64,000 nt of DNA from Deuterostichococcus epilithicus (Eukaryota > Chlorophyta > Trebouxiophyceae > Prasiolales > Stichococcaceae), in NCBI GenBank assembly GCA_033439295.1, contig JAVTLE010000023.1, positions 1,488,001-1,552,000 of the forward strand, given 5' to 3'. This document shows positions 1-64,000 of the stretch, one piece after another. A program made the position numbers and the translations under genes. The notes below the pieces were generated by a model. That model worked only from the letters and a program-made list of their open reading frames with translations, did not search any database and was not told where the DNA came from. The first letter of the stretch is position 1, and every line of letters starts with the position of its first letter.

Positions 1-150
1 TGCACAGGTGAGGAGTGGTCAAAGCAAATCAACGAAACGCTGTAAATGGCTGGTGAGGCCTGTAGTGTCACCCACCTGGCTGCTGCTCCAGTCCGTGGTG
101 GTGAAAATCTGCACCGCAAGCAAGCTGTTTCATGCTGCATGAACCTGCAG

Positions 151-1238
151 GGCCTGCTCCTGCTACATCTACGAGATCAACGCAATCATCTTCCCGGCCT
201 CCACGACTTTTGATGCCGTCCCTGACACGGATCTGGTCACCGGTAAGCCGCCCAGACGATGCTGTTCGTAGACCTAATGTAAGCTTATCGTTGATTGTGC
301 ATGCTTCACTTCGTTGGCCTCACGTCTGTGCGCACTCTGCGCAGCTGCTGCAAGTGTGATGATTCATGCGTTTTGCAATGTCGCTTGCAACAACTTCATG
401 CGTCTCTGCAGCCATCGCCGGCCTCGGCGAGCACCCCGTTATTTCAGCAACGCTCACACCGCCAGCAGCGCCCACGACGCCTCCTGTGACGCCTCGGCCG
501 ACGGCGCGCAGCACTGCTGCGCCCACAGCTGCGCCCACAGCTGCGCCGAATGCGGCACACCCCACAGCGCCGCCGCCGCCTCTTATGCCGCGGCCGACCG
601 CTGCGGCGATGCCGGCCCCCACTGTTGCACCGACACCGGGGCCCACGCCGCAGCCGACCACTTTTCCCACCGCAGCGCCGACGAAGGCTCCCAAGCCACA
701 GCCGCCGCCTATCACACCCACACAGGCGCCCTCCGGCGACCGCACTAGTGCTCGTGCGCCCAGCAAGGCCACCACTGCTGTGACTGTCAGGAAGGCACTG
801 CAGCCACCCGCTTCCACGGGGCCTGCGCCGGCGCTCGACATGGCGGGTCACACCGGTATGCGCCCTGGGATTCCTTCCGTAAGGCACGACCGCCCAGGTT
901 ATGTTTTCTCAGCAAAGAATACTTAGAATGGACTCTATCCATGCAAGGGGTGCCTTTGCAGCATGCAACCTGCTGGTGCAGTATGCGCTCGCACTCACAG
1001 CACAGCGGCCAGAGGCAAAACCGCTTTCTAAACATGTTTTCGTCCTTTCGCAGACGTATCGACAGCCGCCAACAATGCACAGGTGGCGACATCGTTGGGC
1101 GGCATGTCTACCGGCCCCCCTCCCGCGCGCAAGATCCTGCCGCCGCCATCTCCCGACAATGCCGCTCCAGTACCCATGGTGACAGGCAGCATGAAAGTGG
1201 CGGTGGCAGCCGCCGCTGCGGCAATTATGGTGCTGTAA
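151..1238 (+). CDS. Pro/Ala-rich secreted, probably GPI-anchored protein (3' part)
   Basis: Three exons join in phase: 151-242, 412-855 and 1054-1238 (TAA). The donors are GTAAGC at 243 and GTATGC at 856. The first exon encodes a Cys-containing stretch (ACSCYIYEINAIIFPAS). The second is almost all Pro, Ala and Thr with TAAPTAAP-type repeats, like hydroxyproline-rich cell-wall or arabinogalactan proteins of plants and algae. The last exon ends in a short Ala-rich hydrophobic tail (KVAVAAAAAAIMVL) right before the stop, the usual look of a GPI-attachment signal. The start lies upstream of 151 or outside the window, so no signal peptide can be checked. A cell-surface role is inferred from composition; no catalytic domain is visible in this part. 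Confidence 0.6.
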
Positions 1239-1746
1239 AGGCGCCCTCGATTTGGTGGTTTCGCGGTCAATCTGCATGATGACTTCTGCACTTCTTCTTC
1301 AGTGGCGCGATCAGCAAGGTATTCGCAGCCTGATATCGGTTCCTTAGTCGAACTGGTTTGTGATTGTATCGATGCATTCAAATTCGCACATCTGCGCCTT
1401 TCTGTCTCCATGTTGAGCCTCGCACTGTGACATTGGGTTTGACAGGTCCGAGACATCTCCGCCAGCTTCCCAAACCCTGCCCAGTCCCATGGATCAGACC
1501 GATGCTGATGCTCTGTTTCGAAGCTAACGCCACACTGGCCTTCATTACTACACATACATTGCGTTGTGAGCGAGATTGCACAAAGCCCTTCTTGGACTGC
1601 TTACCTGTGACAAGCACATCACGGCCACGCTTTGACAACTGGAGCACTTGTCGAAACTGTGCTGTGCAGAACCTTGGCACGTTGCGACAGCATAGAGGGG
1701 CGATTGTTGGCGGTAGATAATTAGAGCTCAACGCCGCTGAGCGCTG
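1239..1746. other. Gap before the YrdC-type gene
   Basis: About 500 bp without a convincing coding exon. It may hold the promoter and the missing first exon or exons of the next gene, since no clear ATG precedes the first supported exon of that gene. Confidence 0.4.
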
Positions 1747-3983
1747 GTGGACCTAGCAGACAAGTTGACATCGCAGAGCAGGGCGAGCGCCGCACGCCAG
1801 GTCAGCAGCGAGACGTGTCTGGAGCTGCTGCCGCCTGGTGCGCAAGCCATGTTAGAGCGGCTGCAATCTCATCACTCACTGGCCGGCACCAGCCCTGGTT
1901 GCAGCCCGGCGCAGCAGGCAGTGCATCACCGCCCGCACAGCGCGCCGCGGCGATGCCCGCGCATTGCAGCGGCAGCGAAGAAGGGCAGGCGCAGCGGGGG
2001 CGGCAGCGGCGGCATGGGGCTGCTGCAGATAGAGGAGGACGGCTCAGACGTGTGGCGGCTCAGCGCCGCCGTTGAGAGCATCCAGAGCGGCGGGGTGTGG
2101 CCCTCATTTGCGCCTCTTGCCGCATGGATGCTGGCGGTCTGCTTGCCTGCTCGTTGAGTGGCAGTGCACTGTCAGGCGTGGAGAGACGCGATCACCTTCT
2201 GGCGGGCATGCCGCAGCACGGGGCCCGGCCCGTCCCAACAGTACCCTGCCGCTGCTCGGCTGTCGCGCAATGCCCGAATGCTGGCAGCAGGCACCAGCAG
2301 TGGTCAGTACCTGAGACTGTGCCGAACACTGCACAGGTGGGCATCATCCCGACAGACACATATCCGGCCTTCGTGTGTGACCTGGCGGACAAGGCCGCGG
2401 TGCAGCGGCTGTATCAGATAAAGGCGAGGCGTCGAGCCGTTCAGTTGCCAGTGCGGCGGTTTTGGTGGCGCTTTGTGGCATTTCAAAGTCGGGAGGAGGG
2501 TGCAAGGATCAGTGGAATGGTCGAACCGGGTTGTCAGATGCTGAAACCTCGATGTGCAGGGCCTCAGCCCGCAGCAGCCGCTCAGCATCCTGTGCAGCAG
2601 CTTCCAGGACATCTCCGCCTACACACAGGTGAGCAGAAACCCGCCCGCACGTCCGCACCGGCAGCTGCTGTCTGAAAAAAAGTCTCCAGCCCCTAGTTGC
2701 ATCCCTGGTTCTTGCCTTGGCGCCCGACATGCTGCCGCGCCTGCACGTGCTGCCAAGGCGTTGAGGGTGCATGATTTGTTAATTTGGCACAGGGATTCCC
2801 GGCAGCCAATGCGCCGGGGCAGCCAGACCTCTTCCGCATTGCCCGCCAAGTGCTCCCCGGCCCGGTGAGCCTCCCTCGGACGCCGCTCAGGCGCCTCCCA
2901 TGTGCTGCGAACAGCCGCAGGAGTCTACTTCCGGAACGTGCTTCCCAACCTGCCGCCGCCGTCCTTTGCGTCTAAGTTGAGCCGCCTCGACACAACAGCC
3001 CCCAGCCCGAGGGGGCCTCTGTTGCAGAGGCTGCTGGCAGCGATTGCATGACACTGTCGACGGGGGCTTCATGATCCCGTTCCCTGTCCTCACGCAGTAC
3101 ACCTTCATCCTGCTGGCGGGCAAGGCGCTGCCCAAGCAGTGCGTCGACTACTTGTCTGGCAAGGTGAAGACGCGTCGCAGCGTCGGCGTTCGCATGCCCA
3201 GCGACATCGCCTGCCAGGTGGGAGTTGCAACAACGCTGCAGGTCGCACGGTCTTGACGCTCCAGAGCCCGCTGCATGCCGCGCTCGCGCCGAGCGCGGCA
3301 TGGCCCGCTGCCCAACTAGAGCCACGATCAGGTGACGTGACTGGGCCAGGTGCGGCCGGCCTGGAATGTGCCCACCCAGGTCTGGGCACCGATCGACAGT
3401 GCATCAGCAATCAGGGCAGCACCAGAGCCGGCAGGATGAAAAAATAGCATTGCTGGAGGAGCACTGTGGCATAATGGCCATGCGCTCCGACATTGGCTGC
3501 GACAACCCCGCCTTCACAAACTCTTGATCTGCGCCAAGCGCAGGCGGTGCTGGAGGCCCTGGAGCGGCCGCTGCTGTGCTCCAGCATCCGGCCGGCGGAC
3601 GCGCTGTCGGGGGCGCTGCCGGACGCCGCGCTGCTGCTGGATGAATTTGGACCCCGCGGCCTGGACTTCGTCGTCGACAATGGCCGTCAGGCGAGCATCA
3701 GCAGGCCTACCAACTGATGCCCGTCCAATGACCGCATACATTGCCATGTGTACCCATGGCCATCAGCGGCTGTGCATCATCCGGCATGGTGCCGGGCTGG
3801 CGGACGGGCGACACCTGCATGGCCCTTAGCTGGCTTGACAGCGTGTTCTTGTTCCTCACTTCGCAGTATGCAGAGGGCTCAACGGTGGTGGACATGACGA
3901 AGAACCCGCCGGAGCTGCTGCGGCGAGGCCTTGGGGACGCCTCCATTTTTGAGGCCTTGCTAGAGGATCTGGTGCCGGCATGA
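1747..3983 (+). CDS. YrdC/Sua5/YciO-family protein (threonylcarbamoyl-AMP synthase fold)
   Basis: Exons 1747-2094, 2337-2423, 2560-2628, 2793-2864, 3098-3217, 3544-3685 and 3874-3983 (TGA) join in frame to about 316 codons; the true start lies further upstream. Family hallmarks appear in order: VWRLSAAVESIQSGG, then GIIPTDTYPAFVCD and RLYQIK, then QQPLSILC, LPGPYTFILLAGKALPK, SVGVRMPSD and a C-terminal STVVDM. YrdC/Sua5 proteins make threonylcarbamoyl-AMP for tRNA t6A. The arrangement here (IPTDT, PLSIL, VLPGPYTFIL) is closer to the YciO-like plant 'RibB-like alpha/beta' proteins, whose exact reaction is less certain. Intron 2424-2559 appears to use a GC donor. The last acceptor could instead be 3867. 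Family assignment is firm; substrate is not. Confidence 0.82.
2424..2559 (+). other. GC-AG intron in the YrdC-type gene
   Basis: The exon ends ...ATA AAG followed by GCGAGG, and the next exon starts after ATGTGCAG. This joins RLYQIK to GLSPQQPLSIL in frame and matches family spacing. A GT at 2431 would add ARR to the exon and shift the frame. Confidence 0.6.
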
Positions 3984-4307
3984 GGTCGCAGTTTGCATGA
4001 AACGAGACCAGCGATGCATCTGGCAGCGCTGTATTCCAAAGCAAAGGGAGCCGAGGCGCATGAGCTCAAGGCACCTCTTCCTGCTGACGCTGCCAGGCCA
4101 TCTTGGCGCCTGGCATGTGCGATGCTTCGCATTTGTATGCGTGTGTGAATTATCTGAGCACACGTCTGATGATACGATAACCTGGACCCAAAACCACACA
4201 CTGACCGCTGACTCCTAGACAACATACATTGAGATTGCAGACGTTATTCCTATGCTCGTCCGCACATTGTTCCTCCGCTGCTGTGGTTGCTGCTGTGGCT
4301 GAAGTCC
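3984..4307. other. Convergent 3' intergenic gap
   Basis: Lies between the stop of the YrdC-type gene and the stop of ORC6 on the other strand. I see no gene or clear TGTAA signal here. Confidence 0.5.
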
Positions 4308-6472
4308 TTACTCTTTTGGCGCAAAGGACAGTGTGGCCTGCTTCAGCTTCTCCAGCGACAGCGCCTTTGGGCGCGCCTTGACTGCTTTCTCCTTCCACTC
4401 GTCGTATCCCTGAGCAGACACAGAAGGTTATTCCGTCAGCGCGGCAACCTAAAGGGTCCGGGGGGGTGGTGCGCCGTCCCAAAACGCGCCCTACACAGCT
4501 TTGGCGGTCACACGTCTTCAACATCGGCCACACCACTTGAGCAATAGTCCCAGGTCCTACAAAAGCGATGCACTGCAAGTGGCATGTGGAATGGTAAGGA
4601 GAGGCTCTGGCTGCACCTTCTGCTTTTGCCGCTTTGCGGCGGGCTGCCGGTGCACGGCGCCCTCGCCGTCGCTGCCCTCCTCTGCATCCGAAGCGCCTGC
4701 GTCGCCCGCCGGCCTGCGCGGGGACAAACCCGCGGTGAGACGTCAGGGTTGGAGCAGGAGCACAAGCACAGGAGTGCAGCGGCTGGCCAGCTCCCACCGT
4801 CATGACTGTTTCCACAGGCTTTGGGCGGTTACGGGCGAGAGCTCACCCATGCCGGCTGTCCTCTGCATCCCTTGGCTTCCGCTTCTTTGCTTCCACCCCC
4901 TGCGACCGGCACATCAAGAAAAGTTGTCAGGTCCGCCCATTGTGGGGTTGATGACACGAATGGACACTTGTGGGGACCCGTACACTGGAGAGAGTTCGCC
5001 TGTGTATTGACAGTTCGTCTGTATATTGACAGAATGCGGCACATGGCAGCATCCGACACGGGTTTCCAGGCGATTCAGGGCTGTTGGGCGCGCACCAGGA
5101 TGTCAAAGCACAGGTCCAGCATGGACGTCGTGACCTTTGCAAACTCTGGCTGGCTGATGCTGTGCCGTTGCAGCAGCGCTGCACGGTCCACCTTTAGCTT
5201 GGCCTGTGAAAATGACAAAGTTTTCACAGTCGGAGACATATACCTCCAGACTGGCACCATGCAGAGGGGATGAAATCGCTGCCACCGCGAGGCAGAATTT
5301 CCGTCCACCGCATCAGCGCGCACTGGCGGCTCCAGTCTCGGCAACATGGCAGTACCTATGGAACTTTCCTGGAAATGGAGATGGAGACAGGAAACGCAGC
5401 AGTGTCTGCACTATGCGATGCAAAGCAGCCACGGCTGAACGAGCAGATCACCGACCTTGCGTGCTGCGAGGTAGAATGCAGCTGCAATGAAGGCGGGACG
5501 TGAGAAGTCGGCGGCTGCGCGTGCTGCGGGCGACAGGGCTTTCAGAAAGCGCTCCTTGTACAACGCCAGCGCACGTATCGATGCCGCCTCCAGCCGCACA
5601 CACCTGAAGATGGATGGATGAATGGACTGTGACTGCAATGTCAGTAACACATTGAGTGTGACGAATCTACCAGCTTCCAGCCACATGGCCCAGCACCCAC
5701 AAAAGCACACCCGTGCCGCTTCGACCCACCCGAACTGGATGCACAGATCCTTGGCAGTGAGCTTCGGCTTCACTCCCAGAAGCTTCTGCATCATCACCAT
5801 TGCCTGCGCGTACGCCTGCAGCACCCGGATTACGGGTCAGGTTGCACAGGTATTGGGCTTTCAAGTGTGATGATGACCTCAATGTGGCGACCTGGCATGT
5901 GCGAATCTGATGCTGTCCTCTGAACTGGCAGCAAATCAGGCGGTGTCATTGGCCGCTGCAGCGCCTCACCCTTTCAGGAGCGCCGCTGAGCCGCACGATC
6001 GCCTTTCGGTCCACAGGGCAGGACAGCCTGCAGTGTGCATCGCATCCTCGATGTCATCACTGAACCTCTGCGGCAGATGCACATCAAGTCAAAGGAAACC
6101 TGTGCACCAAGATCAGCTCGTGTTTGTGCCAGTCACGCAGTGCACACGCACGCTGAGCACGCCAGCTCGAAGCACATGGCAGGACGTGCCACCTCCCCCT
6201 GCGCAGTAGGGCCACAATTGCGCTCATTGCGGTTCGCGCAGCAGGTGAGGAAGTGTGTTGGGGCAAGAGGGTTCCCAAAGCGCACACGAGCAACGCCTGG
6301 ACATGCATGTTGCCCTGATCCGAGAAGCACGGTGCCAGCCTCGCACCTGCCGCAGCGTCCCGACCGGCACCTTGACGGCCGCCAGCCGCAGCAGCTCGGC
6401 GGCTTTGGCGCCCACTTCGGGGTTGTCTACAGCCAGCCGCTGTTGCAGGAGCCTTAGATTGTTTGAGTCCAT
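4308..6472 (-). CDS. ORC6: Origin recognition complex subunit 6
   Basis: Nine exons on the minus strand join in phase to exactly 275 codons: 6347-6472 (ATG), 6152-6198, 5970-6027, 5730-5815, 5456-5603, 5096-5203, 4847-4899, 4617-4713 and 4308-4409 (TAA). The 274-aa product follows plant ORC6 throughout: EVGAKAAELLRLA near the start, ELACSALSCPVDRKAIVRLSG, LLGVKPKLTAKDLCIQFG, the central ALYKERFLKALSPAARAA and DFSRPAFIAAAFYLAARK block (TFIIB-like fold), then TTSMLDLCFDIL, a basic linker, and a C-terminal GYDEWKEKAV plus QATLSFAPKE. ORC6 is part of the complex that marks replication origins and loads MCM helicase in the nucleus. It shares a divergent promoter with the PP4R2 gene. Confidence 0.95.
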
Positions 6473-7107
6473 GCCGCACGCCCTGGAGTGACGCAGCGCC
6501 ACTCCAGGCCGGAACTTCGCAGCCTGGTGCCTTGAGGCCAGATGACGTTGCGTTCAATGATGGTCCAGTTTGAGACCAGCAGTCTACTTCACAAAGATGT
6601 CCTTGTGACCGTCTGCCACGATGCGGAGCAGCGAGAGGCGTCTTGAGTTTGAATCAGCACATCTGCCTGGTGCACGGCCCTTGCTACTGCGGGCGCATCA
6701 ATCTGAATGCTTGATCTCGCGACGCAAGTACTAATCAACCGTCCTGATTGCGTGGTCCGGTGCGATTGACACTGGCGAAATTGGAAGCTGCCTGCGGCAT
6801 GCACTTGAAATTGAATGCCTGTAAACCCTCTCACGCTGGCTTGGTCGGCAGTTTACGCACCGTGCTGTCAAACATTGCTTTGTAGTTAACACTTTGCAAA
6901 GCTGGTGCAAAAGGCAGGCGGTCCCGTTGGTACGTTGAGAATTTTCGACGCAGAGCCTCGAGGCATCCTTGGTCTCGACGGTCTTCCGTGATCCGCCGTC
7001 TTTCAGCTACGTCTTTGGTGTTGTCTGCTTCGTCACACTGCGCTCTGCCGAAATCCCCTCACGCCCGGGCTTGGCGTGCAGACAAGCAGAAGTAGAAACA
7101 GTACAGC
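6473..7107. promoter_or_regulatory. Shared divergent promoter, ORC6 / PP4R2
   Basis: A gene-free 635-bp stretch between two start codons facing away from each other, so it must carry both promoters and 5' UTRs. No TATA box or other element stands out. Confidence 0.45.
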
Positions 7108-9536
7108 ATGGGCGACCTCATCGCTGGCGAGGAGGACCTGCAATCCTTCAGCAGGTGGCATCCATGTCTGAATTTGTCCGCATCAGGCAACGCTGCCGCC
7201 ATGCGCACGTCGCGCAGTGCTGGGTCGTTCTTCTTCTGCGCCACGTGGATTTTTTTTGCGCAACGGCCACTATTGGATGTTGGCGCCCTGCACCCTCTCT
7301 TTGAGCAGCTGCGTCGGTCAAGGGCTCACGCCGTCACCAATCGCCGTGCAGTGCACCGGCAGAGCAGCGTAAGGTGACGCCAGCGCTGCGCGGGGTCATC
7401 ACAGAGATCGCCACATGCGGCGTTCTCAGGTCTGCTGAAGCTGCAAAATGTCTGCTTGGCTGAACGGACGCCCTGCACGGACTGCAAGGCCACGACGCAA
7501 CGCTGGCGACTACGCTCGCCATGCAATGTGCATCGCTATACACCTTGCACGACTGCACATGCGTGCATCCCACCGGCAAGGCACACTTGGCTCAGCCTCG
7601 CAGCAAGCGTGCAGAGCGCACTCATGCTGCCCCGCAGGTACCCCTGGCCGCTGGTGCGGACGCTGATGGGCGACATCATGGAGCAGGTGCTGCTCGATTT
7701 CGAGGCGGAGGCGCATGTGGAGGTGAGGTTGATGTTCTCATTTTTTTTGGCTGCCATTCGCCATTACCCCCCGGTCACCTGTGCCCGCAGCAGCTCGCCC
7801 GAGGCTCCAGACGTTGCAGCATCGCAGCAGCTGGCCACTGTCGACTGTCCCTTCGGCGGGGGGGTCNACTTTCGATGGTGTGTTCGTTTGCTGGCACAGG
7901 CAGGGCGCGGCCGTGTAACTTGTGGAAGCGTGTGCACATGTGCAGGTGGGTCCGCCGCAGGCAGGAATGGGCCCCGAGGCGGCCAAGCAGATGCGGAGGC
8001 ACCTGGCAGCCATGCTGGCCGGCTGCACGCGCGGGCCGCCGTTCACGCTGCAGCGCTTTGCGGAGCTGCTGCTGGCTCCCAACAAGCAGTACAGCCGCTT
8101 CAACAAGCTGGTGAGAAGGTTCCTCCCTCATGGCTAGGCCCCTGATTAGACCTGCAGGCTGCTAATCAGCTACATCAGGGCCTGAAGGTGGTTGTGAGCA
8201 GTTTTGATAAATGCTATGGAGAGGAATGGTTGCTAGTTTCACAACAGCCGGTCCTCGACTCACTCGATGCGCAAGGATGCCTGCCACGGCCATGTGCACA
8301 GGCTCTGGCACTGGAGAAGCAGCTTATGGAAAATGGGTGCGAAGTCACAGCAGGCGGGCGGTCCTTGGCTTGCGACAACGCCTGCCTCGTCCGTGTATCC
8401 AGGCGCTGGCACTGGAGAAACAGCTCATGGTGGTGTCGGTGCTGCCCCCGACGCCCTCGCCGCCGCCACGCCCGCGGCTGTCGGAGCTGCCGCCAGTAAA
8501 CGAAAACCCGGCGCCGCCCGATGTGGCGGCCGTAGCGGGCGACGGGGCTGGACCCGCCACGCAAGCGGCGGCCGCCAATGGCATGCTGGCGAACGTCGGC
8601 GATGATGCGGTGCGGGTCGTCAAATGCCGGAGCAGCGACAGAGTAGTGGAACCACAAGATCTGCGGCATGACGCCCAGCCGCCACATGCTCCATGCGGGC
8701 TTGAGGAAGGTGGAAGGAGTTGACTCAACTGACGTTGCTGGTACATCCAGGCACGTGCGGTGGCGGCGGGCGCCGGTGGCGGCTTTCCGAGCACTATGCA
8801 CTCCGCGGCGGAGACGGCCTTCATCAACAGCGTCTTCTCGGACGCTGCGCCCGACACCAGCCCGCCTCGGGTGCGAGCGACTGATCGACTGATCGACTGA
8901 GTCGGTCATCGGCAGCCAGTGTTGTAGCGCAGTGTGGGACATGCATTCACGGGCACGCGGTCTGCGTCGGGCATGTGCCTCCGGCATCATCTGGAAGCGG
9001 GGTCTCCCTCATGACATCGAGCAGATGCATCCCGCTGTGCTGCACGTCAGGACGCAGCAGCGGCGGCACTGCCGCCGCAGCCGACAGTCGCAGGGCAGGC
9101 GCCTATGGCTGATCCCGTCCAGGTGGACATTGGCCCACAGCCGGCAGCCAAACATGCAGCGGTTGCGGGGACAGCTCCGGCAGCAGAGGCGGGGCTCGCC
9201 CCAATGGAGGCAGGGTCAGCTGCTGTGGCGGCGGGGCTGCTGCCCTCGGGGGCATCGGCGCCCGGGCGTGAGTCCAGGGCTGAACCGATGGACGTCGATG
9301 TGGGACAGGCGCCCGCAGAGGGCACCCCAGCGGCGGCGGTGCAGCCCACTGCAGCGGCTGAGCAGCCGGCGACGGCAGCAGAGGCGCAGCCAGCGGCAGC
9401 GGCCGCAGCAGAGCAGTCGCCAGCGGCAGCGGCCGCAACAGAGCAGCCACCAGCAGCAGCCACGCCTCCAGAGGCGCAAGCCACAGGCGGTGCAGAAGTA
9501 GCTGGTCTGAAGTCACCGACGCTGGCTCAAGCATGA
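7108..9536 (+). CDS. PP4R2: Protein phosphatase 4 regulatory subunit 2
   Basis: Exons 7108-7154, 7352-7429, 7638-7722, 7946-8110, 8403-8609, 8751-8870 and 9051-9536 join in phase. The first join is the least certain. The PP4R2 core is clear: LRGVITEIATCGVLRYPWPLVRTL, then a helix EQVLLDFEAE, then GPPFTLQRFAELLLAP and NKQYSRFNKL, followed by LALEKQLMVVS. PP4R2 binds the PP4 catalytic subunit and directs it in DNA-damage and splicing-related dephosphorylation. The C-terminal 230 residues are low-complexity Ala/Pro/Glu with an RAEPMDVD patch, where animal versions are acidic. The intron before exon 5 holds a diverged copy of that exon's start. An N base at 7867 falls inside an intron. Confidence 0.9.
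8270..8330 (+). repeat. Ghost copy of the start of PP4R2 exon 5
   Basis: CACAGGCTCTGGCACTGGAG at about 8297 repeats the true junction at 8398-8417 (exon 5 starts at 8403) with a 101-bp offset. It includes the acceptor AG and codes for ALALEKQLM, but soon diverges. It lies upstream of the used acceptor. Confidence 0.8.
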
Positions 9537-9909
9537 TTAGGTTGGTGGGCTCGGCTTGCGCTGCTTGAATGCGATCACCACCAACTTGATTTTGCAGCTA
9601 GCAGAGCATTTCCCGCAGGCCCTGGAGGGTAATTTTGCCGTGCAAAGCCAACAAGGTATCGCTGTGCACCCAGCTCCGTTACGCACCCCCACTCACTCGA
9701 GTAATCCCACCAATCGGAAGCCTCCTGTCAGACACGCTACCTGAGATCGTCAACACATGCAATCCTATACAGGTCTGCCAGCGTAGGGCAACTGTACAGT
9801 GGACAGGGGGTCTGCCAACACAGAAGCGCACACTCTGCCCTGCACAAAGTCAAGCCGTCACACTCTCCTGCCCCGCACGATTGTCGTCCCTCGCTCATTG
9901 AGATGCCGG
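9537..9909. other. Convergent 3' gap, PP4R2 / MED12
   Basis: 373 bp between two stop codons on opposite strands. I see no coding exon here. Confidence 0.5.
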
Positions 9910-12900
9910 TCAGTCTTTGCCCGCCTCCTGCGGAGCAAAGGTGAGGCCCGCCCGCGGCCGCCGCACCGCCCCGGCCAGCCAGTGCGCCGCCTGCGGCCCG
10001 CCGCCGGCGCCGCCAGGCAGCCTGTTCCGCCCCTCGTCCCGCCGCTCCCTCGCGACGCACGCCGCCGCCCGAGCCGCCTCGTGTGCCTCTGGCACTACCC
10101 AGGGGTCGAAGGCGACGGCTTCCGCGGCTGCCCAGGCGCCGGGGTCGAGTTTCGCCTTTTTGGAAGCTCCGCGCGGCGAGCGCGGCGGCTGTCGCGAGCC
10201 GCCGGGCAAGCGCTGGCCGCGCTCGCCCTGCGGGCTGGGTGGCTGGCCCCTGCCGACTTCGCCGCCGGCAGTGGTCTCGCAGATGCCAGCATCTCCGGCG
10301 GGGCGCCGCTCGGGGCCGGCCGGCGGCAGCGCCGGCCCGAGCTGCGGCGCCACCGGCAGGCACGTCTGCAGCCGCAAGCCCGCCCTCGCAGGCAGCTCCG
10401 CAACGGCGGCGTCCAGCTGCAGGCGGCTGCAGCCGGCAAACTGCACCACCTCCCGCAACTTGGTCTGCACCCAGCGACACAGCAACGACTCCATGGGATC
10501 CGTCTCTCTGGAGTGTGCAGTTTCAAATGGATGTTCGTACTGACAGGTTTTGGTCCAATCTACTCTGATCTGCGTATTCAAGCCATTCGTCTGCGTCTTC
10601 ATGCAGGCCATGCCAAATACATGCGGCTGGCATGATCAGGCCAGCGTATCAACCTGTAGTGCCGTCTGATGGCAGCCCCGCAGGACATGGTCCGCTAATA
10701 TCCGATCAATCCAAGTATTCCCGCTCGTCTGCAGCGTCCAATGAGCGCAGTCACCTGGTTACCCTTCAGCCACGCCGGCCAGCTGCCCGGCAGCAGGCCA
10801 CCCAGCAGCGACAGCAGCCGCTGCGGCAGCGGCTCCCCGGCGGCGGCAGCGGCGGCGGCCACGGCGGCGCCTTCCGGGCCGCCGCCCTCCGCCAACGGGT
10901 CTGCACTTGCCCAGGGCTGCAGCGCCAGCCTGCAGCACACCAAAGCCGTGCTTGTGACTTGGTCTCAGAGCCACGTGGTGCAACTGCTGGGCACATACAA
11001 CCCTGCAGAGCCCCCAAGGCAGTGTACACGAGGACCACATTCAAAGGCAGAGCAGTGCCGTGTGGTGCTCGACGACGACGAGGCGCACCTGAGGAGGGCC
11101 GGCACGAGATTGGCCCGCAGGTTTCGTGCCGCAGACGGCTCCTTGTCGGCATAGACCAGCGGCAGCAGCGGCGACAGCGCGCCCAGCCGCAGCCAACTCG
11201 CCGCCTGCAGGCCGGCCGCTGTGAACAGCGGGGCCTTCCCCTCCTGCCATGTCGGTTTGCGCGACGCATCCCTGTCGCCGCCGCCGCCAACGCCGGGCGG
11301 GAACCCGCCGGATTTTGGGTTTGGGCTGCCGGCGTCCGACGGCGACGCGTAAGACATCTGCTCAAGCTGCATGACGAGCGCCTCCGCAAACTGCAGGATG
11401 CCGCGCAGCACGAGATTGCTTCAAGCTGCACTCACGCGCGAGCTATGAGCATCTCAGGGGTTCAGAGTGCTGCGCACGAGTGGCACGCACACATGCATTA
11501 AGCACCGAGGCCGGCCAGGCTGATGGCTACATTTTCTAGCTGCGCGGATTGCTAGCCTGCTTGCGCACCTCACGCTGGCGGGCCGGCGTGCTGCAAGCGA
11601 GGCTTGCAAGTGCGGCGTCCACAAACCCGGTCTCCAGCGAGAATGGCTGGCGATGCGCCGCGGCGGCTGCGGCGGTCCTAATGCCGCCCGGCAGCGCCTC
11701 CCACAGCGGCCGGCTGCCGGTGGTGCCCACGCCAAAGCCGGCCTGCACGACATCCGCATCAGACACGTCAAGACACGTCTAGAGAAGGTGTCCAATTCAT
11801 CCTTCGCTTCCAGCAGCCGATGCCGGTTGGCTCAGCGTGATCCACATCACCTTGCGAGCTGGCCTCCAGACCCGCCTGGCGTTCAGTGGGCAGGGGGCCT
11901 GTGCCAGAGGACCTCGTCATGAACGAAGAGTTGACATCGCTGAATGAAGGAAGGTCCAGAACCCGACCACCCAGTTGCGCCCAGTGCGCTCACAGCTCTC
12001 ATGCACCGAGCAAGCTCCCCTGCCGATATGGCGAGGTGCTGGCCTCTGAGCCAAGGCAGCCGGCACAACCTTCCGGCGCCCAGACTTTTGTACGTTGGCA
12101 AGCACAATCTGATACCTCAGGCCACACTCGTAAGGCATTGCTTATGTTTGGCAACAGCTGCAGGCGATTGGTGGGCAATCTCTCTGCCATTCCAAATTCC
12201 AGACTTGCGGGTGTCGATTTTGTCGGCTCTCAAGGCCCCACCAGCAGACAACCACCCGTATTGACTTTTCAAGCGGCCTCCCAATGGAGTACACGGCAGG
12301 AATCATGCGTGTCTTGGGTCCCAGATATGGAAACACACAGCTTGGACCCTCCTGCAGCGCCCAGAATTGCGGGCTGAGCAGGTGCTGGCGCAGGGTACCA
12401 GAGGTGCATAAACCCTGAACACTAAACCCTGAACACAAACCCTGAACCCACCTGCAGCGCCCAGAACTGCAGGCTGAGCAGGTGCTGGCCCAGGCCGCGG
12501 CCGAGCGCCCAGGAGAACCGTGCCGCCACCGGCGCGATGCCCGGCCTTGCCGCCACCTCCTCCAGCACCTGCACATTGTTGTAGAGCATTACGCATTATT
12601 GCTAGGCCAGAATTGCAAGGCCAATCTCCGTCCTGTCTCCAGCCAGTCTCCCCTCAGACAGCATCCTCGCAGAGGGCTTGCCTTCTGAAATGGTTCCAGC
12701 AGGCAGGCACAGATGGTCGACCCCGCAAGAGGTTCAGGCATGCCTACCATTGGTTTGAAGGAGCCGCCAGCTCGGCGGCAGGAGATAAAACGCTGCAGCG
12801 TCTGCGACTTGCATGGGACTGTGCAGATTGGCGAGGTAGCCTGCGTTCTGACACCCTCGTCTACGCACTCATTTGCATCTCAATTGCCTCATAGCACCCT

Positions 12901-15900
12901 CTGCAAGGAGTGGGTGCTACGAGGTTATTCAGACCAAAAGTGTACACAGACGAGAGTGTCAGACGGCTTGCCAATGTGCGGAGCCTGCAAGCACAGCCGG
13001 GGCGGCTCGACTGACTGACCTGGGAAACGAATTGCTTCTCCACCTCTGCGGCGCCGCCCGTCGCGGCTGCGGCGGCGCCCGCGGCCGCCGCCATCGCTTT
13101 GTCGGGCAGCCTCAGGCGCTGCAGGTGCTCCGAATACACCTGCACAAGAGCGTTTCCGGTGATCAGCTGTGCAATTGAGGCATGGCGCAGCTCAAGCCAA
13201 AAATTATGGCAAGGAGCAGGAGAAAGGCACCGGCACGCCGAGCCATGTCTGTTTCTGATGCAGCCACCGGAAGCAATGGCCCGCTGTTGCTCGGAACACA
13301 CGCATGACTCCTCAATGCCAGGCAACGAAGGAAATGCGCGTTGCTGCGGAGTGTTGTGCGGCACGAGCGCCCTGGTCTGTCGGCCTGACAATGGTGCAAG
13401 CGGGCTTTAGGGTTTAAACCCTGGACCCTAAACTTCCGTGCCTGTTCGTCCAGCAGCAGGCGGCAGCACAGGCGCATGGCCGCGGCGTTGGCGGGCGTCA
13501 GCGCCGCCAGCAGCCGCGCCCCCTCCTGGCGCAGCCCCGACGCTGCCGCGGCCGGCGACGGCGCCTGGCCGGCAACCGGCAGGTGGCTGCCGCCCAGTAG
13601 CGCAGCCACCAGCAGCCTGTGTGCAGATAACACTTGCAGTCGCGATTGCGCATGTTGACACAGGCTGTTGTGGTATCGTGATCCCTACCAAAAGCACATC
13701 GTGAATGTGACTGTATGCCAGGCAGGGTGCCGCCCGTGTGCCGGCAGTGCATCAAGCGTGGCGCCGGCCCGGAGTGGCAGCAAAGGCCCACCGCGCAGGG
13801 ATGCCGGCTGGCGGCCGGCCGCCGGGCGCACCCGGCGGGCAGCGGTACCAAGGGGACCCGGCGGCATTGAGTTTCTCGTACAGCGCCTGCGGCTGGCGCA
13901 GCAGGACGGCGGCCAGCGGCGCGTGGCCCCAGAGCGGCGCCCAAGGGTCTACCGCCGCCGCCGCCGCTTGGCCGGGTGCCGGCGCTGGGGCCGGTGCCGC
14001 CAGCGGTGGCGAAGGAGCCAAGCAGAGCGCCGATGCCGCATGGGCCGACTCCAGCGCCGCAACCGCAGCCACGAAGGGCATCTGCCGCTGCGCCGCCATG
14101 AGCGCAGCCGCCTCACCTGCACAGGGTTCACACGATGGTCGTCTCCTCCTGTGCTACCTAAGTAGTGACAGGACGGCTACATTCACTTGACCTGGCCGGC
14201 AGCCGGCAGAACGACACATCCAGCATTGTTTGGCTCTGCTGCGTGACGACTTGGCCGATGCTGCAGCAGCTTGCCTGCGGGGATGTGGCGGCCGGGGCGG
14301 CCCAGCAGGAGCACCACCCAGGGGCCGCAGCCGCCGGCCGCTGCGAGAGCGGCGTCCAGCCGTACGAGGCCGCCCGCTATGCAGCCGACCAGCAGCGCGC
14401 CCACCTGCAGACAGGGTTCTGGAGGGATGACTTGATTGACACACCTTCGATGTGCAGCAGCGCCTTGAATGCGTCCAGCCTCTGCTCCTGCGCTGAGCTT
14501 GATTGGCCGCATACCAGCCTCCAAGCAACATGCCGCACTGCTAACAACCGGATTACTCGCGTGAGAACTTCAGTGCGATCCTTGGACGGCCTAGCACACA
14601 GAGCGAGGTCAGCACCGTCAGGCCGCGCAAGCAGGGTTGGACGAAACCCCGCTGCTGCATGATGCGAAAACTTGGATACGCTGTGTGTGTGACGCGCCTG
14701 CGGCCGTAGGTCCAGCCGCTGCGCCGCCTCCGGCTGGTACTTCGCGCGACAGAAGGCGACTATCGCCTTTTGCATCGGGGAGGCATCGCCGCCTGCCGCA
14801 ACGCCGCCGCCTGCCGCCGCCGGCGCCAGCAGCGCCCCCAGGTGGCTCAGCACACCCACATGCAGCTGAAGCGGTGCCGCTGCCGCCGCTGCGTCTGCCT
14901 GTGCTGCTGCAGCTGCAGCAGCATCGTCAGCTGCCGCGCTGGCGGCATTGCCGCCGGCCGCTGCCGCGGCGTCGCCGCTGGTGGCAATGACGCGGCGTGC
15001 GGCATGCGAGTAGCTCTGGAACAGGGTCTCAACCAAAGCCGCGTGGCAGGCGCCGCCCCCAGGAGCGGCGTCGCCGCCGCCGATGCTCTGAGCCCACGCG
15101 TGCAGCTTGCGCGCCACCTGCCCAGCAGGATGATATTTTTGGTAATGTGTTGGCTCCGCCTCTCGTAGGTGTACTGACACTTGCAGTCGACCTCTCAGTG
15201 ACGAGTGCAGGGACAATCTGGAGCACCTGCATATGAAAAGCTCAAGCCGGGTGCCGTGCCCACAAGGCGCACCCAGGCCGCATCGGCAAAAGAAAACACA
15301 AATATAACCCAAAAACAAAACCCACCTGCCAGGCCGCGCCGGGCGGGGCCGGGTCCTCGTGCAGTGCTGCGCACGCCTCGGAGAGCGGTCGCCGCCAGGC
15401 GAGCGGCGANNGCGGCGGTGGCGCCAGCGCCGCGGCGGACGGCAGCGCCGGCAGCGCCCGTGACGCGGACGCCAGCCGCAGCGCCAGCCAGTGCGACGGG
15501 TGCTGCTGGCAGGCCGCGCTCAGCCACGCCTGCACGTCTTGCCGCTCCCTGTACGACTGGTTGTGATACTTTAGGTTCTGAACATGGAGCTTTGAAGATG
15601 AGGCCCAACCTCATATTCAACCCCTATGCCTCCTCTATGGCAGCAGCACCAGGAGGTAACAACACACCTGTTTATTCGGCAAGGGTAGAATCCTCCCAGG
15701 AATTGGACAGCCCAGAGTGTGGCTTCGTAGGGCTGGAGCAAGAAGGGTGACAAGCAGCCCGGTGCGCCCGAGGCTGCCCATGAGGTCGACGCTGGATGGT
15801 GTGTGTGCACCTCCTGGCGTCTGGAGACTGCCATGAGACTACAACTACAAGTTCGGGCTTACGAGGTTGGGAACCCTCAATCGGGACTTACGCGCCTAAG

Positions 15901-18030
15901 ACTGCTCACGCGGTCGATGGCATAGGCAGTCCTCGATGTGAGAGTTGACAGACACATTTTTTGCAGGATGACCAGTCTCTAAAGACACAAGGTCAGTTCA
16001 AACCACACACCTGAGGCTGCCGACGAGGTCGATGGCGTAGGCGCACAGCGCGGCCGCAAAGCTGCCCGGCTGCAGGGGCCTGGCGGTGGCCCAGGCCGCC
16101 TGTGTCGCGGCGCCCAGCGCGGCCGTCGCCAGGTCGGCGGCGGCGATCGCGTCCTGACGCCCCCGCAGGCCCGCCAGCAGCACGCCGGCGGTCGGGTCCG
16201 GCGGCACGGCTGTGCGCATCACAACACCCCGGATGGCGTCGGGGGTTGCACGAGGACTGTGAAGCAGAGGGAAGTCAAGCCCAGCCTTCGGTTGCACACC
16301 CACAGCTGGTAGCTCCCTGCCGAAAGGTGACGTGAGATGCAAGCGCCAGGCGTGCGCCTGCCCCAGCCCTGCACCGCCCTTGGCGGCTCCTATCTCTGAT
16401 TGCATGAGTTGCCAAGAGTAAGAGTCATCAGCTGGCTGACGCAGTCGACTGCAGCAACCAGTCCTCGATTCGCAAGGCACCTGGTTGTCAAGTGCAAATC
16501 AGGGCAGTCGTTGGGGGTTCATCACTATCGCCAGACCTGTCGGGTTGCCGCCGCTGCCGGCGGTGCGCGCGGACAATGCCTCACCCACCAGCAGCTGTGG
16601 CCCATTCGTTTGTTTCAATGCTGGGAATTTGTTGATAAAAACACAGCATGAATTACCCGTCAGGTCGCCGCCGACACCGGCGGTGCGTGAGGACAGCGCC
16701 TCGCCAACCAGCAGCTGCGGCAGCAGGGCCAGCAGCGCTGCCGCCGCTTTGTCGCTGCAGCCGGCTGCGTCCAGGGCTGCCAGCAGGCCGCTAATTGCGC
16801 CGGCACCGGCGGAAAAGGCAGTCGCCGGCAGTGCGGCCGCCAGGCGCCGGCTGAGACACAGCTTCTCCCAGGGCCTGCAGTGAAAAGTATTCAGTCGTGT
16901 AACCACCTTCGCTAAGCCAGGCAGCACGTGGACGGACGACAGAGCCCGTGGCCCTCCAAGGGCGACACATCGCCAGCAGGCAAGCTCCAGGCAGCCTCGA
17001 GCTGCTGACACAATTGACCATAACATGAAACTGGGTGTGCCATCACCTCAGACCGCAGACAGCCTCGAGCACTTCGGGCAGCGTGTTCAGCTGTGGCGCC
17101 GCGGGCCCAGCACGGCTGGCCTCCCTCCCGCTCGAGCCGCCGTCAATCTCCAGCCGCAGCCCCAGGATGGCGTCCGCCGCCCGCTGCACAGCGCGCAGGC
17201 GGTGCCGCCGGCCACACGCCGCAGCGCCGCCCAGCCCCGGCTGAGGCTGCCCGTCTGACTGTGCCTCCGCCGCTGCAGCGTCTGCCGGACCCTCGTCCGC
17301 TGCCTTGCGCTTCGCCGGCAGCAGTGGCACCGGCGGCCGCCGTGCTGCCTTGTGCGCACTGCTGCCGAGGCCGCCGAGGCACACCGAGCGGTCTGTTGCG
17401 TAGCTGCGCCGGCCAGCGCTCCATGGCGCGCCGGCGGCTGGCGGGTCGGCCGGCTGCCCCAGGGTGGGCAGCCGCAGCTGCGGGTGCAGGTGCTGCACCA
17501 CCTCCCTATAGTGACCACAGTCATCTCACATGCTAGTCTATCTGAGTGGTCGATCGCGGAGGCCAGAGGGATGTGGGCAGGCTACGAGGCATATTAAGAT
17601 GCGATCGCCGTATTTCGACATCTTGAGGACGACAACCACATGCCGCCTGGCAGCATGCTGCTGAAACATCTCCGCAATCTTCTTAAGCGCCAGCATGAAG
17701 ATAGTTGCAGACCTGTGCAGGCGTGCCGAGGCGGTCGCGGCGGCTCCGGTGCCGGGCGCCGACTGCATCGCGCCCGCCGCGATGCAGGACAGAAGATACG
17801 ATGCCGGACACAGTAGCCCAGCCTCCGCGATGCGAACCAGCAGCTCGCCGGCGACAATGCTGTCACTGAAGCCGCCGTCGCCGCCATGGCTGCCGCTTCC
17901 AGTCGCCTCCCAGTCCAGCCAGGCCACGATGGCGCTGCATCAACAGGAGAACTTGGTTTTTGCTAGGTGTGACGACGCGGTGCTCAGGAGGTGCTGAAAG
18001 AAGGGCGGTGCAAGTGCTTTTTCTTTAGTT

Positions 18031-18084
<54 letters not shown>

Positions 18085-21000
18085 ACACGAAAAGGAAGGT
18101 GCAGGCAAAACAAATCTGTAGTGGCAGCACTTCACCTCTGCAGCGGCGTGGCGGAGACGCCATCGCTGCGTGCAGCCGCCGCCGCCAGCTTGGTCAGCAG
18201 CGTGACGGCAAACACTGGCCGCAGGCGCTCGCCACACCCTGCAGGCAAGACTGCAGCCACTCGAGGTTGTTGCGCCCAGAACCCCAGGGCTGCTGCCTGT
18301 CGTGGACACCTTGCTGTCGACACCTTGCTCACAGTGCTCAAGGCAAGGCAGCCCGCCTGCAAAGCCGGCTGCGGTTGAGCGCCCCTCCTCGGCTGCACGC
18401 AGCGCCGCGGCAACGCTCACCAGCGGCCTCGCAGCCCCCCAGTGGCACACCAGCCGGACCATCTCCCCCTGCAGCAGGTTTTGAGGTTTATGGTTTGCAG
18501 CAGGACAGCTTCATGCGGTGCCGTGCAGCAGCAGTGCAACACATTCTTTCAAATCTTGTTATACAGGCGACAAAGCAGCTGCGGGTGCGCCGCACCACCA
18601 CAGTCGCGGACTGCACAGTGTGTCCCCGGCATGAGGACAGGTCAGCTGCCGAGCGGCCCACCGGCAGCTGCGCGGGCGGCAGGCCGCGAGACGCACACGC
18701 ACACAGCGCTTCCAGCGCCGCTGCGTGGCAGCAGGTGGGCATTGCGGCGTCCAGCGCCGCCAGCGCTTCAGCCTCGCTGTACGACAGCACCCTGTTCACA
18801 GCAGTCAGGAAGTCGGATTGTGTTCCTGGCCGGGTTTGACTGTGATCAGATGAGGTCGCAGGCTGCTTCATCGGCTCAGTGGGTCCTCCTCGTGGCACGC
18901 CAGCACCCTGCCACGACCAGTCTGGAGGGAGCCACACAAGGCTGCCTCGGCTGCTGGAACAAGCTGGTGCATCGCCGCGTGAGCGCCTTGCCAGCACAGC
19001 CCCGCACGGGCGCTGCTGATGCTGCAGCTGTGCGACTTGCTGGAACGCAGCAAGCGAATTCGCCTGCCTCTGCATCGGACGTGTGCCAAGCTGTGACTGC
19101 CGTGTAGATGGGTCTGAGGCGCTGCTCGCTTGTATGTCTCAGGCACAGCTGCGCAGCGAGCGGTGCCAGATGCATCGCAGCCATTGCAATCACCTTGCCG
19201 TGACAACCGAGGCCAGAGTGGCAATGCGGTCCTGCACGCCAGTGACCGCATCTGCCGCCGGCTCGGAGTGGGCGTCCGCTGCGGCGCCCAGCGGCGGGAT
19301 CGGCGCAGCGGCGCCTGGGGGCACGTTCAGGCTGGGCAGCTGCAGCGCCGCCAACGGCGCCGCATTCAGCAGCGCTTCTAGCAGCTGCCTCAGCGCCTGC
19401 CGTGCACACGACGAGCCTCTGTCATGGTTTGACACGGCTTGTATGCTCAGTCGACCTCGGCACCGCTGGAGTGCGGCAAAGGTGCAGCAGGTGTGCACGC
19501 AGACTCGGCAGCTGGTAGGTGAATTGTGCAGACCTGCTGCAGAGGCTCTGCCACTGGCGCGTGCGCGCCGGCAGTCGCCAGGTGCTGCAGACGTGCCGAG
19601 ACGGCGTTGATGACGCGCCGCACGTGCGCCGTCGACAGTGACGCATCCTGTCATCGCAAATAGCACCTCTTGCGGACAGAACGTTCGTGTTTCAGCCATG
19701 ACAGCTGTACAAGTATGCAGCTCCGCAGGCAGATCCGGTCCCTGACAGTCGCTGCACCGCTGCCACTGCTTCATGCAAGGGCATTCCATAGGCACGCATC
19801 AGGACGACTCATGCTCGAAGGCAGGGGCTCCATGGACGCTGCCAGGTTCAGAGGTGCATCCATCGCCTGATGGTCCGGTTTCCAGGTCGATGGAGGGCAC
19901 AGGAGCCAGCTGGAGCTGGCCGCCACGCACCCACAGGCAGGCCTGCAGCAGCGGCAGCACGGCGGCGGCGGCCGCGTGGCTGCCGTCCGCGCCGGCGTCC
20001 GCCACCCGCGGCAGTGCCCACGCCAGCAGGTCTTCTACGGACAGCAGGCCCTCCGCCGCGCTGGCGCCCGCCAGCCGCACCAGGTACCGCCATGTCCCCG
20101 CCGGCTTCCTGTTGCACTGCCGACGCTCGAGTCTGCACTCTTGGTGCTCGAGACGCTGCATTGGTAGCGTGCTGACACAGGCAGCAGGCTGATCACTGCT
20201 GGTGGTTGCTGCTGCCTCCTTGCATGGAGGCATGGGACGTATGGATCCTGCGGTGTCCTGCTGTTTGCACTTGATGACAATGCATCCCTGCAGGCAACTT
20301 TATCTGCAGAGCAACAGCCGCACCTGCCAAGCAAAGGCTCCAGGCCGATCTGCAGCCAGCCACTGTCACCGCCCGTCCCGGCCTCAGCAGGCTGCGCGAC
20401 GGCCGCAGCAGCGGCGCCGGGCTGCTGCAAGCCCCTCGCCGCGCCCGCCGCCGCGGATGGGTGACGGCTGCCTGGCGCCGTCAGGACGCTGCCCATGAAG
20501 TCCGTCAAGTGCTGCGTCCACTCCCTGGCCCGCGCCTCGGGGTTGCTCCTGCCACACGAGTGTTTTTGTCGCAACTAGCGCACCTCTTCTCGTGCCTTTG
20601 GCACTGCTCATCAAGCGGGAGGTGACAGCTGGGAAGTGATGAATAAAACCGCAACCAGCAAACGAACACCGTATGCAGACATCTCGAGCACATCCTCCTC
20701 TTGCCTGCGACCACAACGACCCGAAATCTAGTACCTACTCTGGCCTCATTGCACACCCCAGTGCACCTGTTGCGGCTGAAGTACACGAGGCGCGCGAACC
20801 ACAGGGCACGCGCCGGCGGCAGGCGGTTTGCCAGAAAGGCCTCGAACATGGTGCGCCGGAAGAAGCCGTGCGGCGCCCAACCACCCTTGAGCAGGCTGTC
20901 CAGCGGAGCGCTGCCCGCCAGCTCCTGTCAGGCAGCAGTACAGCGGCACATATTGGGAGGCGCGATCATGGTGCGCAGGAAGTGGCCCCACGCCACCCAG

Positions 21001-22179
21001 GAGGCCGTCCAGCGGCGTGCTGCCCGCCAGCTCCTGTCGCGGACAAAGGTAGCAGTAGTTTCGGAGCCGTATATCCATAGCCGAGCAGCGTTCGGACTCC
21101 AGTTCTCCAGTTTCTAGTCAGCGTGTCTCAGGAGCTGCCGGCAGCCAGATGCTCGGGAGAGCCGGGCTAGAGCCCGGCACGGGCCTCCTGCCCCTGCTAG
21201 GTGGCTGGTTGTGCAGGACACGGGACGGGATGACAAGTTAACAATGAGGGTCTCTGCACACAGCTCAGCGGCTTTACCGTAGCTGGGTCTGGCTGGGAGA
21301 CGGATCAGAGCCCCCACACAGGCACATCGAGTTGCTGCCGAGGTGCGCACCCGCATCCAGGCGGCCCTGGGCTCCTCGCCCACAGTGCGCAGCTCCGGCA
21401 TGAGCTTGGCGCCGGCAGCGGCGCCAGCAACGGCGGGCCCCACCAGCGGCCCCCCATACACGTGGCCCGCCCGCCGCCTGCGGCCGCGCACTCGCTGCAC
21501 CGCCCGCAGCCGCCGCCAGATGGTCTGCCCGCCACATCACATCTGACAAGTGTGAGGACAGGGCCATCGTATCCACCCCCGACCCTGGTCTCCAAGGTGA
21601 GGCTGCCGGGACCTTGAAACGAAGGAAGCAATCGCTGCGCGCTGCTGCGCATTGTGGAGAGCTGCGCAAACTGCAGAGACCTAGCCATGTGGCACACAGT
21701 GGGACGCATAACCCAGGATCCTGGCACTGCTTGCTCGCTTGCCCTTGCACTGACCTGCCGCACCGCCTCGAGGTCTCCGGGCGCCCAGCCTGCCATGGCC
21801 GGCAGCAGCGTGAGCTTGGCCTCATCCGCGTCCTGGATGCCAATGTCCGCATAACTCACTGTGTGACCCTTCTGCAGCGCCTGCGGGCTCAGGCTCAGCT
21901 CCGGACACTCCTGCGTGGAACGGGGCTTGGGGTCGGACGATGAGCTGGAACCGTCATTTGTGCTGTGACGGGACAGAAGAAATCCCAGGTTGCAGCATGA
22001 CAGCAGCAGCCCGGCAGTCAACTCGGCGTATGCAGGCAAGGAGGTGTCGATTGCGGGGACGAGAAAGCAGTATGCGCGGTGCCGCAGAAGCCCACCGGGG
22101 TCACAGGGAAGTAGCCCGGCGGTCCCAGTTTGTCACTGAGGGGGGTGCGATCGCAGCGGGGCAGCTGGTACGGCTGCAT
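9910..22179 (-). CDS. MED12: Mediator of RNA polymerase II transcription subunit 12
   Basis: Minus-strand gene of about 12 kb. The first four exons are firm and in phase: 22096-22179 (ATG), 21755-21910, 21351-21524 and 20767-20924. They encode MQPYQLPRCDRTPLSDKLGP and PGYFP, matching plant MED12 (PYKLKC...LGPPDFHP), then RRRAGHVYGGPLVGP (plant KRKAGQVYG), and FEAFLANRLPPARALWFARL, the MED12 block around RATWFIKVTYL. Downstream exons (near 20.5, 20.0, 19.6, 19.3, 18.8, 18.3, 17.8, 17.3, 16.8, 16.2, 15.4, 15.0, 14.3, 13.9, 13.5, 13.1, 12.5, 11.7, 11.3 and 10.5 kb) are Ala/Leu-rich helices, including LLCPASYLLSCIAAGAM. Their exact edges are unresolved. MED12 belongs to the CDK8 kinase module that gates Mediator. 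The stop at 9910 is likely but not certain. Assembly gaps (NN) sit at 15410-15411. Confidence 0.85.
12351..12395 (-). repeat. Ghost copy of a MED12 exon end
   Basis: Read on the minus strand, the exon ends ...LQFWALQ at 12451 with donor CTGCAG|GTGGGT. A second copy (HLLSPQFWALQ, CTGCAG|GAGGGT) follows exactly 100 bp downstream, where the GT has become GA. Confidence 0.8.
12407..12450. repeat. Telomere-like tract in a MED12 intron
   Basis: Three imperfect units of the form TAAACCCTGAACAC lie side by side between the two exon copies. They are a degenerate CCCTAAA array. Confidence 0.7.
13407..13432. repeat. Inverted telomere-like motif
   Basis: TTTAGGGTTTAAACCCTGGA followed by CCCTAAAC: the two telomere orientations meet head to head inside MED12. 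Confidence 0.7.
15766..15930 (-). repeat. Two decayed copies of a MED12 exon end
   Basis: The exon ending in GCCTACGCCATCGACCTCGT (minus strand, 16022-16041) is followed by weaker echoes around 15912 and 15784, at spacings of about 115 and 128 bp. Identity is patchy and the assignment is by eye. Confidence 0.45.
16539..16600 (-). repeat. Ghost copy of a MED12 exon end (LLVGEAL)
   Basis: The exon part PQLLVGEALSSRTAGVGG (about 16667-16720) is repeated 120 bp downstream as PQLLVGEALSARTAGSGG. The second copy keeps an AG|GT. The spacing is a multiple of three and the frame stays open across both copies. Confidence 0.8.
18033..18082. repeat. CAG/CTG microsatellite
   Basis: About 16 perfect AGC units lie in what appears to be a MED12 intron, so the tract is not read as polyglutamine. 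Confidence 0.9.
20958..21035 (-). repeat. Ghost copy of the start of MED12 exon 4
   Basis: Exon 4 starts CAG|GAGCTGGCGGGCAGC at 20924. The same string with its own acceptor occurs 109 bp earlier in the transcript. The ghost shares ELAGS and PLD but has lost bases, so the MED12 frame is broken. Confidence 0.8.
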
Positions 22180-22889
22180 TGCACCGCCGTTTGCCGAGTC
22201 TGTAACACAAGAAGCCCGGTGTCATGGTAGGTCATGTGTAGCACCGCCCTTGAATGATGATGTAAGGCATACGTTCGACACTATCAATGTGTGTACGCAC
22301 TGCCTTGGTGCCTCGACGGCGCGGTGGTTTAGACCGCGGCGTGCGTTCACCTTGCCGTCAGTGCACACACGCTTATATCGTGCTATGCAGTCAGTCGCTG
22401 CGCTGAAAGCGTCCTGTGAATGCGAACCACTGTACGCCACATGATTGACGTTCCGGAATGCAGTGCATAGCATGTCTCGGAGGCACAAACCTGATGGTGA
22501 ACGGCCAAGCTCGGCTGCATACCAGCTGACATTGGAGATCGAAACCACGAGAGGATAATAGGGTGCCGGATCTGCCAAGAAAAAGCAGCCTGCAATTTTG
22601 CCTTGGAACGCGGGCAATTGACGAGAGATCTGTGGGCAGGGCGCGGGAACGTGCCAGCTGTTATAGTCTCACGTGCCTGACAAATGCCCGTCCGAACTTT
22701 CCGCAACGACAGAAGCGTGCATTCAAATCCAGTCCCTCGCTGCGTATTGCTACCTGTTCGCTGCTGCCGACGGCAGCGCTTCAGCGGCGGAGCTAGTGGG
22801 ACCTCTGATGCCAACAGTTTGGGAGTTCAAGCACCAAGGGCAGCAGTACTGAGCGTTTGCAATTGAAAATAACGACATTGCCGCCCGAG
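22180..22889. promoter_or_regulatory. Shared divergent promoter, MED12 / VPS9
   Basis: 710 bp between two outward-facing starts. No coding exon is supported and no named element stands out. Confidence 0.45.
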
Positions 22890-25800
22890 ATGGCGGACGA
22901 CCTGCAGCTGGCCGAGGCCACGCAGCCTTTGTCGTTCGCAGAATTCCTGGAGCGCATGAAGGATCCAACGGCAGCGGACCTCGTCCGCATGATCAAGATG
23001 TGCGTGACGAACTTGCTGTGGTGCAGGTTTCTGCAGCACGCTTGGCTGGATGACCGAACTTTACGAATCAGTGATGACCATGCGAATTTGGTGACTGATC
23101 ACTTCGTACTTTCGAACGCAGTTTCATCAAGGAGTTTGACAACAAGCCGCCGGACCCCGATCGCGACAGCCAGAAAGTGCAGGTGGGCTGCTGCACGCTG
23201 GGTCGGACTCCGCACGCAGCAGTGGCGCTGACGCCAGATGCTCAGACTGTGCGGCACATGTTCTGCTCTGCACCAATCCCCCTGCGCTTACCTCGCCTCG
23301 GCATCCCGCAGGAGTTTCTGCTCAAAAGCGAGGCGGCATTCAGGGCGCACCCGGTGTGGGCCAGCGCCCCTGGCGAGCACCAGCAACAGGCCATCGAGGT
23401 GTGTGCGCCTTACCGAGCGGCGTCCACCGCCGCGGCTTGTCCCTCACCGCCGTGCACAGCTGGCGCGGCGCCTCTCGGGGCAGCTTCCGGTCTCGCTGCC
23501 GTCCGAGCTTCGACCCCACAGCCTGCCTGAAATCAGCGCGCCTGCATTGCCCCGATGCGCCTTTCTCGCAAGCCTCCCAGAGGCCCAAATGCCTTGCACA
23601 TGCATCCAAACCATGCAGGGGCTGGAGAAGTACCTGATGACCAAGCTGTACAGCAAGGTGTTTGCTACCAGTGCAATGGACAAGGAGCGGGACGAAGCCC
23701 TCGCGCGGCGCATGGAGGTGCGCGGCGGATCACCCGGATGTGCCTGAGGGGGCGCCCCATCTCTCGCTTGCATTTTCAAACCTTCTGACCCGCTTGTGAG
23801 CCGTGTGGCGATGCTGCGGTTGCGGGCCGCGCAGGCGCTGGCGTTCGTGAGGGCGGAGCACCTGGACATACCGGCAGGGCATCGCGACCACACCGCCTGG
23901 CTGCTGGCCATGAAGGAGCTGCACAAGCTCAACAATTACAAGGTGTCGGATCGGTTACAAACCTACAACCCTCAGCCTGCAATTTTAAAGCTGCCCTGGG
24001 GTTGTGATGCAGCCTCGAAAGCTTTGGGAGCCGGCTCGCATCTGGACACCATCTCAACGCTCGGCATGTGTCACAGCGGATATGCTCGCACGGCATTGAC
24101 ATTGAGACTGTGGAACACACATGATACGCAGGCGCCGCGGGACAAGCTGGTCTGCATCCTCAACTGCTGCCGCGTAATCAACAACCTGCTGCACGTGGGC
24201 CTGCACCATGGCAGCGAGGCCCGCGGTGTGCTTTGCAAACCACCAGCCACCTCGAGAATCTCCTATTCAGCATGCTGTGTTTGGACAGCTAAGTCAGCAT
24301 ACGTGTGTGTCCCAAGGGCACGTCGAGACGGTCGATGACGTCAGGAAGAATGGACCATCCTCGGCATGCACGAACCTACTGCACAGCCAACTTCTTGCAA
24401 CCTTACAGCTCAGCTTTCGACCTTCTAGCTTCCTTTGTCTACCTCCACCAACGAGCTCTTCCACACAAAACCCTCTTCCTGCTTCCGCAGGCGCAGACGA
24501 CTTTCTGCCGGTGCTGATCTACGTGCTCATACACGCCAACCCGCCGCAGCTGGCCTCCAACCTCATGTACATCGAGCGCTTCCGCATGCACTCGCGCATG
24601 ATGTCCGAATCCGCCTACTTCTTTACGCAGCTGGTGCGCCCTCTCATCCAGAGCGTGCTCAGAACTCCCAGACACAAGACTATGATCCAATTGTCCACCT
24701 CGGCTCTGAAGTGCAGACTGTACTAAACAATGTCTAGGCCGGCTCATTCAGGCGGTGAGGCTTGCAAATCTGAGCAGCACCTTGTGCAGCAACTGGCAAG
24801 GCACATGTGCTGCCCTGCTGGACATGCTCAAAAATGTGATTCCGATCCGCTACTCTCCGCGCAGTATTCTGCGGCTAGCTTCATCGAGACCATCAACAGC
24901 GGCAGCCTGAGCATGGACCCCGACGAGTTCGTGGCCCGCATGGTGGCTGCCGGGGTGGCGGATCTGCCCCCGCCATCGCCCCGAGGCGCGGACGACGTCG
25001 CCACCGCCAGCAAGCCGGCGTCGCCGCCGGCGTTTGCAACGTCCTTCTTCGACGAAAACGGCGGCACGCCGGCGCCGGCGCCGCTGCAGCAGCCGCCGCC
25101 CCTGAGTGCAGGCACGGCGGAGGCCCCAACTGCTTAGGTGTTCCTGTGCGGAGGGGGGGAGGGTGCATCCTGAGCAGGCGAGGCGGCAGTCACTGAGCAA
25201 ATTGTTGGGCTGTTGGTCTGCTCCAGGCGCCTGCTCTGAGCAGCGGTACGTTGTCTGACCACGACGATTGGTGCCCAATGCTGCAGCAGGCGGGCAGCCA
25301 GGGGAGGCGCGCCCAGAGTTTCAGAGTCCCCGTGGGTTGGCGCAGCCGCTGCTGCCTGCAGACGCGGGGCCTGCAGCACCGACCCTGTCGCCTGCTACCT
25401 CACAGCAGGTATGGCACCCCACAGCAAACACTGATTGTGGCTAGTCAGGTCGTGGCATCAGAACTTGCATGGACGGACTGCCGCAACTCACGATGACGGC
25501 CTTTAGGTGATCTGCGCCCCGTAGCAGGACAGACCCGTTCGGCCTCTTCACCTCTTGGCCTCCCCCGGCCACCCTGGTGTTGGAGTCTCTGCCACTCTCC
25601 CTGTGCAGGGCATATCCGTGGGACTGTCGCCAATGCCAGCCCAGCCGACTTTGCCCAGGCAGCCCGGCCAGGTCCCGCAGCAGGCTGCAGGGGCGGCTGT
25701 TTCCGAGCCTGTGGCTCGCGTGGCAATGGCACCGGCAGCGGCTGTCCCAGGCGCAGTCAGCCAGTCCTTCACCGGCCAGCCGCTACCCCAGCCGCACCGG

Positions 25801-28452
25801 CCGCCGCCCCAGCCGCAGCAGCCGCCCCTGCCGCCTCCGCTTGCTCCTGTGGCGCTCAGGTGAGCGTCACTGAAGAACACCATTTCAACACTAATTAGGG
25901 TTTAGGGCAACATTGTGCCTCAGCAAAATTCTTTCTTGATCCGAGGGGCGACTGCTTGACTGGTCAAAGGCTGAGCCAGCAGCATTTTCACAGTGTGCTC
26001 CTTATGACGAGCAGGCTGCAGTCGTGCTGCCAGTCCCGGCTCCAGCTGTCGCAGCATGGCCACCATGCCACCATGTACGACTACTCTAAATGTACGACTA
26101 CTCTAAACCCTCAACCCCTAACCCTAAAAGCATCATTTTTGCAGGCTGGCCAGCGTGGCGGAGCTGGAGGCTGAGGGCGGTCCGCTGCTGCTGGCTGCGG
26201 CGCAGGGCGGCGGCCTGGCGGCGCGCCACCCCTACCTGCATGCCGCGCCCGGCGACCTGCGAGTGGTGCGTGCTCCTGTACCTTTGGCAGCTTTTGCCAC
26301 ATAGGCGTTACACTATGAAGGACATGGCGCAAAGCTGCCACCACAGCGCTGGCGCCGCTTTCCTTCTGAGCAGGCGGCGCCAGCGCTATGCTGGCACCCA
26401 GCTCCATGTCCTGCACTGGAACGATGATCCTTTCAGAATGAAGAATGACTAATCCGCACACTTCTCTGCATCATGTGCTCAGCGACACACTGCCAGCAGA
26501 CTCCGCTGCACAGCGCTCGTCCCTGCATCCCGTGCCTGCAATGGTGGTGCATGCTGCGGTAGAAAAAAGGAGTTGCCGTCGCACTGCAGGGCGATGTGGC
26601 AGCACTGCTGACGGCATACAAGGAGGCGGTGCTGCGCTATGAGGCGATGGCACTGGCCGTCACCGCGCGCGCCTCCGCCGCCGTGGCAGGCGCGCCCGCA
26701 ACAGCGGCGCAGGCGGCGCCAGCGGCCCAGGCCTGGCCGGCGGACGCGGCGGCGGCGGAGCCGCCGCAGCAGGGCGCGCCGCAGCCGACTCTGGTGCCGC
26801 CGCCGCCGCCTCCGCAACAGCCGCCCGTCAGCCTGCAGCTGCCGGCGACGCGGCTTGACGAGCCGGCCTCACAGCCGCCGACAGCGCAGGCTTCAGAGAC
26901 CCGTGTCGTCTCCGTGGTGCCGGTGGAGATGCCAGCCTTCCTGCCAGATGCGGCGCGGGAAGGCGCCTCGGCGCCCGACCCGGCGTTCCCGCCGGCGCTG
27001 TCGCCAGAGCAGATGCCAGCCGCATCCGCGGAGGTCACAAACCCGCTGTTTGCCGCCAGCAACACCGCAGCGGCACCCGAAGTGCTGCCCGCGGCTCTGG
27101 CGCATCAGCTGCAGGAGCCGGCGCTCGGGCACGCAGCGTACCCTGCCGTCGTCCCGGGCTCGTCCGTGGCTGGCGGCGCAGGGGGCGGCCTCCTCAAGGA
27201 CGCCGCGCAGGCGGCTGCCCGCAATGCCGACTCGCCGGGCGGCGCAATGGCAGAGGGCAGCGCTGCGGGCGAAGCCGGGCCGCAGTCGCTGCAGTACATC
27301 ACAGCTGCAACAGAGGCGCCGGCGGCGCCAGAGACTGCCGCCGCCGCCGCTGCTGCTGCGGCACTCGACGCGCCAGCCGAGCCGGCGGACAGCGTGCGCT
27401 CCGTCGACGGCAGTGTGCTGGAAGCCGGCAGCGCCAGCCCGCGCGACCGGCTGGCTGCCGACGTGGCCGCGCTGCGGGGGGCGCTGCCGGCGGAGGCGCC
27501 GCAGGGGGACCTGTCAGAGGAAGCCGAGCTTGCGGCTCTGGAGGCTGAGCTGGCGGCGGAGCGGGCGGCCGTCTCGGCGCCGCTGACCGCAGAGCAGCCG
27601 GCCTCCGCCGCATTTGACGACCTAGAGGGCGAGGCGGCAGCCGAGCCAGCTGCGGCGCCGGATGCGGCGGCCGAGGCACCTGCGGCCGCGCCTGAGGCTG
27701 ACGAGCTGCTGGACGTTGAAACCGGGGAGGCTCAGCCGGCAGGGGATGCGCCGACAGGAGGTGCAGATGTGCCGGCGGAGCCAGAGGCAGCAGTTGCACA
27801 ACAGGAGGAGGTGCCGGTGGCCGAGGCGCTGCCCCCTGATCCAGACGCTGCTGCCGGCCAGGTGGCTGACGAGGAGGCCGCCGCGGCGCCCGACGCCAAG
27901 CCGGCAGAGCCTGCGGGAGAGCAGGCCGCGCCGATAGAGCCCGCAGCAGAGCAGGCCACATTGGCGCCGATAGAGCCCGCAGCTGGCGCGACTGCAGGCT
28001 TGGGGCCCGCAGAGAGCAATGCAGCAACAGCGCCGGACCTGGCTGGCGGCTCTCTGTTCGAGGGACTAGACTTGGCGGCCGGCAGCGGCGAGGCGGTGGC
28101 CCCAACTGGCAGCAGCGATGCGGCAGCAGGCCCGCCAGCAACACAAGCGGCGGAGGCTGCAGAGGAGCCCGCCGCAGAGGGCACGACATCTGCCGCTGGC
28201 GCCAGCCCGGCCGCGGTGCACACGGGGGCGGTGCCAGAGGAGCAGCCCCTTCCAGAGGCAGGGCCAGGACCTGCCGCAGGGGATGAGGTGGAGCAGCAGG
28301 CGCAGGACGGCAGCCCGCCCGGCAACCGACTGAGCAGCAAGGATCCGCCGCTGTACGAGGGGCTGCAGGCGCCGGCGACTGGAGCCAATGCCGTCAGCGG
28401 TGCAGTCTCGCCAGAATCGCAGCCGCCGGCGCAGGCTGACTCGCTGATATGA
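22890..28452 (+). CDS. VPS9: VPS9-domain guanine nucleotide exchange factor for Rab5
   Basis: Exons 22890-22999, 23122-23182, 23312-23398, 23619-23717, 23835-23942, 24132-24225, 24491-24633 and 24865-~25105 join in phase. The helical bundle appears first (FLERMKDPTAADLVRMIK, EAAFRAHPVW), then YLMTKLYSKVF, RAEHLDIP, CILNCCRVINNLL and the VPS9 catalytic core ADDFLPVLIYVLIHANPP with SNLMYIERFR. A second block follows: 25609-25859, 26145-26265 and 26590-28452. It contains HPYLHAAPGDLRV joined to DVAALLTAYKEAV, which plant VPS9A also carries near its C-terminus, so I treat it as the same gene. A linking exon near 25350-25409 is likely, but the join after 25105 is unresolved. The protein activates endosomal Rab5. 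The last ~600 residues are Ala/Glu/Pro low complexity. Confidence 0.9.
25896..25913. repeat. Telomere-like motif
   Basis: ATTAGGGTTTAGGGCAAC: two TTTAGGG-type units in a VPS9 intron. Confidence 0.65.
26074..26128. repeat. 17-bp tandem duplication leading into a telomere-like tract
   Basis: TGTACGACTACTCTAAA occurs twice back to back (26074-26107). It runs into AACCCTCAACCCCTAACCCT, a degenerate CCCTAAA array just before the next exon. Confidence 0.75.
26305..26423. ncRNA. Long intronic fold-back (hairpin)
   Basis: AGCGCTGGCGCCGC (26345-26358) pairs perfectly with GCGGCGCCAGCGCT (26374-26387) over a 15-nt loop. AGGACATGG (26319) pairs with CCATGTCCT (26404), with partial pairing between and outside. 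The whole forms a ~120-nt imperfect inverted repeat in a VPS9 intron. It could be a small-RNA precursor or an old inverted duplication. The RNA role is only a guess. Confidence 0.4.
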
Positions 28453-29019
28453 GCGCATGAGGATGCAAAGACTGGCACCTGGCTTCGGCTTGTCGTGTGT
28501 TGTATTGCTCCGCTCAAGTACAGAAGCAACACTGTAAGACACGGTCTCATCGTGAGGAGGTCCTCGGCAGTGTTCGTTATTTTTTCCTGATCTGGCATAC
28601 CACCAACTCGCTCAGCCTTCGAATGCACAATTTACACGATAGGCATGCCAGGTGAGCGACAGACGCATTCGCATGAGATTGACTTCTAAAGCAACTGTAC
28701 AATCATGAACGGTCCGCCGGAACAGACTGTCAAGAGGCATGGTTTCTCGTGATTCCTGAACTTCACAATGTGTGGTCCTGTTCATGCGGTGCCCTCCTTT
28801 TTATCGCCATCGCCGTTTGAGCCTGCAGATAAGACATCCCTCCAGAGTCACATGGATTGGCGCTGCATGCATGCCCCGGTGCGGTTGTATGGTCGCCATC
28901 GGCAGCGTCGGCATACTGCGGGTTGCCTCTGCAGGAGCGCTCATCAATGTATCCGATAGAACTGGCATTGCGCAAGGCCTTCAAAAGGCGGACGTCGGCT
29001 GCCCAAAGAGGCGGGGCAG
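28453..29019. other. Convergent 3' gap, VPS9 / ABCG7-type
   Basis: Holds both 3' UTRs. Apart from a TGTAA at 28533 I see nothing specific. Confidence 0.5.
28533..28537 (+). terminator. TGTAA polyadenylation signal of VPS9
   Basis: TGTAA lies 81 nt after the VPS9 stop. This pentamer is the usual poly(A) signal of chlorophyte algae. Confidence 0.55.
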
Positions 29020-31421
29020 CTATTGAGCACACGCAAAACGTGAAGCACCTGAGGGCGCTAAGGCTGGCGCCTTGGCAGACAGGCCGGTGGACAGCAGTCT
29101 CACTTGCAGCCTCAGAGGGCAGTTGCCAAGCGGCCGGGGGAATCCAAGACATCGGATATTACCTGAGGGCACGAAGGCCGGCGCCTCGGCGGAGAGGCCG
29201 GCCACCGGCGGCAGACCCTGCGCCGGCTGCAGCTCCTGGAACTTGGGCTTGCGCGACTTCAGGATGTTGTACGTGAGCCAGTAGCTGAACAGCAGCACCC
29301 GCCCCTGCGGCACAGCGGAAGCGGAGGATCACAACAGCCCTGGCCAGCATTACCAAGCCCGAGCGACCGGGTGCGGTCTTGGGGCAATCGGCCACGGCAG
29401 AATCGGTGTGCAGCAATATGCAGGCCAAGATCAGGACGCATTTGGCACGAACGGGCAGCGCACCTGGCCAATGGCGCACTTCGGGACCGTGCTCTGGCCA
29501 AAGCCAACGCGCTCCAGCGCCTGCGCCGGGGCAGCAGCAGAGCGTCAGCATCATGCTGCGCGGTGTCTGTCGTGTTGACTCCGATGCCGTGCCAGATGCC
29601 AGGACAGATCGCAGGGACAGCAGCACCATGCAGGGATTGACAGTCCAGTGATTGACGATCCAGAGACGAGTGCCTGAACTGGGCGCCTGCCTGTGACGCA
29701 TCACATGTACTGGAGCGCACCTGCTCGCCGGTGGCCACGTCGCCGGGCGTGTGTTCACAAGCGCAGCATTGCATGTTTGGCATCAGTCCGAGGGATTCAG
29801 TTGATGTCCAGTTGGAGGCTTCCAAAAGGAGGGCCTGAGCGCACCTGCTCGCCGGTGGCCACGTCGCCGGGCTTGCCGCTGCTCTCGAAATCCAGGCCCC
29901 GGAACTCGTTGACACACAGCGCCTACAGGGCGCACATGTATCATGAGAGGTCGAGAGAGAGCGCAGGCTCACGCAGCATGCACACCGTGATGCAAAGCTG
30001 CCAGGCCTCAGAGCGCTTGTGTCAGGTATTTGAAAAGTGTGATGCAATGTCACCACACCTCGAAGCAGTGCTTGATCAGCGAGCAGTTGGGCAGCCATTG
30101 CAGCGCTGCGAGGACGTCGGCATGAAATAGTTTTAGTCATGAAATGTAATAATACTTCTTGAAAAAACAGTGAAAAAACACGAACAAATTTGCAAAAATG
30201 GAAGTTTTTGACCCACCGGTCCTTGATAGATATACCAATCACCTGTGGGGACGTTGGCACTGTTGACGTAGCTTCCGCCGAAGACAATAAAGATTACCAT
30301 CACCTGTGCGGCCGCCCAGTCAGGGGCATCAAGCGCAGGGAACCCCAGCTGGCATCTGTCTCTGGGAGGGGCGATGCTGTCCGAGCTGCGCCCGGAGACA
30401 CACCCCACATGTTGTGACGCAAGGTCGCCCAGCGACATGGCGAAACAGACACGACCGCTGTTTCAGCTTCACGGCTTGCATGCTTGAAGAGGCCGCAAGG
30501 CCCTTCGATGCCAACAGCATCTCCCCACTGCAAGGCTGTCGGGTGCGGGCGTGTCCGGTGCAGGGGCCCCCCCTCCTCACCGCAGGGCCCATGGCGAGCG
30601 CCGCCTCTGTTGACGGCGCGATGGAGCCGACCGCCAGGCCGAGCGCCGACGCGGCAAACGACTCCAGCGTGATGATTCCCAAGAACTTGGCGAACCTGCG
30701 GGGGGCGCGTGCGCGTGTGATGCCCCGGCACACGAATGCACGGAAAGCACTCCTGGCCGCGAAGTTGGACGCCCTACTTGCAGTCTGTCGGCTGTGTGAC
30801 TGCTGCTGCTCGCACTGCAGCTCAGCCCCCACCGCGGCTGCCACCATCCTCGAGGACCGCCACCAGCAGACCGGTCCGGTGCGAAAGAACGCGGACAAAT
30901 TGGATCGGGAGGGCCGGGGGGTAGGCCGGTGCAACCACGCCTCCACTGTAGCCCTTGAAGACCAAGTCGGCTCAGAGGCGTCGCCGCAACCTTGAGCCCT
31001 GAACCCAGTTGCCTGGGTGTGACATTTGAGCACCGGGAGGTGCCGCGGGCTGAGGCCGCTGAGCAGGTACACCACAGCGCCACACAGATGTCGCCGCTGT
31101 CCTTACCCTTGCTGACCACTACAATCAGACGGGCCAGTTGCAGAGAAGGTTGACAAGAGGTTGACAACAGCGCACCGAGAGGGCCGCGGGTTGAGGCCGG
31201 TGAGCGGGTACACGACGGCGCCGAAGAGCAGCGGGAAAACGGCGCCGACGGGCAGCTCCGCCACCAGCTTGGCACCGAAGTAGGGCAGCACGTGGTACGC
31301 CTGCATGCTGACAGGGCACGACGTGAGCAATGCCAAATCAAAGTGACCTTCGCGTCTGGCACGGCAACCGGGAAGCAGCAGGCTGCAGCAGCGTCAAGGC
31401 GCAGCAGGGCTTGCGGCGCAT

Positions 31422-31498
<77 letters not shown>

Positions 31499-34400
31499 GA
31501 AATCATCTAGATTGGCAACGACTTTGGATGGGCCAGATCATGACATCTGAGGTCAGGTGGAAGAGGTTAGCCAGGAGCGTGAGGGAAACTTGCACCTTCT
31601 TGGAGCGCTCCCGGCTGACGATGGAGCGCTCGCGCGGGAACACGTTCAGCGTCTTCACCAGGCTCGACATCGCGGCATTGATGGCCGACACCTGCGCTTC
31701 GCATGCAGCAGGAGGTCAGCTCCATGCGCGTGCTGTGTGAGTGCAGCGCGTGCCGACTGCACCTCGATGTCGCATCCATCACCAGCCTCGGGACACCTGT
31801 TTCCCACTGTGCGTCTGCTTCCTGTGGCGCCACCTCTGCTAGACTATGCAGGTGAGTGTGCAATGAGCATGTACACTGGATCGATCAGCTGGCATGCAAA
31901 GCTCCAAATCGATGGATCGCACTCTCAACCAGTTTCCGTGTCCTGTGTGCATCGGTCTGCATGGTGGACTGCATGCAGCGCATCCGCCAACTTCGAACAG
32001 AGGCTCAAAACCCTGTGCATGTCAATGCATCTCACCCCTTACCTGCAGCAGGCCCAGGCGGTCCTGGATGGTGGACTGCGTGCGGCGCATGCGCCAGAAG
32101 ATGGAGCCGAAGATGAGCGCCGAGGAAATGTTGGTGCCAGCCCGTGCGACGTTGGTCGCCCGGTCGCGCGTCGCCTGCCGCCAGGACCGTGCCAGCAACA
32201 GCCTGCGGCGGCGGCAGCAGCGTATGTCAGAGTGGGCTCCAAGGCGGCTGCACGCACCAGCTGCAGGCGGCCACGCGCACAGCTTCGGTGGCAAGGCAGA
32301 GAGCCTCGGCAGCAGCTGGCCTGGGCAGCTTCTGCATTGACTCACGTCTCTCAAGCCACTTGCCCCCAGCCGCGCGAGCATGACCCCACAGGCGTACAAC
32401 ACACTTCAACCGGACGAGACCGTGCTGCATTTTCAACCTCCTGCCGGCAATGCCCCGAGCAAGCCTTGGAAGCAGACTGGATGCATGCCTGAACTGGCGG
32501 CGCCAGTTGGAGGGCGGCTCGGCGTCCGCAATGCTTGCTTGGTCGAGCGCTGACGCCTCATCCGCCGCCGCCCCCTCGTCTGCTTCCTGCTGCTGCTCGC
32601 CCTGCTTCTGCCGGAAAGCCTCCACCAGCTGCCTGACGCGCAGCCTGCACCGCGCAGATGAGGGGGAGGACAGAGCTCAGCACGGGGGTCTTTCGTGAGG
32701 CGGGATTCCTGCTTCTGCCGGACCGCCTCCCCCAGCTGCCTGGCCTGCCTGCGGCACCTGTAACAGGAGGGAAACCCACAGCGCAGCGCCTGCTGCTGGC
32801 TGCCGAGCGACTCCTGCGGCGCCTGATTCACGGCTCGCAATGCCTGCCATGATGTGCAATTGAACGACAGCTGCAAGCTTTGAGAACTTCGCTTCGCTGG
32901 CACGTCACGTGGTTTCAGGCGGGCAACACAGACTCAGCCAAGCTTGCAGGTGTATTGGCCGCAATGCAAAGCGAATCCGGGGTCCCTCGAGCCACAAAGT
33001 AGCAGCAGCGATGGCAGCAGCTTGGTGGTCGACCGTCTGCTGGTGCCCGCATGCTGCAGCGGCGCACAGCCACATGCCCGCACCCACCTGATCTGCATCT
33101 CGCCTCGCGTCTGATCTAGGATGCAGTGTGGACCAAATACCCTGACGATATTCTGCACCCACCTCCTTCAGCTGCGCACAGTCATAAAGCAGCCCTATCA
33201 TCCCACCTGGTTTCCAGCTCGGCCTCGGGGCTGGAGGGGTCGATAGAAATGAGGTCGGCATAGAATTCCGCTGGGTTGTAGTTTTTGGGGCAGGGGTGGC
33301 CCAGGCCCTCGAAGTGCGCCAGCGCCTTGCCCGCCGGGCCCGCATACACCTCACGCCCCTCGCTCAGCTGCGGTGCATTCCAAGCAGCAGTTCGAGACCG
33401 CAGGTGGCATCGCATAAGTCGAATGCACCGACACCATCCTGGCAAGACCTGCTGTCGGCAAGGCCAGACTGTGCCTGATGCCTGCTGCTGAGCACACGGC
33501 AGCGTTCGACAGCGCTTGGGTGCCCTGACACGGCAGCATGGCCATTGCAGAGTACACGCTGCAGAGGGCAGGTGCATGATGGTGCGGAAAAGCCTCGAAC
33601 AGGAGAGCCCTGCTGCAGCCAAAGGAGGACTGCACAATTAATTGGTGGTTCGCTTCAAAGGCAACTCAGCAGCAGATCATCCCGGGGCCTCGTCGCAGAC
33701 GATTTGGCGTGGCTTCAGGAGCATCCTGCAGGGGCTTAGAGCATTTCAGGGCCGCACCAGCAGCAGGTCGTCGAACATCTCGAAGATTGAGGAGCGCGGT
33801 TGGTGGATGCTGCACACCACCGTCTTGCCCTCACCTGCCAAATCCTTCAGCGTCTGCATGACCTGATGACGCACACACAGAGTGAGTGTTACACAGAGTG
33901 TTGCTTATCACAAGGTCATGCTTGAAGGTATGAACGACCACGAGGCTGCAACTTCCGTGCATCTGCCATGACGGCATTCGTATTAGCCACGCCTTGGGCA
34001 CGCCTCCGTGGTGCGCCGCGCTGTGCTGAGGGCCAGAGGCGAACACATCATTCCCCATTGCAATAAAGTTTGTCAGCGGCCACGCTGGCGACTCACAAAA
34101 CTTATGTGCTCTCGCTCGGGAGGCTCACCCGCTGCGCCTGGAAGCTGTCGAGGCCCGACGTTGGCTCGTCGGCAAACACCAGGTTGGGCGAAGCGATGAG
34201 CTCACAGCCAATTGACAGCCGCTTCTTCTCGCCGCCTGTGACATGGCAGTACTCATATCTTGTTGCACCCCGCTCATGGTGGCACGTGAGTGGTGACTGC
34301 ACGCTTTGGTGCTGCAGCCATAGTGCAGAGAGCTCAGTAGATCACATGCCGCACTGGCACCGGCGCATCTGGTGCACGCAGGCGCAAGGCGCGTCAACAA

Positions 34401-36126
34401 TGGACCTACCTGAGATGCCGCGGGTCTTGTTGTCGCCGACGTTGGTGTCTGCGGCCTTGGTCAGCCCCAGCCGCTTGATGAGGTCCTCCACATACTCCTC
34501 CTGCAGAACACGCACAACGGCCATTTCGCGACAAGTATGAGATCCTCACACTTCATTGGTCTGAAGTGGCATGCTGAAACAGCAGCATGGGCAGGTGGGC
34601 GCAGCGCAGGATGCGCCCTGCCTGAACCTGCCAGATGCGCCGCCCACAGATGTGCACAGACAAACACCCCCAGTCCAGCACATCCCCACAGAGGCTGTGG
34701 CCTACTTATGCGTTCTAGCGGTGTATCACTGGAGTGCAGGGGTTTCTTACCCGCTTGGAGTCGGGCATCTGTTTTGGCAGGCGCAGGTGCGCTGCCATCA
34801 TGAGCGTCTCCCTGCATGTCATCATGAAGATGGTGAGTCAAGGCAAGCACAGGCAGTAGTCCCATCTCTTCACCTGCTACCTGGCGCCTGACTCACCACC
34901 ACAGCACAAGCACAGCGGGCGAGGATAGTCGTGACAGGCGGCAAGCCCACCGCTGGCAAGAACTCGTGAGACATCTCACGACTTGCGAAAGAGCCTGGAA
35001 CACACCTGACCGTGAGCTGCGAGTAGAAGATGTCCTCCTGCTGCACATAGCCCTGGCGGTGGCCCGCGCGGTCGATGGGCATGCCGTTGAGCGTCACATT
35101 GCCGCTCAACGCCATGCGGGACGACACTGGGACATTGCCCGCCAGCGTGTTGAGCAGCGTCGTCTTGCCCGCGCCCGACGGTCCGATGATGGCCAGCAGC
35201 CTGAATGAACGGACGATGACAACGAGTGATGCATGGCTCCAGAAAATAATTTGTAGTAGAGTCGTCTTGCCCGCGCCCGACGGCCTGATGATGGTGAGCT
35301 GCACAGAGGGCAGGTGTGGGACATTCAGGTCGAGTGCCCCACGTTCTAACATGGGCCAGGAGTGACTGCGTCAGGAGGCCTCAGCCAGCCAGCCACGCCA
35401 GCCCTTCGCCAACAGGTGTTCGTGCCATGATATCAGCAAAGCTGACCTCGCAGCATTTGAGAGCGTTGCGAGTAGAGGAAACGCGACTGCGCTGTTGAGG
35501 AAGTTCATCCGGTGCCCGTCCCAGTGTTCCAATGTTGTGCACGCCGGCATGACGCATGCAAACCGCGCCACAATGAATGACATTGCCAGGGGGCATGACC
35601 TGCCAGGGCGGGCGGAGGCGCCGGACAGTGACAGCAGCTCCTTGGTGTCGCCCGCTTTCGTGGTGAGCGTGCAGGAGACGTTCCGCCAGCGCAGCGTGAC
35701 CCGCTCCTGCTGCGGCGCGGACTCGGATGACTCAACGGCCTCGGCGCCGTCGGCCAGTGCTGCCTCATGGTGGTGCGTGTCCCGCAGCGCCAGCAGGGCC
35801 TTGGCACTGGCCGTGCCCACCAATAGCGGCACCTGTGTAATGAGGCACATTGGCGCTTGTGTTGAAATTGCATCTCTCGCCCAAAGTCTGCCAGCTGCGC
35901 TCGGGTGAGCATGAGCGCTCGGGTGAGCATGAGCGCAGGCAAGGCTGAGGACCGATGTGGGGCATGCTGGACTTCTAGTATGATGCTTCAACGCATACAG
36001 CCGCTCGTCGCATCATGGACATATGTAAAAGACGTGCAGCACCTGGTACTGCGGCAATGCAATGACCGCCGCGCCGGCAAGGAAGTCCCAGGGCAGCCCC
36101 ATACCGGCAGCCCTGTATAGAACCAT
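29020..36126 (-). CDS. ABCG7: ABCG-family half transporter (ABCG7-type)
   Basis: Seventeen exons join in phase to 720 codons: 36043-36126, 35600-35832, 35006-35200, 34751-34811, 34410-34500, 34129-34235, 33758-33862, 33207-33367, 32489-32644, 32043-32202, 31596-31691, 31176-31300, 30581-30695, 30243-30303, 30059-30105, 29845-29922 and 29020-29304. An N-terminal hydrophobic stretch is followed by Walker [10 protein letters not shown]-loop [15 protein letters not shown], signature [12 protein letters not shown], Walker [13 protein letters not shown] and H-loop SIHQPRS. The membrane half has [53 protein letters not shown] and [13 protein letters not shown]. Order and length (about 719 aa) match plant ABCG7. 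ABCG half transporters dimerise to export lipids or other hydrophobic compounds; the substrate is unknown. Intron 32203-32488 is GC-AG. ATG 36102 is an alternative start. Confidence 0.93.
29048..29098 (-). repeat. AG|GT-bearing tandem copy inside the last ABCG7-type exon
   Basis: [13 protein letters not shown] is repeated 114 bp downstream as [13 protein letters not shown], and each copy carries CCCTCAG|GT. Reading through adds 38 residues. Splicing from the first GT to the second AG would remove exactly one unit in frame. Confidence 0.75.
29712..29745 (-). repeat. Ghost copy of the end of ABCG7-type exon 16
   Basis: GACGTGGCCACCGGCGAGCA with the donor G|GTGCGCTC occurs at the true exon end (29845) and again 124 bp downstream, almost unchanged. 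Confidence 0.88.
31035..31085 (-). repeat. Ghost copy of the end of ABCG7-type exon 12
   Basis: The exon end [15 protein letters not shown] is echoed as [16 protein letters not shown] 141 bp downstream. The donor CG|GTGCGC is mirrored by CG|GTGCTC. Confidence 0.85.
31423..31497. repeat. (AC)n microsatellite
   Basis: About 37 perfect AC units in an intron of the ABCG7-type gene. Any Thr-His repeat reading is an artefact. Confidence 0.97.
31955..31992 (-). repeat. Ghost copy of the end of ABCG7-type exon 10
   Basis: ATGGTGGACTGCGTGCGGCG at 32068 (exon) is repeated as ATGGTGGACTGCATGCAGCG at 31961, 107 bp away. Both stretches encode RMR/RMQ-ST(I/M)Q. Confidence 0.82.
32203..32488 (-). other. 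GC-AG intron in the ABCG7-type gene
   Basis: The exon ends NWRRQF with TTCAG|GCATGC, and the next exon starts after CCGCAG at 32202. Joining them gives [16 protein letters not shown], the usual ABCG sequence, with phase intact. No GT nearby does the same. Confidence 0.7.
32700..32757 (-). repeat. Ghost copy of the start of ABCG7-type exon 9
   Basis: [11 protein letters not shown] (ghost, with acceptor TTACAG) precedes the true [11 protein letters not shown] by 107 bp. Unlike other ghosts it is in a splice phase compatible with the upstream exon, but no donor follows it. Confidence 0.85.
35261..35312 (-). repeat. Ghost Walker A exon in the ABCG7-type gene
   Basis: [15 protein letters not shown] lies 102 bp upstream of the true [17 protein letters not shown] and has its own acceptor GTGCAG. 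The upstream exon ends in phase 2. Only the downstream copy restores frame ([13 protein letters not shown]). Confidence 0.9.
35899..35934. repeat. 18-bp tandem duplication
   Basis: GCTCGGGTGAGCATGAGC occurs twice back to back in the first intron of the ABCG7-type gene. Confidence 0.9.
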
Positions 36127-36848
36127 GAGCTATAACGAGCGGCGATTTGCTGGACTTGCAGGTATTCTGGTTGTATGCCCTTAGTGCCACCGCCCAGGTC
36201 GACACCGTGTCACTACACAGATTTGCAGCTTGACGTTGCATCCTGCCAAGCAATGATCGCAGTCTTGTTGTCGCGACGCATCATCTCATCATCATTCACG
36301 CTGTTCACAGCGTGTCGGGCTGATCTTGTTGGATTTGCCTTGTTCCGGAAGGCAGGTACGATCTCGCGACATCGCTTGGGGACTGGGCGTCATGGCCTTC
36401 AGCTTACCTGCGGATGATCCTCCACGGTGTTTGCGCGACGAGCCAAGAAAGTGGGCTGCTCTGCGTGCTGTGCCTGAGCTTGAAAGGGTCAAGGATGGCC
36501 CAGAGGCTCACGTGCCGAGCGTCCGGTGACGAATCTGAAGGGTTTTGGGCAGGGTTCTAGGACACAGGTTTGTAGTCCAAGTCAGTCAGACTGCAAGTCT
36601 GGGCGATATTTGAAGAAGGCACTTTCCCGTTTCTCGTGACAGTCAAGGCTCTGGACCGCCCGCCCTGCGGCTTCCCATCCCGCTTAGAACCTACTAACTA
36701 GGAAAGCATATAAACTTCGCGCCATGGTTTGAGGCTACATTCAGCGAGCAGACAGACGAACACAAATCTGCTCTCGTACGGTTTTTGACAGGCCAACCCG
36801 GCACCAGGTGGAGGCTGCGCTCTGCCTCGGCCGCCAGCCTCTGCAGGC
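36127..36848. promoter_or_regulatory. Shared divergent promoter, ABCG7-type / unknown gene
   Basis: 722 bp between outward-facing starts. GCATATAAACTT at 36706 is a fair TATA-box candidate about 140 bp before the ATG at 36849. Nothing else is clear. Confidence 0.45.
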
Positions 36849-38039
36849 ATGGTTGCCGCCAAGGCCAAGTTCCAGGCCCGGGATCACGAGAACGAGCAGC
36901 CCAATGCGCGGAAGCGGCACTGCAGCAAGGGCGCGCTGGCGCTCAGCTGCAACAGCGTGTGTCAGGGCGGGGACCCGGCCGCTGACTTCCTGCACCAGTT
37001 CAACCTGGCGCAGGGCCTGTGCTCGCCGGACCAGACGATCAACGAGCTGATGTGGCGGTGCTGGGCAGAGTTCAACGTGCGACTTCACGACTCGCCACCT
37101 TTGCTTTCAAACCAGACTGCTTATTCTTGTGCATGAGACAAGGCACCAAGCGTTTTGCCACAGGTCAAGACCACCGGGGCCGCAGCCTCGATGGTGAGCG
37201 GGTATGAGCAGCGCAGGCATGGCGGCGCAAAAGCATGCCCAGAGCCGGCATTTCAGATTTTGAGAGGGCACCGGCTGCACAAGTGTTCACCTCGACCGAT
37301 CGTTCTGTACCCTTCCAATGTTGCAGGTGCTTATGCGGAGCCATGCAGGCATGCTGCGCGACCTCCCGTTGTGCGGATACATGAGCATTACCCGGACAAG
37401 CAAGACGCAGGCCTTCCGGCGGCTGTTGGAGGCGGAGGGTCTCGGCAGTCCGGGCGGCAGCTGGCCGCTCCACGTGCACGTGATCTCCAGCGTCCTGCAG
37501 CGCTTCTTCTACCAGTTTCCGGACGCCAGCCTGTGTCGCTACACCGTCAAGCAGCCGGATTGGCTGGGCCAGGTGGGTGCTGGAATGGGTTGCCATCTGA
37601 TAGCATCCCGAAATTTTTCACATAGAAAAGCCGCTGCGACTGTTCGATCGCAACATGCAGCTGGCTGCAAAGTCCCTCCAACTTGCATGGTGCTAACTTG
37701 GGTTGCTCTGCATGTGCAGTGGTGCACCAAGTGGGGGATTCCCGGCTGCAACATCACGCTGTACGCCGTCAACGTGTACGACCACACCTACGAGCCGATG
37801 CACGTGAGAGTTCCTTCCTCAGGGGGGGCTCCTGCAGAGCAGGAGCCCCCCTCTCTCTGCAGAGCCTGATGCAGACTCCTTTTCGAGTTTCCGTGGGCTG
37901 ACTGAGGCGTGCAGCAACACCCTGGCCTCTGCATCCACACAGGCACGTTACAACCCTCGTGCAGGTGCACGGCGGTGAGCTACAGGCACCCGTGGAGAAT
38001 CTTAATCGCACGCTGTTCGTGCCCACGATGGGAGCGTGA
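36849..38039 (+). CDS. Unknown 220-aa protein
   Basis: Five exons join in phase with no loose ends: 36849-37076 (ATG), 37164-37193, 37327-37572, 37720-37803 and 37965-38039 (TGA), giving 221 codons. I do not recognise the family. The N-terminus is basic (VAAKAKFQARDHENEQPN, ARKRH). The middle has GYMSITRTSKTQAFRRLLEA and a well-ordered stretch WPLHVHVISSVLQRFFYQFP. The C-terminal third holds WCTKWGIPGCNITLYAVNV and ends NRTLFVPTMGA. Eight or so cysteines are spread over the chain. There is no signal peptide or membrane span. The second exon is only 30 nt. The intron before the last exon holds a strong GC-rich hairpin. Consistent phase supports a real gene; its function is open. Confidence 0.65.
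37823..37851. other. Strong hairpin just inside an intron
   Basis: GGGGGGCTCCTGC (37823-37835) and GCAGGAGCCCCCC (37839-37851) pair perfectly over a 3-nt loop, about 20 nt after the 5' splice site. Confidence 0.85.
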
Positions 38040-38663
38040 AAGACATGTGACCGCTGACGCTTCGGGGATCAACGACGATCAACCCAGAACAATGTACGGA
38101 GTGCCGCCCCCCTCGGGGGGGATCCTGACGAACTGTCGAATTGACTGTCTGGCGTACGTGCCGGACGTGATGCTCTGCCCTCAGGGCATGAGTGACCATG
38201 TGCATCACACATTTTTGCCGCCTCCGCTCTTGCACACCTAGCTATGAACCCCCAAGAACAGACGATTCGTTTTCTGTAGCTCTTGTATCTACATATGTTT
38301 GGTTTTGTAGAATCTGCATGTTGAGACGCTCAGTGTAGGCATCCAGACGCCAGTAAATCTCTGCAGCGAACAGCAGGTCTCAGAATTTGCGCACCAATCA
38401 CCCTCGCCGCCAGCTCCAGCGGCCAGCGGATTTGGCTTGCAGCCATCTACATTTTGCATCTCAAGTTCCAAATTTGGCGTCTACATCTCAACAGCTTGCA
38501 GAACGTCACAGAGAGAGTCGAAGCGCACTCACAGTGAGGGGCAGAACAGGCGACTACAAACCTTGGGGGAGCCGAACAGCCTCTTCTCCTGACGGGGTCC
38601 AGATTGCAAGCAGAGCCAGGCTTGAGACACTTCTCAGGATCTAAAGCGATTCATTCGTTCAGC
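38040..38663. other. Intergenic, 38.0-38.7 kb
   Basis: Separates two same-strand genes. It contains a small C/G hairpin near 38105 (CCCCCCTCGGGGGG) soon after the upstream gene. No coding exon is supported. Confidence 0.45.
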
Positions 38664-40083
38664 ATGTTCGTCGAGGCCGCTGCTCGCCCTGCGTCATGGA
38701 ACGAGCATGACCTGCTGGGATTGGGCACGATGCCGTCCTGCGACTCCGACAGCGCGGTCAGCAGATACAATCCCACGCCTGGTACAGCACAACCCTAAGT
38801 CACTGTGCATTATACGCAGTCTCTTCGACCAGAACAGCTGGCGGGTAAACATGATGACTGACTGCGGGTGTCGCAGGAACGGGCCGCACGGGGTTCATCA
38901 ACGTTCCCCCAAACAGCTATCCGTTCTACGGTAACAGCGAGAGATACGCTCCATTGACGCAGCCAGATGGCGGACAGCTGTCAGGTGCGGGGGATGCAGC
39001 GTCGCACATGTGTGCGCTGTGCCAAAGCGTTGTGTGCTGCGCCCAATGGCAACATTCGGGGCTCGAGCGTGACGACAGAGCATAATGATGCAGATTCGAC
39101 GCCAATGTACAATCCCACAACGGAGCAGGCGGAAGCAGATCGGCAGACGGCCTACGAGGCCGGTGTGCCGCACGGTGATCACTCACGAGCCACTACTGGC
39201 GGAAGTTCCCGCCGCCAGGACATTGATCTGTGTACAGTGACCAGCACAGCTCCTTAAGCAGGTAGCAGGACGTGTCAAATAGATTTCTTGTCGTACGCAG
39301 GTCTGGTGGCTCCTGGAGACAAGTACGAAGGTCTGCCGACGCTGCCACTGCAGGTGGTCAGCGAACTGGTGAGGACCTGCCCCCGGCGCACTGCCCTGCC
39401 GCCATTGGGCATTTCCACATCAAGTTTCAACAATCTGCTTCATGGCAACTTGAACTGGAGCGTATCAGCTATGGCTGTGCAGCACGAGGACAGCGAGTAT
39501 GGCGACCAAATTGGCGAGGACGGCATGCATCATGGCGGCCCCTTCTGGATCCATATCAGTCCGACCATGCGCGTGGAGGACCTCCGCAAGGTCATCAGGG
39601 TGCGCGCCCTGCACGAGCAGCTACTCTGCCTCGCTCGCAAAGGACTACAGCGAAGGCCGCATGCGCGCTTTGCAGCATGTGCCACCTGAAGGCGGTGGTA
39701 TTGCCGCAGCCCCAATGGACATATGCTCATTGGCGCTTGCAGGACAAGGGCGGCATCCTGCCGGGCCTGCAAAAGCTATCGTATGCGGGGAAAGCCTTGC
39801 AGGACTCACAACGCACCCTCGAACAGTGCGCCTGCTGCCATGTCGTATTCGATTTGCAAGCTATGGCGCCAGGAGTGTAGGCAGGTTTACAGGAATCGCC
39901 CGCCTCACTGGAGATGTGCAGATGCACTGCATGTTCGTCCATGGCAAAGGCTGAGATTCGCCGCCATGTACTTGCAGCTACGGCATCCGCTACTGGCAGG
40001 CCAGATTCCCCAATTGGCCGCTGAAGATCCAACGCTGTGCGCCTCCTCTATCTGCTCTTTGGTCACACCTCAACGCACAGTGA
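38664..40083 (+). CDS. Protein with a C-terminal ubiquitin-like domain
   Basis: Seven exons join in phase: 38664-38781 (ATG), 38877-38984, 39094-39162, 39301-39368, 39483-39599, 39743-39825 and 39978-40083 (TGA). They give 223 codons. The N-terminal half has short conserved-looking motifs without a family name: RYNPTPGTGRTGFINVPPNS, MYNPTTEQAEADRQTAYEAG and APGDKYEGLPTLPLQ. The C-terminal ~85 residues look like a ubiquitin fold: FWIHISPTMRVEDLRKVIRD, LPGLQKLSYAGKALQDSQRT and LEHYGI, followed by RYWQARFPNWPLKIQ. There is no C-terminal Gly-Gly, so it is unlikely to be conjugated. The domain is probably a docking module. The rest is unassigned. Confidence 0.72.
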
Positions 40084-40272
40084 TGCACTGCCCACTGCCA
40101 GCACCAGCACCTTGCACCTGCATTGCAGATGCATACCCGCAGGTTGAAGCCTTGTTCACTGAGGGCCGGAAAGCGGAGCAATTGTGAGCACTTGTCAACA
40201 ACCTTGTGCATGGCTGTGCAGTCTGAATGCAGAGCTGCTCGCCTGTGGCACAGGCGCCAAAGTGCTAGATCG

Positions 40273-41200
40273 TCAGCCGTCCGTAGAGGAGTTCAAAAAT
40301 GCCAGCAGCTGCTGCCGGTTTCTGGCTGCAACCTTGTCCTCCTTTGACTGCTCCAGCTTTAGCTTGATCTACATGTGCAGTGGACACCGTCACGGGTGTG
40401 GTTCGACCGGAGAGATGCTCGAGAAACCGCATAAACTGCTTGTGGCCATGCAAATCAAGCCTGTGAACTCACCTTTTTGCCAGAGACCGAGCTGTACTTG
40501 GTGCCATCTTCTCGTCCCCCAAGAAACTGCATTTGAAGGACGGGTTTTCTTGGCGAACCAACCTGTGCATCGTTCCTGTGGCTATTGCGCCACTGCATGC
40601 CAGTTGCCATCCCAAGCCTGCCCGAGGTAGCGTTGCAAGATTGGGTAACATTTTTCAAACAATCATCAACAATCATGAAATGCAAATGTGTTCACCTTGG
40701 ACAATTGCACCGGCGAGGACTTCCTCGACTTCCGCTTACTCTTCTTCCTGTCCTTCTTGTCATCTTTGCTGGACTTGCGCTTGCGCTCACTGGACTTGCT
40801 GCTCTTCAGGTCGTCCTTCTTATGCCGCCGCCGCCGCTTGCGCTTCCGCTCCCGGCTGCTCTCGGTATCGCTGCTGTCGCTGCGTCGATGCCACTGGCAA
40901 ATACAAGCAGTCAGTCGACAGCCCTTGCTGTTGGCGCAAGAGTGCCAGTTTTGGGTCTGAGCCCACACTCCAATACAAACGCGTTCGCACCTGTGCCTGC
41001 GGCGTTTTCGTGTCTTTGACGACGTCGAAGCACCCTTGGCTCGCGACCGACGGGCATCTGCACCGCAGCAGCGGCATGGCTCAAGCGACGATACAAGTGG
41101 GTCGCGCATGCGGCAACATCCCTTGGTGCATCCCTGCACCTGCATCTGTGTCGCTGTCACTGGACGACGATGTGCCGCTGCTATCTAGCTTGTCCGGCAT
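40273..41200 (-). CDS. SR-like Lys/Arg/Ser-rich nuclear protein, 153 aa
   Basis: Five exons on the minus strand join in phase: 41140-41200 (ATG), 40991-41057, 40696-40879, 40473-40526 and 40273-40368 (TGA), giving 154 codons. The first 20 residues are acidic and Ser-rich (SSGTSSSSDSDTDA). Then come long basic runs (RKRRRH, RERKRKRRRRHKKDD, DDKKDRKKSKRK), typical of nuclear splicing-associated proteins. The C-terminal 50 residues are not low complexity: FLGGREDGTKYSSVSGKK, then KLKLEQSKEDKVAARNRQQL and LAFLNSS, which look like a conserved short domain. Nuclear localisation is likely from composition. A link to pre-mRNA splicing is inference only. Confidence 0.75.
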
Positions 41201-42297
41201 CGCGGCGAGGCCGCGAGGCCAGTGGCTTCTGTGACTGCACGCCCTGGGCAGCTGAGTGTTGGGTTAGAGGACTTGTATCGTGTGTATCCTCAGAATGTTC
41301 AAGCCAGACCTCAGAGGCTGACGGATTCTCTTCAGCACAGTCTGCACAAGACCTGAGATTTCACCAGTACGGTCGCTAAATGGCGTTCTGAAGTTCTGAT
41401 GCTGTTCCAGCAGCTGCTTGCAGCTCGCTGTTCCTTCAGACCCAATCCAAGATTGATCCGAGCTAATCATGTTCAGATCAGTGCAAAATCTGTTTCTTCG
41501 CCAAACTGTGCTTGCAACGCGTTAAAAAGCTCTGTGTCGCCTGCTACTGGCTAGCTGATTGGTACACCCGTCCCAGGGCGACTGGCACGCGCTTTGAATC
41601 GCACGATTTGACGAAAGAATGAGGCCGGCATGGACACCGAAGCTGGCAGGATCGGCTTCACGCTGCTGCAGATTCGTGACGGCAAACGCGAACAAAGGCT
41701 TCGGGAAGCCCGCACCCCGATCAGCATCCACCAAGGTGTCACGCCGTCTGTCTGCATCATGCATATGTGCTTCGGGCATGGCCGCCGCACTCCGGCGGCA
41801 GGCCTGTGTTATCACCTTGATGTGTAAAAGCACACAAGGCCAGAACGTTACACAATAGCAAAGTAGATGCAGCGATTGACACTTCATCATGTGTTCCTTT
41901 CGGCAAACGAAGGACCGCAAGGGCGGCGGCGGCGATGCCGGCGGCAGGAAGGGCCGTAGGCGGCAGACCCAATTTATCGAGGACGAGGAGCAGCGGCAGC
42001 AGCAGTCCGCGTCCCAGCCCGCTAATCGGAACTTGTTGCCGCCACAGTCCTCAGCGGCACAGCGGGAGGTGGAGGACCGCTTTAGGTGCGATGAGAAAAA
42101 CTTTGCCACAGATTATGGCATGCGATCCGTCAGGCGGAAGAGCATAGTCCAGTATGACCAACGAGGAAACCCGTGCGGGTCTCTTTCGTCGTCAAAGGGA
42201 ATTTGATGAGATGGACAGATGTTGATCCAAATTTTGCACGCCAATGCCAAAGGGTGCCAAGCAACGCCAACGCTGTGCATGCAGAAACTCGGTGCAG
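41201..42297. other. Divergent gap with an unresolved upstream exon
   Basis: Lies between the SR-like gene and the TPR gene. It must contain the promoters and the missing 5' exon or exons of the TPR gene. A candidate exon near 41889-42138 can be read as GGRKGRRRQTQFIEDEEQRQ or, in another frame from 41935, as a Ser/Arg-rich transit-peptide-like stretch. I cannot choose between them. Confidence 0.35.
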
Positions 42298-44962
42298 GCG
42301 CAGCAGTCGGGGGAGGGCGGCTCAGAGTCGGACTTCGAGCGACGGCTGACGGCGCTGGCGGAGCGGACTCCGGCGCAGCGCAAGGCCGATGCTGAGCAAG
42401 TGCAGCAGGACATCCTGGCTATGGAGCCGCAGTTCGGCCGGGCGCCCGATTCGCCGCAGCAGCAGGCGCCGCGGCCCGCAGCAGACGAGTCCGAGGACGA
42501 TAAGCCCTCGTGGCTGGTTCGGGTGCGCGTGCTCATTCAATCTGCAACTGCTGTAGCACGACTCTCATCGGTGTGACCACCAACAGTGTGACCATCGGGT
42601 TCGAGGAGGCAGGGCATGCAGGCGCTCGTGGCTGCCTCCCATGGCGATGCTGCCTGCCAGTATAGTGCACAGCACCTACTCGACACCTGACCGGGAGTCC
42701 CCCTGCTTGGTGCTGCCTGTGGCTCATGCAGTGTTGCCGCCGCAGGAGCCGGCCGGCGCGGGCGCCTTGTTGCAGGTTGCGCCCGGTGCAGCCTCCAGTT
42801 CAGGGTGAACATCAGTGCATTGTTGCCGCCGCAGGGAGCGGCGGGCGCGGGCGCACTGCTGCTGGTCGGCATCTTCCTCGTCTCCAGCATACGCGGCGAC
42901 TTCGGGGATGGCGGCGGCCAGCCTGCTGGCAGCGCGGCGCCACAGCAGCTGGGCGAGGAGCAGCGCAAGGAGCTGCGGGCGCAGGCAGAGCGCTTCGACG
43001 AGCAGCTGGCCGCGGCGCCCGACAACATCGAAGCCCTGGAGGTGAGCAGCGACATAAGACCTATGAATGCTCACCAGATTCGCTCGGCCAGTCAGCTGTT
43101 CAGACGCTGACGGAGCGATCCGACAGCAGCTGGGTGCAGCGCTCGGCAGTATGGAGGCCCTGGGCTTACTGGGGACGCGGGATCTCCTGGTGTTTCTGCC
43201 GTCCAGGAGTTGGTGCAGGGTGGGGGAGTGCCACATGCCATGCAGGCGGAGTGCTTTGACGGGCAACTAACCATGGCGCCTGACAGCGTGGGCCCCCGCC
43301 CGAGGGCGCTCCATGCGCATGCTGCCATCCCCAACTCCGGCAGATCGGGCTGAGATTCCTGACCTGCTTCTCTTTGTATGCAGGGCGCGGCGGTGTCCTA
43401 CGCAAGGCTGGGTGACCTGAAGAAGGCGTCTGGCCTCCTGACGCAACTGTCAATGGCGAAACCGGACGATGCTGAGGTGCGACCCCTGCCGCCACTGCTT
43501 TGTATGTAGGACCCAGTTTTTCAAGGTGTGGCTGCCGCGGCTGCAAATGTGGCCGCCTCGTGTCAGTCCGCAACAATGGATGCCGCTGCTGATCGGCTCA
43601 TGAATTTCTCAGTCATTTTATCTGTCGTCGAACACTCGTTTTTGATCAGCTACATCCAGTGACGCCTCTTGACTGTGCGCACAGGTATGGCGCCTGCTGG
43701 CGGAGACGCAGTCTGCGCAGGGCGACTTCAAGGCCTCGTCAGCAGCATACGAGACGGCAAACGTGAAGGCTGGCGGCGACAACATCGACCTGCTGTCCTC
43801 GTGGACGGACGCGTTGCTTGCCGATGGCAAACAGGAAAAGGTGGGTTCTGCAAATTTTTCGCAGTTGGCCCACCCCTGGGGCGCTCGACGGCAGTCAGCA
43901 ACATGGGCTTACTGTCTTACGAGCATCACAGCAGGAGGTCGCCTTGCCGGCCGCTGATGACTCCCGCTTGGTACTGCATACAAATTCAAGAAGACATGTG
44001 TGGGCGAGTTTGCACGGACCGCCGCAGACAGTAAAGCATGTGTGCCAGGCATTCGTGCACCTGCTGAATCCTGCCCTGGAGTGGCCAGCAAAGGCGCTCG
44101 CCTAGGTGCAGCACGACATGGCACGCCAAAGCAAGGTTCTCAATTGCAGTGGCCACATCTGCCAGGTTGCGCTGGGGCAGCTAGCGGGAGCGCCGCAGCG
44201 GGGGTTCCATGGACCATCCAGGACCCAGCACCTGGCGTCGGCAGGTCTTTTCGGCTGCCTTTTAGAGTGATTCATTATGCTCTTTTGGACCTGAGTTGTA
44301 TGTCCTACGCAGGCGGTGGAGGTTGTGAAGGCGGCTCAGGACAAGGCGTCGGCGGAGCTGGCGGTCGACTTGGACCTGCTGCTGGGCCGGGTGTACTCGC
44401 AGTGGCGGGGCCACAACGGAGATGCCCTTGCGCTCTACGACCGCCTCGCAGAGGTGCGGGTCGACAACACGGAAGTGGCCTCGGAAAAAGGAGACCCGAT
44501 GCGGCGCGGTATCCTGCCAGAGGCGGTGTGATACAAAGCGCGAGGCAATGCCTCCCCATTCGGAGCTTACACCTGCAGTGTAGCGTGCGCTGACGCACAC
44601 GATTGCTCCAAAATGTAACAAAGGCTCCCCCAAGGAAGCTCGCTGGTCTGACTCGGGTGGCCTGTTCCCGCGCAGAGCAACCCTGACGACTTCCGGGCGC
44701 CACTCGCCAAGGGGCTGATTCTGAAGAGGTGATTTGACATGTGGATGGGTGTGTTTGTGCTCTGTGTATTTACCCCACACAGATGCGGTCGCTGTTCCGT
44801 GTAGGGTACGCCTGCATTGTCAATGCGAGTCACGCCTGTTTGTGCCTGCGCTGCAGTGAGGGGCGGAAGGGCGATGCCGCGCGCTACTTCATGAAAGCAC
44901 GGTACCTTGCGCCGTCGTCTGCGCGGCAGGCAGTCGACGCACTTGTGAGCAGGCAGCAGTGA
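42298..44962 (+). CDS. TPR protein, probably plastid-targeted (SLOW GREEN 1-like)
   Basis: Exons 42298-42522, 42835-43041, 43384-43476, 43685-43840, 44313-44453, 44676-44728 and 44857-44962 (TGA) join in phase to 327 codons; the N-terminus is missing. An acidic, Gln/Pro-rich segment is followed by one membrane span (GALLLVGIFLVSS). TPR-type helical pairs come next: EEQRKELRAQAERFDEQL with PDNIEALE, YARLGDLKKASGLLTQL, WRLLAETQSAQGDFKASSAA, LGRVYSQWRGHNGDALALYD and NPDDFRAPLAKGLIL. The end, GDAARYFMKARYLAP, resembles plant SG1, a chloroplast membrane TPR protein needed for greening. TPR repeats bind partner proteins. Plastid location is inferred from that likeness, since the transit peptide is not resolved. 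Confidence 0.72.
42731..42775 (+). repeat. Ghost copy of the start of the TPR gene's membrane exon
   Basis: GTTGCCGCCGCAGG plus GCCGGCGCGGGCGC at 42733 repeats the true acceptor and exon start (42822-42850) 89 bp upstream. The ghost no longer encodes a membrane span. Confidence 0.82.
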
Positions 44963-45690
44963 TGGCTGATTTTGATCTGGTTTGAGTGACTTCTAGCGAA
45001 CGCAAGCAATGTAGCTGCCTGCAGACGGGCACTGAGAGCCATTGATCTGTAACCTTATTGGGGAGTTGCTCGACCCTAGGTACAACAGTCCTCGTTACGA
45101 AATACGCTTTGCACCCTGCTTTCCCTGCGAAGCCGCCGTGCTGTTCTCATTTCACCACCCTGCACGCTGCTGCTCAACGCCGCCATAACTACTCTCATTC
45201 TACCAGACTGCCGTGAAACGAGACGACAAGCCCCATCACAGGAGCAGATGCTGCCGCATGCAGCAGTGCAGCCTGCACTAGCAAACAGGTGAGCCAGTCG
45301 GCACTTGCACGTGAGCTTGTCGTTGAGGCAGATTATGTGGCGGCAAGTGGCTCGAACAGCGCCTCACGGTCAGCCACACGCTCCTTAGCCTTATCACACA
45401 CTCCAACGACAGGCAGCGACCTTGAGTCGGTGCCAGCCCTATGAAATCAGCAGAGGGAGGTGCATTCCTACACAAAGGTAGTGCAGCCGTCACAAGCCCT
45501 CCGGGTTGGATGGAATTTTCTGCAGCCTTCGTATCTGCTTCGTGTTGTACCCATGGCCACTGCGGGTTCAGCGCCCAATATGAAGACAGACAGCCCCCGA
45601 CACCGCTACTGAGGCTTGCTCCTGGCTACACTGCAGATTCGTCGACAAAGCAATCCCGGAGATGATCTAGGGCTGCTAATTCAAAGGAGA
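44963..45690. other. Intergenic, 45.0-45.7 kb
   Basis: Same-strand gap holding the 3' UTR of the TPR gene and the promoter of the next gene. Apart from a TGTAA no feature stands out. Confidence 0.45.
45048..45052 (+). terminator. TGTAA polyadenylation signal of the TPR gene
   Basis: TGTAA occurs 86 nt after the stop, at the expected distance. Confidence 0.5.
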
Positions 45691-45993
45691 ATGTGGCCAC
45701 AACACCCTGGCGGCGGGCAAGGACGCGGCTTTGTTCCCTTTCCGCAGGAGCAGCTGCTCGTAGCTTCGCCCGCACAAGCAGTCGCATCGCTGGCCTCTGG
45801 CAGCAGCACTTGGGCTTCCACGGTCCGCTGCAGCCAGGGCAGCACGGCAACTTTGGCTGGGAATGCTCACCGCCGCAGCTTCAGTCCGGCAGCTTCCAGC
45901 GGCCGCCATTACATAGCCAGCCGTTCCAGTATCCAATGCCACGAGCAGCAGCTGGGCATGAACCAGCCGCAACAAGCATTCTCACAGCCGTAT

Positions 45994-46033
<40 letters not shown>

Positions 46034-49000
46034 TTATTCGGCCGCTGCATCACAGCAGCTGCGAAGGCGGCATCTTCACGGCGCCGCAGCAGCAGCAGCA
46101 GGATATATGGCCGCTGCATCGCGGCAACTGCGAAGGCGGCACCTTCACGGCGCCGCGGCAGCAGTTTGCGGCAGGTGATGCGCTGCGGCCGCAGGCCCGC
46201 CCGAACAGCATGCACAGCCGGCATCCATCTCAGCATTGTCCTGCTTCGCCGGCTGCTGCTCAAGGTGGGGTTGATGTACTTCCTCTGGAGCATGCATCTG
46301 ACATCCATGGGCTGCCAGACTCAGTGCCCTCACCCTGTCAACCACCAGGTCACATGCCGGATCGTCTGCAGCACTGCAAAAGTTGTACAAGGGATGTGCC
46401 ACAGCCTCCCTGTCCTGCAGGCATTGGCAGAATCTCGTCCGCTCCGCCATCTAGCAGCATGCTGTGGCTGCCACCGGCAGACTACAGGCCCCGCGTCGGG
46501 CCGCCGGTGTCAGGGCAGGCGCCGGCGCTGAAAAAGCGGCTGGACATCCGCAGCCCTGACGACGCAGCCTCAACCTGCAGCAGTGCCTCCGTGAGCAGCG
46601 CTGCAGCAGTGGCTGCCACGGCGCAGCGACCAGCGCCGGCAAATGCTGCCAAGCCTGTAAGCAAGGCCGTCAGCAGCGGCCGCACCACACCACCACACCG
46701 CCACCAGATGCTGCGGCCGCTCAAGCGCCGGCAGCTGCAGCGCCGCAGACGTCGAGCAAGACTCTGCGGCAGGAGGCCAAGTCGTGGTCTGCAGGCACTG
46801 CTGGCTGGGGAGCCACGAGCAGTGCCACGGCGGCAGCGGCGGCGGCCGCCGTGGCCCAGATGCAAGCCCGCCTGGGCCGCACAGCGCCGAGCAGTGCTGC
46901 CCCAGATGCCGCCAGCACCCAGACGGCCGAGCTCGAGCCAGTGGCGGCAGAGGCTGCAGAACCAGCAGAGGCGGGCGCGGCGGCGGCACCTGAAGTGGAG
47001 CCAGCAGCAAAGGGGCTGCCGGCGGCCGAGGCGGCGACGGCAGCCAAGACGCCTGATCCAGAGGCAACATCAGCCGGCGCACCTGCAGCGCTAGCGGCCC
47101 CACAACAGGCGGAGCAGCAGAACTGTGATGCGCCCGTGCCGCTGCTGCAGCACACGACTCCTGTCGGCAGCGACGCTGCGTCTCTGGAGCAGCCAGCTGA
47201 CAGCCAGCCTGCGGTCAGCCAGGATGCCAGGGCCACGCCGTCAATCCTCAACATGCTGCTGTCTCCGGCTGCAAAAGCTGCTGGAGAACTGTCGGCAGCT
47301 GGAAAGCAGCAGACAGCGATGCCCGAGCCACCCGCAGGCGCCAGCGGCGTGCAGAGCCTGCAGGTCGAGGGTGGTCCTGACGCGAAGCCTGCTGCAGCCT
47401 TCCCAGCGATGGAACCGGGTCCACACGCATCCCTGGAGCCGGCTGCCCTGGCTGAATCTGCTGGCTCAAAGGCTGCAGGGTCCGTGACTACAGCAGTCGA
47501 GGGCATGGCGGCTGCCGCAGATGGCGGCGATCGTGCTGCTACTGGCGCCGCTGCTGCCGACCCTGAGGCGGGCTCAGAGCCCTGCCTCGGAGCCCTGCAG
47601 TTGGCGCCGCCTTCCCCTGCGGCCAGCGCCGCGAGCAGCCAGGAGCCCTTTCCGCAACCGGAGCCGCCGTTGCCGGCGACCAGTGCCGCCAGCAACCAAG
47701 AGCCCTTCCCGCAGGCGCCGCCGTTGTCGCCGGCGGCCAGTAGCAGCCAGACTTCGCTGGCCTACTCCGAGCTACAGGGCTTCCTGCTGCCGCGCTCGCA
47801 GGTACGTGCTGCTTGAGAGCAAAGAACGCCATACGTGTTGCGGGCATGACCAGCATGATGAGACACCAATGCCTGATAGCGATGTATGATATGTTTACAG
47901 GAAGCCGCTAGACATGTGGCTAGCTCCGCAACAAAAACAGGCGTGTCAGGTTTCAATGCTGACGCCGATAGCACAGACGCAGCGAACAGTGGCAGGACGC
48001 ACTTTGATGGCTCTTTTTATGCCCACGCGATTTGCATTGTTGTGCAGGGCAGCAGCACTAGTGGCTCCGATGCCGGCGAGCCTGGGTGGCCAGAGCAACA
48101 GGAGCAGCTGGGGTTTGGCGCGGCAGCATTCGACGACTCCCCGGAGGCTGTGACGAGTGCCTGGTCAGAGGCGGGTTCAGGTCCAGGCGACTCGCTCGCT
48201 GTCAGCACAGACACCAGCAGGGCAGCCAGCATCAGCGGCGAGAAAGACCCCGAGCTGGCGTCCAACGGCCCGTTGGCCGGTGCGGCGCTGCCCACTGCAG
48301 GGGCAAGTGCAGCAGCGCGTGTCTCAGTGACGCTGCTGTGTGCCGAGCCGGCGTTGCCGCCTGCGGCTGCTGCAGAGGCGCGCGTGTCTGTGGAGCTGGA
48401 GGTGGTAGAGCCTGCAGAGGCGGCTGAGGTGTCAGCCGCAGAGGCTGCGGCGGCGGCGGCGACGGCGGGAGCGGTGACCACTGCACAGTCATTGACCACT
48501 GGCGAGGAGCGCGTCAAATTGACCCTGCTGCGCACCGAGCCGCCGGCGGCGCCTGCGGCTGCTGCAGAGCCGAGAGTGTGCGTTGCGCTGCACGTTCACG
48601 CTGCCGGCGGAGGCCGCAAGACGCCCGAGTCCCCCAGGTGCCATACGTGTTTGCAGCAACATGGGCGTCAGGCTCAATACAACGAGTTGTGCTTTAGTTG
48701 GCAGGCTTTTTGCAGAGTTTGGCAGAGTGAGCACGCCACCAGTGTCTGCCAACAGTGTCTTTAAGGTTTGGCAGAGCAAACAAGGACCAGAAAAGTTGGA
48801 ATTCATTTCATCAACAGGCAGCGGTATGACAGCGGGCAGCTGCTGGACATATTGAGCGAGGCCGGCAGCCCGACGGCAGGCGGCGGCAGCAGCAGCGGCG
48901 TGGCAGCCATGCTGAGGGAGGAGCACGGTGACGCGGCGGCCAGCCATCCGCATGCAGACCCGCCAGCAGCGCCGCTTGCGTGGCGGGCTAGGCCCCACCT

Positions 49001-52000
49001 GCTGCAGAATGCATCGTCGCCGCCATTGAGGCTGGCGCCGCAGGCGCCGCTGCAGCAGCCTGCCCAGCAGCAGCGGCAGCAGGCAGCGAACGGCGCACCC
49101 GGCCGCTGGCGCCCCAGCTGGGCGGCCGAGAAGGGTCTGCCGAGCCTCAAGACCGCACTGCCAGGGCAGCGGCCGCAGGAAAGCAGCACGGGTGGGAGTG
49201 GAGGCTGGCGGCCCGACGAGCGGGACTCCTGGCGCCTGGAGGACGGCTCGGACTCGTGGCGGCGGTGCGAGCCAACGACATGGGCCCGGCGGCGTATACA
49301 GGCTCCCCACCTGCCTGGGACGAGCCTCCCGACATCGTGCAGCCCGCCAAAACAGCGCCGGCGGCTGCGGCGCCGGAAGCCGCGCCCAAGCGGGCGGCAG
49401 CCGCGGAGGCAGCGCCGCCAACAGTCGCTGGCTTCCGCAGCGTGCCGCCAGGCTTCGAGGAGGCCCTGCCTTTCCAGCCTGGTTCTGCCACGGCCGCACG
49501 CACCGCAGTGCCGTCGCCGCAGCGGCCCCCGCCGCCCGGCTTCGAGCCCACACCGGCGCAGGCCGCCTGGAACTTGGCATCCCCGGAGATCCAGGCTTTT
49601 GCGCCACATCTGGGCGGCACCGGCGCAGTGGAGGACCTCGATCGCAAGCCCTCCTGGGCGGCGGCCCAACCCAGGCAAAACCGTCCTGCTCTGACGGCTG
49701 TGCATGCTGCATGCATGCATGCCGCATGGGTGTAGAACATGCCTGGTTCGCACGTTTCGGAGTTGAGTGCCGTCTGCATGCTCTGCATGCAATGCCATCC
49801 GTCCTGGTGGCTTGAATACTTGTCACACAGCATCCACCCCTCTCACCGTGCGAGCATCAACTAACATCAAGTTCGGTTCGTTTTTGCGGCCGAGCAATGC
49901 ACGAAAGTTCATCTTGCCATGCAGGAGCCCAGCCACTGTCTCCAGAGGATGCTGCCGCAGCACGCCTCTTCATGTCTGCCAAACGTGCCGCCACTGATCA
50001 GGTGCGCCAGAAGTCGGTCCAGAAACATGACCAGACAGGACATGTTGCAACTTGCCGCCTAGACGCATGTCGACTGCCCAGATCTATACGCCTGCTGTCA
50101 ACGTTTCAGCCACAGATCCACGCTCAGCACTCTAGATGCACACGACACTGGGTCTGCAATATGCTCAGGCTGCTGTGCCGCGGGCGGCGGAGGCGCCGCC
50201 GCCAGCTTCCGAAGGAAGCCTCTGCCCCGCTGCCGTCGCCCTGCTGAGCAAGCTGGTGGGTCTGGTGTTTATTATGCTGACGTCTTGCTCGAGCTTGTGA
50301 TGAAACACTCATGCCAAGTATCGTCTGCACTTCTACTGGACTGAATCACATTTACGTGAGTTGAGTGAGGATGCTCCAGCAACCACATAGAGCGCGACCT
50401 GCCAGCAATGCATGCAATTTCGATACATACGAACATCAAATGATGACCGACTTTCGACAATGACGTTTCCGCTGCAGGCGCATCGCAACAGTGGGCTGCT
50501 GAGCATGCAGTGCACGGAGGTGTGCATCTGACTCTGAAAACGTCTTCCCATCGGCACGATGCACCGATCTTTACAGATCGCATTGCGCGACCTGGGATAT
50601 GACGCCCTGCTGTTACGGCATCGCTGCAGTGAGACGCCGTCAAGCAGGACAGCCGCTCTACCCAGTGCCATTGGCTCCCAGAAAGACCACATTTACCGAA
50701 GTTGCGGGCCGGACAGGCAGACAGGTGTGCGCGAGCACTGGGGCTGGGCGCGTGTGTCTCCCGCCAAGTCCCAGCAACTAATCCACAATGCAATTGCTGA
50801 ATAGCATGCTGAATTGCCTGCCCAGGCGCTGGGCCAGCGGGCACCTGCGGACCAGAATGCGGCGGTGGCGCAGGTGGCCACCGCGAATCTGACCGGCATG
50901 TCGCCGCAGGACGCTGACACAGAACATCTGGATACAAGGGGTAAAAACACATCCTGTGGCTGATGTGTTGACATCTGCAGGTGGAGCAGAAGACACACAC
51001 ACGGCCAAAACGCTGAAAGCAGCATGCCCACACACAGAAGTGTGGTTTCTCCCGAACACAGCCGTCGCTTACAACCATCATATCTCGGCGCTGCAGGCCG
51101 GCGGCGGCAGCGGGCGGCAGGCGGAGCCAGGGGCAGCTCCGGGGCGGGCGATACCGCCGCCGGCGCGGGCATCACCGCCGCCGACCGCGGGGCCGCTGCC
51201 GGCCCACGAGGAGGACCTGGTTTCTGCGCTCTTCCCCTGGGCGGCCGACGATGCTCCCGCCAGCCGGGTGCGGGCGTCATGCGGCGGCAATTTCTTGCAA
51301 TGCTCGTCAGTCATTTGCATACGTATCCGTGTCCTGGAGCCTCCAGGTACCAAGGCTGCTTGAAGATAATGTTTTATCGGGGTGCACGTGCCGACCATGC
51401 TCAAACTTTACGAGAGGTCGAATACATGTGTGCCGCAAAAGGTAGCAGCCACAAATTTGACGCCGCGCTGGGCGCCCTTTCGTGCTCGATGATGATGCAG
51501 CAGGCTATATGGAACTGAAGACTGCAGTCCATGCTGCAGCAGGCCGTCATCCAGACATCCACCCTTCCTGCCATGCAGCTGGCACCGCCGCCGCAGCCGC
51601 AGCCTGCGCAGCCAGAGGACGCTGCTGCGGCGCACGTCGCCGCTCCTGTGCCACTGTCGGCCTTGTCTCGCCCATCGCTTGGTCACACAGCTGCCGGTGC
51701 GGCAGTGACGACGCAGGCTGCCGCCGCAGGCCGCGATGACGATCCGGCATCGGCTCACTGGCCATCGCTGACGCAGGTGGAGGAATGGACCTCCTTTGCA
51801 TGCTGTCAGTAATGACGCAGAAGCAGGTGCCCGCACATTCCGTGCGTCAGGCGGACGCTTGGCCACTTGGCCAGGTAGCTGCAGTCACGGTTGAGGGTGT
51901 CATGCTGGCTGTTGGGTCGTGGCTGCGTGTTCGCGTCTGCGTCATCGGACTTGACAGATGATCTCCTGGTCCCCACATCCTCAAGCATATAGCTTCTCTG

Positions 52001-55000
52001 CGGAGTCACTGACAGCTTTCATCCGCTGACGTTTGCACATCAGGCCTCGGCCCGCACCACAACACCGTCAGCCGTCCAGTCACAGAGTGCTGCCAAGCCG
52101 CCCGCTACGGTCGCGGCGGCCGCAAAGGCGCTGCCAGTGGCGGACTCGGCGGAGGCGGCCGCAGCCCGTGGCTCAGCGCGGATGGCTGCCTCGGTTGCCG
52201 CCAGATTTGCCGGCTTTGTGCCGCAGCGCATGAAGGTAAGCCACCCATACCGAGCAGTTTCCGCGTATATTTAATTCAGGATATGCGAGCTGCCCTTCAC
52301 AACATACCGAGTGCAGCTGGTGTACTGTATCCGGAGGCTTTGGTATCTTCTGGGAACATGCTCGATGCGATTCGCCACTAGGATGCTCAGCGCATGCCGC
52401 AGGCGGCGGCTGAGCGGCGTGCCACAGGCAGCAGCGGTAGCGGACATGACACAACAATGCCCCTCCCGCATCAGTCGCGTCTGCCAGCACCAAGCCACCT
52501 GCGGCGGCCGCCTGGGCAGCACCTACGCCGACCGCGGCTGATGCAACCGCTGAGCACAGCCGTCCCGTGCTCACTACCGCCGCTGGACTTTCCGCCCCTC
52601 GGCACTGACTGCGCAGCGCCGACACGGCGCGGCAAGTCCCCGCGCTGGGCCGACATAGTAGAGGTAATGTCCTCTCTGTCCTCGTCTCAGACACTGATGG
52701 ACTCCTGTGGCTCACAGTGAGTTCGGGGGCCCTGATAGCACAGCCATTCCGTCTACGTGGCATTCGCTGCCATCATAGCCCGTCAATTGTTCCATATGTA
52801 TTCCATTCTCGCCACGAAAGAGGTCCTGCGAGTGCTTTGAGCCACCGGTGGAAAACCTGGCGGGGTCGTGGGAATGAACTCCAGCTGAAGCTGCTTCAAA
52901 CCTCGTCGCCTGCATCGCGTTCATCAAACTGAAGATCTAAATTGCACCTGCTGCAACAAGATGCCCAGCGAGGGTGCAGCATCCCGACAACCTGGCGAGT
53001 CTCGGCAGCACCTCTAGAAGGGGGAGTGTCGTGTGCAAAACTCTGAAGCAGCTTCGGATCGCTGCCAAAAGAAAGGCGGCCAGTATATTGGAGCATTCTC
53101 ATGGCTAAGGCTGTAGCAGCACTTCGAATCGCCTTCGTTTCCGGGACACGCCATCAAGCTTGTCTTGAAGCATAGCCTTACAGCTCGCAGGACCATGCTT
53201 GCACGATGCCCTGCAGTTTTCCAGACAGTACTGGCTCTATGCAAACTTGGTGGCAACTGCGGCGCATGCGGCGCCGGGTGGATGCCACCGCCGTTGGGGC
53301 CAAACTATATCGACATTTTCATCTGATTCACCCGCCTTTTGTTCCACAGGCGGAGATTCAGCTGGAGGAGGCGGCCTCGGTGCTGAAGAGCATCGGCGGC
53401 GGTGGCAGCGGCCGCCAGGCAGCCGACAAGCCGGCATCGCAGCGGGGTACCCCCTCCAATGACGCTGGTGAGCGCACGAGGCTCAGATTGTTTCTTGTCC
53501 TGGCAGACGTCTCCCCTCTTCAAATGGTCAATGAGCCGCTCGCTCTGGATACCTTGGGATGATCCTGTGCTGGGCGGGGATGCGATGCTTGCACAACTTC
53601 AGGCTTCCGGGCAACGCGCCGCAAACATCTGCCCTGCCGCCTATAAACTGCCTTTTTCAGACATCACACGCACCTGCAGGCGCCAACGGCGGCGCCGCGC
53701 CGCGTCGGGAGGCGGCCCCCGCCGCCGAGCAGCTGCGCTCGCCAATGCGCGCGCACAACAGCGGCCCAAATTGCAGCGGCACGATCACAGGCATGGTGCC
53801 GGATGATGCAGATGACGAGCTGCAGCTGCCGGGCGCCTGGGTGGATGGCGAGTCGGACGATGACAACAGCGACGTCGAAGGTGCGCCTCCGCAGTAGGCG
53901 ACGTGCTTTTCTGCGTGCGGCCGCCGCTGGTGGGCTGTGGGCGCAGTCGCGGGGCTGTGAGCTTCCGGCTCGAAGCCCCAGACCCTCGGCTGCGGCCTGG
54001 TTGAATAAGTGTCCGCGGGAAATGAGGATGAACAGACAGCACATGCAGGACCTGTACTCGTTGTCTGAACTCAACAGAATTTCCCACACGTGCAGACTCG
54101 GACACGGAGCTGCCGGAGGCGTTCCTGGCGCCCATTCACCGCAAGAAGATCCGCCACCGCCAGGCACGCAACTGCTTCTCCTGCTGGCCGCACGCCGGCA
54201 GGCAGCCTACTGTGGGAATGTTTCTTGTAGAGGATCGGCGTTTAGGCAGCGAGCATTGCGCCTGCGGGATGTCAGGGGTGTTCACTCGCTGCGCAAGGAG
54301 GGCGACTCTTGCTGTAACTTTTGAAACGACGTCGCGTGCAACGCATGGTACCGAAGTGTGGTCATATGTGTACCTCCGCTGCTTCTCACGCACAGATCTG
54401 GAGCGAGGCGCAGCGGGTGAAGCTGCTGCACGAGGAGGGCGACCCCATCTCCATCCCGCAGGTCGCCGAGGAGCTGCGCCTCACCCGCCGCCTCGCCGGC
54501 CGGTGCGCGGCCTGCTCAGTACCTCCCCTGTCAGGGGCCAGCTTGTGTTTGCCTCCAGGGCAAAGGAGTCGCAGCCATGCATCCCAGTAGCATTTGGGCA
54601 CGCAGGCCATGCCTCGGTTGCTGAGGCACTTGCCCGTGGTTGAAGTCGCGGCCGCGGCAGCAGGCGGCACTTCAGCAACTCTCGTCACATGCTCTCGGAC
54701 AGCAATCGCTGCATTCAAGATGGTTGTCGCCTAGCTAACGCAGTTACTGACAGGCTGCAGTCTCAATTTGCTCTACCCGAATGCCTTTGTCACGGCTTTT
54801 TGAATCGAATCTGGTGTGCACGACACGAGGGATGCGCCGGCAGAGGGCGCTGCCACTCTGGGTCTCTGGCTATGCTGTTCTGAGAAAGATGAAGGTCCTC
54901 GCGGTCAATGTACGACTGTGCCCGTTCTGCAAAGAAGTCTGCTGAAGATCGTTGCTCGGCCGGATGCTGCAGGGAGACGACTGCGGGCAGGATCATGCAG

Positions 55001-55430
55001 GAGCTGTGGAACGCGCGGTGGCCGGATGCGGCGCGCCGCGGCCCCGGCAAGCGCGCCCTAGCCTGGAAGTGAGCACCCAACCTCTGCTCCCCCTGCTCTC
55101 GCCAGCTCTTGCCCAAACCCTGTTCCCCATGCTCCGCTGCCAGCTCTCGCTTTCAAACACAAGGCAATGAACAACAGTCATGCCGACACCTTGATTGAGA
55201 GACGCAATCATTGCCCACCCTTCTACACCCCTGACGGCGGTCACGCCCTTGAAACTTGCAAAGCGCCCATGTCACAGCAGCGGCGCGCCAATGACTTGTC
55301 TCTGAATGTGCTTGCGCCCTCCACATTCTGTAGCAGCGGCGCGCCGATGACCGTGAACGCCTACTTCTCTGTGGACAAGGGCCTCATGCAGCAGGCGGTG
55401 CGTCAGGCCTGCGACCGCCGCTTGGCATAG
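45691..55430 (+). CDS. Large low-complexity protein with an eIF4E-binding-type motif
   Basis: I treat 45691 (MWPQHPGGGQGRGFVPFPQE) to 55430 as one gene of many exons. Supported edges include 47801, 48048-48637, start 48822, 49925-50001 and 50169-50255. At the 3' end 54096-54211, 54396-54502, 54991-55068 and 55334-55430 are fully phase-matched. The sequence is Gln/Pro then Ala/Pro/Glu-rich. RYDSGQLLDIL fits the YxxxxL-phi eIF4E-binding consensus and resembles the start of 4E-T proteins; PPGFEE and PPGFEP follow. The C-terminus is ordered and basic (FLAPIHRKKIRHRQARN, HEEGDPISIPQVAEELRLTR). A 4E-T-like role in mRNA repression is inference. The frame shifts near 46690 and 49260 and perhaps between 45750 and 45950. 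It could be two genes. Confidence 0.5.
45994..46033 (+). repeat. CAG tract coding polyglutamine
   Basis: Thirteen CAG codons in the first exon of the low-complexity gene, in frame. Confidence 0.92.
46034..46170 (+). repeat. In-frame tandem coding repeat
   Basis: RPLHHSSCEGGIFTAPQQQ is followed directly by WPLHRGNCEGGTFTAPRQQ: one ~66-bp unit duplicated within the exon. Confidence 0.9.
48317..48605 (+). repeat. Degenerate coding repeats RVxVxLL...EP
   Basis: Three units share RV-x-(V/L)-x-L followed by EP and an Ala run: ARVSVTLLCAEP, ARVSVELEVVEP and ERVKLTLLRTEP. A fourth, PRVCVALHVHA, closes the series. Confidence 0.75.
55274..55297 (+). repeat. Ghost copy of a terminal exon start
   Basis: CAGCAGCGGCGCGCCAATGA occurs 56 bp upstream of the used TAG|CAGCGGCGCGCCGATGA at 55331. 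This is the shortest offset in the set. Confidence 0.75.
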
Positions 55431-56132
55431 TTATGCAGGCGGCAGGCCTGCCATGGATGCTACCACATCCTGCTTTGCTGCTGCGGAGGCTGCGGGGTAA
55501 AGAAGAGATGGCTGCCGGGCGGGGGTGCAGCTGCTGCTGCCGCCCATGCAGCAAGGGCGCGGCTTTAGCAAATTTCCGGTGCTGACTGTGCAAGCTCAGG
55601 CGCGCTGGCGATGCGGCGGCGTTCCTGTTGCCGGTTCAACAATTCAGCATCTGGGCAATACATCAACCAGTGGCTTTCACCCCAGTGTAGACCGGCAACG
55701 TCACTTGATCTCGGGATGATACCTGGTAGTAGTAGGAGTGAGGGAACATAGTGGTGTACTCGATCGCCGAACGTTCCTAGGCAGCCGCGTCATGTGATGT
55801 GTTGCTCGTTCTAAGTGAGTGGCGCAACTCCTGGGCAGCAGTACGCGATTGTGAGAGGTGAACGTGCAACATTCAGACTGACAGGTCTTTGGATCTTTGC
55901 GCCTTGCAAGCTGTTTAGGTACATCATTTAAAGAGTTTGCTGCTTTGCCATTGACAGTCGACTGTGGAGTTGCGACTCCGTCGTACTGTATGTCAGCTCA
56001 GAGGGTTCACCCGCCGTATATTACATCGTAAACTCAGGTGACGTGCCTGCTGTGCTGCAGTGGTTGAAATGAAGCTAGCACAGAAAGCAACACACACGTC
56101 TCAACCGCAAACGTGGACGCCGACTTGACATC
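55431..56132. other. Intergenic, 55.4-56.1 kb
   Basis: Less GC-rich than the genes. No coding exon, repeat or signal is supported; it should contain the promoter of the first F-box/LRR copy. Confidence 0.45.
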
Positions 56133-57836
56133 ATGCCAGGCGCCTCGGGGCCATCGCTGACGCTGGACGAGCTGCTTCTGGCCATCTGCAGACTAACATC
56201 CGACCATGGCAAGTGCGTGGGCTCGCGGCATTGCGTCTTCTCATGGTGGTTGCAATGGATGGATGTGATGCACATATTGTACACCAGAGCACTTGGGCCC
56301 CATCGCATCATGCTGGCATGCATGCCGCAGGTGGAAGACCCTGCCCCTGGTCTCCCGCCGGTTTGCAGCGCTCTGCCGGATGCCGAGCAGCCTTTGGAGC
56401 GACATCAACTTGAGCTTTTGCAGGGTGCAATCAACGTCATTCGATTCCAATTCCGATGCGGATTCTGACCCCGATGCGGTGTTGCGCTGGCAGCGGCAGC
56501 TGTCCTGGCTGCAGCGGCGTATTGGCTGCGTGTCAAAGCTTACCTTGACATCGCATAAGGTACAGTGACTGTGCAAGCTGCCTGACCGCAGCCAAGCTGG
56601 GGCAACTTGACCTTGTCGTCATGCTCTTTGGAAGGACACTTGCCACACGTATTGCTCATTCCATGCAGGCATACTTGCATGTGAGATACCCCTCAAGCCT
56701 GTCCGAAGGTGCAGACGGCAGCACACCCGCCAATGTTGCGGCTGCGCTGCACAAGGCATTGCAGCTCCTACCTGGAAGCGCAAGCCTGTCGGAGCTTCGA
56801 CTTGAAGGCTGCCTCTACGAATCCCTGGTTGCTATCGGAACACTGACAGGCCTGAAGGCGCTGCGCATCTCCAAGATGCACCACTGCACGGGTGTACATC
56901 TGGACGCTGCTCTAGCCAATCTGCTGGGCCTGGAACCTTGCTGCTGAGCTGGTGGACACCAGACCGCCGACGCACCAATGCCACCAGCGTGTTCCCAGGC
57001 AATTTTGCACGATGCACGAACTCGCGACGGATCAAGCTTGTGGACGACGACTCGCGGTCACTGGAACAACTGCCGGTGGCCTTTGGGGGTCTGCGGTGCC
57101 TGGAGCGGCTGAGAAATCTGGCCTGCGGGTCTGTCACATTGCCTGCAGATGCGTCTGGGCTGCAGAGACTGGAGTCTCTCACGCTGTGGAGCTGTGCCGA
57201 GCGGCCCACTACAATGGAATTGCCAGGCTCGCTGACTGCCCTCGCCGTGCTCACGAGCATCCAGCTGCGCAGCAACACCAATCCGGAGGTGCTGCGCAGG
57301 CTGCCGAGCCTGGAAGACCTGCACCTCAAGGCAGCTGCAGTCGAGCGAGGAGACCTGGACTTCAGTGGGGTGACTTCAGTGGGCTGAGTGGACTGAATCT
57401 GTCGCGGCTGCGCATCAAGAACGCCAAGGGTGCACTGGAAGACGCTCTCATGCGTGGGCCTGACCGAGCACATGACTGCCCTGAGCGAGCTCCACCTGAT
57501 GTACAACGAGGGACTGCGGCGCCTGCCGCCTGCCGGGTGTCTGAAACACGTCTACAAGCTGAGCCTACACGGCAACTGGCTGCGCCGAGGGCTTAACCGC
57601 ACTGTCTGCCGGCTGCTCGAGCGGTGCAGCGAAATGATATGAGCTACAATGACATGGAGCTCGTCGAACAGTGCACGAAGCCCTTCTCCGAGTGCAACAA
57701 GCTGGAGTTGCTGGGCATGCGTGTCGATTTTGGCGAGGACTGTATGTGCAACGCCAATCATGCGCGCGGCAGCTATTGCCCACGGTGCTGCCGCAATGCA
57801 GCGCGCCTGTGTGCAGCCGGACGGCAGCTGCCCTGA
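56133..57836 (+). pseudogene. F-box/LRR protein gene, decayed copy
   Basis: Exon 1 starts MPGASGPSLTLDELLLAICR. Exon 2 (about 56332-56562) carries the rest of the F-box, WKTLPLVSRRFAALCRMPSS and LWSDINLSF, then WQRQLSWLQRR. Exon 3 (from 56669) carries leucine-rich repeats: SELRLEGC, TLTGLKALRIS, CGSVTLPADASGLQRLESL and LPSLEDLHLKAAA. Compared with the copy at 58624-60444, the LRR exon changes frame at least four times: near 56935, near 57375 with a ~15-bp direct duplication, near 57455 with about 4 extra bases, and near 57632 with lost bases. F-box/LRR proteins recruit targets to SCF ubiquitin ligases. The F-box exons here are intact, so the decay is limited to the LRR part. Confidence 0.82.
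57358..57384 (+). repeat. Short direct duplication in the decayed LRR copy
   Basis: GACTTCAGTGGGG is followed at once by TGACTTCAGTGGG. The other F-box/LRR copy has the segment once. Confidence 0.85.
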
Positions 57837-58623
57837 GCTGACGCTTGACCCGGAGGATTGGCGGCTAGACAACCTCAGACAACCTCAGAAGGCGATGAGC
57901 TGGATGACGATGGGCACATGCTGTACTCGAACTGATGCTCGAGAGGTGTGCGGCTCCACTTTGCAATTTATGCCTTCTATCGCAAAGGCGATGAGGCCTG
58001 GCAGGGGTTCGTCTGGGTTGCTCACCACACAGCAAACTCATCGTTCAAAGTTTCATTCCTCTCTTCCATTCCTCCGTGTCACAGCCGCTAGTTGATCTGA
58101 GCTATTATGAAGTCCATGATGCCATGCAGGTGCGACTGCCAGGGCAACATGCAGTAGTACGTAGGTAGACTGGATGAAGCGCGAACATTTCCAGGTGGCA
58201 GGCATGAGTCGAGTAGGGGCTCGAGCCAAAGTCTTCAATATTGCATTTACCATCCAGTCGGGGTGAGATCTTCCAATATGATAGATGCAAGGAGGGGGCT
58301 GTGTGTCCGGGAAGCTTGCAAGACTTTGCTGCTGGACAGCAGGTACATGAGTGTATTTTTATGGTGCCGCATGTAGTGCAGCGGGCGTCTTGAAACCCGC
58401 AAGCACTCGAGAGAACTTCTTTAGAATTCGGCTTCTGCTGCTTATATGGTGCTGAGCGTTTCACTGCGGCAGTCGTTTGCTTAGCACAGGGTTTATGTCG
58501 GTGCTCCCACCGTATTTTGCGCCGAGCACGGGGTGTGATGCGGCTTCCTGCAAATCAGGCGTTACTCCACACCAGACGTTCAGACCCTGAGGTGCAACAA
58601 GTCTGAAGGCAAGTTCTGGCATC
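57837..58623. other. Spacer between the two F-box/LRR copies
   Basis: About 790 bp. The first part still resembles the end of the LRR gene; the rest shows no gene. It should carry the promoter of the second copy. Confidence 0.45.
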
Positions 58624-60444
58624 ATGGCTGCCGCCTCAGGGCCCTCGCAACTGAGACTGGACAGCCTGCCAGATGAGCTGCTCCTGATTATCGGTGGCCT
58701 GACACATGACGACGACAGGTGAGCAGCAGCCAAACGTTGCTTCATGGCCTAGCTCCAGTAGCTCCAGTACATCTACAGCTGCTGATGAAGTGTATCGATC
58801 AAACGTATCTGCAGATTTTGAAGCACGATCCGAGGTGCATTCCCAGACAACGCCTGTGTGCACGCAGGCGGAAGAACCTGCCACTTGTCTGCCGTCGCTT
58901 TGCTGCTCTATGCAAGAAGCCCAGCGGGCTATGGAAGGCCATGTACTTATGCTTCACCCCATCATCATCTCGGCAGGAGTCAATAACCGGCACCGCAGCA
59001 TTGCAAGAGACGCTTGTGTGGCAGCGGCAGCTGGCCTAGCTGCAGCAGCGCCTTGGCAGCGCTACTAAGGAGCTCACGTTGGTGTCCACCCAGGTGCTGC
59101 CCACACCTAGTGCCTATGTGACTCTCGGCAAGTATTGCTGGATCCAAACTGACCATTGGGCCCAATCTGCGTCATGCACTGTTGACAATCCACCTTGCTC
59201 GCATGCAGGGCTATGTTGATGACTACCCTGCAGACCTAAACGACGCCGACGACGGCGGCACACCCGCCAATGAGGCTGCTGCGCTGCACGCCGCAGCGCA
59301 GCTCCTGCCCAGACAAGCAAGCCTGTCAGCCCTTCGCATCTGGGGCTGCCTTGGTGTGACACTGCCTATCCTTGGGACGCTGACGGGCCTGAAGGCGCTG
59401 CGCATTTCTGGCCTGCGCCACTGCACGGATGCACACTTGGACGCTGCTCTGGCTAATCTGCCGGACCTGGAAACCTTCGTGCTGATTTGGCGAACAAATG
59501 AACAATACACCAACGCCATCAGCGTGTTCCCGGGCAACCTTGCACGATGCTTGCACCTGCGACGGATCAAGCTGTTGGGCGACGACACGCGGTCACTGGA
59601 ACAACTGCCGGCGGGCTTTGGGCGGCTGCGATTCCTGAAGCGGCTGGAAATTGAGGCCTGCGGGTCTGTCACATTGCCTGCAGATGCGTCCGGGCTGCAG
59701 AGGCTGGAGTCTCTCATGCTTTGGGGCTATACCGTGGGGCCAACCCTGATGGAGCTGCCAGACTCGTTGAGCGCCATCTCGATGCTGACGAGCATCCAGC
59801 TGCGCAGCAGTACAATTCCCAAGGTGCTCCGCAGGCTGCCAAGTCTGGAAGACCTGCACCTCAAGGCAGCTGCAGCCGAGCCAGGGGGCCTGGACTTCAG
59901 TGGGCTGACCAATCTGTCGCGGCTGTGCATCGAGAATGCCGAGGGTGCACTGGAGGACGCTCTCATGGGCTTGACCGAGCACATGACTGCCCTGCGCGAC
60001 CTTCGCCTGATGGACAACGAGGGACTGCAGCGCCTGCCGCCTGTTGGGTGTCTGCAACACATCATAACGCTGGACCTGCGCGGCAACCGCCTGCGCCAAG
60101 GCCTTGACGGCACTGTCTGCCGCCTGCTCGAGCGGTGCAGCGAGATCGACCTGAGCTACAATGGCATGGAGCTGGGCGAAGAGGCCGGAGCGCCTTTCAA
60201 AGAGTGTCCAGTGCTGGCACTGCTCAGGTTGCGCATCGAACTCGACGACGATGGCAGCTACAGCAGGTATAACTATACAGCCGAGGACATGGAATCCACT
60301 GCCAATGGCGCTGCCGCAATGCAGCGGGCCTGCATGCGACCGGACGGCGGCTGCCCTGAGCTGTTGCTCCTGTCGGATGACACGGTGCTGCTGCCAAGCA
60401 GCGAGGACGAGGAGGATGCTGGGCACGTGCTGAACCTGCACTGA
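58624..60444 (+). CDS. F-box/LRR protein gene with one in-frame TAG
   Basis: Three exons join in phase: 58624-58718 (MAAASGPSQLRLDSLPDELL), 58868-59093 and 59209-60444 (TGA), giving 519 codons. The F-box spans exons 1-2: LPDELLLIIGGL, then RKNLPLVCRRFAALCKKPSG and LWKAMYL. Exon 3 is a clean 411-codon LRR array (TLTGLKALRISGLRHCT, LPDLETFVL, LHLRRIKLLGDDTRSLEQLP, SGLQRLESLML, LPSLEDLHLKAAA) with an acidic C-terminus. The only defect is TAG at 59037-59039, where the sister copy has TGG (WQRQLA-stop-LQQR against WQRQLSWLQRR). If real, the stop cuts the protein after the F-box. A product starting inside exon 3 would lack the F-box. SCF substrate adaptor by family. Confidence 0.78.
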
Positions 60445-60999
60445 CAGCGTAGACAGGTACGTGGAGGTGCTTTGCAATCGAGTCGCAAGTGCTGTGACTG
60501 CCAGGCTTGCAAGCCATGCCGCCATGCCTGTATATAATCGCACTGCTCACGGAACCTCATTGGCAACAGTGGCCGCGGGCGCACAGCCGTCAGTACAATT
60601 GAGGCTTTCGAGGTTGTTTTATGTAACTGCCGATCTGCAGGTTCTGGTGACAGCGACTGCAATACACGCGTGGCTCACGGCAGATGGACTTCAGTGCATG
60701 CTGCCGGGACAGGAGAGGTTCCAGCCGAAGTCGTGGACGTCTCTGGAGCAGCAATTTCACGGCCGGCACATTCGAAACTTAGCTGCATATGGTGGCAGCG
60801 AGGGTGTACGTTTGTGGCCTGTGGCAGCTCGCGAGTGTTTGATGCAGCACATGCTTGTGAAGCTGCACCTGGAAAGGCACCAGGACACGCAACCTCTGAC
60901 AACACCGCCAGACCCAGGTGCTTGACTGTGCTGTAGCTGTCCAGCTCCTGGACTCGAGTCGTTGCATCTGCAGCGTCCTTGCCGCTCCCGTCATGTGCA
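60445..60999. other. Convergent 3' gap, F-box/LRR / SET gene
   Basis: Holds both 3' ends. A TGTAA at 60622 could serve the LRR gene. The 154-codon open frame from 60461 has no splice context or family likeness and I do not call it. Confidence 0.45.
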
Positions 61000-63900
61000 T
61001 CACAGCGCCGGCCGCGTCGCATCGATCGCTGCGGCCAGCAGCCGCTTCTTCTCGATGCGGAAAGCCAGCGCCAGCCGCGTGCGCGGCCCCAACTGAAGTG
61101 CCTCCCTGCCCGCCGCCAGGCGCTCGTCCTCCTCCAGGCTGGTGGCCTTGCTGCCCCGCTCCGCCAGCAGCAGCTCATGCAGCGCCTGCGCAGGCCGAGG
61201 CCCACATCAGTGTCGACTCCTCGTCCACTTTGCGCCTGGTGTGGAACACCACATGTCGAGGAACAGACAGGAGGACATGGCGCACCACACCAGGTCCTGC
61301 TGCACAGTGTTGTGGGACCAACCAACAGAAACAGCTTGCAGAATGAAGCCGTCCCTGCCATCTCACAGCAAGGCTTGGACACCCTCGACACCGTGCAATG
61401 TCGCTTCAAAAGACCCTGGTGTATTTCGCTCACCTTGCCCACCAGGGCCTCGTGCGCCGGCGGCAGCGGCTGCTGGAAAGTAGCCGACGTGGCTTTGGGC
61501 AGCAGCTCTGCTGGCGCGTATATCAGCCTGAAGCCTGCCCGAGCCTCCTCCCTGAAGCCCGCCCGTGTGATCACCGTCTGTGCGGCGACAGGAGCACGCA
61601 TTAAAAGAGTGCTGCGGCTGATGCGGCCACAGGATCATCCTTTAAAGAGTGCTGCGGCCAGCCGACCACCTATGTGCTGAGGCATGGGGATCAATCTGGC
61701 AAGTCCTTGCACAGGGCAGGTGGCATGGCACCGACATTGCGCTTCTTCCAGTGACAAGCCTCGACCAACGAGAACAAGTCGCAAGGCACGCCAGAACCGC
61801 ACCTGGGCCATTGAGTCGGCAATGCCGAGGTCCTTCAGCAGCGCCAGCCGGCTGTGCGGCACGTGCTGCACCCAGAAACAAAGCACATTCGGCTGAGGCG
61901 TCTGCGAAGAGAAGCCACAGCGTAGCACAGCAGCAGCTGGCATGAGCACAGGCCCTAGTGCGACTTAACAAGGGGTTGAGCATCATCAGTGTGGTGTACG
62001 TAGGGAACTCCAAGCTGAGCAGCGCCAACAGACTGCTTGTTCATTCAGTTGGATTTGCATATGCAAGTGGTTGTCAAAGTACCGAAAGCAACCTGCAGGG
62101 CGCGCAGGCGCTGTGTCAGGTTGTCCAGGGTGTAATTGTCGTCCGGGTTGTCCGCTGCAATAAAGCTGTAGTACTGAAGCAGGTTGTCATTGCTGCGCGG
62201 GCCTGTTCAGTGGCAAACATAGCCTTCAGCACACTATCTGGCGAAAGGCTGCTCAGTTCTGACATGCTGTCAGCCCAGTCGCTGGGTACACGCATGCCAT
62301 GCGGGCACACGGGCTTGGTTGACCCTGAACCCCAAACCCTGAGGCGCCAGGGTGCTCACCATATGTGTTGAACAGCTGCTGACCTGCAAGGCGGCCAAAA
62401 CTGCGTCAAGGCGTCAGCAAGACGAGTGACAGAAGACTGCGAGCGATGCACCATTGGTTCCACTGCACATGTTCAAGGCGTGGGCAGGAGCCCCACCTTG
62501 CCGCACAGGCTTGTGGCCGACACTGACTTGGAAGCGCTCCCTGAAATCGTTGTACGCGGGCACCGAAGTCACCAACTGCAGAGCACACAGGCGAATTCGT
62601 CAGCAGCAGACCGCAGTGACGTTTCTGATACAAATGCAGATTCGGTTTAGAGGCGCATTCTCGAAGGTGTTTGGTGACGTTGCTGCACTGGGCCAGGGCA
62701 CAACAGTCTGCACAGCTTGAGAATGAAGGCGGCTTTGACACTTGCATGTGCAAACACAGCGGGCGGCATGCTGCACAGGGTGAACTCAAAACCATTCTAA
62801 GAAAGAATCGCACCTCTGGCTGGGCGGCATGGTTCAAAAGATCCACGCCCGGCACCAGGCACAGCGCATACGAGTCCTTGCCCATAGCCGTGCTGGCCAG
62901 CGCCTGCAATTTGATCATTGACGAGCACTATCGATGCTTCTTCGTTATTGGTGTTCCTTTGGATCACTGCGACCAGGTGCCAGGGCTAAATGTCAGGTGA
63001 GTGCAATCTGACGAATGCATTATAATGCGCTGCTCAGGCAGAAACCTTCGAGATGCTTTGATGCCTTGCAACCCACCAGCACAACAAGAGGGAATGTGTT
63101 TGTGTGGGTCCGACAACTGGACGCCTGCTGTTCAGTGGGTACGGACTCGACCCTCCACGCACGCACCTGCCCAACGATCGCGGCGATGATGCAGTAGAAG
63201 AACGTCTTCACATGTTCGCCGACCATGGTGGTGAACGCCATGAGCACGACGGCAGTTGCGGCGCGCACATAGAAGGCGCTCATCCCCGCGCCTGCGGCGA
63301 GTACACCGCGCGTCAGACCCGCATCTTGCCATGCTTGTGTGCGATGTTGCACCTCCACTTGACACGTCAGCCGCAGCAGACACGATACAGCGGACTAGAT
63401 GGCAGGTGCATCGTGACACACCGGCCTCCCCCCCGATGAAGGCGCGCGACTTGACTGTGTCCAGCGCCCAGTAGAGTTCCGCCGACGTGATATTCGTGCC
63501 TGCACAGGCAGATGAGAACACGATCGTGCAGGGCTGCACCTTGCTGGCTGCTTCGCTCAGCTCAAGTTGCCATGATGACATGCGCTTATAGCAGCATCGG
63601 GTCATCTCGACCTCTGTGAGTGTGGGCCGACGGATCAGCAGAACATGCCCCGTTGGCTGTGCACCATGAGAGTGGCTATGAGATTACTGCAGAAGCTCAC
63701 AGACCGCACCCAGCGTAGAGTTTCGCAGGTCTACAAACGCCTGCCGCCACTCTGCCCGCTGCTGCAGCGCCTGCGCAGGAAGAGCCGTATGGGTGAGAAT
63801 CGCCACGGGCCGCACCGTAGCCAGAGTGCTGCAAACGGACCAATCCAGCTCTGCGCAGGCATGTGCGCAGGCACATGTGCAGCTGCACAATGTCGTTGAC

Positions 63901-64000
63901 CCCAGTCAGGCTGCATCTCGGTCCTCAACCTGTTCAGAAGGAGGGCGCACAGGGATGAACAAGGCCCGAGTTGCAGCTGCAGCAGGTTGGCGTCGCGCCA
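61000..64000 (-). CDS. SET-domain protein methyltransferase, Rubisco-LSMT type (5' end outside the window)
   Basis: Exons in transcript order are 63710-63850, 63422-63499, 63167-63291, 62814-62903, 62497-62575, 62360-62383, 62093-62202, 61803-61865, 61434-61577 and 61000-61185 (TGA). All are phase-matched, and earlier exons run past the right edge. SET motifs appear in order: AELYWALDTVKSRAFIGG, SYALCLVPGVDLLNHAAQPE (the conserved DxLNH), then QQLFNTYGPRSNDNLLQYYS and F (the catalytic YG.RSND..LL.YGF block). The C-terminus (SRLALLKDLGIADS, LALAFRIEKKRLLAAAID) is the Rubisco LSMT substrate-binding helix bundle. Such enzymes methylate lysines, often on plastid proteins. Exon 62360-62383 is only 24 nt. 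A ~40-residue hydrophobic segment interrupts the SET domain. A fragment near 63955-64000 (WRDANLLQLQ) may be the next exon. Confidence 0.88.
62326..62345. repeat. Telomere-like motif
   Basis: CCTGAACCCCAAACCCTGAG, a degenerate CCCTAAA tract in an intron of the SET gene. Confidence 0.5.

Follow-up and report, generated by a model that had tools for sequence, protein, structure and literature searches.

The window, by which we mean the whole 64,000-nucleotide stretch of DNA analysed here, carries genes with Pfam support for PPP4R2, Med12, an ABC transporter with an ABC2 membrane domain, and TPR repeats, in keeping with the identities (PP4R2, MED12, ABCG7-type and TPR) given in the original prediction. 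The host genome (46.8 Mb) is eukaryotic, gene-rich and GC-rich. Beside some exon edges of these genes, the adjacent intron holds a second copy of the edge, which we call a ghost. For instance, an exon start of the PPP4R2 gene on the forward strand has a ghost at 8279..8329, offset by 101 bp from the real copy (8380-8430, acceptor 8403), and here the intron flank is similar too. In the Med12 gene, on the reverse strand, ghosts of exon ends lie at 12332..12394 (real copy 12432-12494, donor edge 12452, offset 100), 15895..15927 (real copy 16010-16042, offset 115) and 16535..16601 (real copy 16655-16721, donor edge 16657, offset 120), and a ghost of an exon start lies at 20999..21038 (real copy 20890-20929, offset 109). 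The spacer of the first of these contains a telomere-like repeat, and the last is labelled by the gene model as a mini-exon (20992-21033).

The ABC transporter gene, also on the reverse strand, has ghosts of exon ends at 29047..29087 (real copy 29161-29201, donor edge 29163, offset 114), 29713..29751 (real copy 29837-29875, donor edge 29845, offset 124), 31030..31081 (real copy 31172-31222, donor edge 31176, offset 141/142) and 31957..31989 (real copy 32064-32096, offset 107, the match starting 21 bp into the exon), together with ghosts of exon starts at 32708..32742 (real copy 32601-32635, offset 107) and 35255..35302 (real copy 35153-35200, offset 102), the latter belonging to the Walker A exon and sharing an open frame with it. 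The ghost at 29713..29751 is the youngest-looking: it is 97% identical and comprises only 31 exon and about 8 intron bases. On the forward strand, the TPR-containing gene has an exon-start ghost at 42727..42777 (real copy 42816-42866, acceptor 42835, offset 89) and an exon-end ghost at 43105..43163 (real copy 42980-43039, donor 43042, offset 124/125), and a weak exon-start ghost of 20 bp (32.8 bits) lies at 55276..55295 (real copy 55332-55351, acceptor 55337, offset 56). All twelve offsets originally listed are thus present, eleven by self-blastn (56, 89, 100, 101, 102, 106 for a 107, 107, 114, 120, 124, and 142 for 141) and that of 109 by ungapped scan; self-blastn adds two absent from that list, 115 bp (15895/16010) and 125 bp (42980/43105), each of which coincides with a predicted splice edge.

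The abundance of ghosts was assessed in 308 kb, consisting of the window and 30 other stretches of the same 46.8-Mb genome; stretches L001-L008 were fetched around a donor-like pattern, so this is not a random sample. Gene structure came from a 13-state HMM trained on the same sequences that it annotates, and the exon edges are predictions from sequence alone. This model sometimes called ghosts with AG and GT exons, which shifts pairs from the intron-exon to the exon-exon class. For the count of 28 independent edges we dropped the low-complexity stretch L018, exons under 70 bp and edges at most 160 bp from a better one. L028, one intergenic repeat tract that supplied 10 of the 47 pairs in the ungapped scan, was omitted from this count, from the 42 independent pairs and from the coding/non-coding comparison, for which 205,277 of 298,136 bases are non-coding in the gene model.

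An intronic second copy was found at 51 of 1069 exon edges (ungapped score at least 16), against about 1.0 expected when exon edges from other genes were compared with the same introns, so that the excess over chance anticipated in the original prediction is borne out. A gapped scan at score 19, whose rows include some ghosts called exons by the gene model, gave 66 of 1209 edges against 2.7 expected, with 6 for reversed and 1 for reverse-complemented targets. Exon-edge copies in introns are therefore confirmed as real, and they are not confined to the window: at the ungapped score of at least 16 it holds 12 among 227 edges and the remaining stretches 39 among 842, while eight stretches of at least 10 kb, one being the omitted L028, hold no counted pair. 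At 80-150 bp and at least 40 bits there are 33 direct pairs and no inverted pair, a single weaker inverted pair (34-40 bits) lying at 80-90 bp, and in L001 and L010 whole units with homologous spacers form head-to-tail arrays. A few pairs are indeed of low complexity (L018) or are in-frame repeats within exons (46040-46164), as would be expected if GC-rich exons resembled one another by chance or encoded repetitive protein, but the excess over the null, the missing inverted pairs and the narrow offsets refute this explanation and leave it practically no probability.

The offsets are as tightly clustered as originally proposed. Across the 28 independent edges, 18 of them acceptors and 10 donors, they average 112.2 bp with an SD of 12.5 bp; over all edges scoring at least 16 they comprise 62, 33 values from 82 to 141, 174, 177, further values of 212-289, and 360. 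They also show no bias towards multiples of three, the remainders 0, 1 and 2 occurring 12, 18 and 12 times in 42 pairs, again as proposed. The match starts within 9 bp of the junction at 22 of the 28 edges, as expected of a unit that crosses the junction, and AG or GT is kept in register in 11 of the 28 ghosts, indicating that some splice-site sequence was copied along. The recognisable copy is mostly a 27-65 bp exon edge, the remaining spacer of 43-94 bp (offset minus exon reach, 28 edges) being unrelated; offset and exon reach correlate at 0.44. The host introns have a median length of 446 bp (19 cases).

The original prediction read these features as simple tandem duplication of about 100 bp that strikes everywhere and is visible only where coding sequence makes it recognisable. 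Part of this reading stands: the copies are direct, short-range, narrow in length and placed at junctions, whole-unit arrays exist, and the ghosts are free of coding constraint (see below). The idea that the same events inside introns go unnoticed does not stand, as self-alignment is able to detect them and only 4 of the 42 pairs lie in non-coding sequence. In 38 of the 42 a copy is more than 30% coding; 2000 random placements gave 22.1 ± 3.2 such pairs and never more than 32. At a weaker threshold, 8 of 14 intron-only pairs lie at 80-140 bp; since these share the offsets of the ghosts, the mutation may be a general one.

The broader reading, in which all sequence is tandemly duplicated in this way, is not supported. 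A tandem duplication of the whole unit would repeat its intron half too, and many intron-only repeats would be expected. Intron flank homology is detectable in only 8 of 33 rows, some events appearing twice among these because ghosts were miscalled as exons (L012); three of the eight are from L018, leaving 5 of 30 without it, and an earlier test gave 10 of 45. Among events with exon identity of at least 0.90, only 2 of 10 have intron homology. In the 97% identical event it ends after about 8 bases, and in a 93% event the intron flank has no significant homology. When whole-unit duplication was simulated (with its own null threshold of 12.4, an assumed 0.15 indels per substitution and uniform ages to 0.35), intron homology appeared in 69% of detected cases if introns evolved at twice the rate of the ghost and in 43% at four times, rising to 87% and 65% for exon identity of at least 0.9. 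The same simulation with uniform ages expects about 30% of events at identities of at least 0.95, against 3 of 33 rows, two of these on cores of 23 and 21 bp. Comparing ghost with ghost in the two arrays, the intron part has diverged only approximately 1.7-2.6 times as far as the exon part, one L010 unit being cut within its exon part with 16 bp left.

Alternatively, the copying might be limited to the exon and tied to exons or junctions, so that an exon edge of about 30-65 bp, extending at most a few bases beyond the splice site, is placed 43-94 bp into the intron or duplicated around a foreign filler of that length. The 25 of 33 rows whose intron flank lacks significant homology, the 97% and 93% identical events among them, point this way, as do the coding excess among the 42 pairs and the mean intron-side identity, which is 0.47 beside the junction but 0.24-0.35 more than 25 bp away from it, against a null of 0.25-0.26. 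Against it, the spacer of the youngest event matches only itself genome-wide (in a search that ignores frequent words), local templates for the spacer are indicated in 4 of 28 cases where about 2 are expected, the 308 kb hold no large dispersed intron family, and the AG or GT kept in register suggests that splice-site sequence was partly included. We know of no mechanism that recognises a splice junction in DNA, which also counts against this possibility, and we regard it as doubtful. More specifically, we think it unlikely that an exon- or junction-recognising mutational process, acting via chromatin, transcription, R-loops or splicing intermediates, recurrently copies a 30-65 bp exon edge about 112 bp into the adjacent intron, without the intervening intron, at a few percent of edges.

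Several sources for the spacer and for the ghost itself were considered and rejected. Locally templated filler reached p <=0.05 in the 4 of 28 cases just mentioned (12 comparisons each), one of which is the L001 array, in a test weakened by the comparison of some window rows with their own neighbours. Copying of the spacer or outer intron from elsewhere in the genome was set aside on the self-match of the youngest event, though diverged sources may exist. Ghost flanks compared with the neighbouring exon gave a mean score of 10.3 against a null of 7.0; the 16 rows scoring at least 11 are attributed to ghosts called exons, neighbours overlapping the flank, low complexity and repeated genes, so that an mRNA source is unsupported.

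The substitutions speak to whether ghosts are used. By codon position, copies differ at 45, 38 and 68 of 362, 358 and 359 sites, which fits an unconstrained ghost beside a constrained real copy, for which about 1:1:2 is expected; a looser, over-extended alignment gave 97, 106 and 131. These ratios argue against the suggestion that ghosts are alternative or tandem mini-exons kept by protein constraint while only the introns diverged. The gene model does call several ghosts 30-47-bp exons flanked by AG and GT, and some pairs differ solely at third positions (e.g., 3 of 3 differences at 8403). The offsets free of triplet bias and the splice dinucleotide retained in a minority of ghosts weigh against such use, and a relative's ORF, P0055, read by eye, does not show the Med12 ghost of 16535..16601 in frame. 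We consider used exons improbable. Gene conversion could also have kept ghosts similar, but in Med12 the evidence speaks against it: at two residues this ghost still agrees with P0055 where the real exon does not.

A relative may carry a ghost of its own. In ORF P0003, RFAELLLAPNK recurs as RFVELLLALGK 38 residues (114 bp) on, beyond the homologous exon end (p 0.01 in 200 shuffles; one of 13 ORFs of relatives tested, P0011 giving 0.02 with another repeat). Neither self-blastn nor the gapped scan found a ghost at the corresponding donor edge of the window, 8110, and a different ghost in the relative is thus indicated, from this one ORF.

Another possibility is that a ghost marks a new intron, which arose either when an exon piece bearing AGGT was tandemly duplicated or when an introner inserted and duplicated its target site. 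The unit sizes are similar to short introns, the intron at L023 9463-9543 (80 bp) repeats its donor context at the acceptor, and such repeats are in slight excess at weaker scores (5 vs 1.2 at score 10 and 21 vs 11.6 at score 8, of 609). At scores of at least 12, the repeat occurs in just 1 of 609 introns, and the offset differs from the length of the host introns. An introner family was rejected in its own right: of 643 introns compared with the 308 kb, 9 had a dispersed hit, mostly nearby gene copies and 25-bp matches, one being telomere-like. Intron gain is mostly refuted as the origin of ghosts and seems to us very improbable. Between L014 and L013 there is also an unexplained inverted match of 48 bp (90%).

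What the sequence shows is the repeats, the way they are oriented, how long they are, that they sit at predicted exon edges, and that their substitutions are free of coding constraint. We consider the best explanation to be that stretches spanning splice junctions are recurrently duplicated in place and that the intronic half then disappears or decays quickly; we give it an even chance of being correct. A frequent local mutation would produce direct head-to-tail copies of units of about 112 bp. Where the unit straddles a splice junction and the working splice site stays with the distal copy, the mRNA would presumably be unchanged; the inner exon-edge copy would be stranded in the intron and decay as non-coding sequence. 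The intronic half would be lost or diverge faster than the exonic half through quick intron turnover or, alternatively, because selection removes the second branch point and splice signals, which would compete with the originals. Birth as a whole unit, a DNA-repair step (e.g., fill-in at staggered breaks, then end joining) and whatever sets the narrow length are parts of this model that we infer.

With one copy held by selection and the other decaying, each pair dates a duplication, so exon edges could serve as a clock. Should the same rate and narrow length apply to the whole genome, the 28 independent edges in 308 kb would become about 4,000, and short duplications would be a main force by which its introns lengthen and acquire decoy splice sites. 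Both the size of 112 ± 12.5 bp and the restriction of homology to the exon offer quantitative clues to a repair- or transcription-linked mechanism.

Our searches of the open-licence literature listed no account of this ghost-edge signature. Introner elements are likewise short repeated intronic sequences and are known from algae; no large dispersed family of introns occurs in the 308 kb (9 of 643 introns with a dispersed hit). Novel introns in Drosophila are attributed to intron sliding or tandem duplication (PMC2891723); there too splice-site-bearing exon sequence is tandemly duplicated, but the result is new intron positions, whereas the predicted positions here are unchanged. Fill-in at staggered breaks with end joining, involving CST and Pol alpha-primase, produces small tandem duplications that are likewise direct, short and independent of sequence, and is a plausible source; the material available from that study concerns short insertions (<100 bp) in the human genome and describes no link to exon edges or mode near 112 bp (PMC8355091). 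The closest parallel is the potato RdRp gene, in which a direct tandem duplication crosses an intron-exon boundary, taking in the last part (3') of an intron with the first part (5') of the exon that follows, with splice signals supplied by the parental copy, and a second one of 83 bp lies within an intron (Ma, Lan and Niu 2016, PMC4974935). There the duplication created a new intron and altered the mRNA, and both halves are homologous, whereas the copies described here leave the predicted transcript as it was, occur at a few percent of edges, fall in a narrow size range and mostly lack a recognisable intron half. Junction-crossing tandem duplication is thus already known from potato; as far as the literature we consulted extends, its frequency here, its narrow length and its exon-limited homology appear to be new.

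The original prediction held that tandem duplications of about 100 bp at splice junctions leave a second, diverged copy of the exon edge, here termed a ghost, in the neighbouring intron. Such copies are real and also occur outside the window: among exons of at least 60 bp, with ungapped matches scoring at least 16 within 400 bp to the intron side, 51 of 1069 edges had a ghost (12/227 in the window, 39/842 outside) as compared to 1.0 expected when these introns are searched with exon edges drawn at random. These counts cover 308,136 bases of the 46.8-Mb, 21-contig genome (the window, 17 stretches of 10 kb, five further stretches and eight 3-kb loci), in which gene structure was predicted by a 13-state hidden Markov model that included splice sites and had been trained on the surveyed sequences themselves. 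The model called 31% of the sequence coding, with 664 donors (CAG/GTGCG), 671 acceptors (TGCAG/G) and median sizes of 215 bp for introns and 113 bp for exons. Spliced window proteins matched PPP4R2, Med12, ABC_tran with ABC2_membrane, VPS9 and TPR in Pfam, one of six pieces having no Pfam match, and we regard the predicted gene models as usable.

The offsets between real copy and ghost were 62 bp, 33 values at 82-141 bp, 174 and 177 bp, then 212-289 and 360 bp, a series that looks like one unit and its multiples. At the unit offset, self-alignment scored against exon edges bore out the claimed clustering, with an excess of direct repeats at 80-150 bp and a mean of 112.2 bp (SD 12.5) for 28 independent edges (18 acceptors, 10 donors). 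The match began at most 9 bp from the junction in 22 of these and reached 27-65 bp into the exon in all 28, and offset minus exon reach was 43-94 bp. When the window was aligned to itself by blastn, the strongest direct repeats lay nearly all at offsets of 89-142 bp, and the pairs listed at 15-2000 bp included no inverted ones other than palindromes; ungapped alignment views showed exon-like segments duplicated adjoining splice sites. Throughout the surveyed bases, direct pairs of at least 40 bits numbered 33 at 80-150 bp, 1 at 30-80, 2 at 150-200 and 12 at 200-300, with no inverted pairs of that strength at 15-300 bp. Self-blastn also revealed long imperfect palindromes at window 12847-12963 and 26316-26415, which span 118 and 103 alignment columns and are roughly 75% self-complementary. 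Other repeats included an in-frame 69-bp (23-residue) tandem duplication inside a predicted exon adjoining CAG repeats (window 46017-46164), a stretch present in two diverged copies of 77-81% identity (56700-57300 and 59250-59834), within either a single predicted gene or a merged pair, and an inverted 48-bp match of 90% identity linking sequence called as intron (L014 9207-9254) to another contig (L013 9073-9120; L numbers denote other stretches of this genome, with local coordinates).

Ghost and real copy differed at 45 of 362 first, 38 of 358 second and 68 of 359 third codon positions compared; a non-coding ghost and a constrained exon are expected to differ at about 1:1:2, and two constrained exons far more at third positions. 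The ghost AG or GT was retained in register in 11 of 28 cases versus 1 in 16 by chance, so some splice-site sequence was copied along, and many of the ghosts' splice sites are dead. In the Med12 gene, the in-frame ghost SARTAGSGGNPTG retains two residues altered in the real exon SSRTAGVGGDLTG, as judged against a relative's ORF, P0055 (SSRTAGSGGDPTG), which shows no ghost in frame. A relative's PPP4R2 ORF, P0003, has its own ghost 114 bp beyond the exon end (p 0.01; one among 13 ORFs tested), and these two ORFs suggest that ghosts form repeatedly and not in a single lineage only.

If the whole unit of about 112 bp was duplicated, the intron half should be repeated as well. The simple reading is supported in part: the copies are direct, narrow in length and placed at splice junctions, but intron-flank homology was significant in just 8 of 33 ghost-edge comparisons by a gapped test (three of the eight in low-complexity L018). 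Tandem duplications simulated with the observed offsets would retain it in 69% of cases if introns change twice as fast as the ghost, and still in 43% if they change four times as fast. The intron/exon divergence ratio was about 1.7-2.6 in two arrays with both halves alignable. Of ten distinct events with exon identity of at least 0.90, two pass the flank test (L001, L021). Arrays of several ghost exon starts with homologous spacers lie in single introns at L010 7000-7520 and L001 2000-2620 (minus strand). The youngest-looking ghost, in the ABC transporter gene (29713-29751 versus 29837-29875, 97% identity across 39 bp), has no recognisable similarity outside those 39 bp, and a genome search with its spacer matched only the spacer itself. 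Another ghost's spacer holds intronic telomere-like repeats (units such as TAAACCCTGAACAC; window 12409-12447), with a 25-bp, 96% match at L025 9803-9827.

The claim that duplication is general and recognisable only where coding was not supported: just 4 of the 42 independent pairs offset by 40-200 bp were non-coding, and 38 had a copy more than 30% coding, whereas pairs placed at random gave 22.1 +/- 3.2 (at most 32 in 2000 trials). Left out of these counts was an intergenic tract whose degenerate direct repeats show several periods (L028 8295-8860). Intron-only pairs are too few for a simple whole-unit reading. At a lower threshold some of them share the ghost offsets (8/14 at 80-140 bp), so a general mutation behind the ghosts is possible. 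Alternatively, copying might be restricted to exon edges, the main rival, which accounts for both the absent intron flanks and the rarity of intron-only pairs but is without a mechanism.

Our preferred account is that local duplications arise again and again across splice junctions. Correct splicing would be maintained by the distal copy, and the proximal exon edge would be left stranded in the intron and then decay. The intronic half would have to diverge more quickly than at a neutral rate; one possible reason is that, of two identical branch-point and splice regions in competition, one is soon deleted or mutated. That spacers are never shorter than 43 bp would agree with a required distance between rival sites. 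The DNA step may be end joining after fill-in at staggered breaks, which produces direct duplications (PMC8355091). The literature consulted offers no explanation for the mode at 112 bp.

Introner elements were tested in the surveyed bases and rejected, as was AGGT intron gain, with just one candidate among 609 introns at a score of at least 12 (L023 9463-9543, a predicted 80-bp intron whose donor context recurs at the acceptor, 24 bp across the junction). Tandem duplication is discussed as an origin of new introns in Drosophila (PMC2891723). The listings of an open-licence literature search did not contain a frequent, narrow-length, exon-edge-limited signature. For a potato gene, PMC4974935 describes a tandem duplication that spans an intron-exon boundary, and a second one of 83 bp in an intron. 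Junction-crossing tandem duplication is already known, and what looks new in the ghosts is how often they occur, their narrow length and the confinement of similarity to exon sequence.
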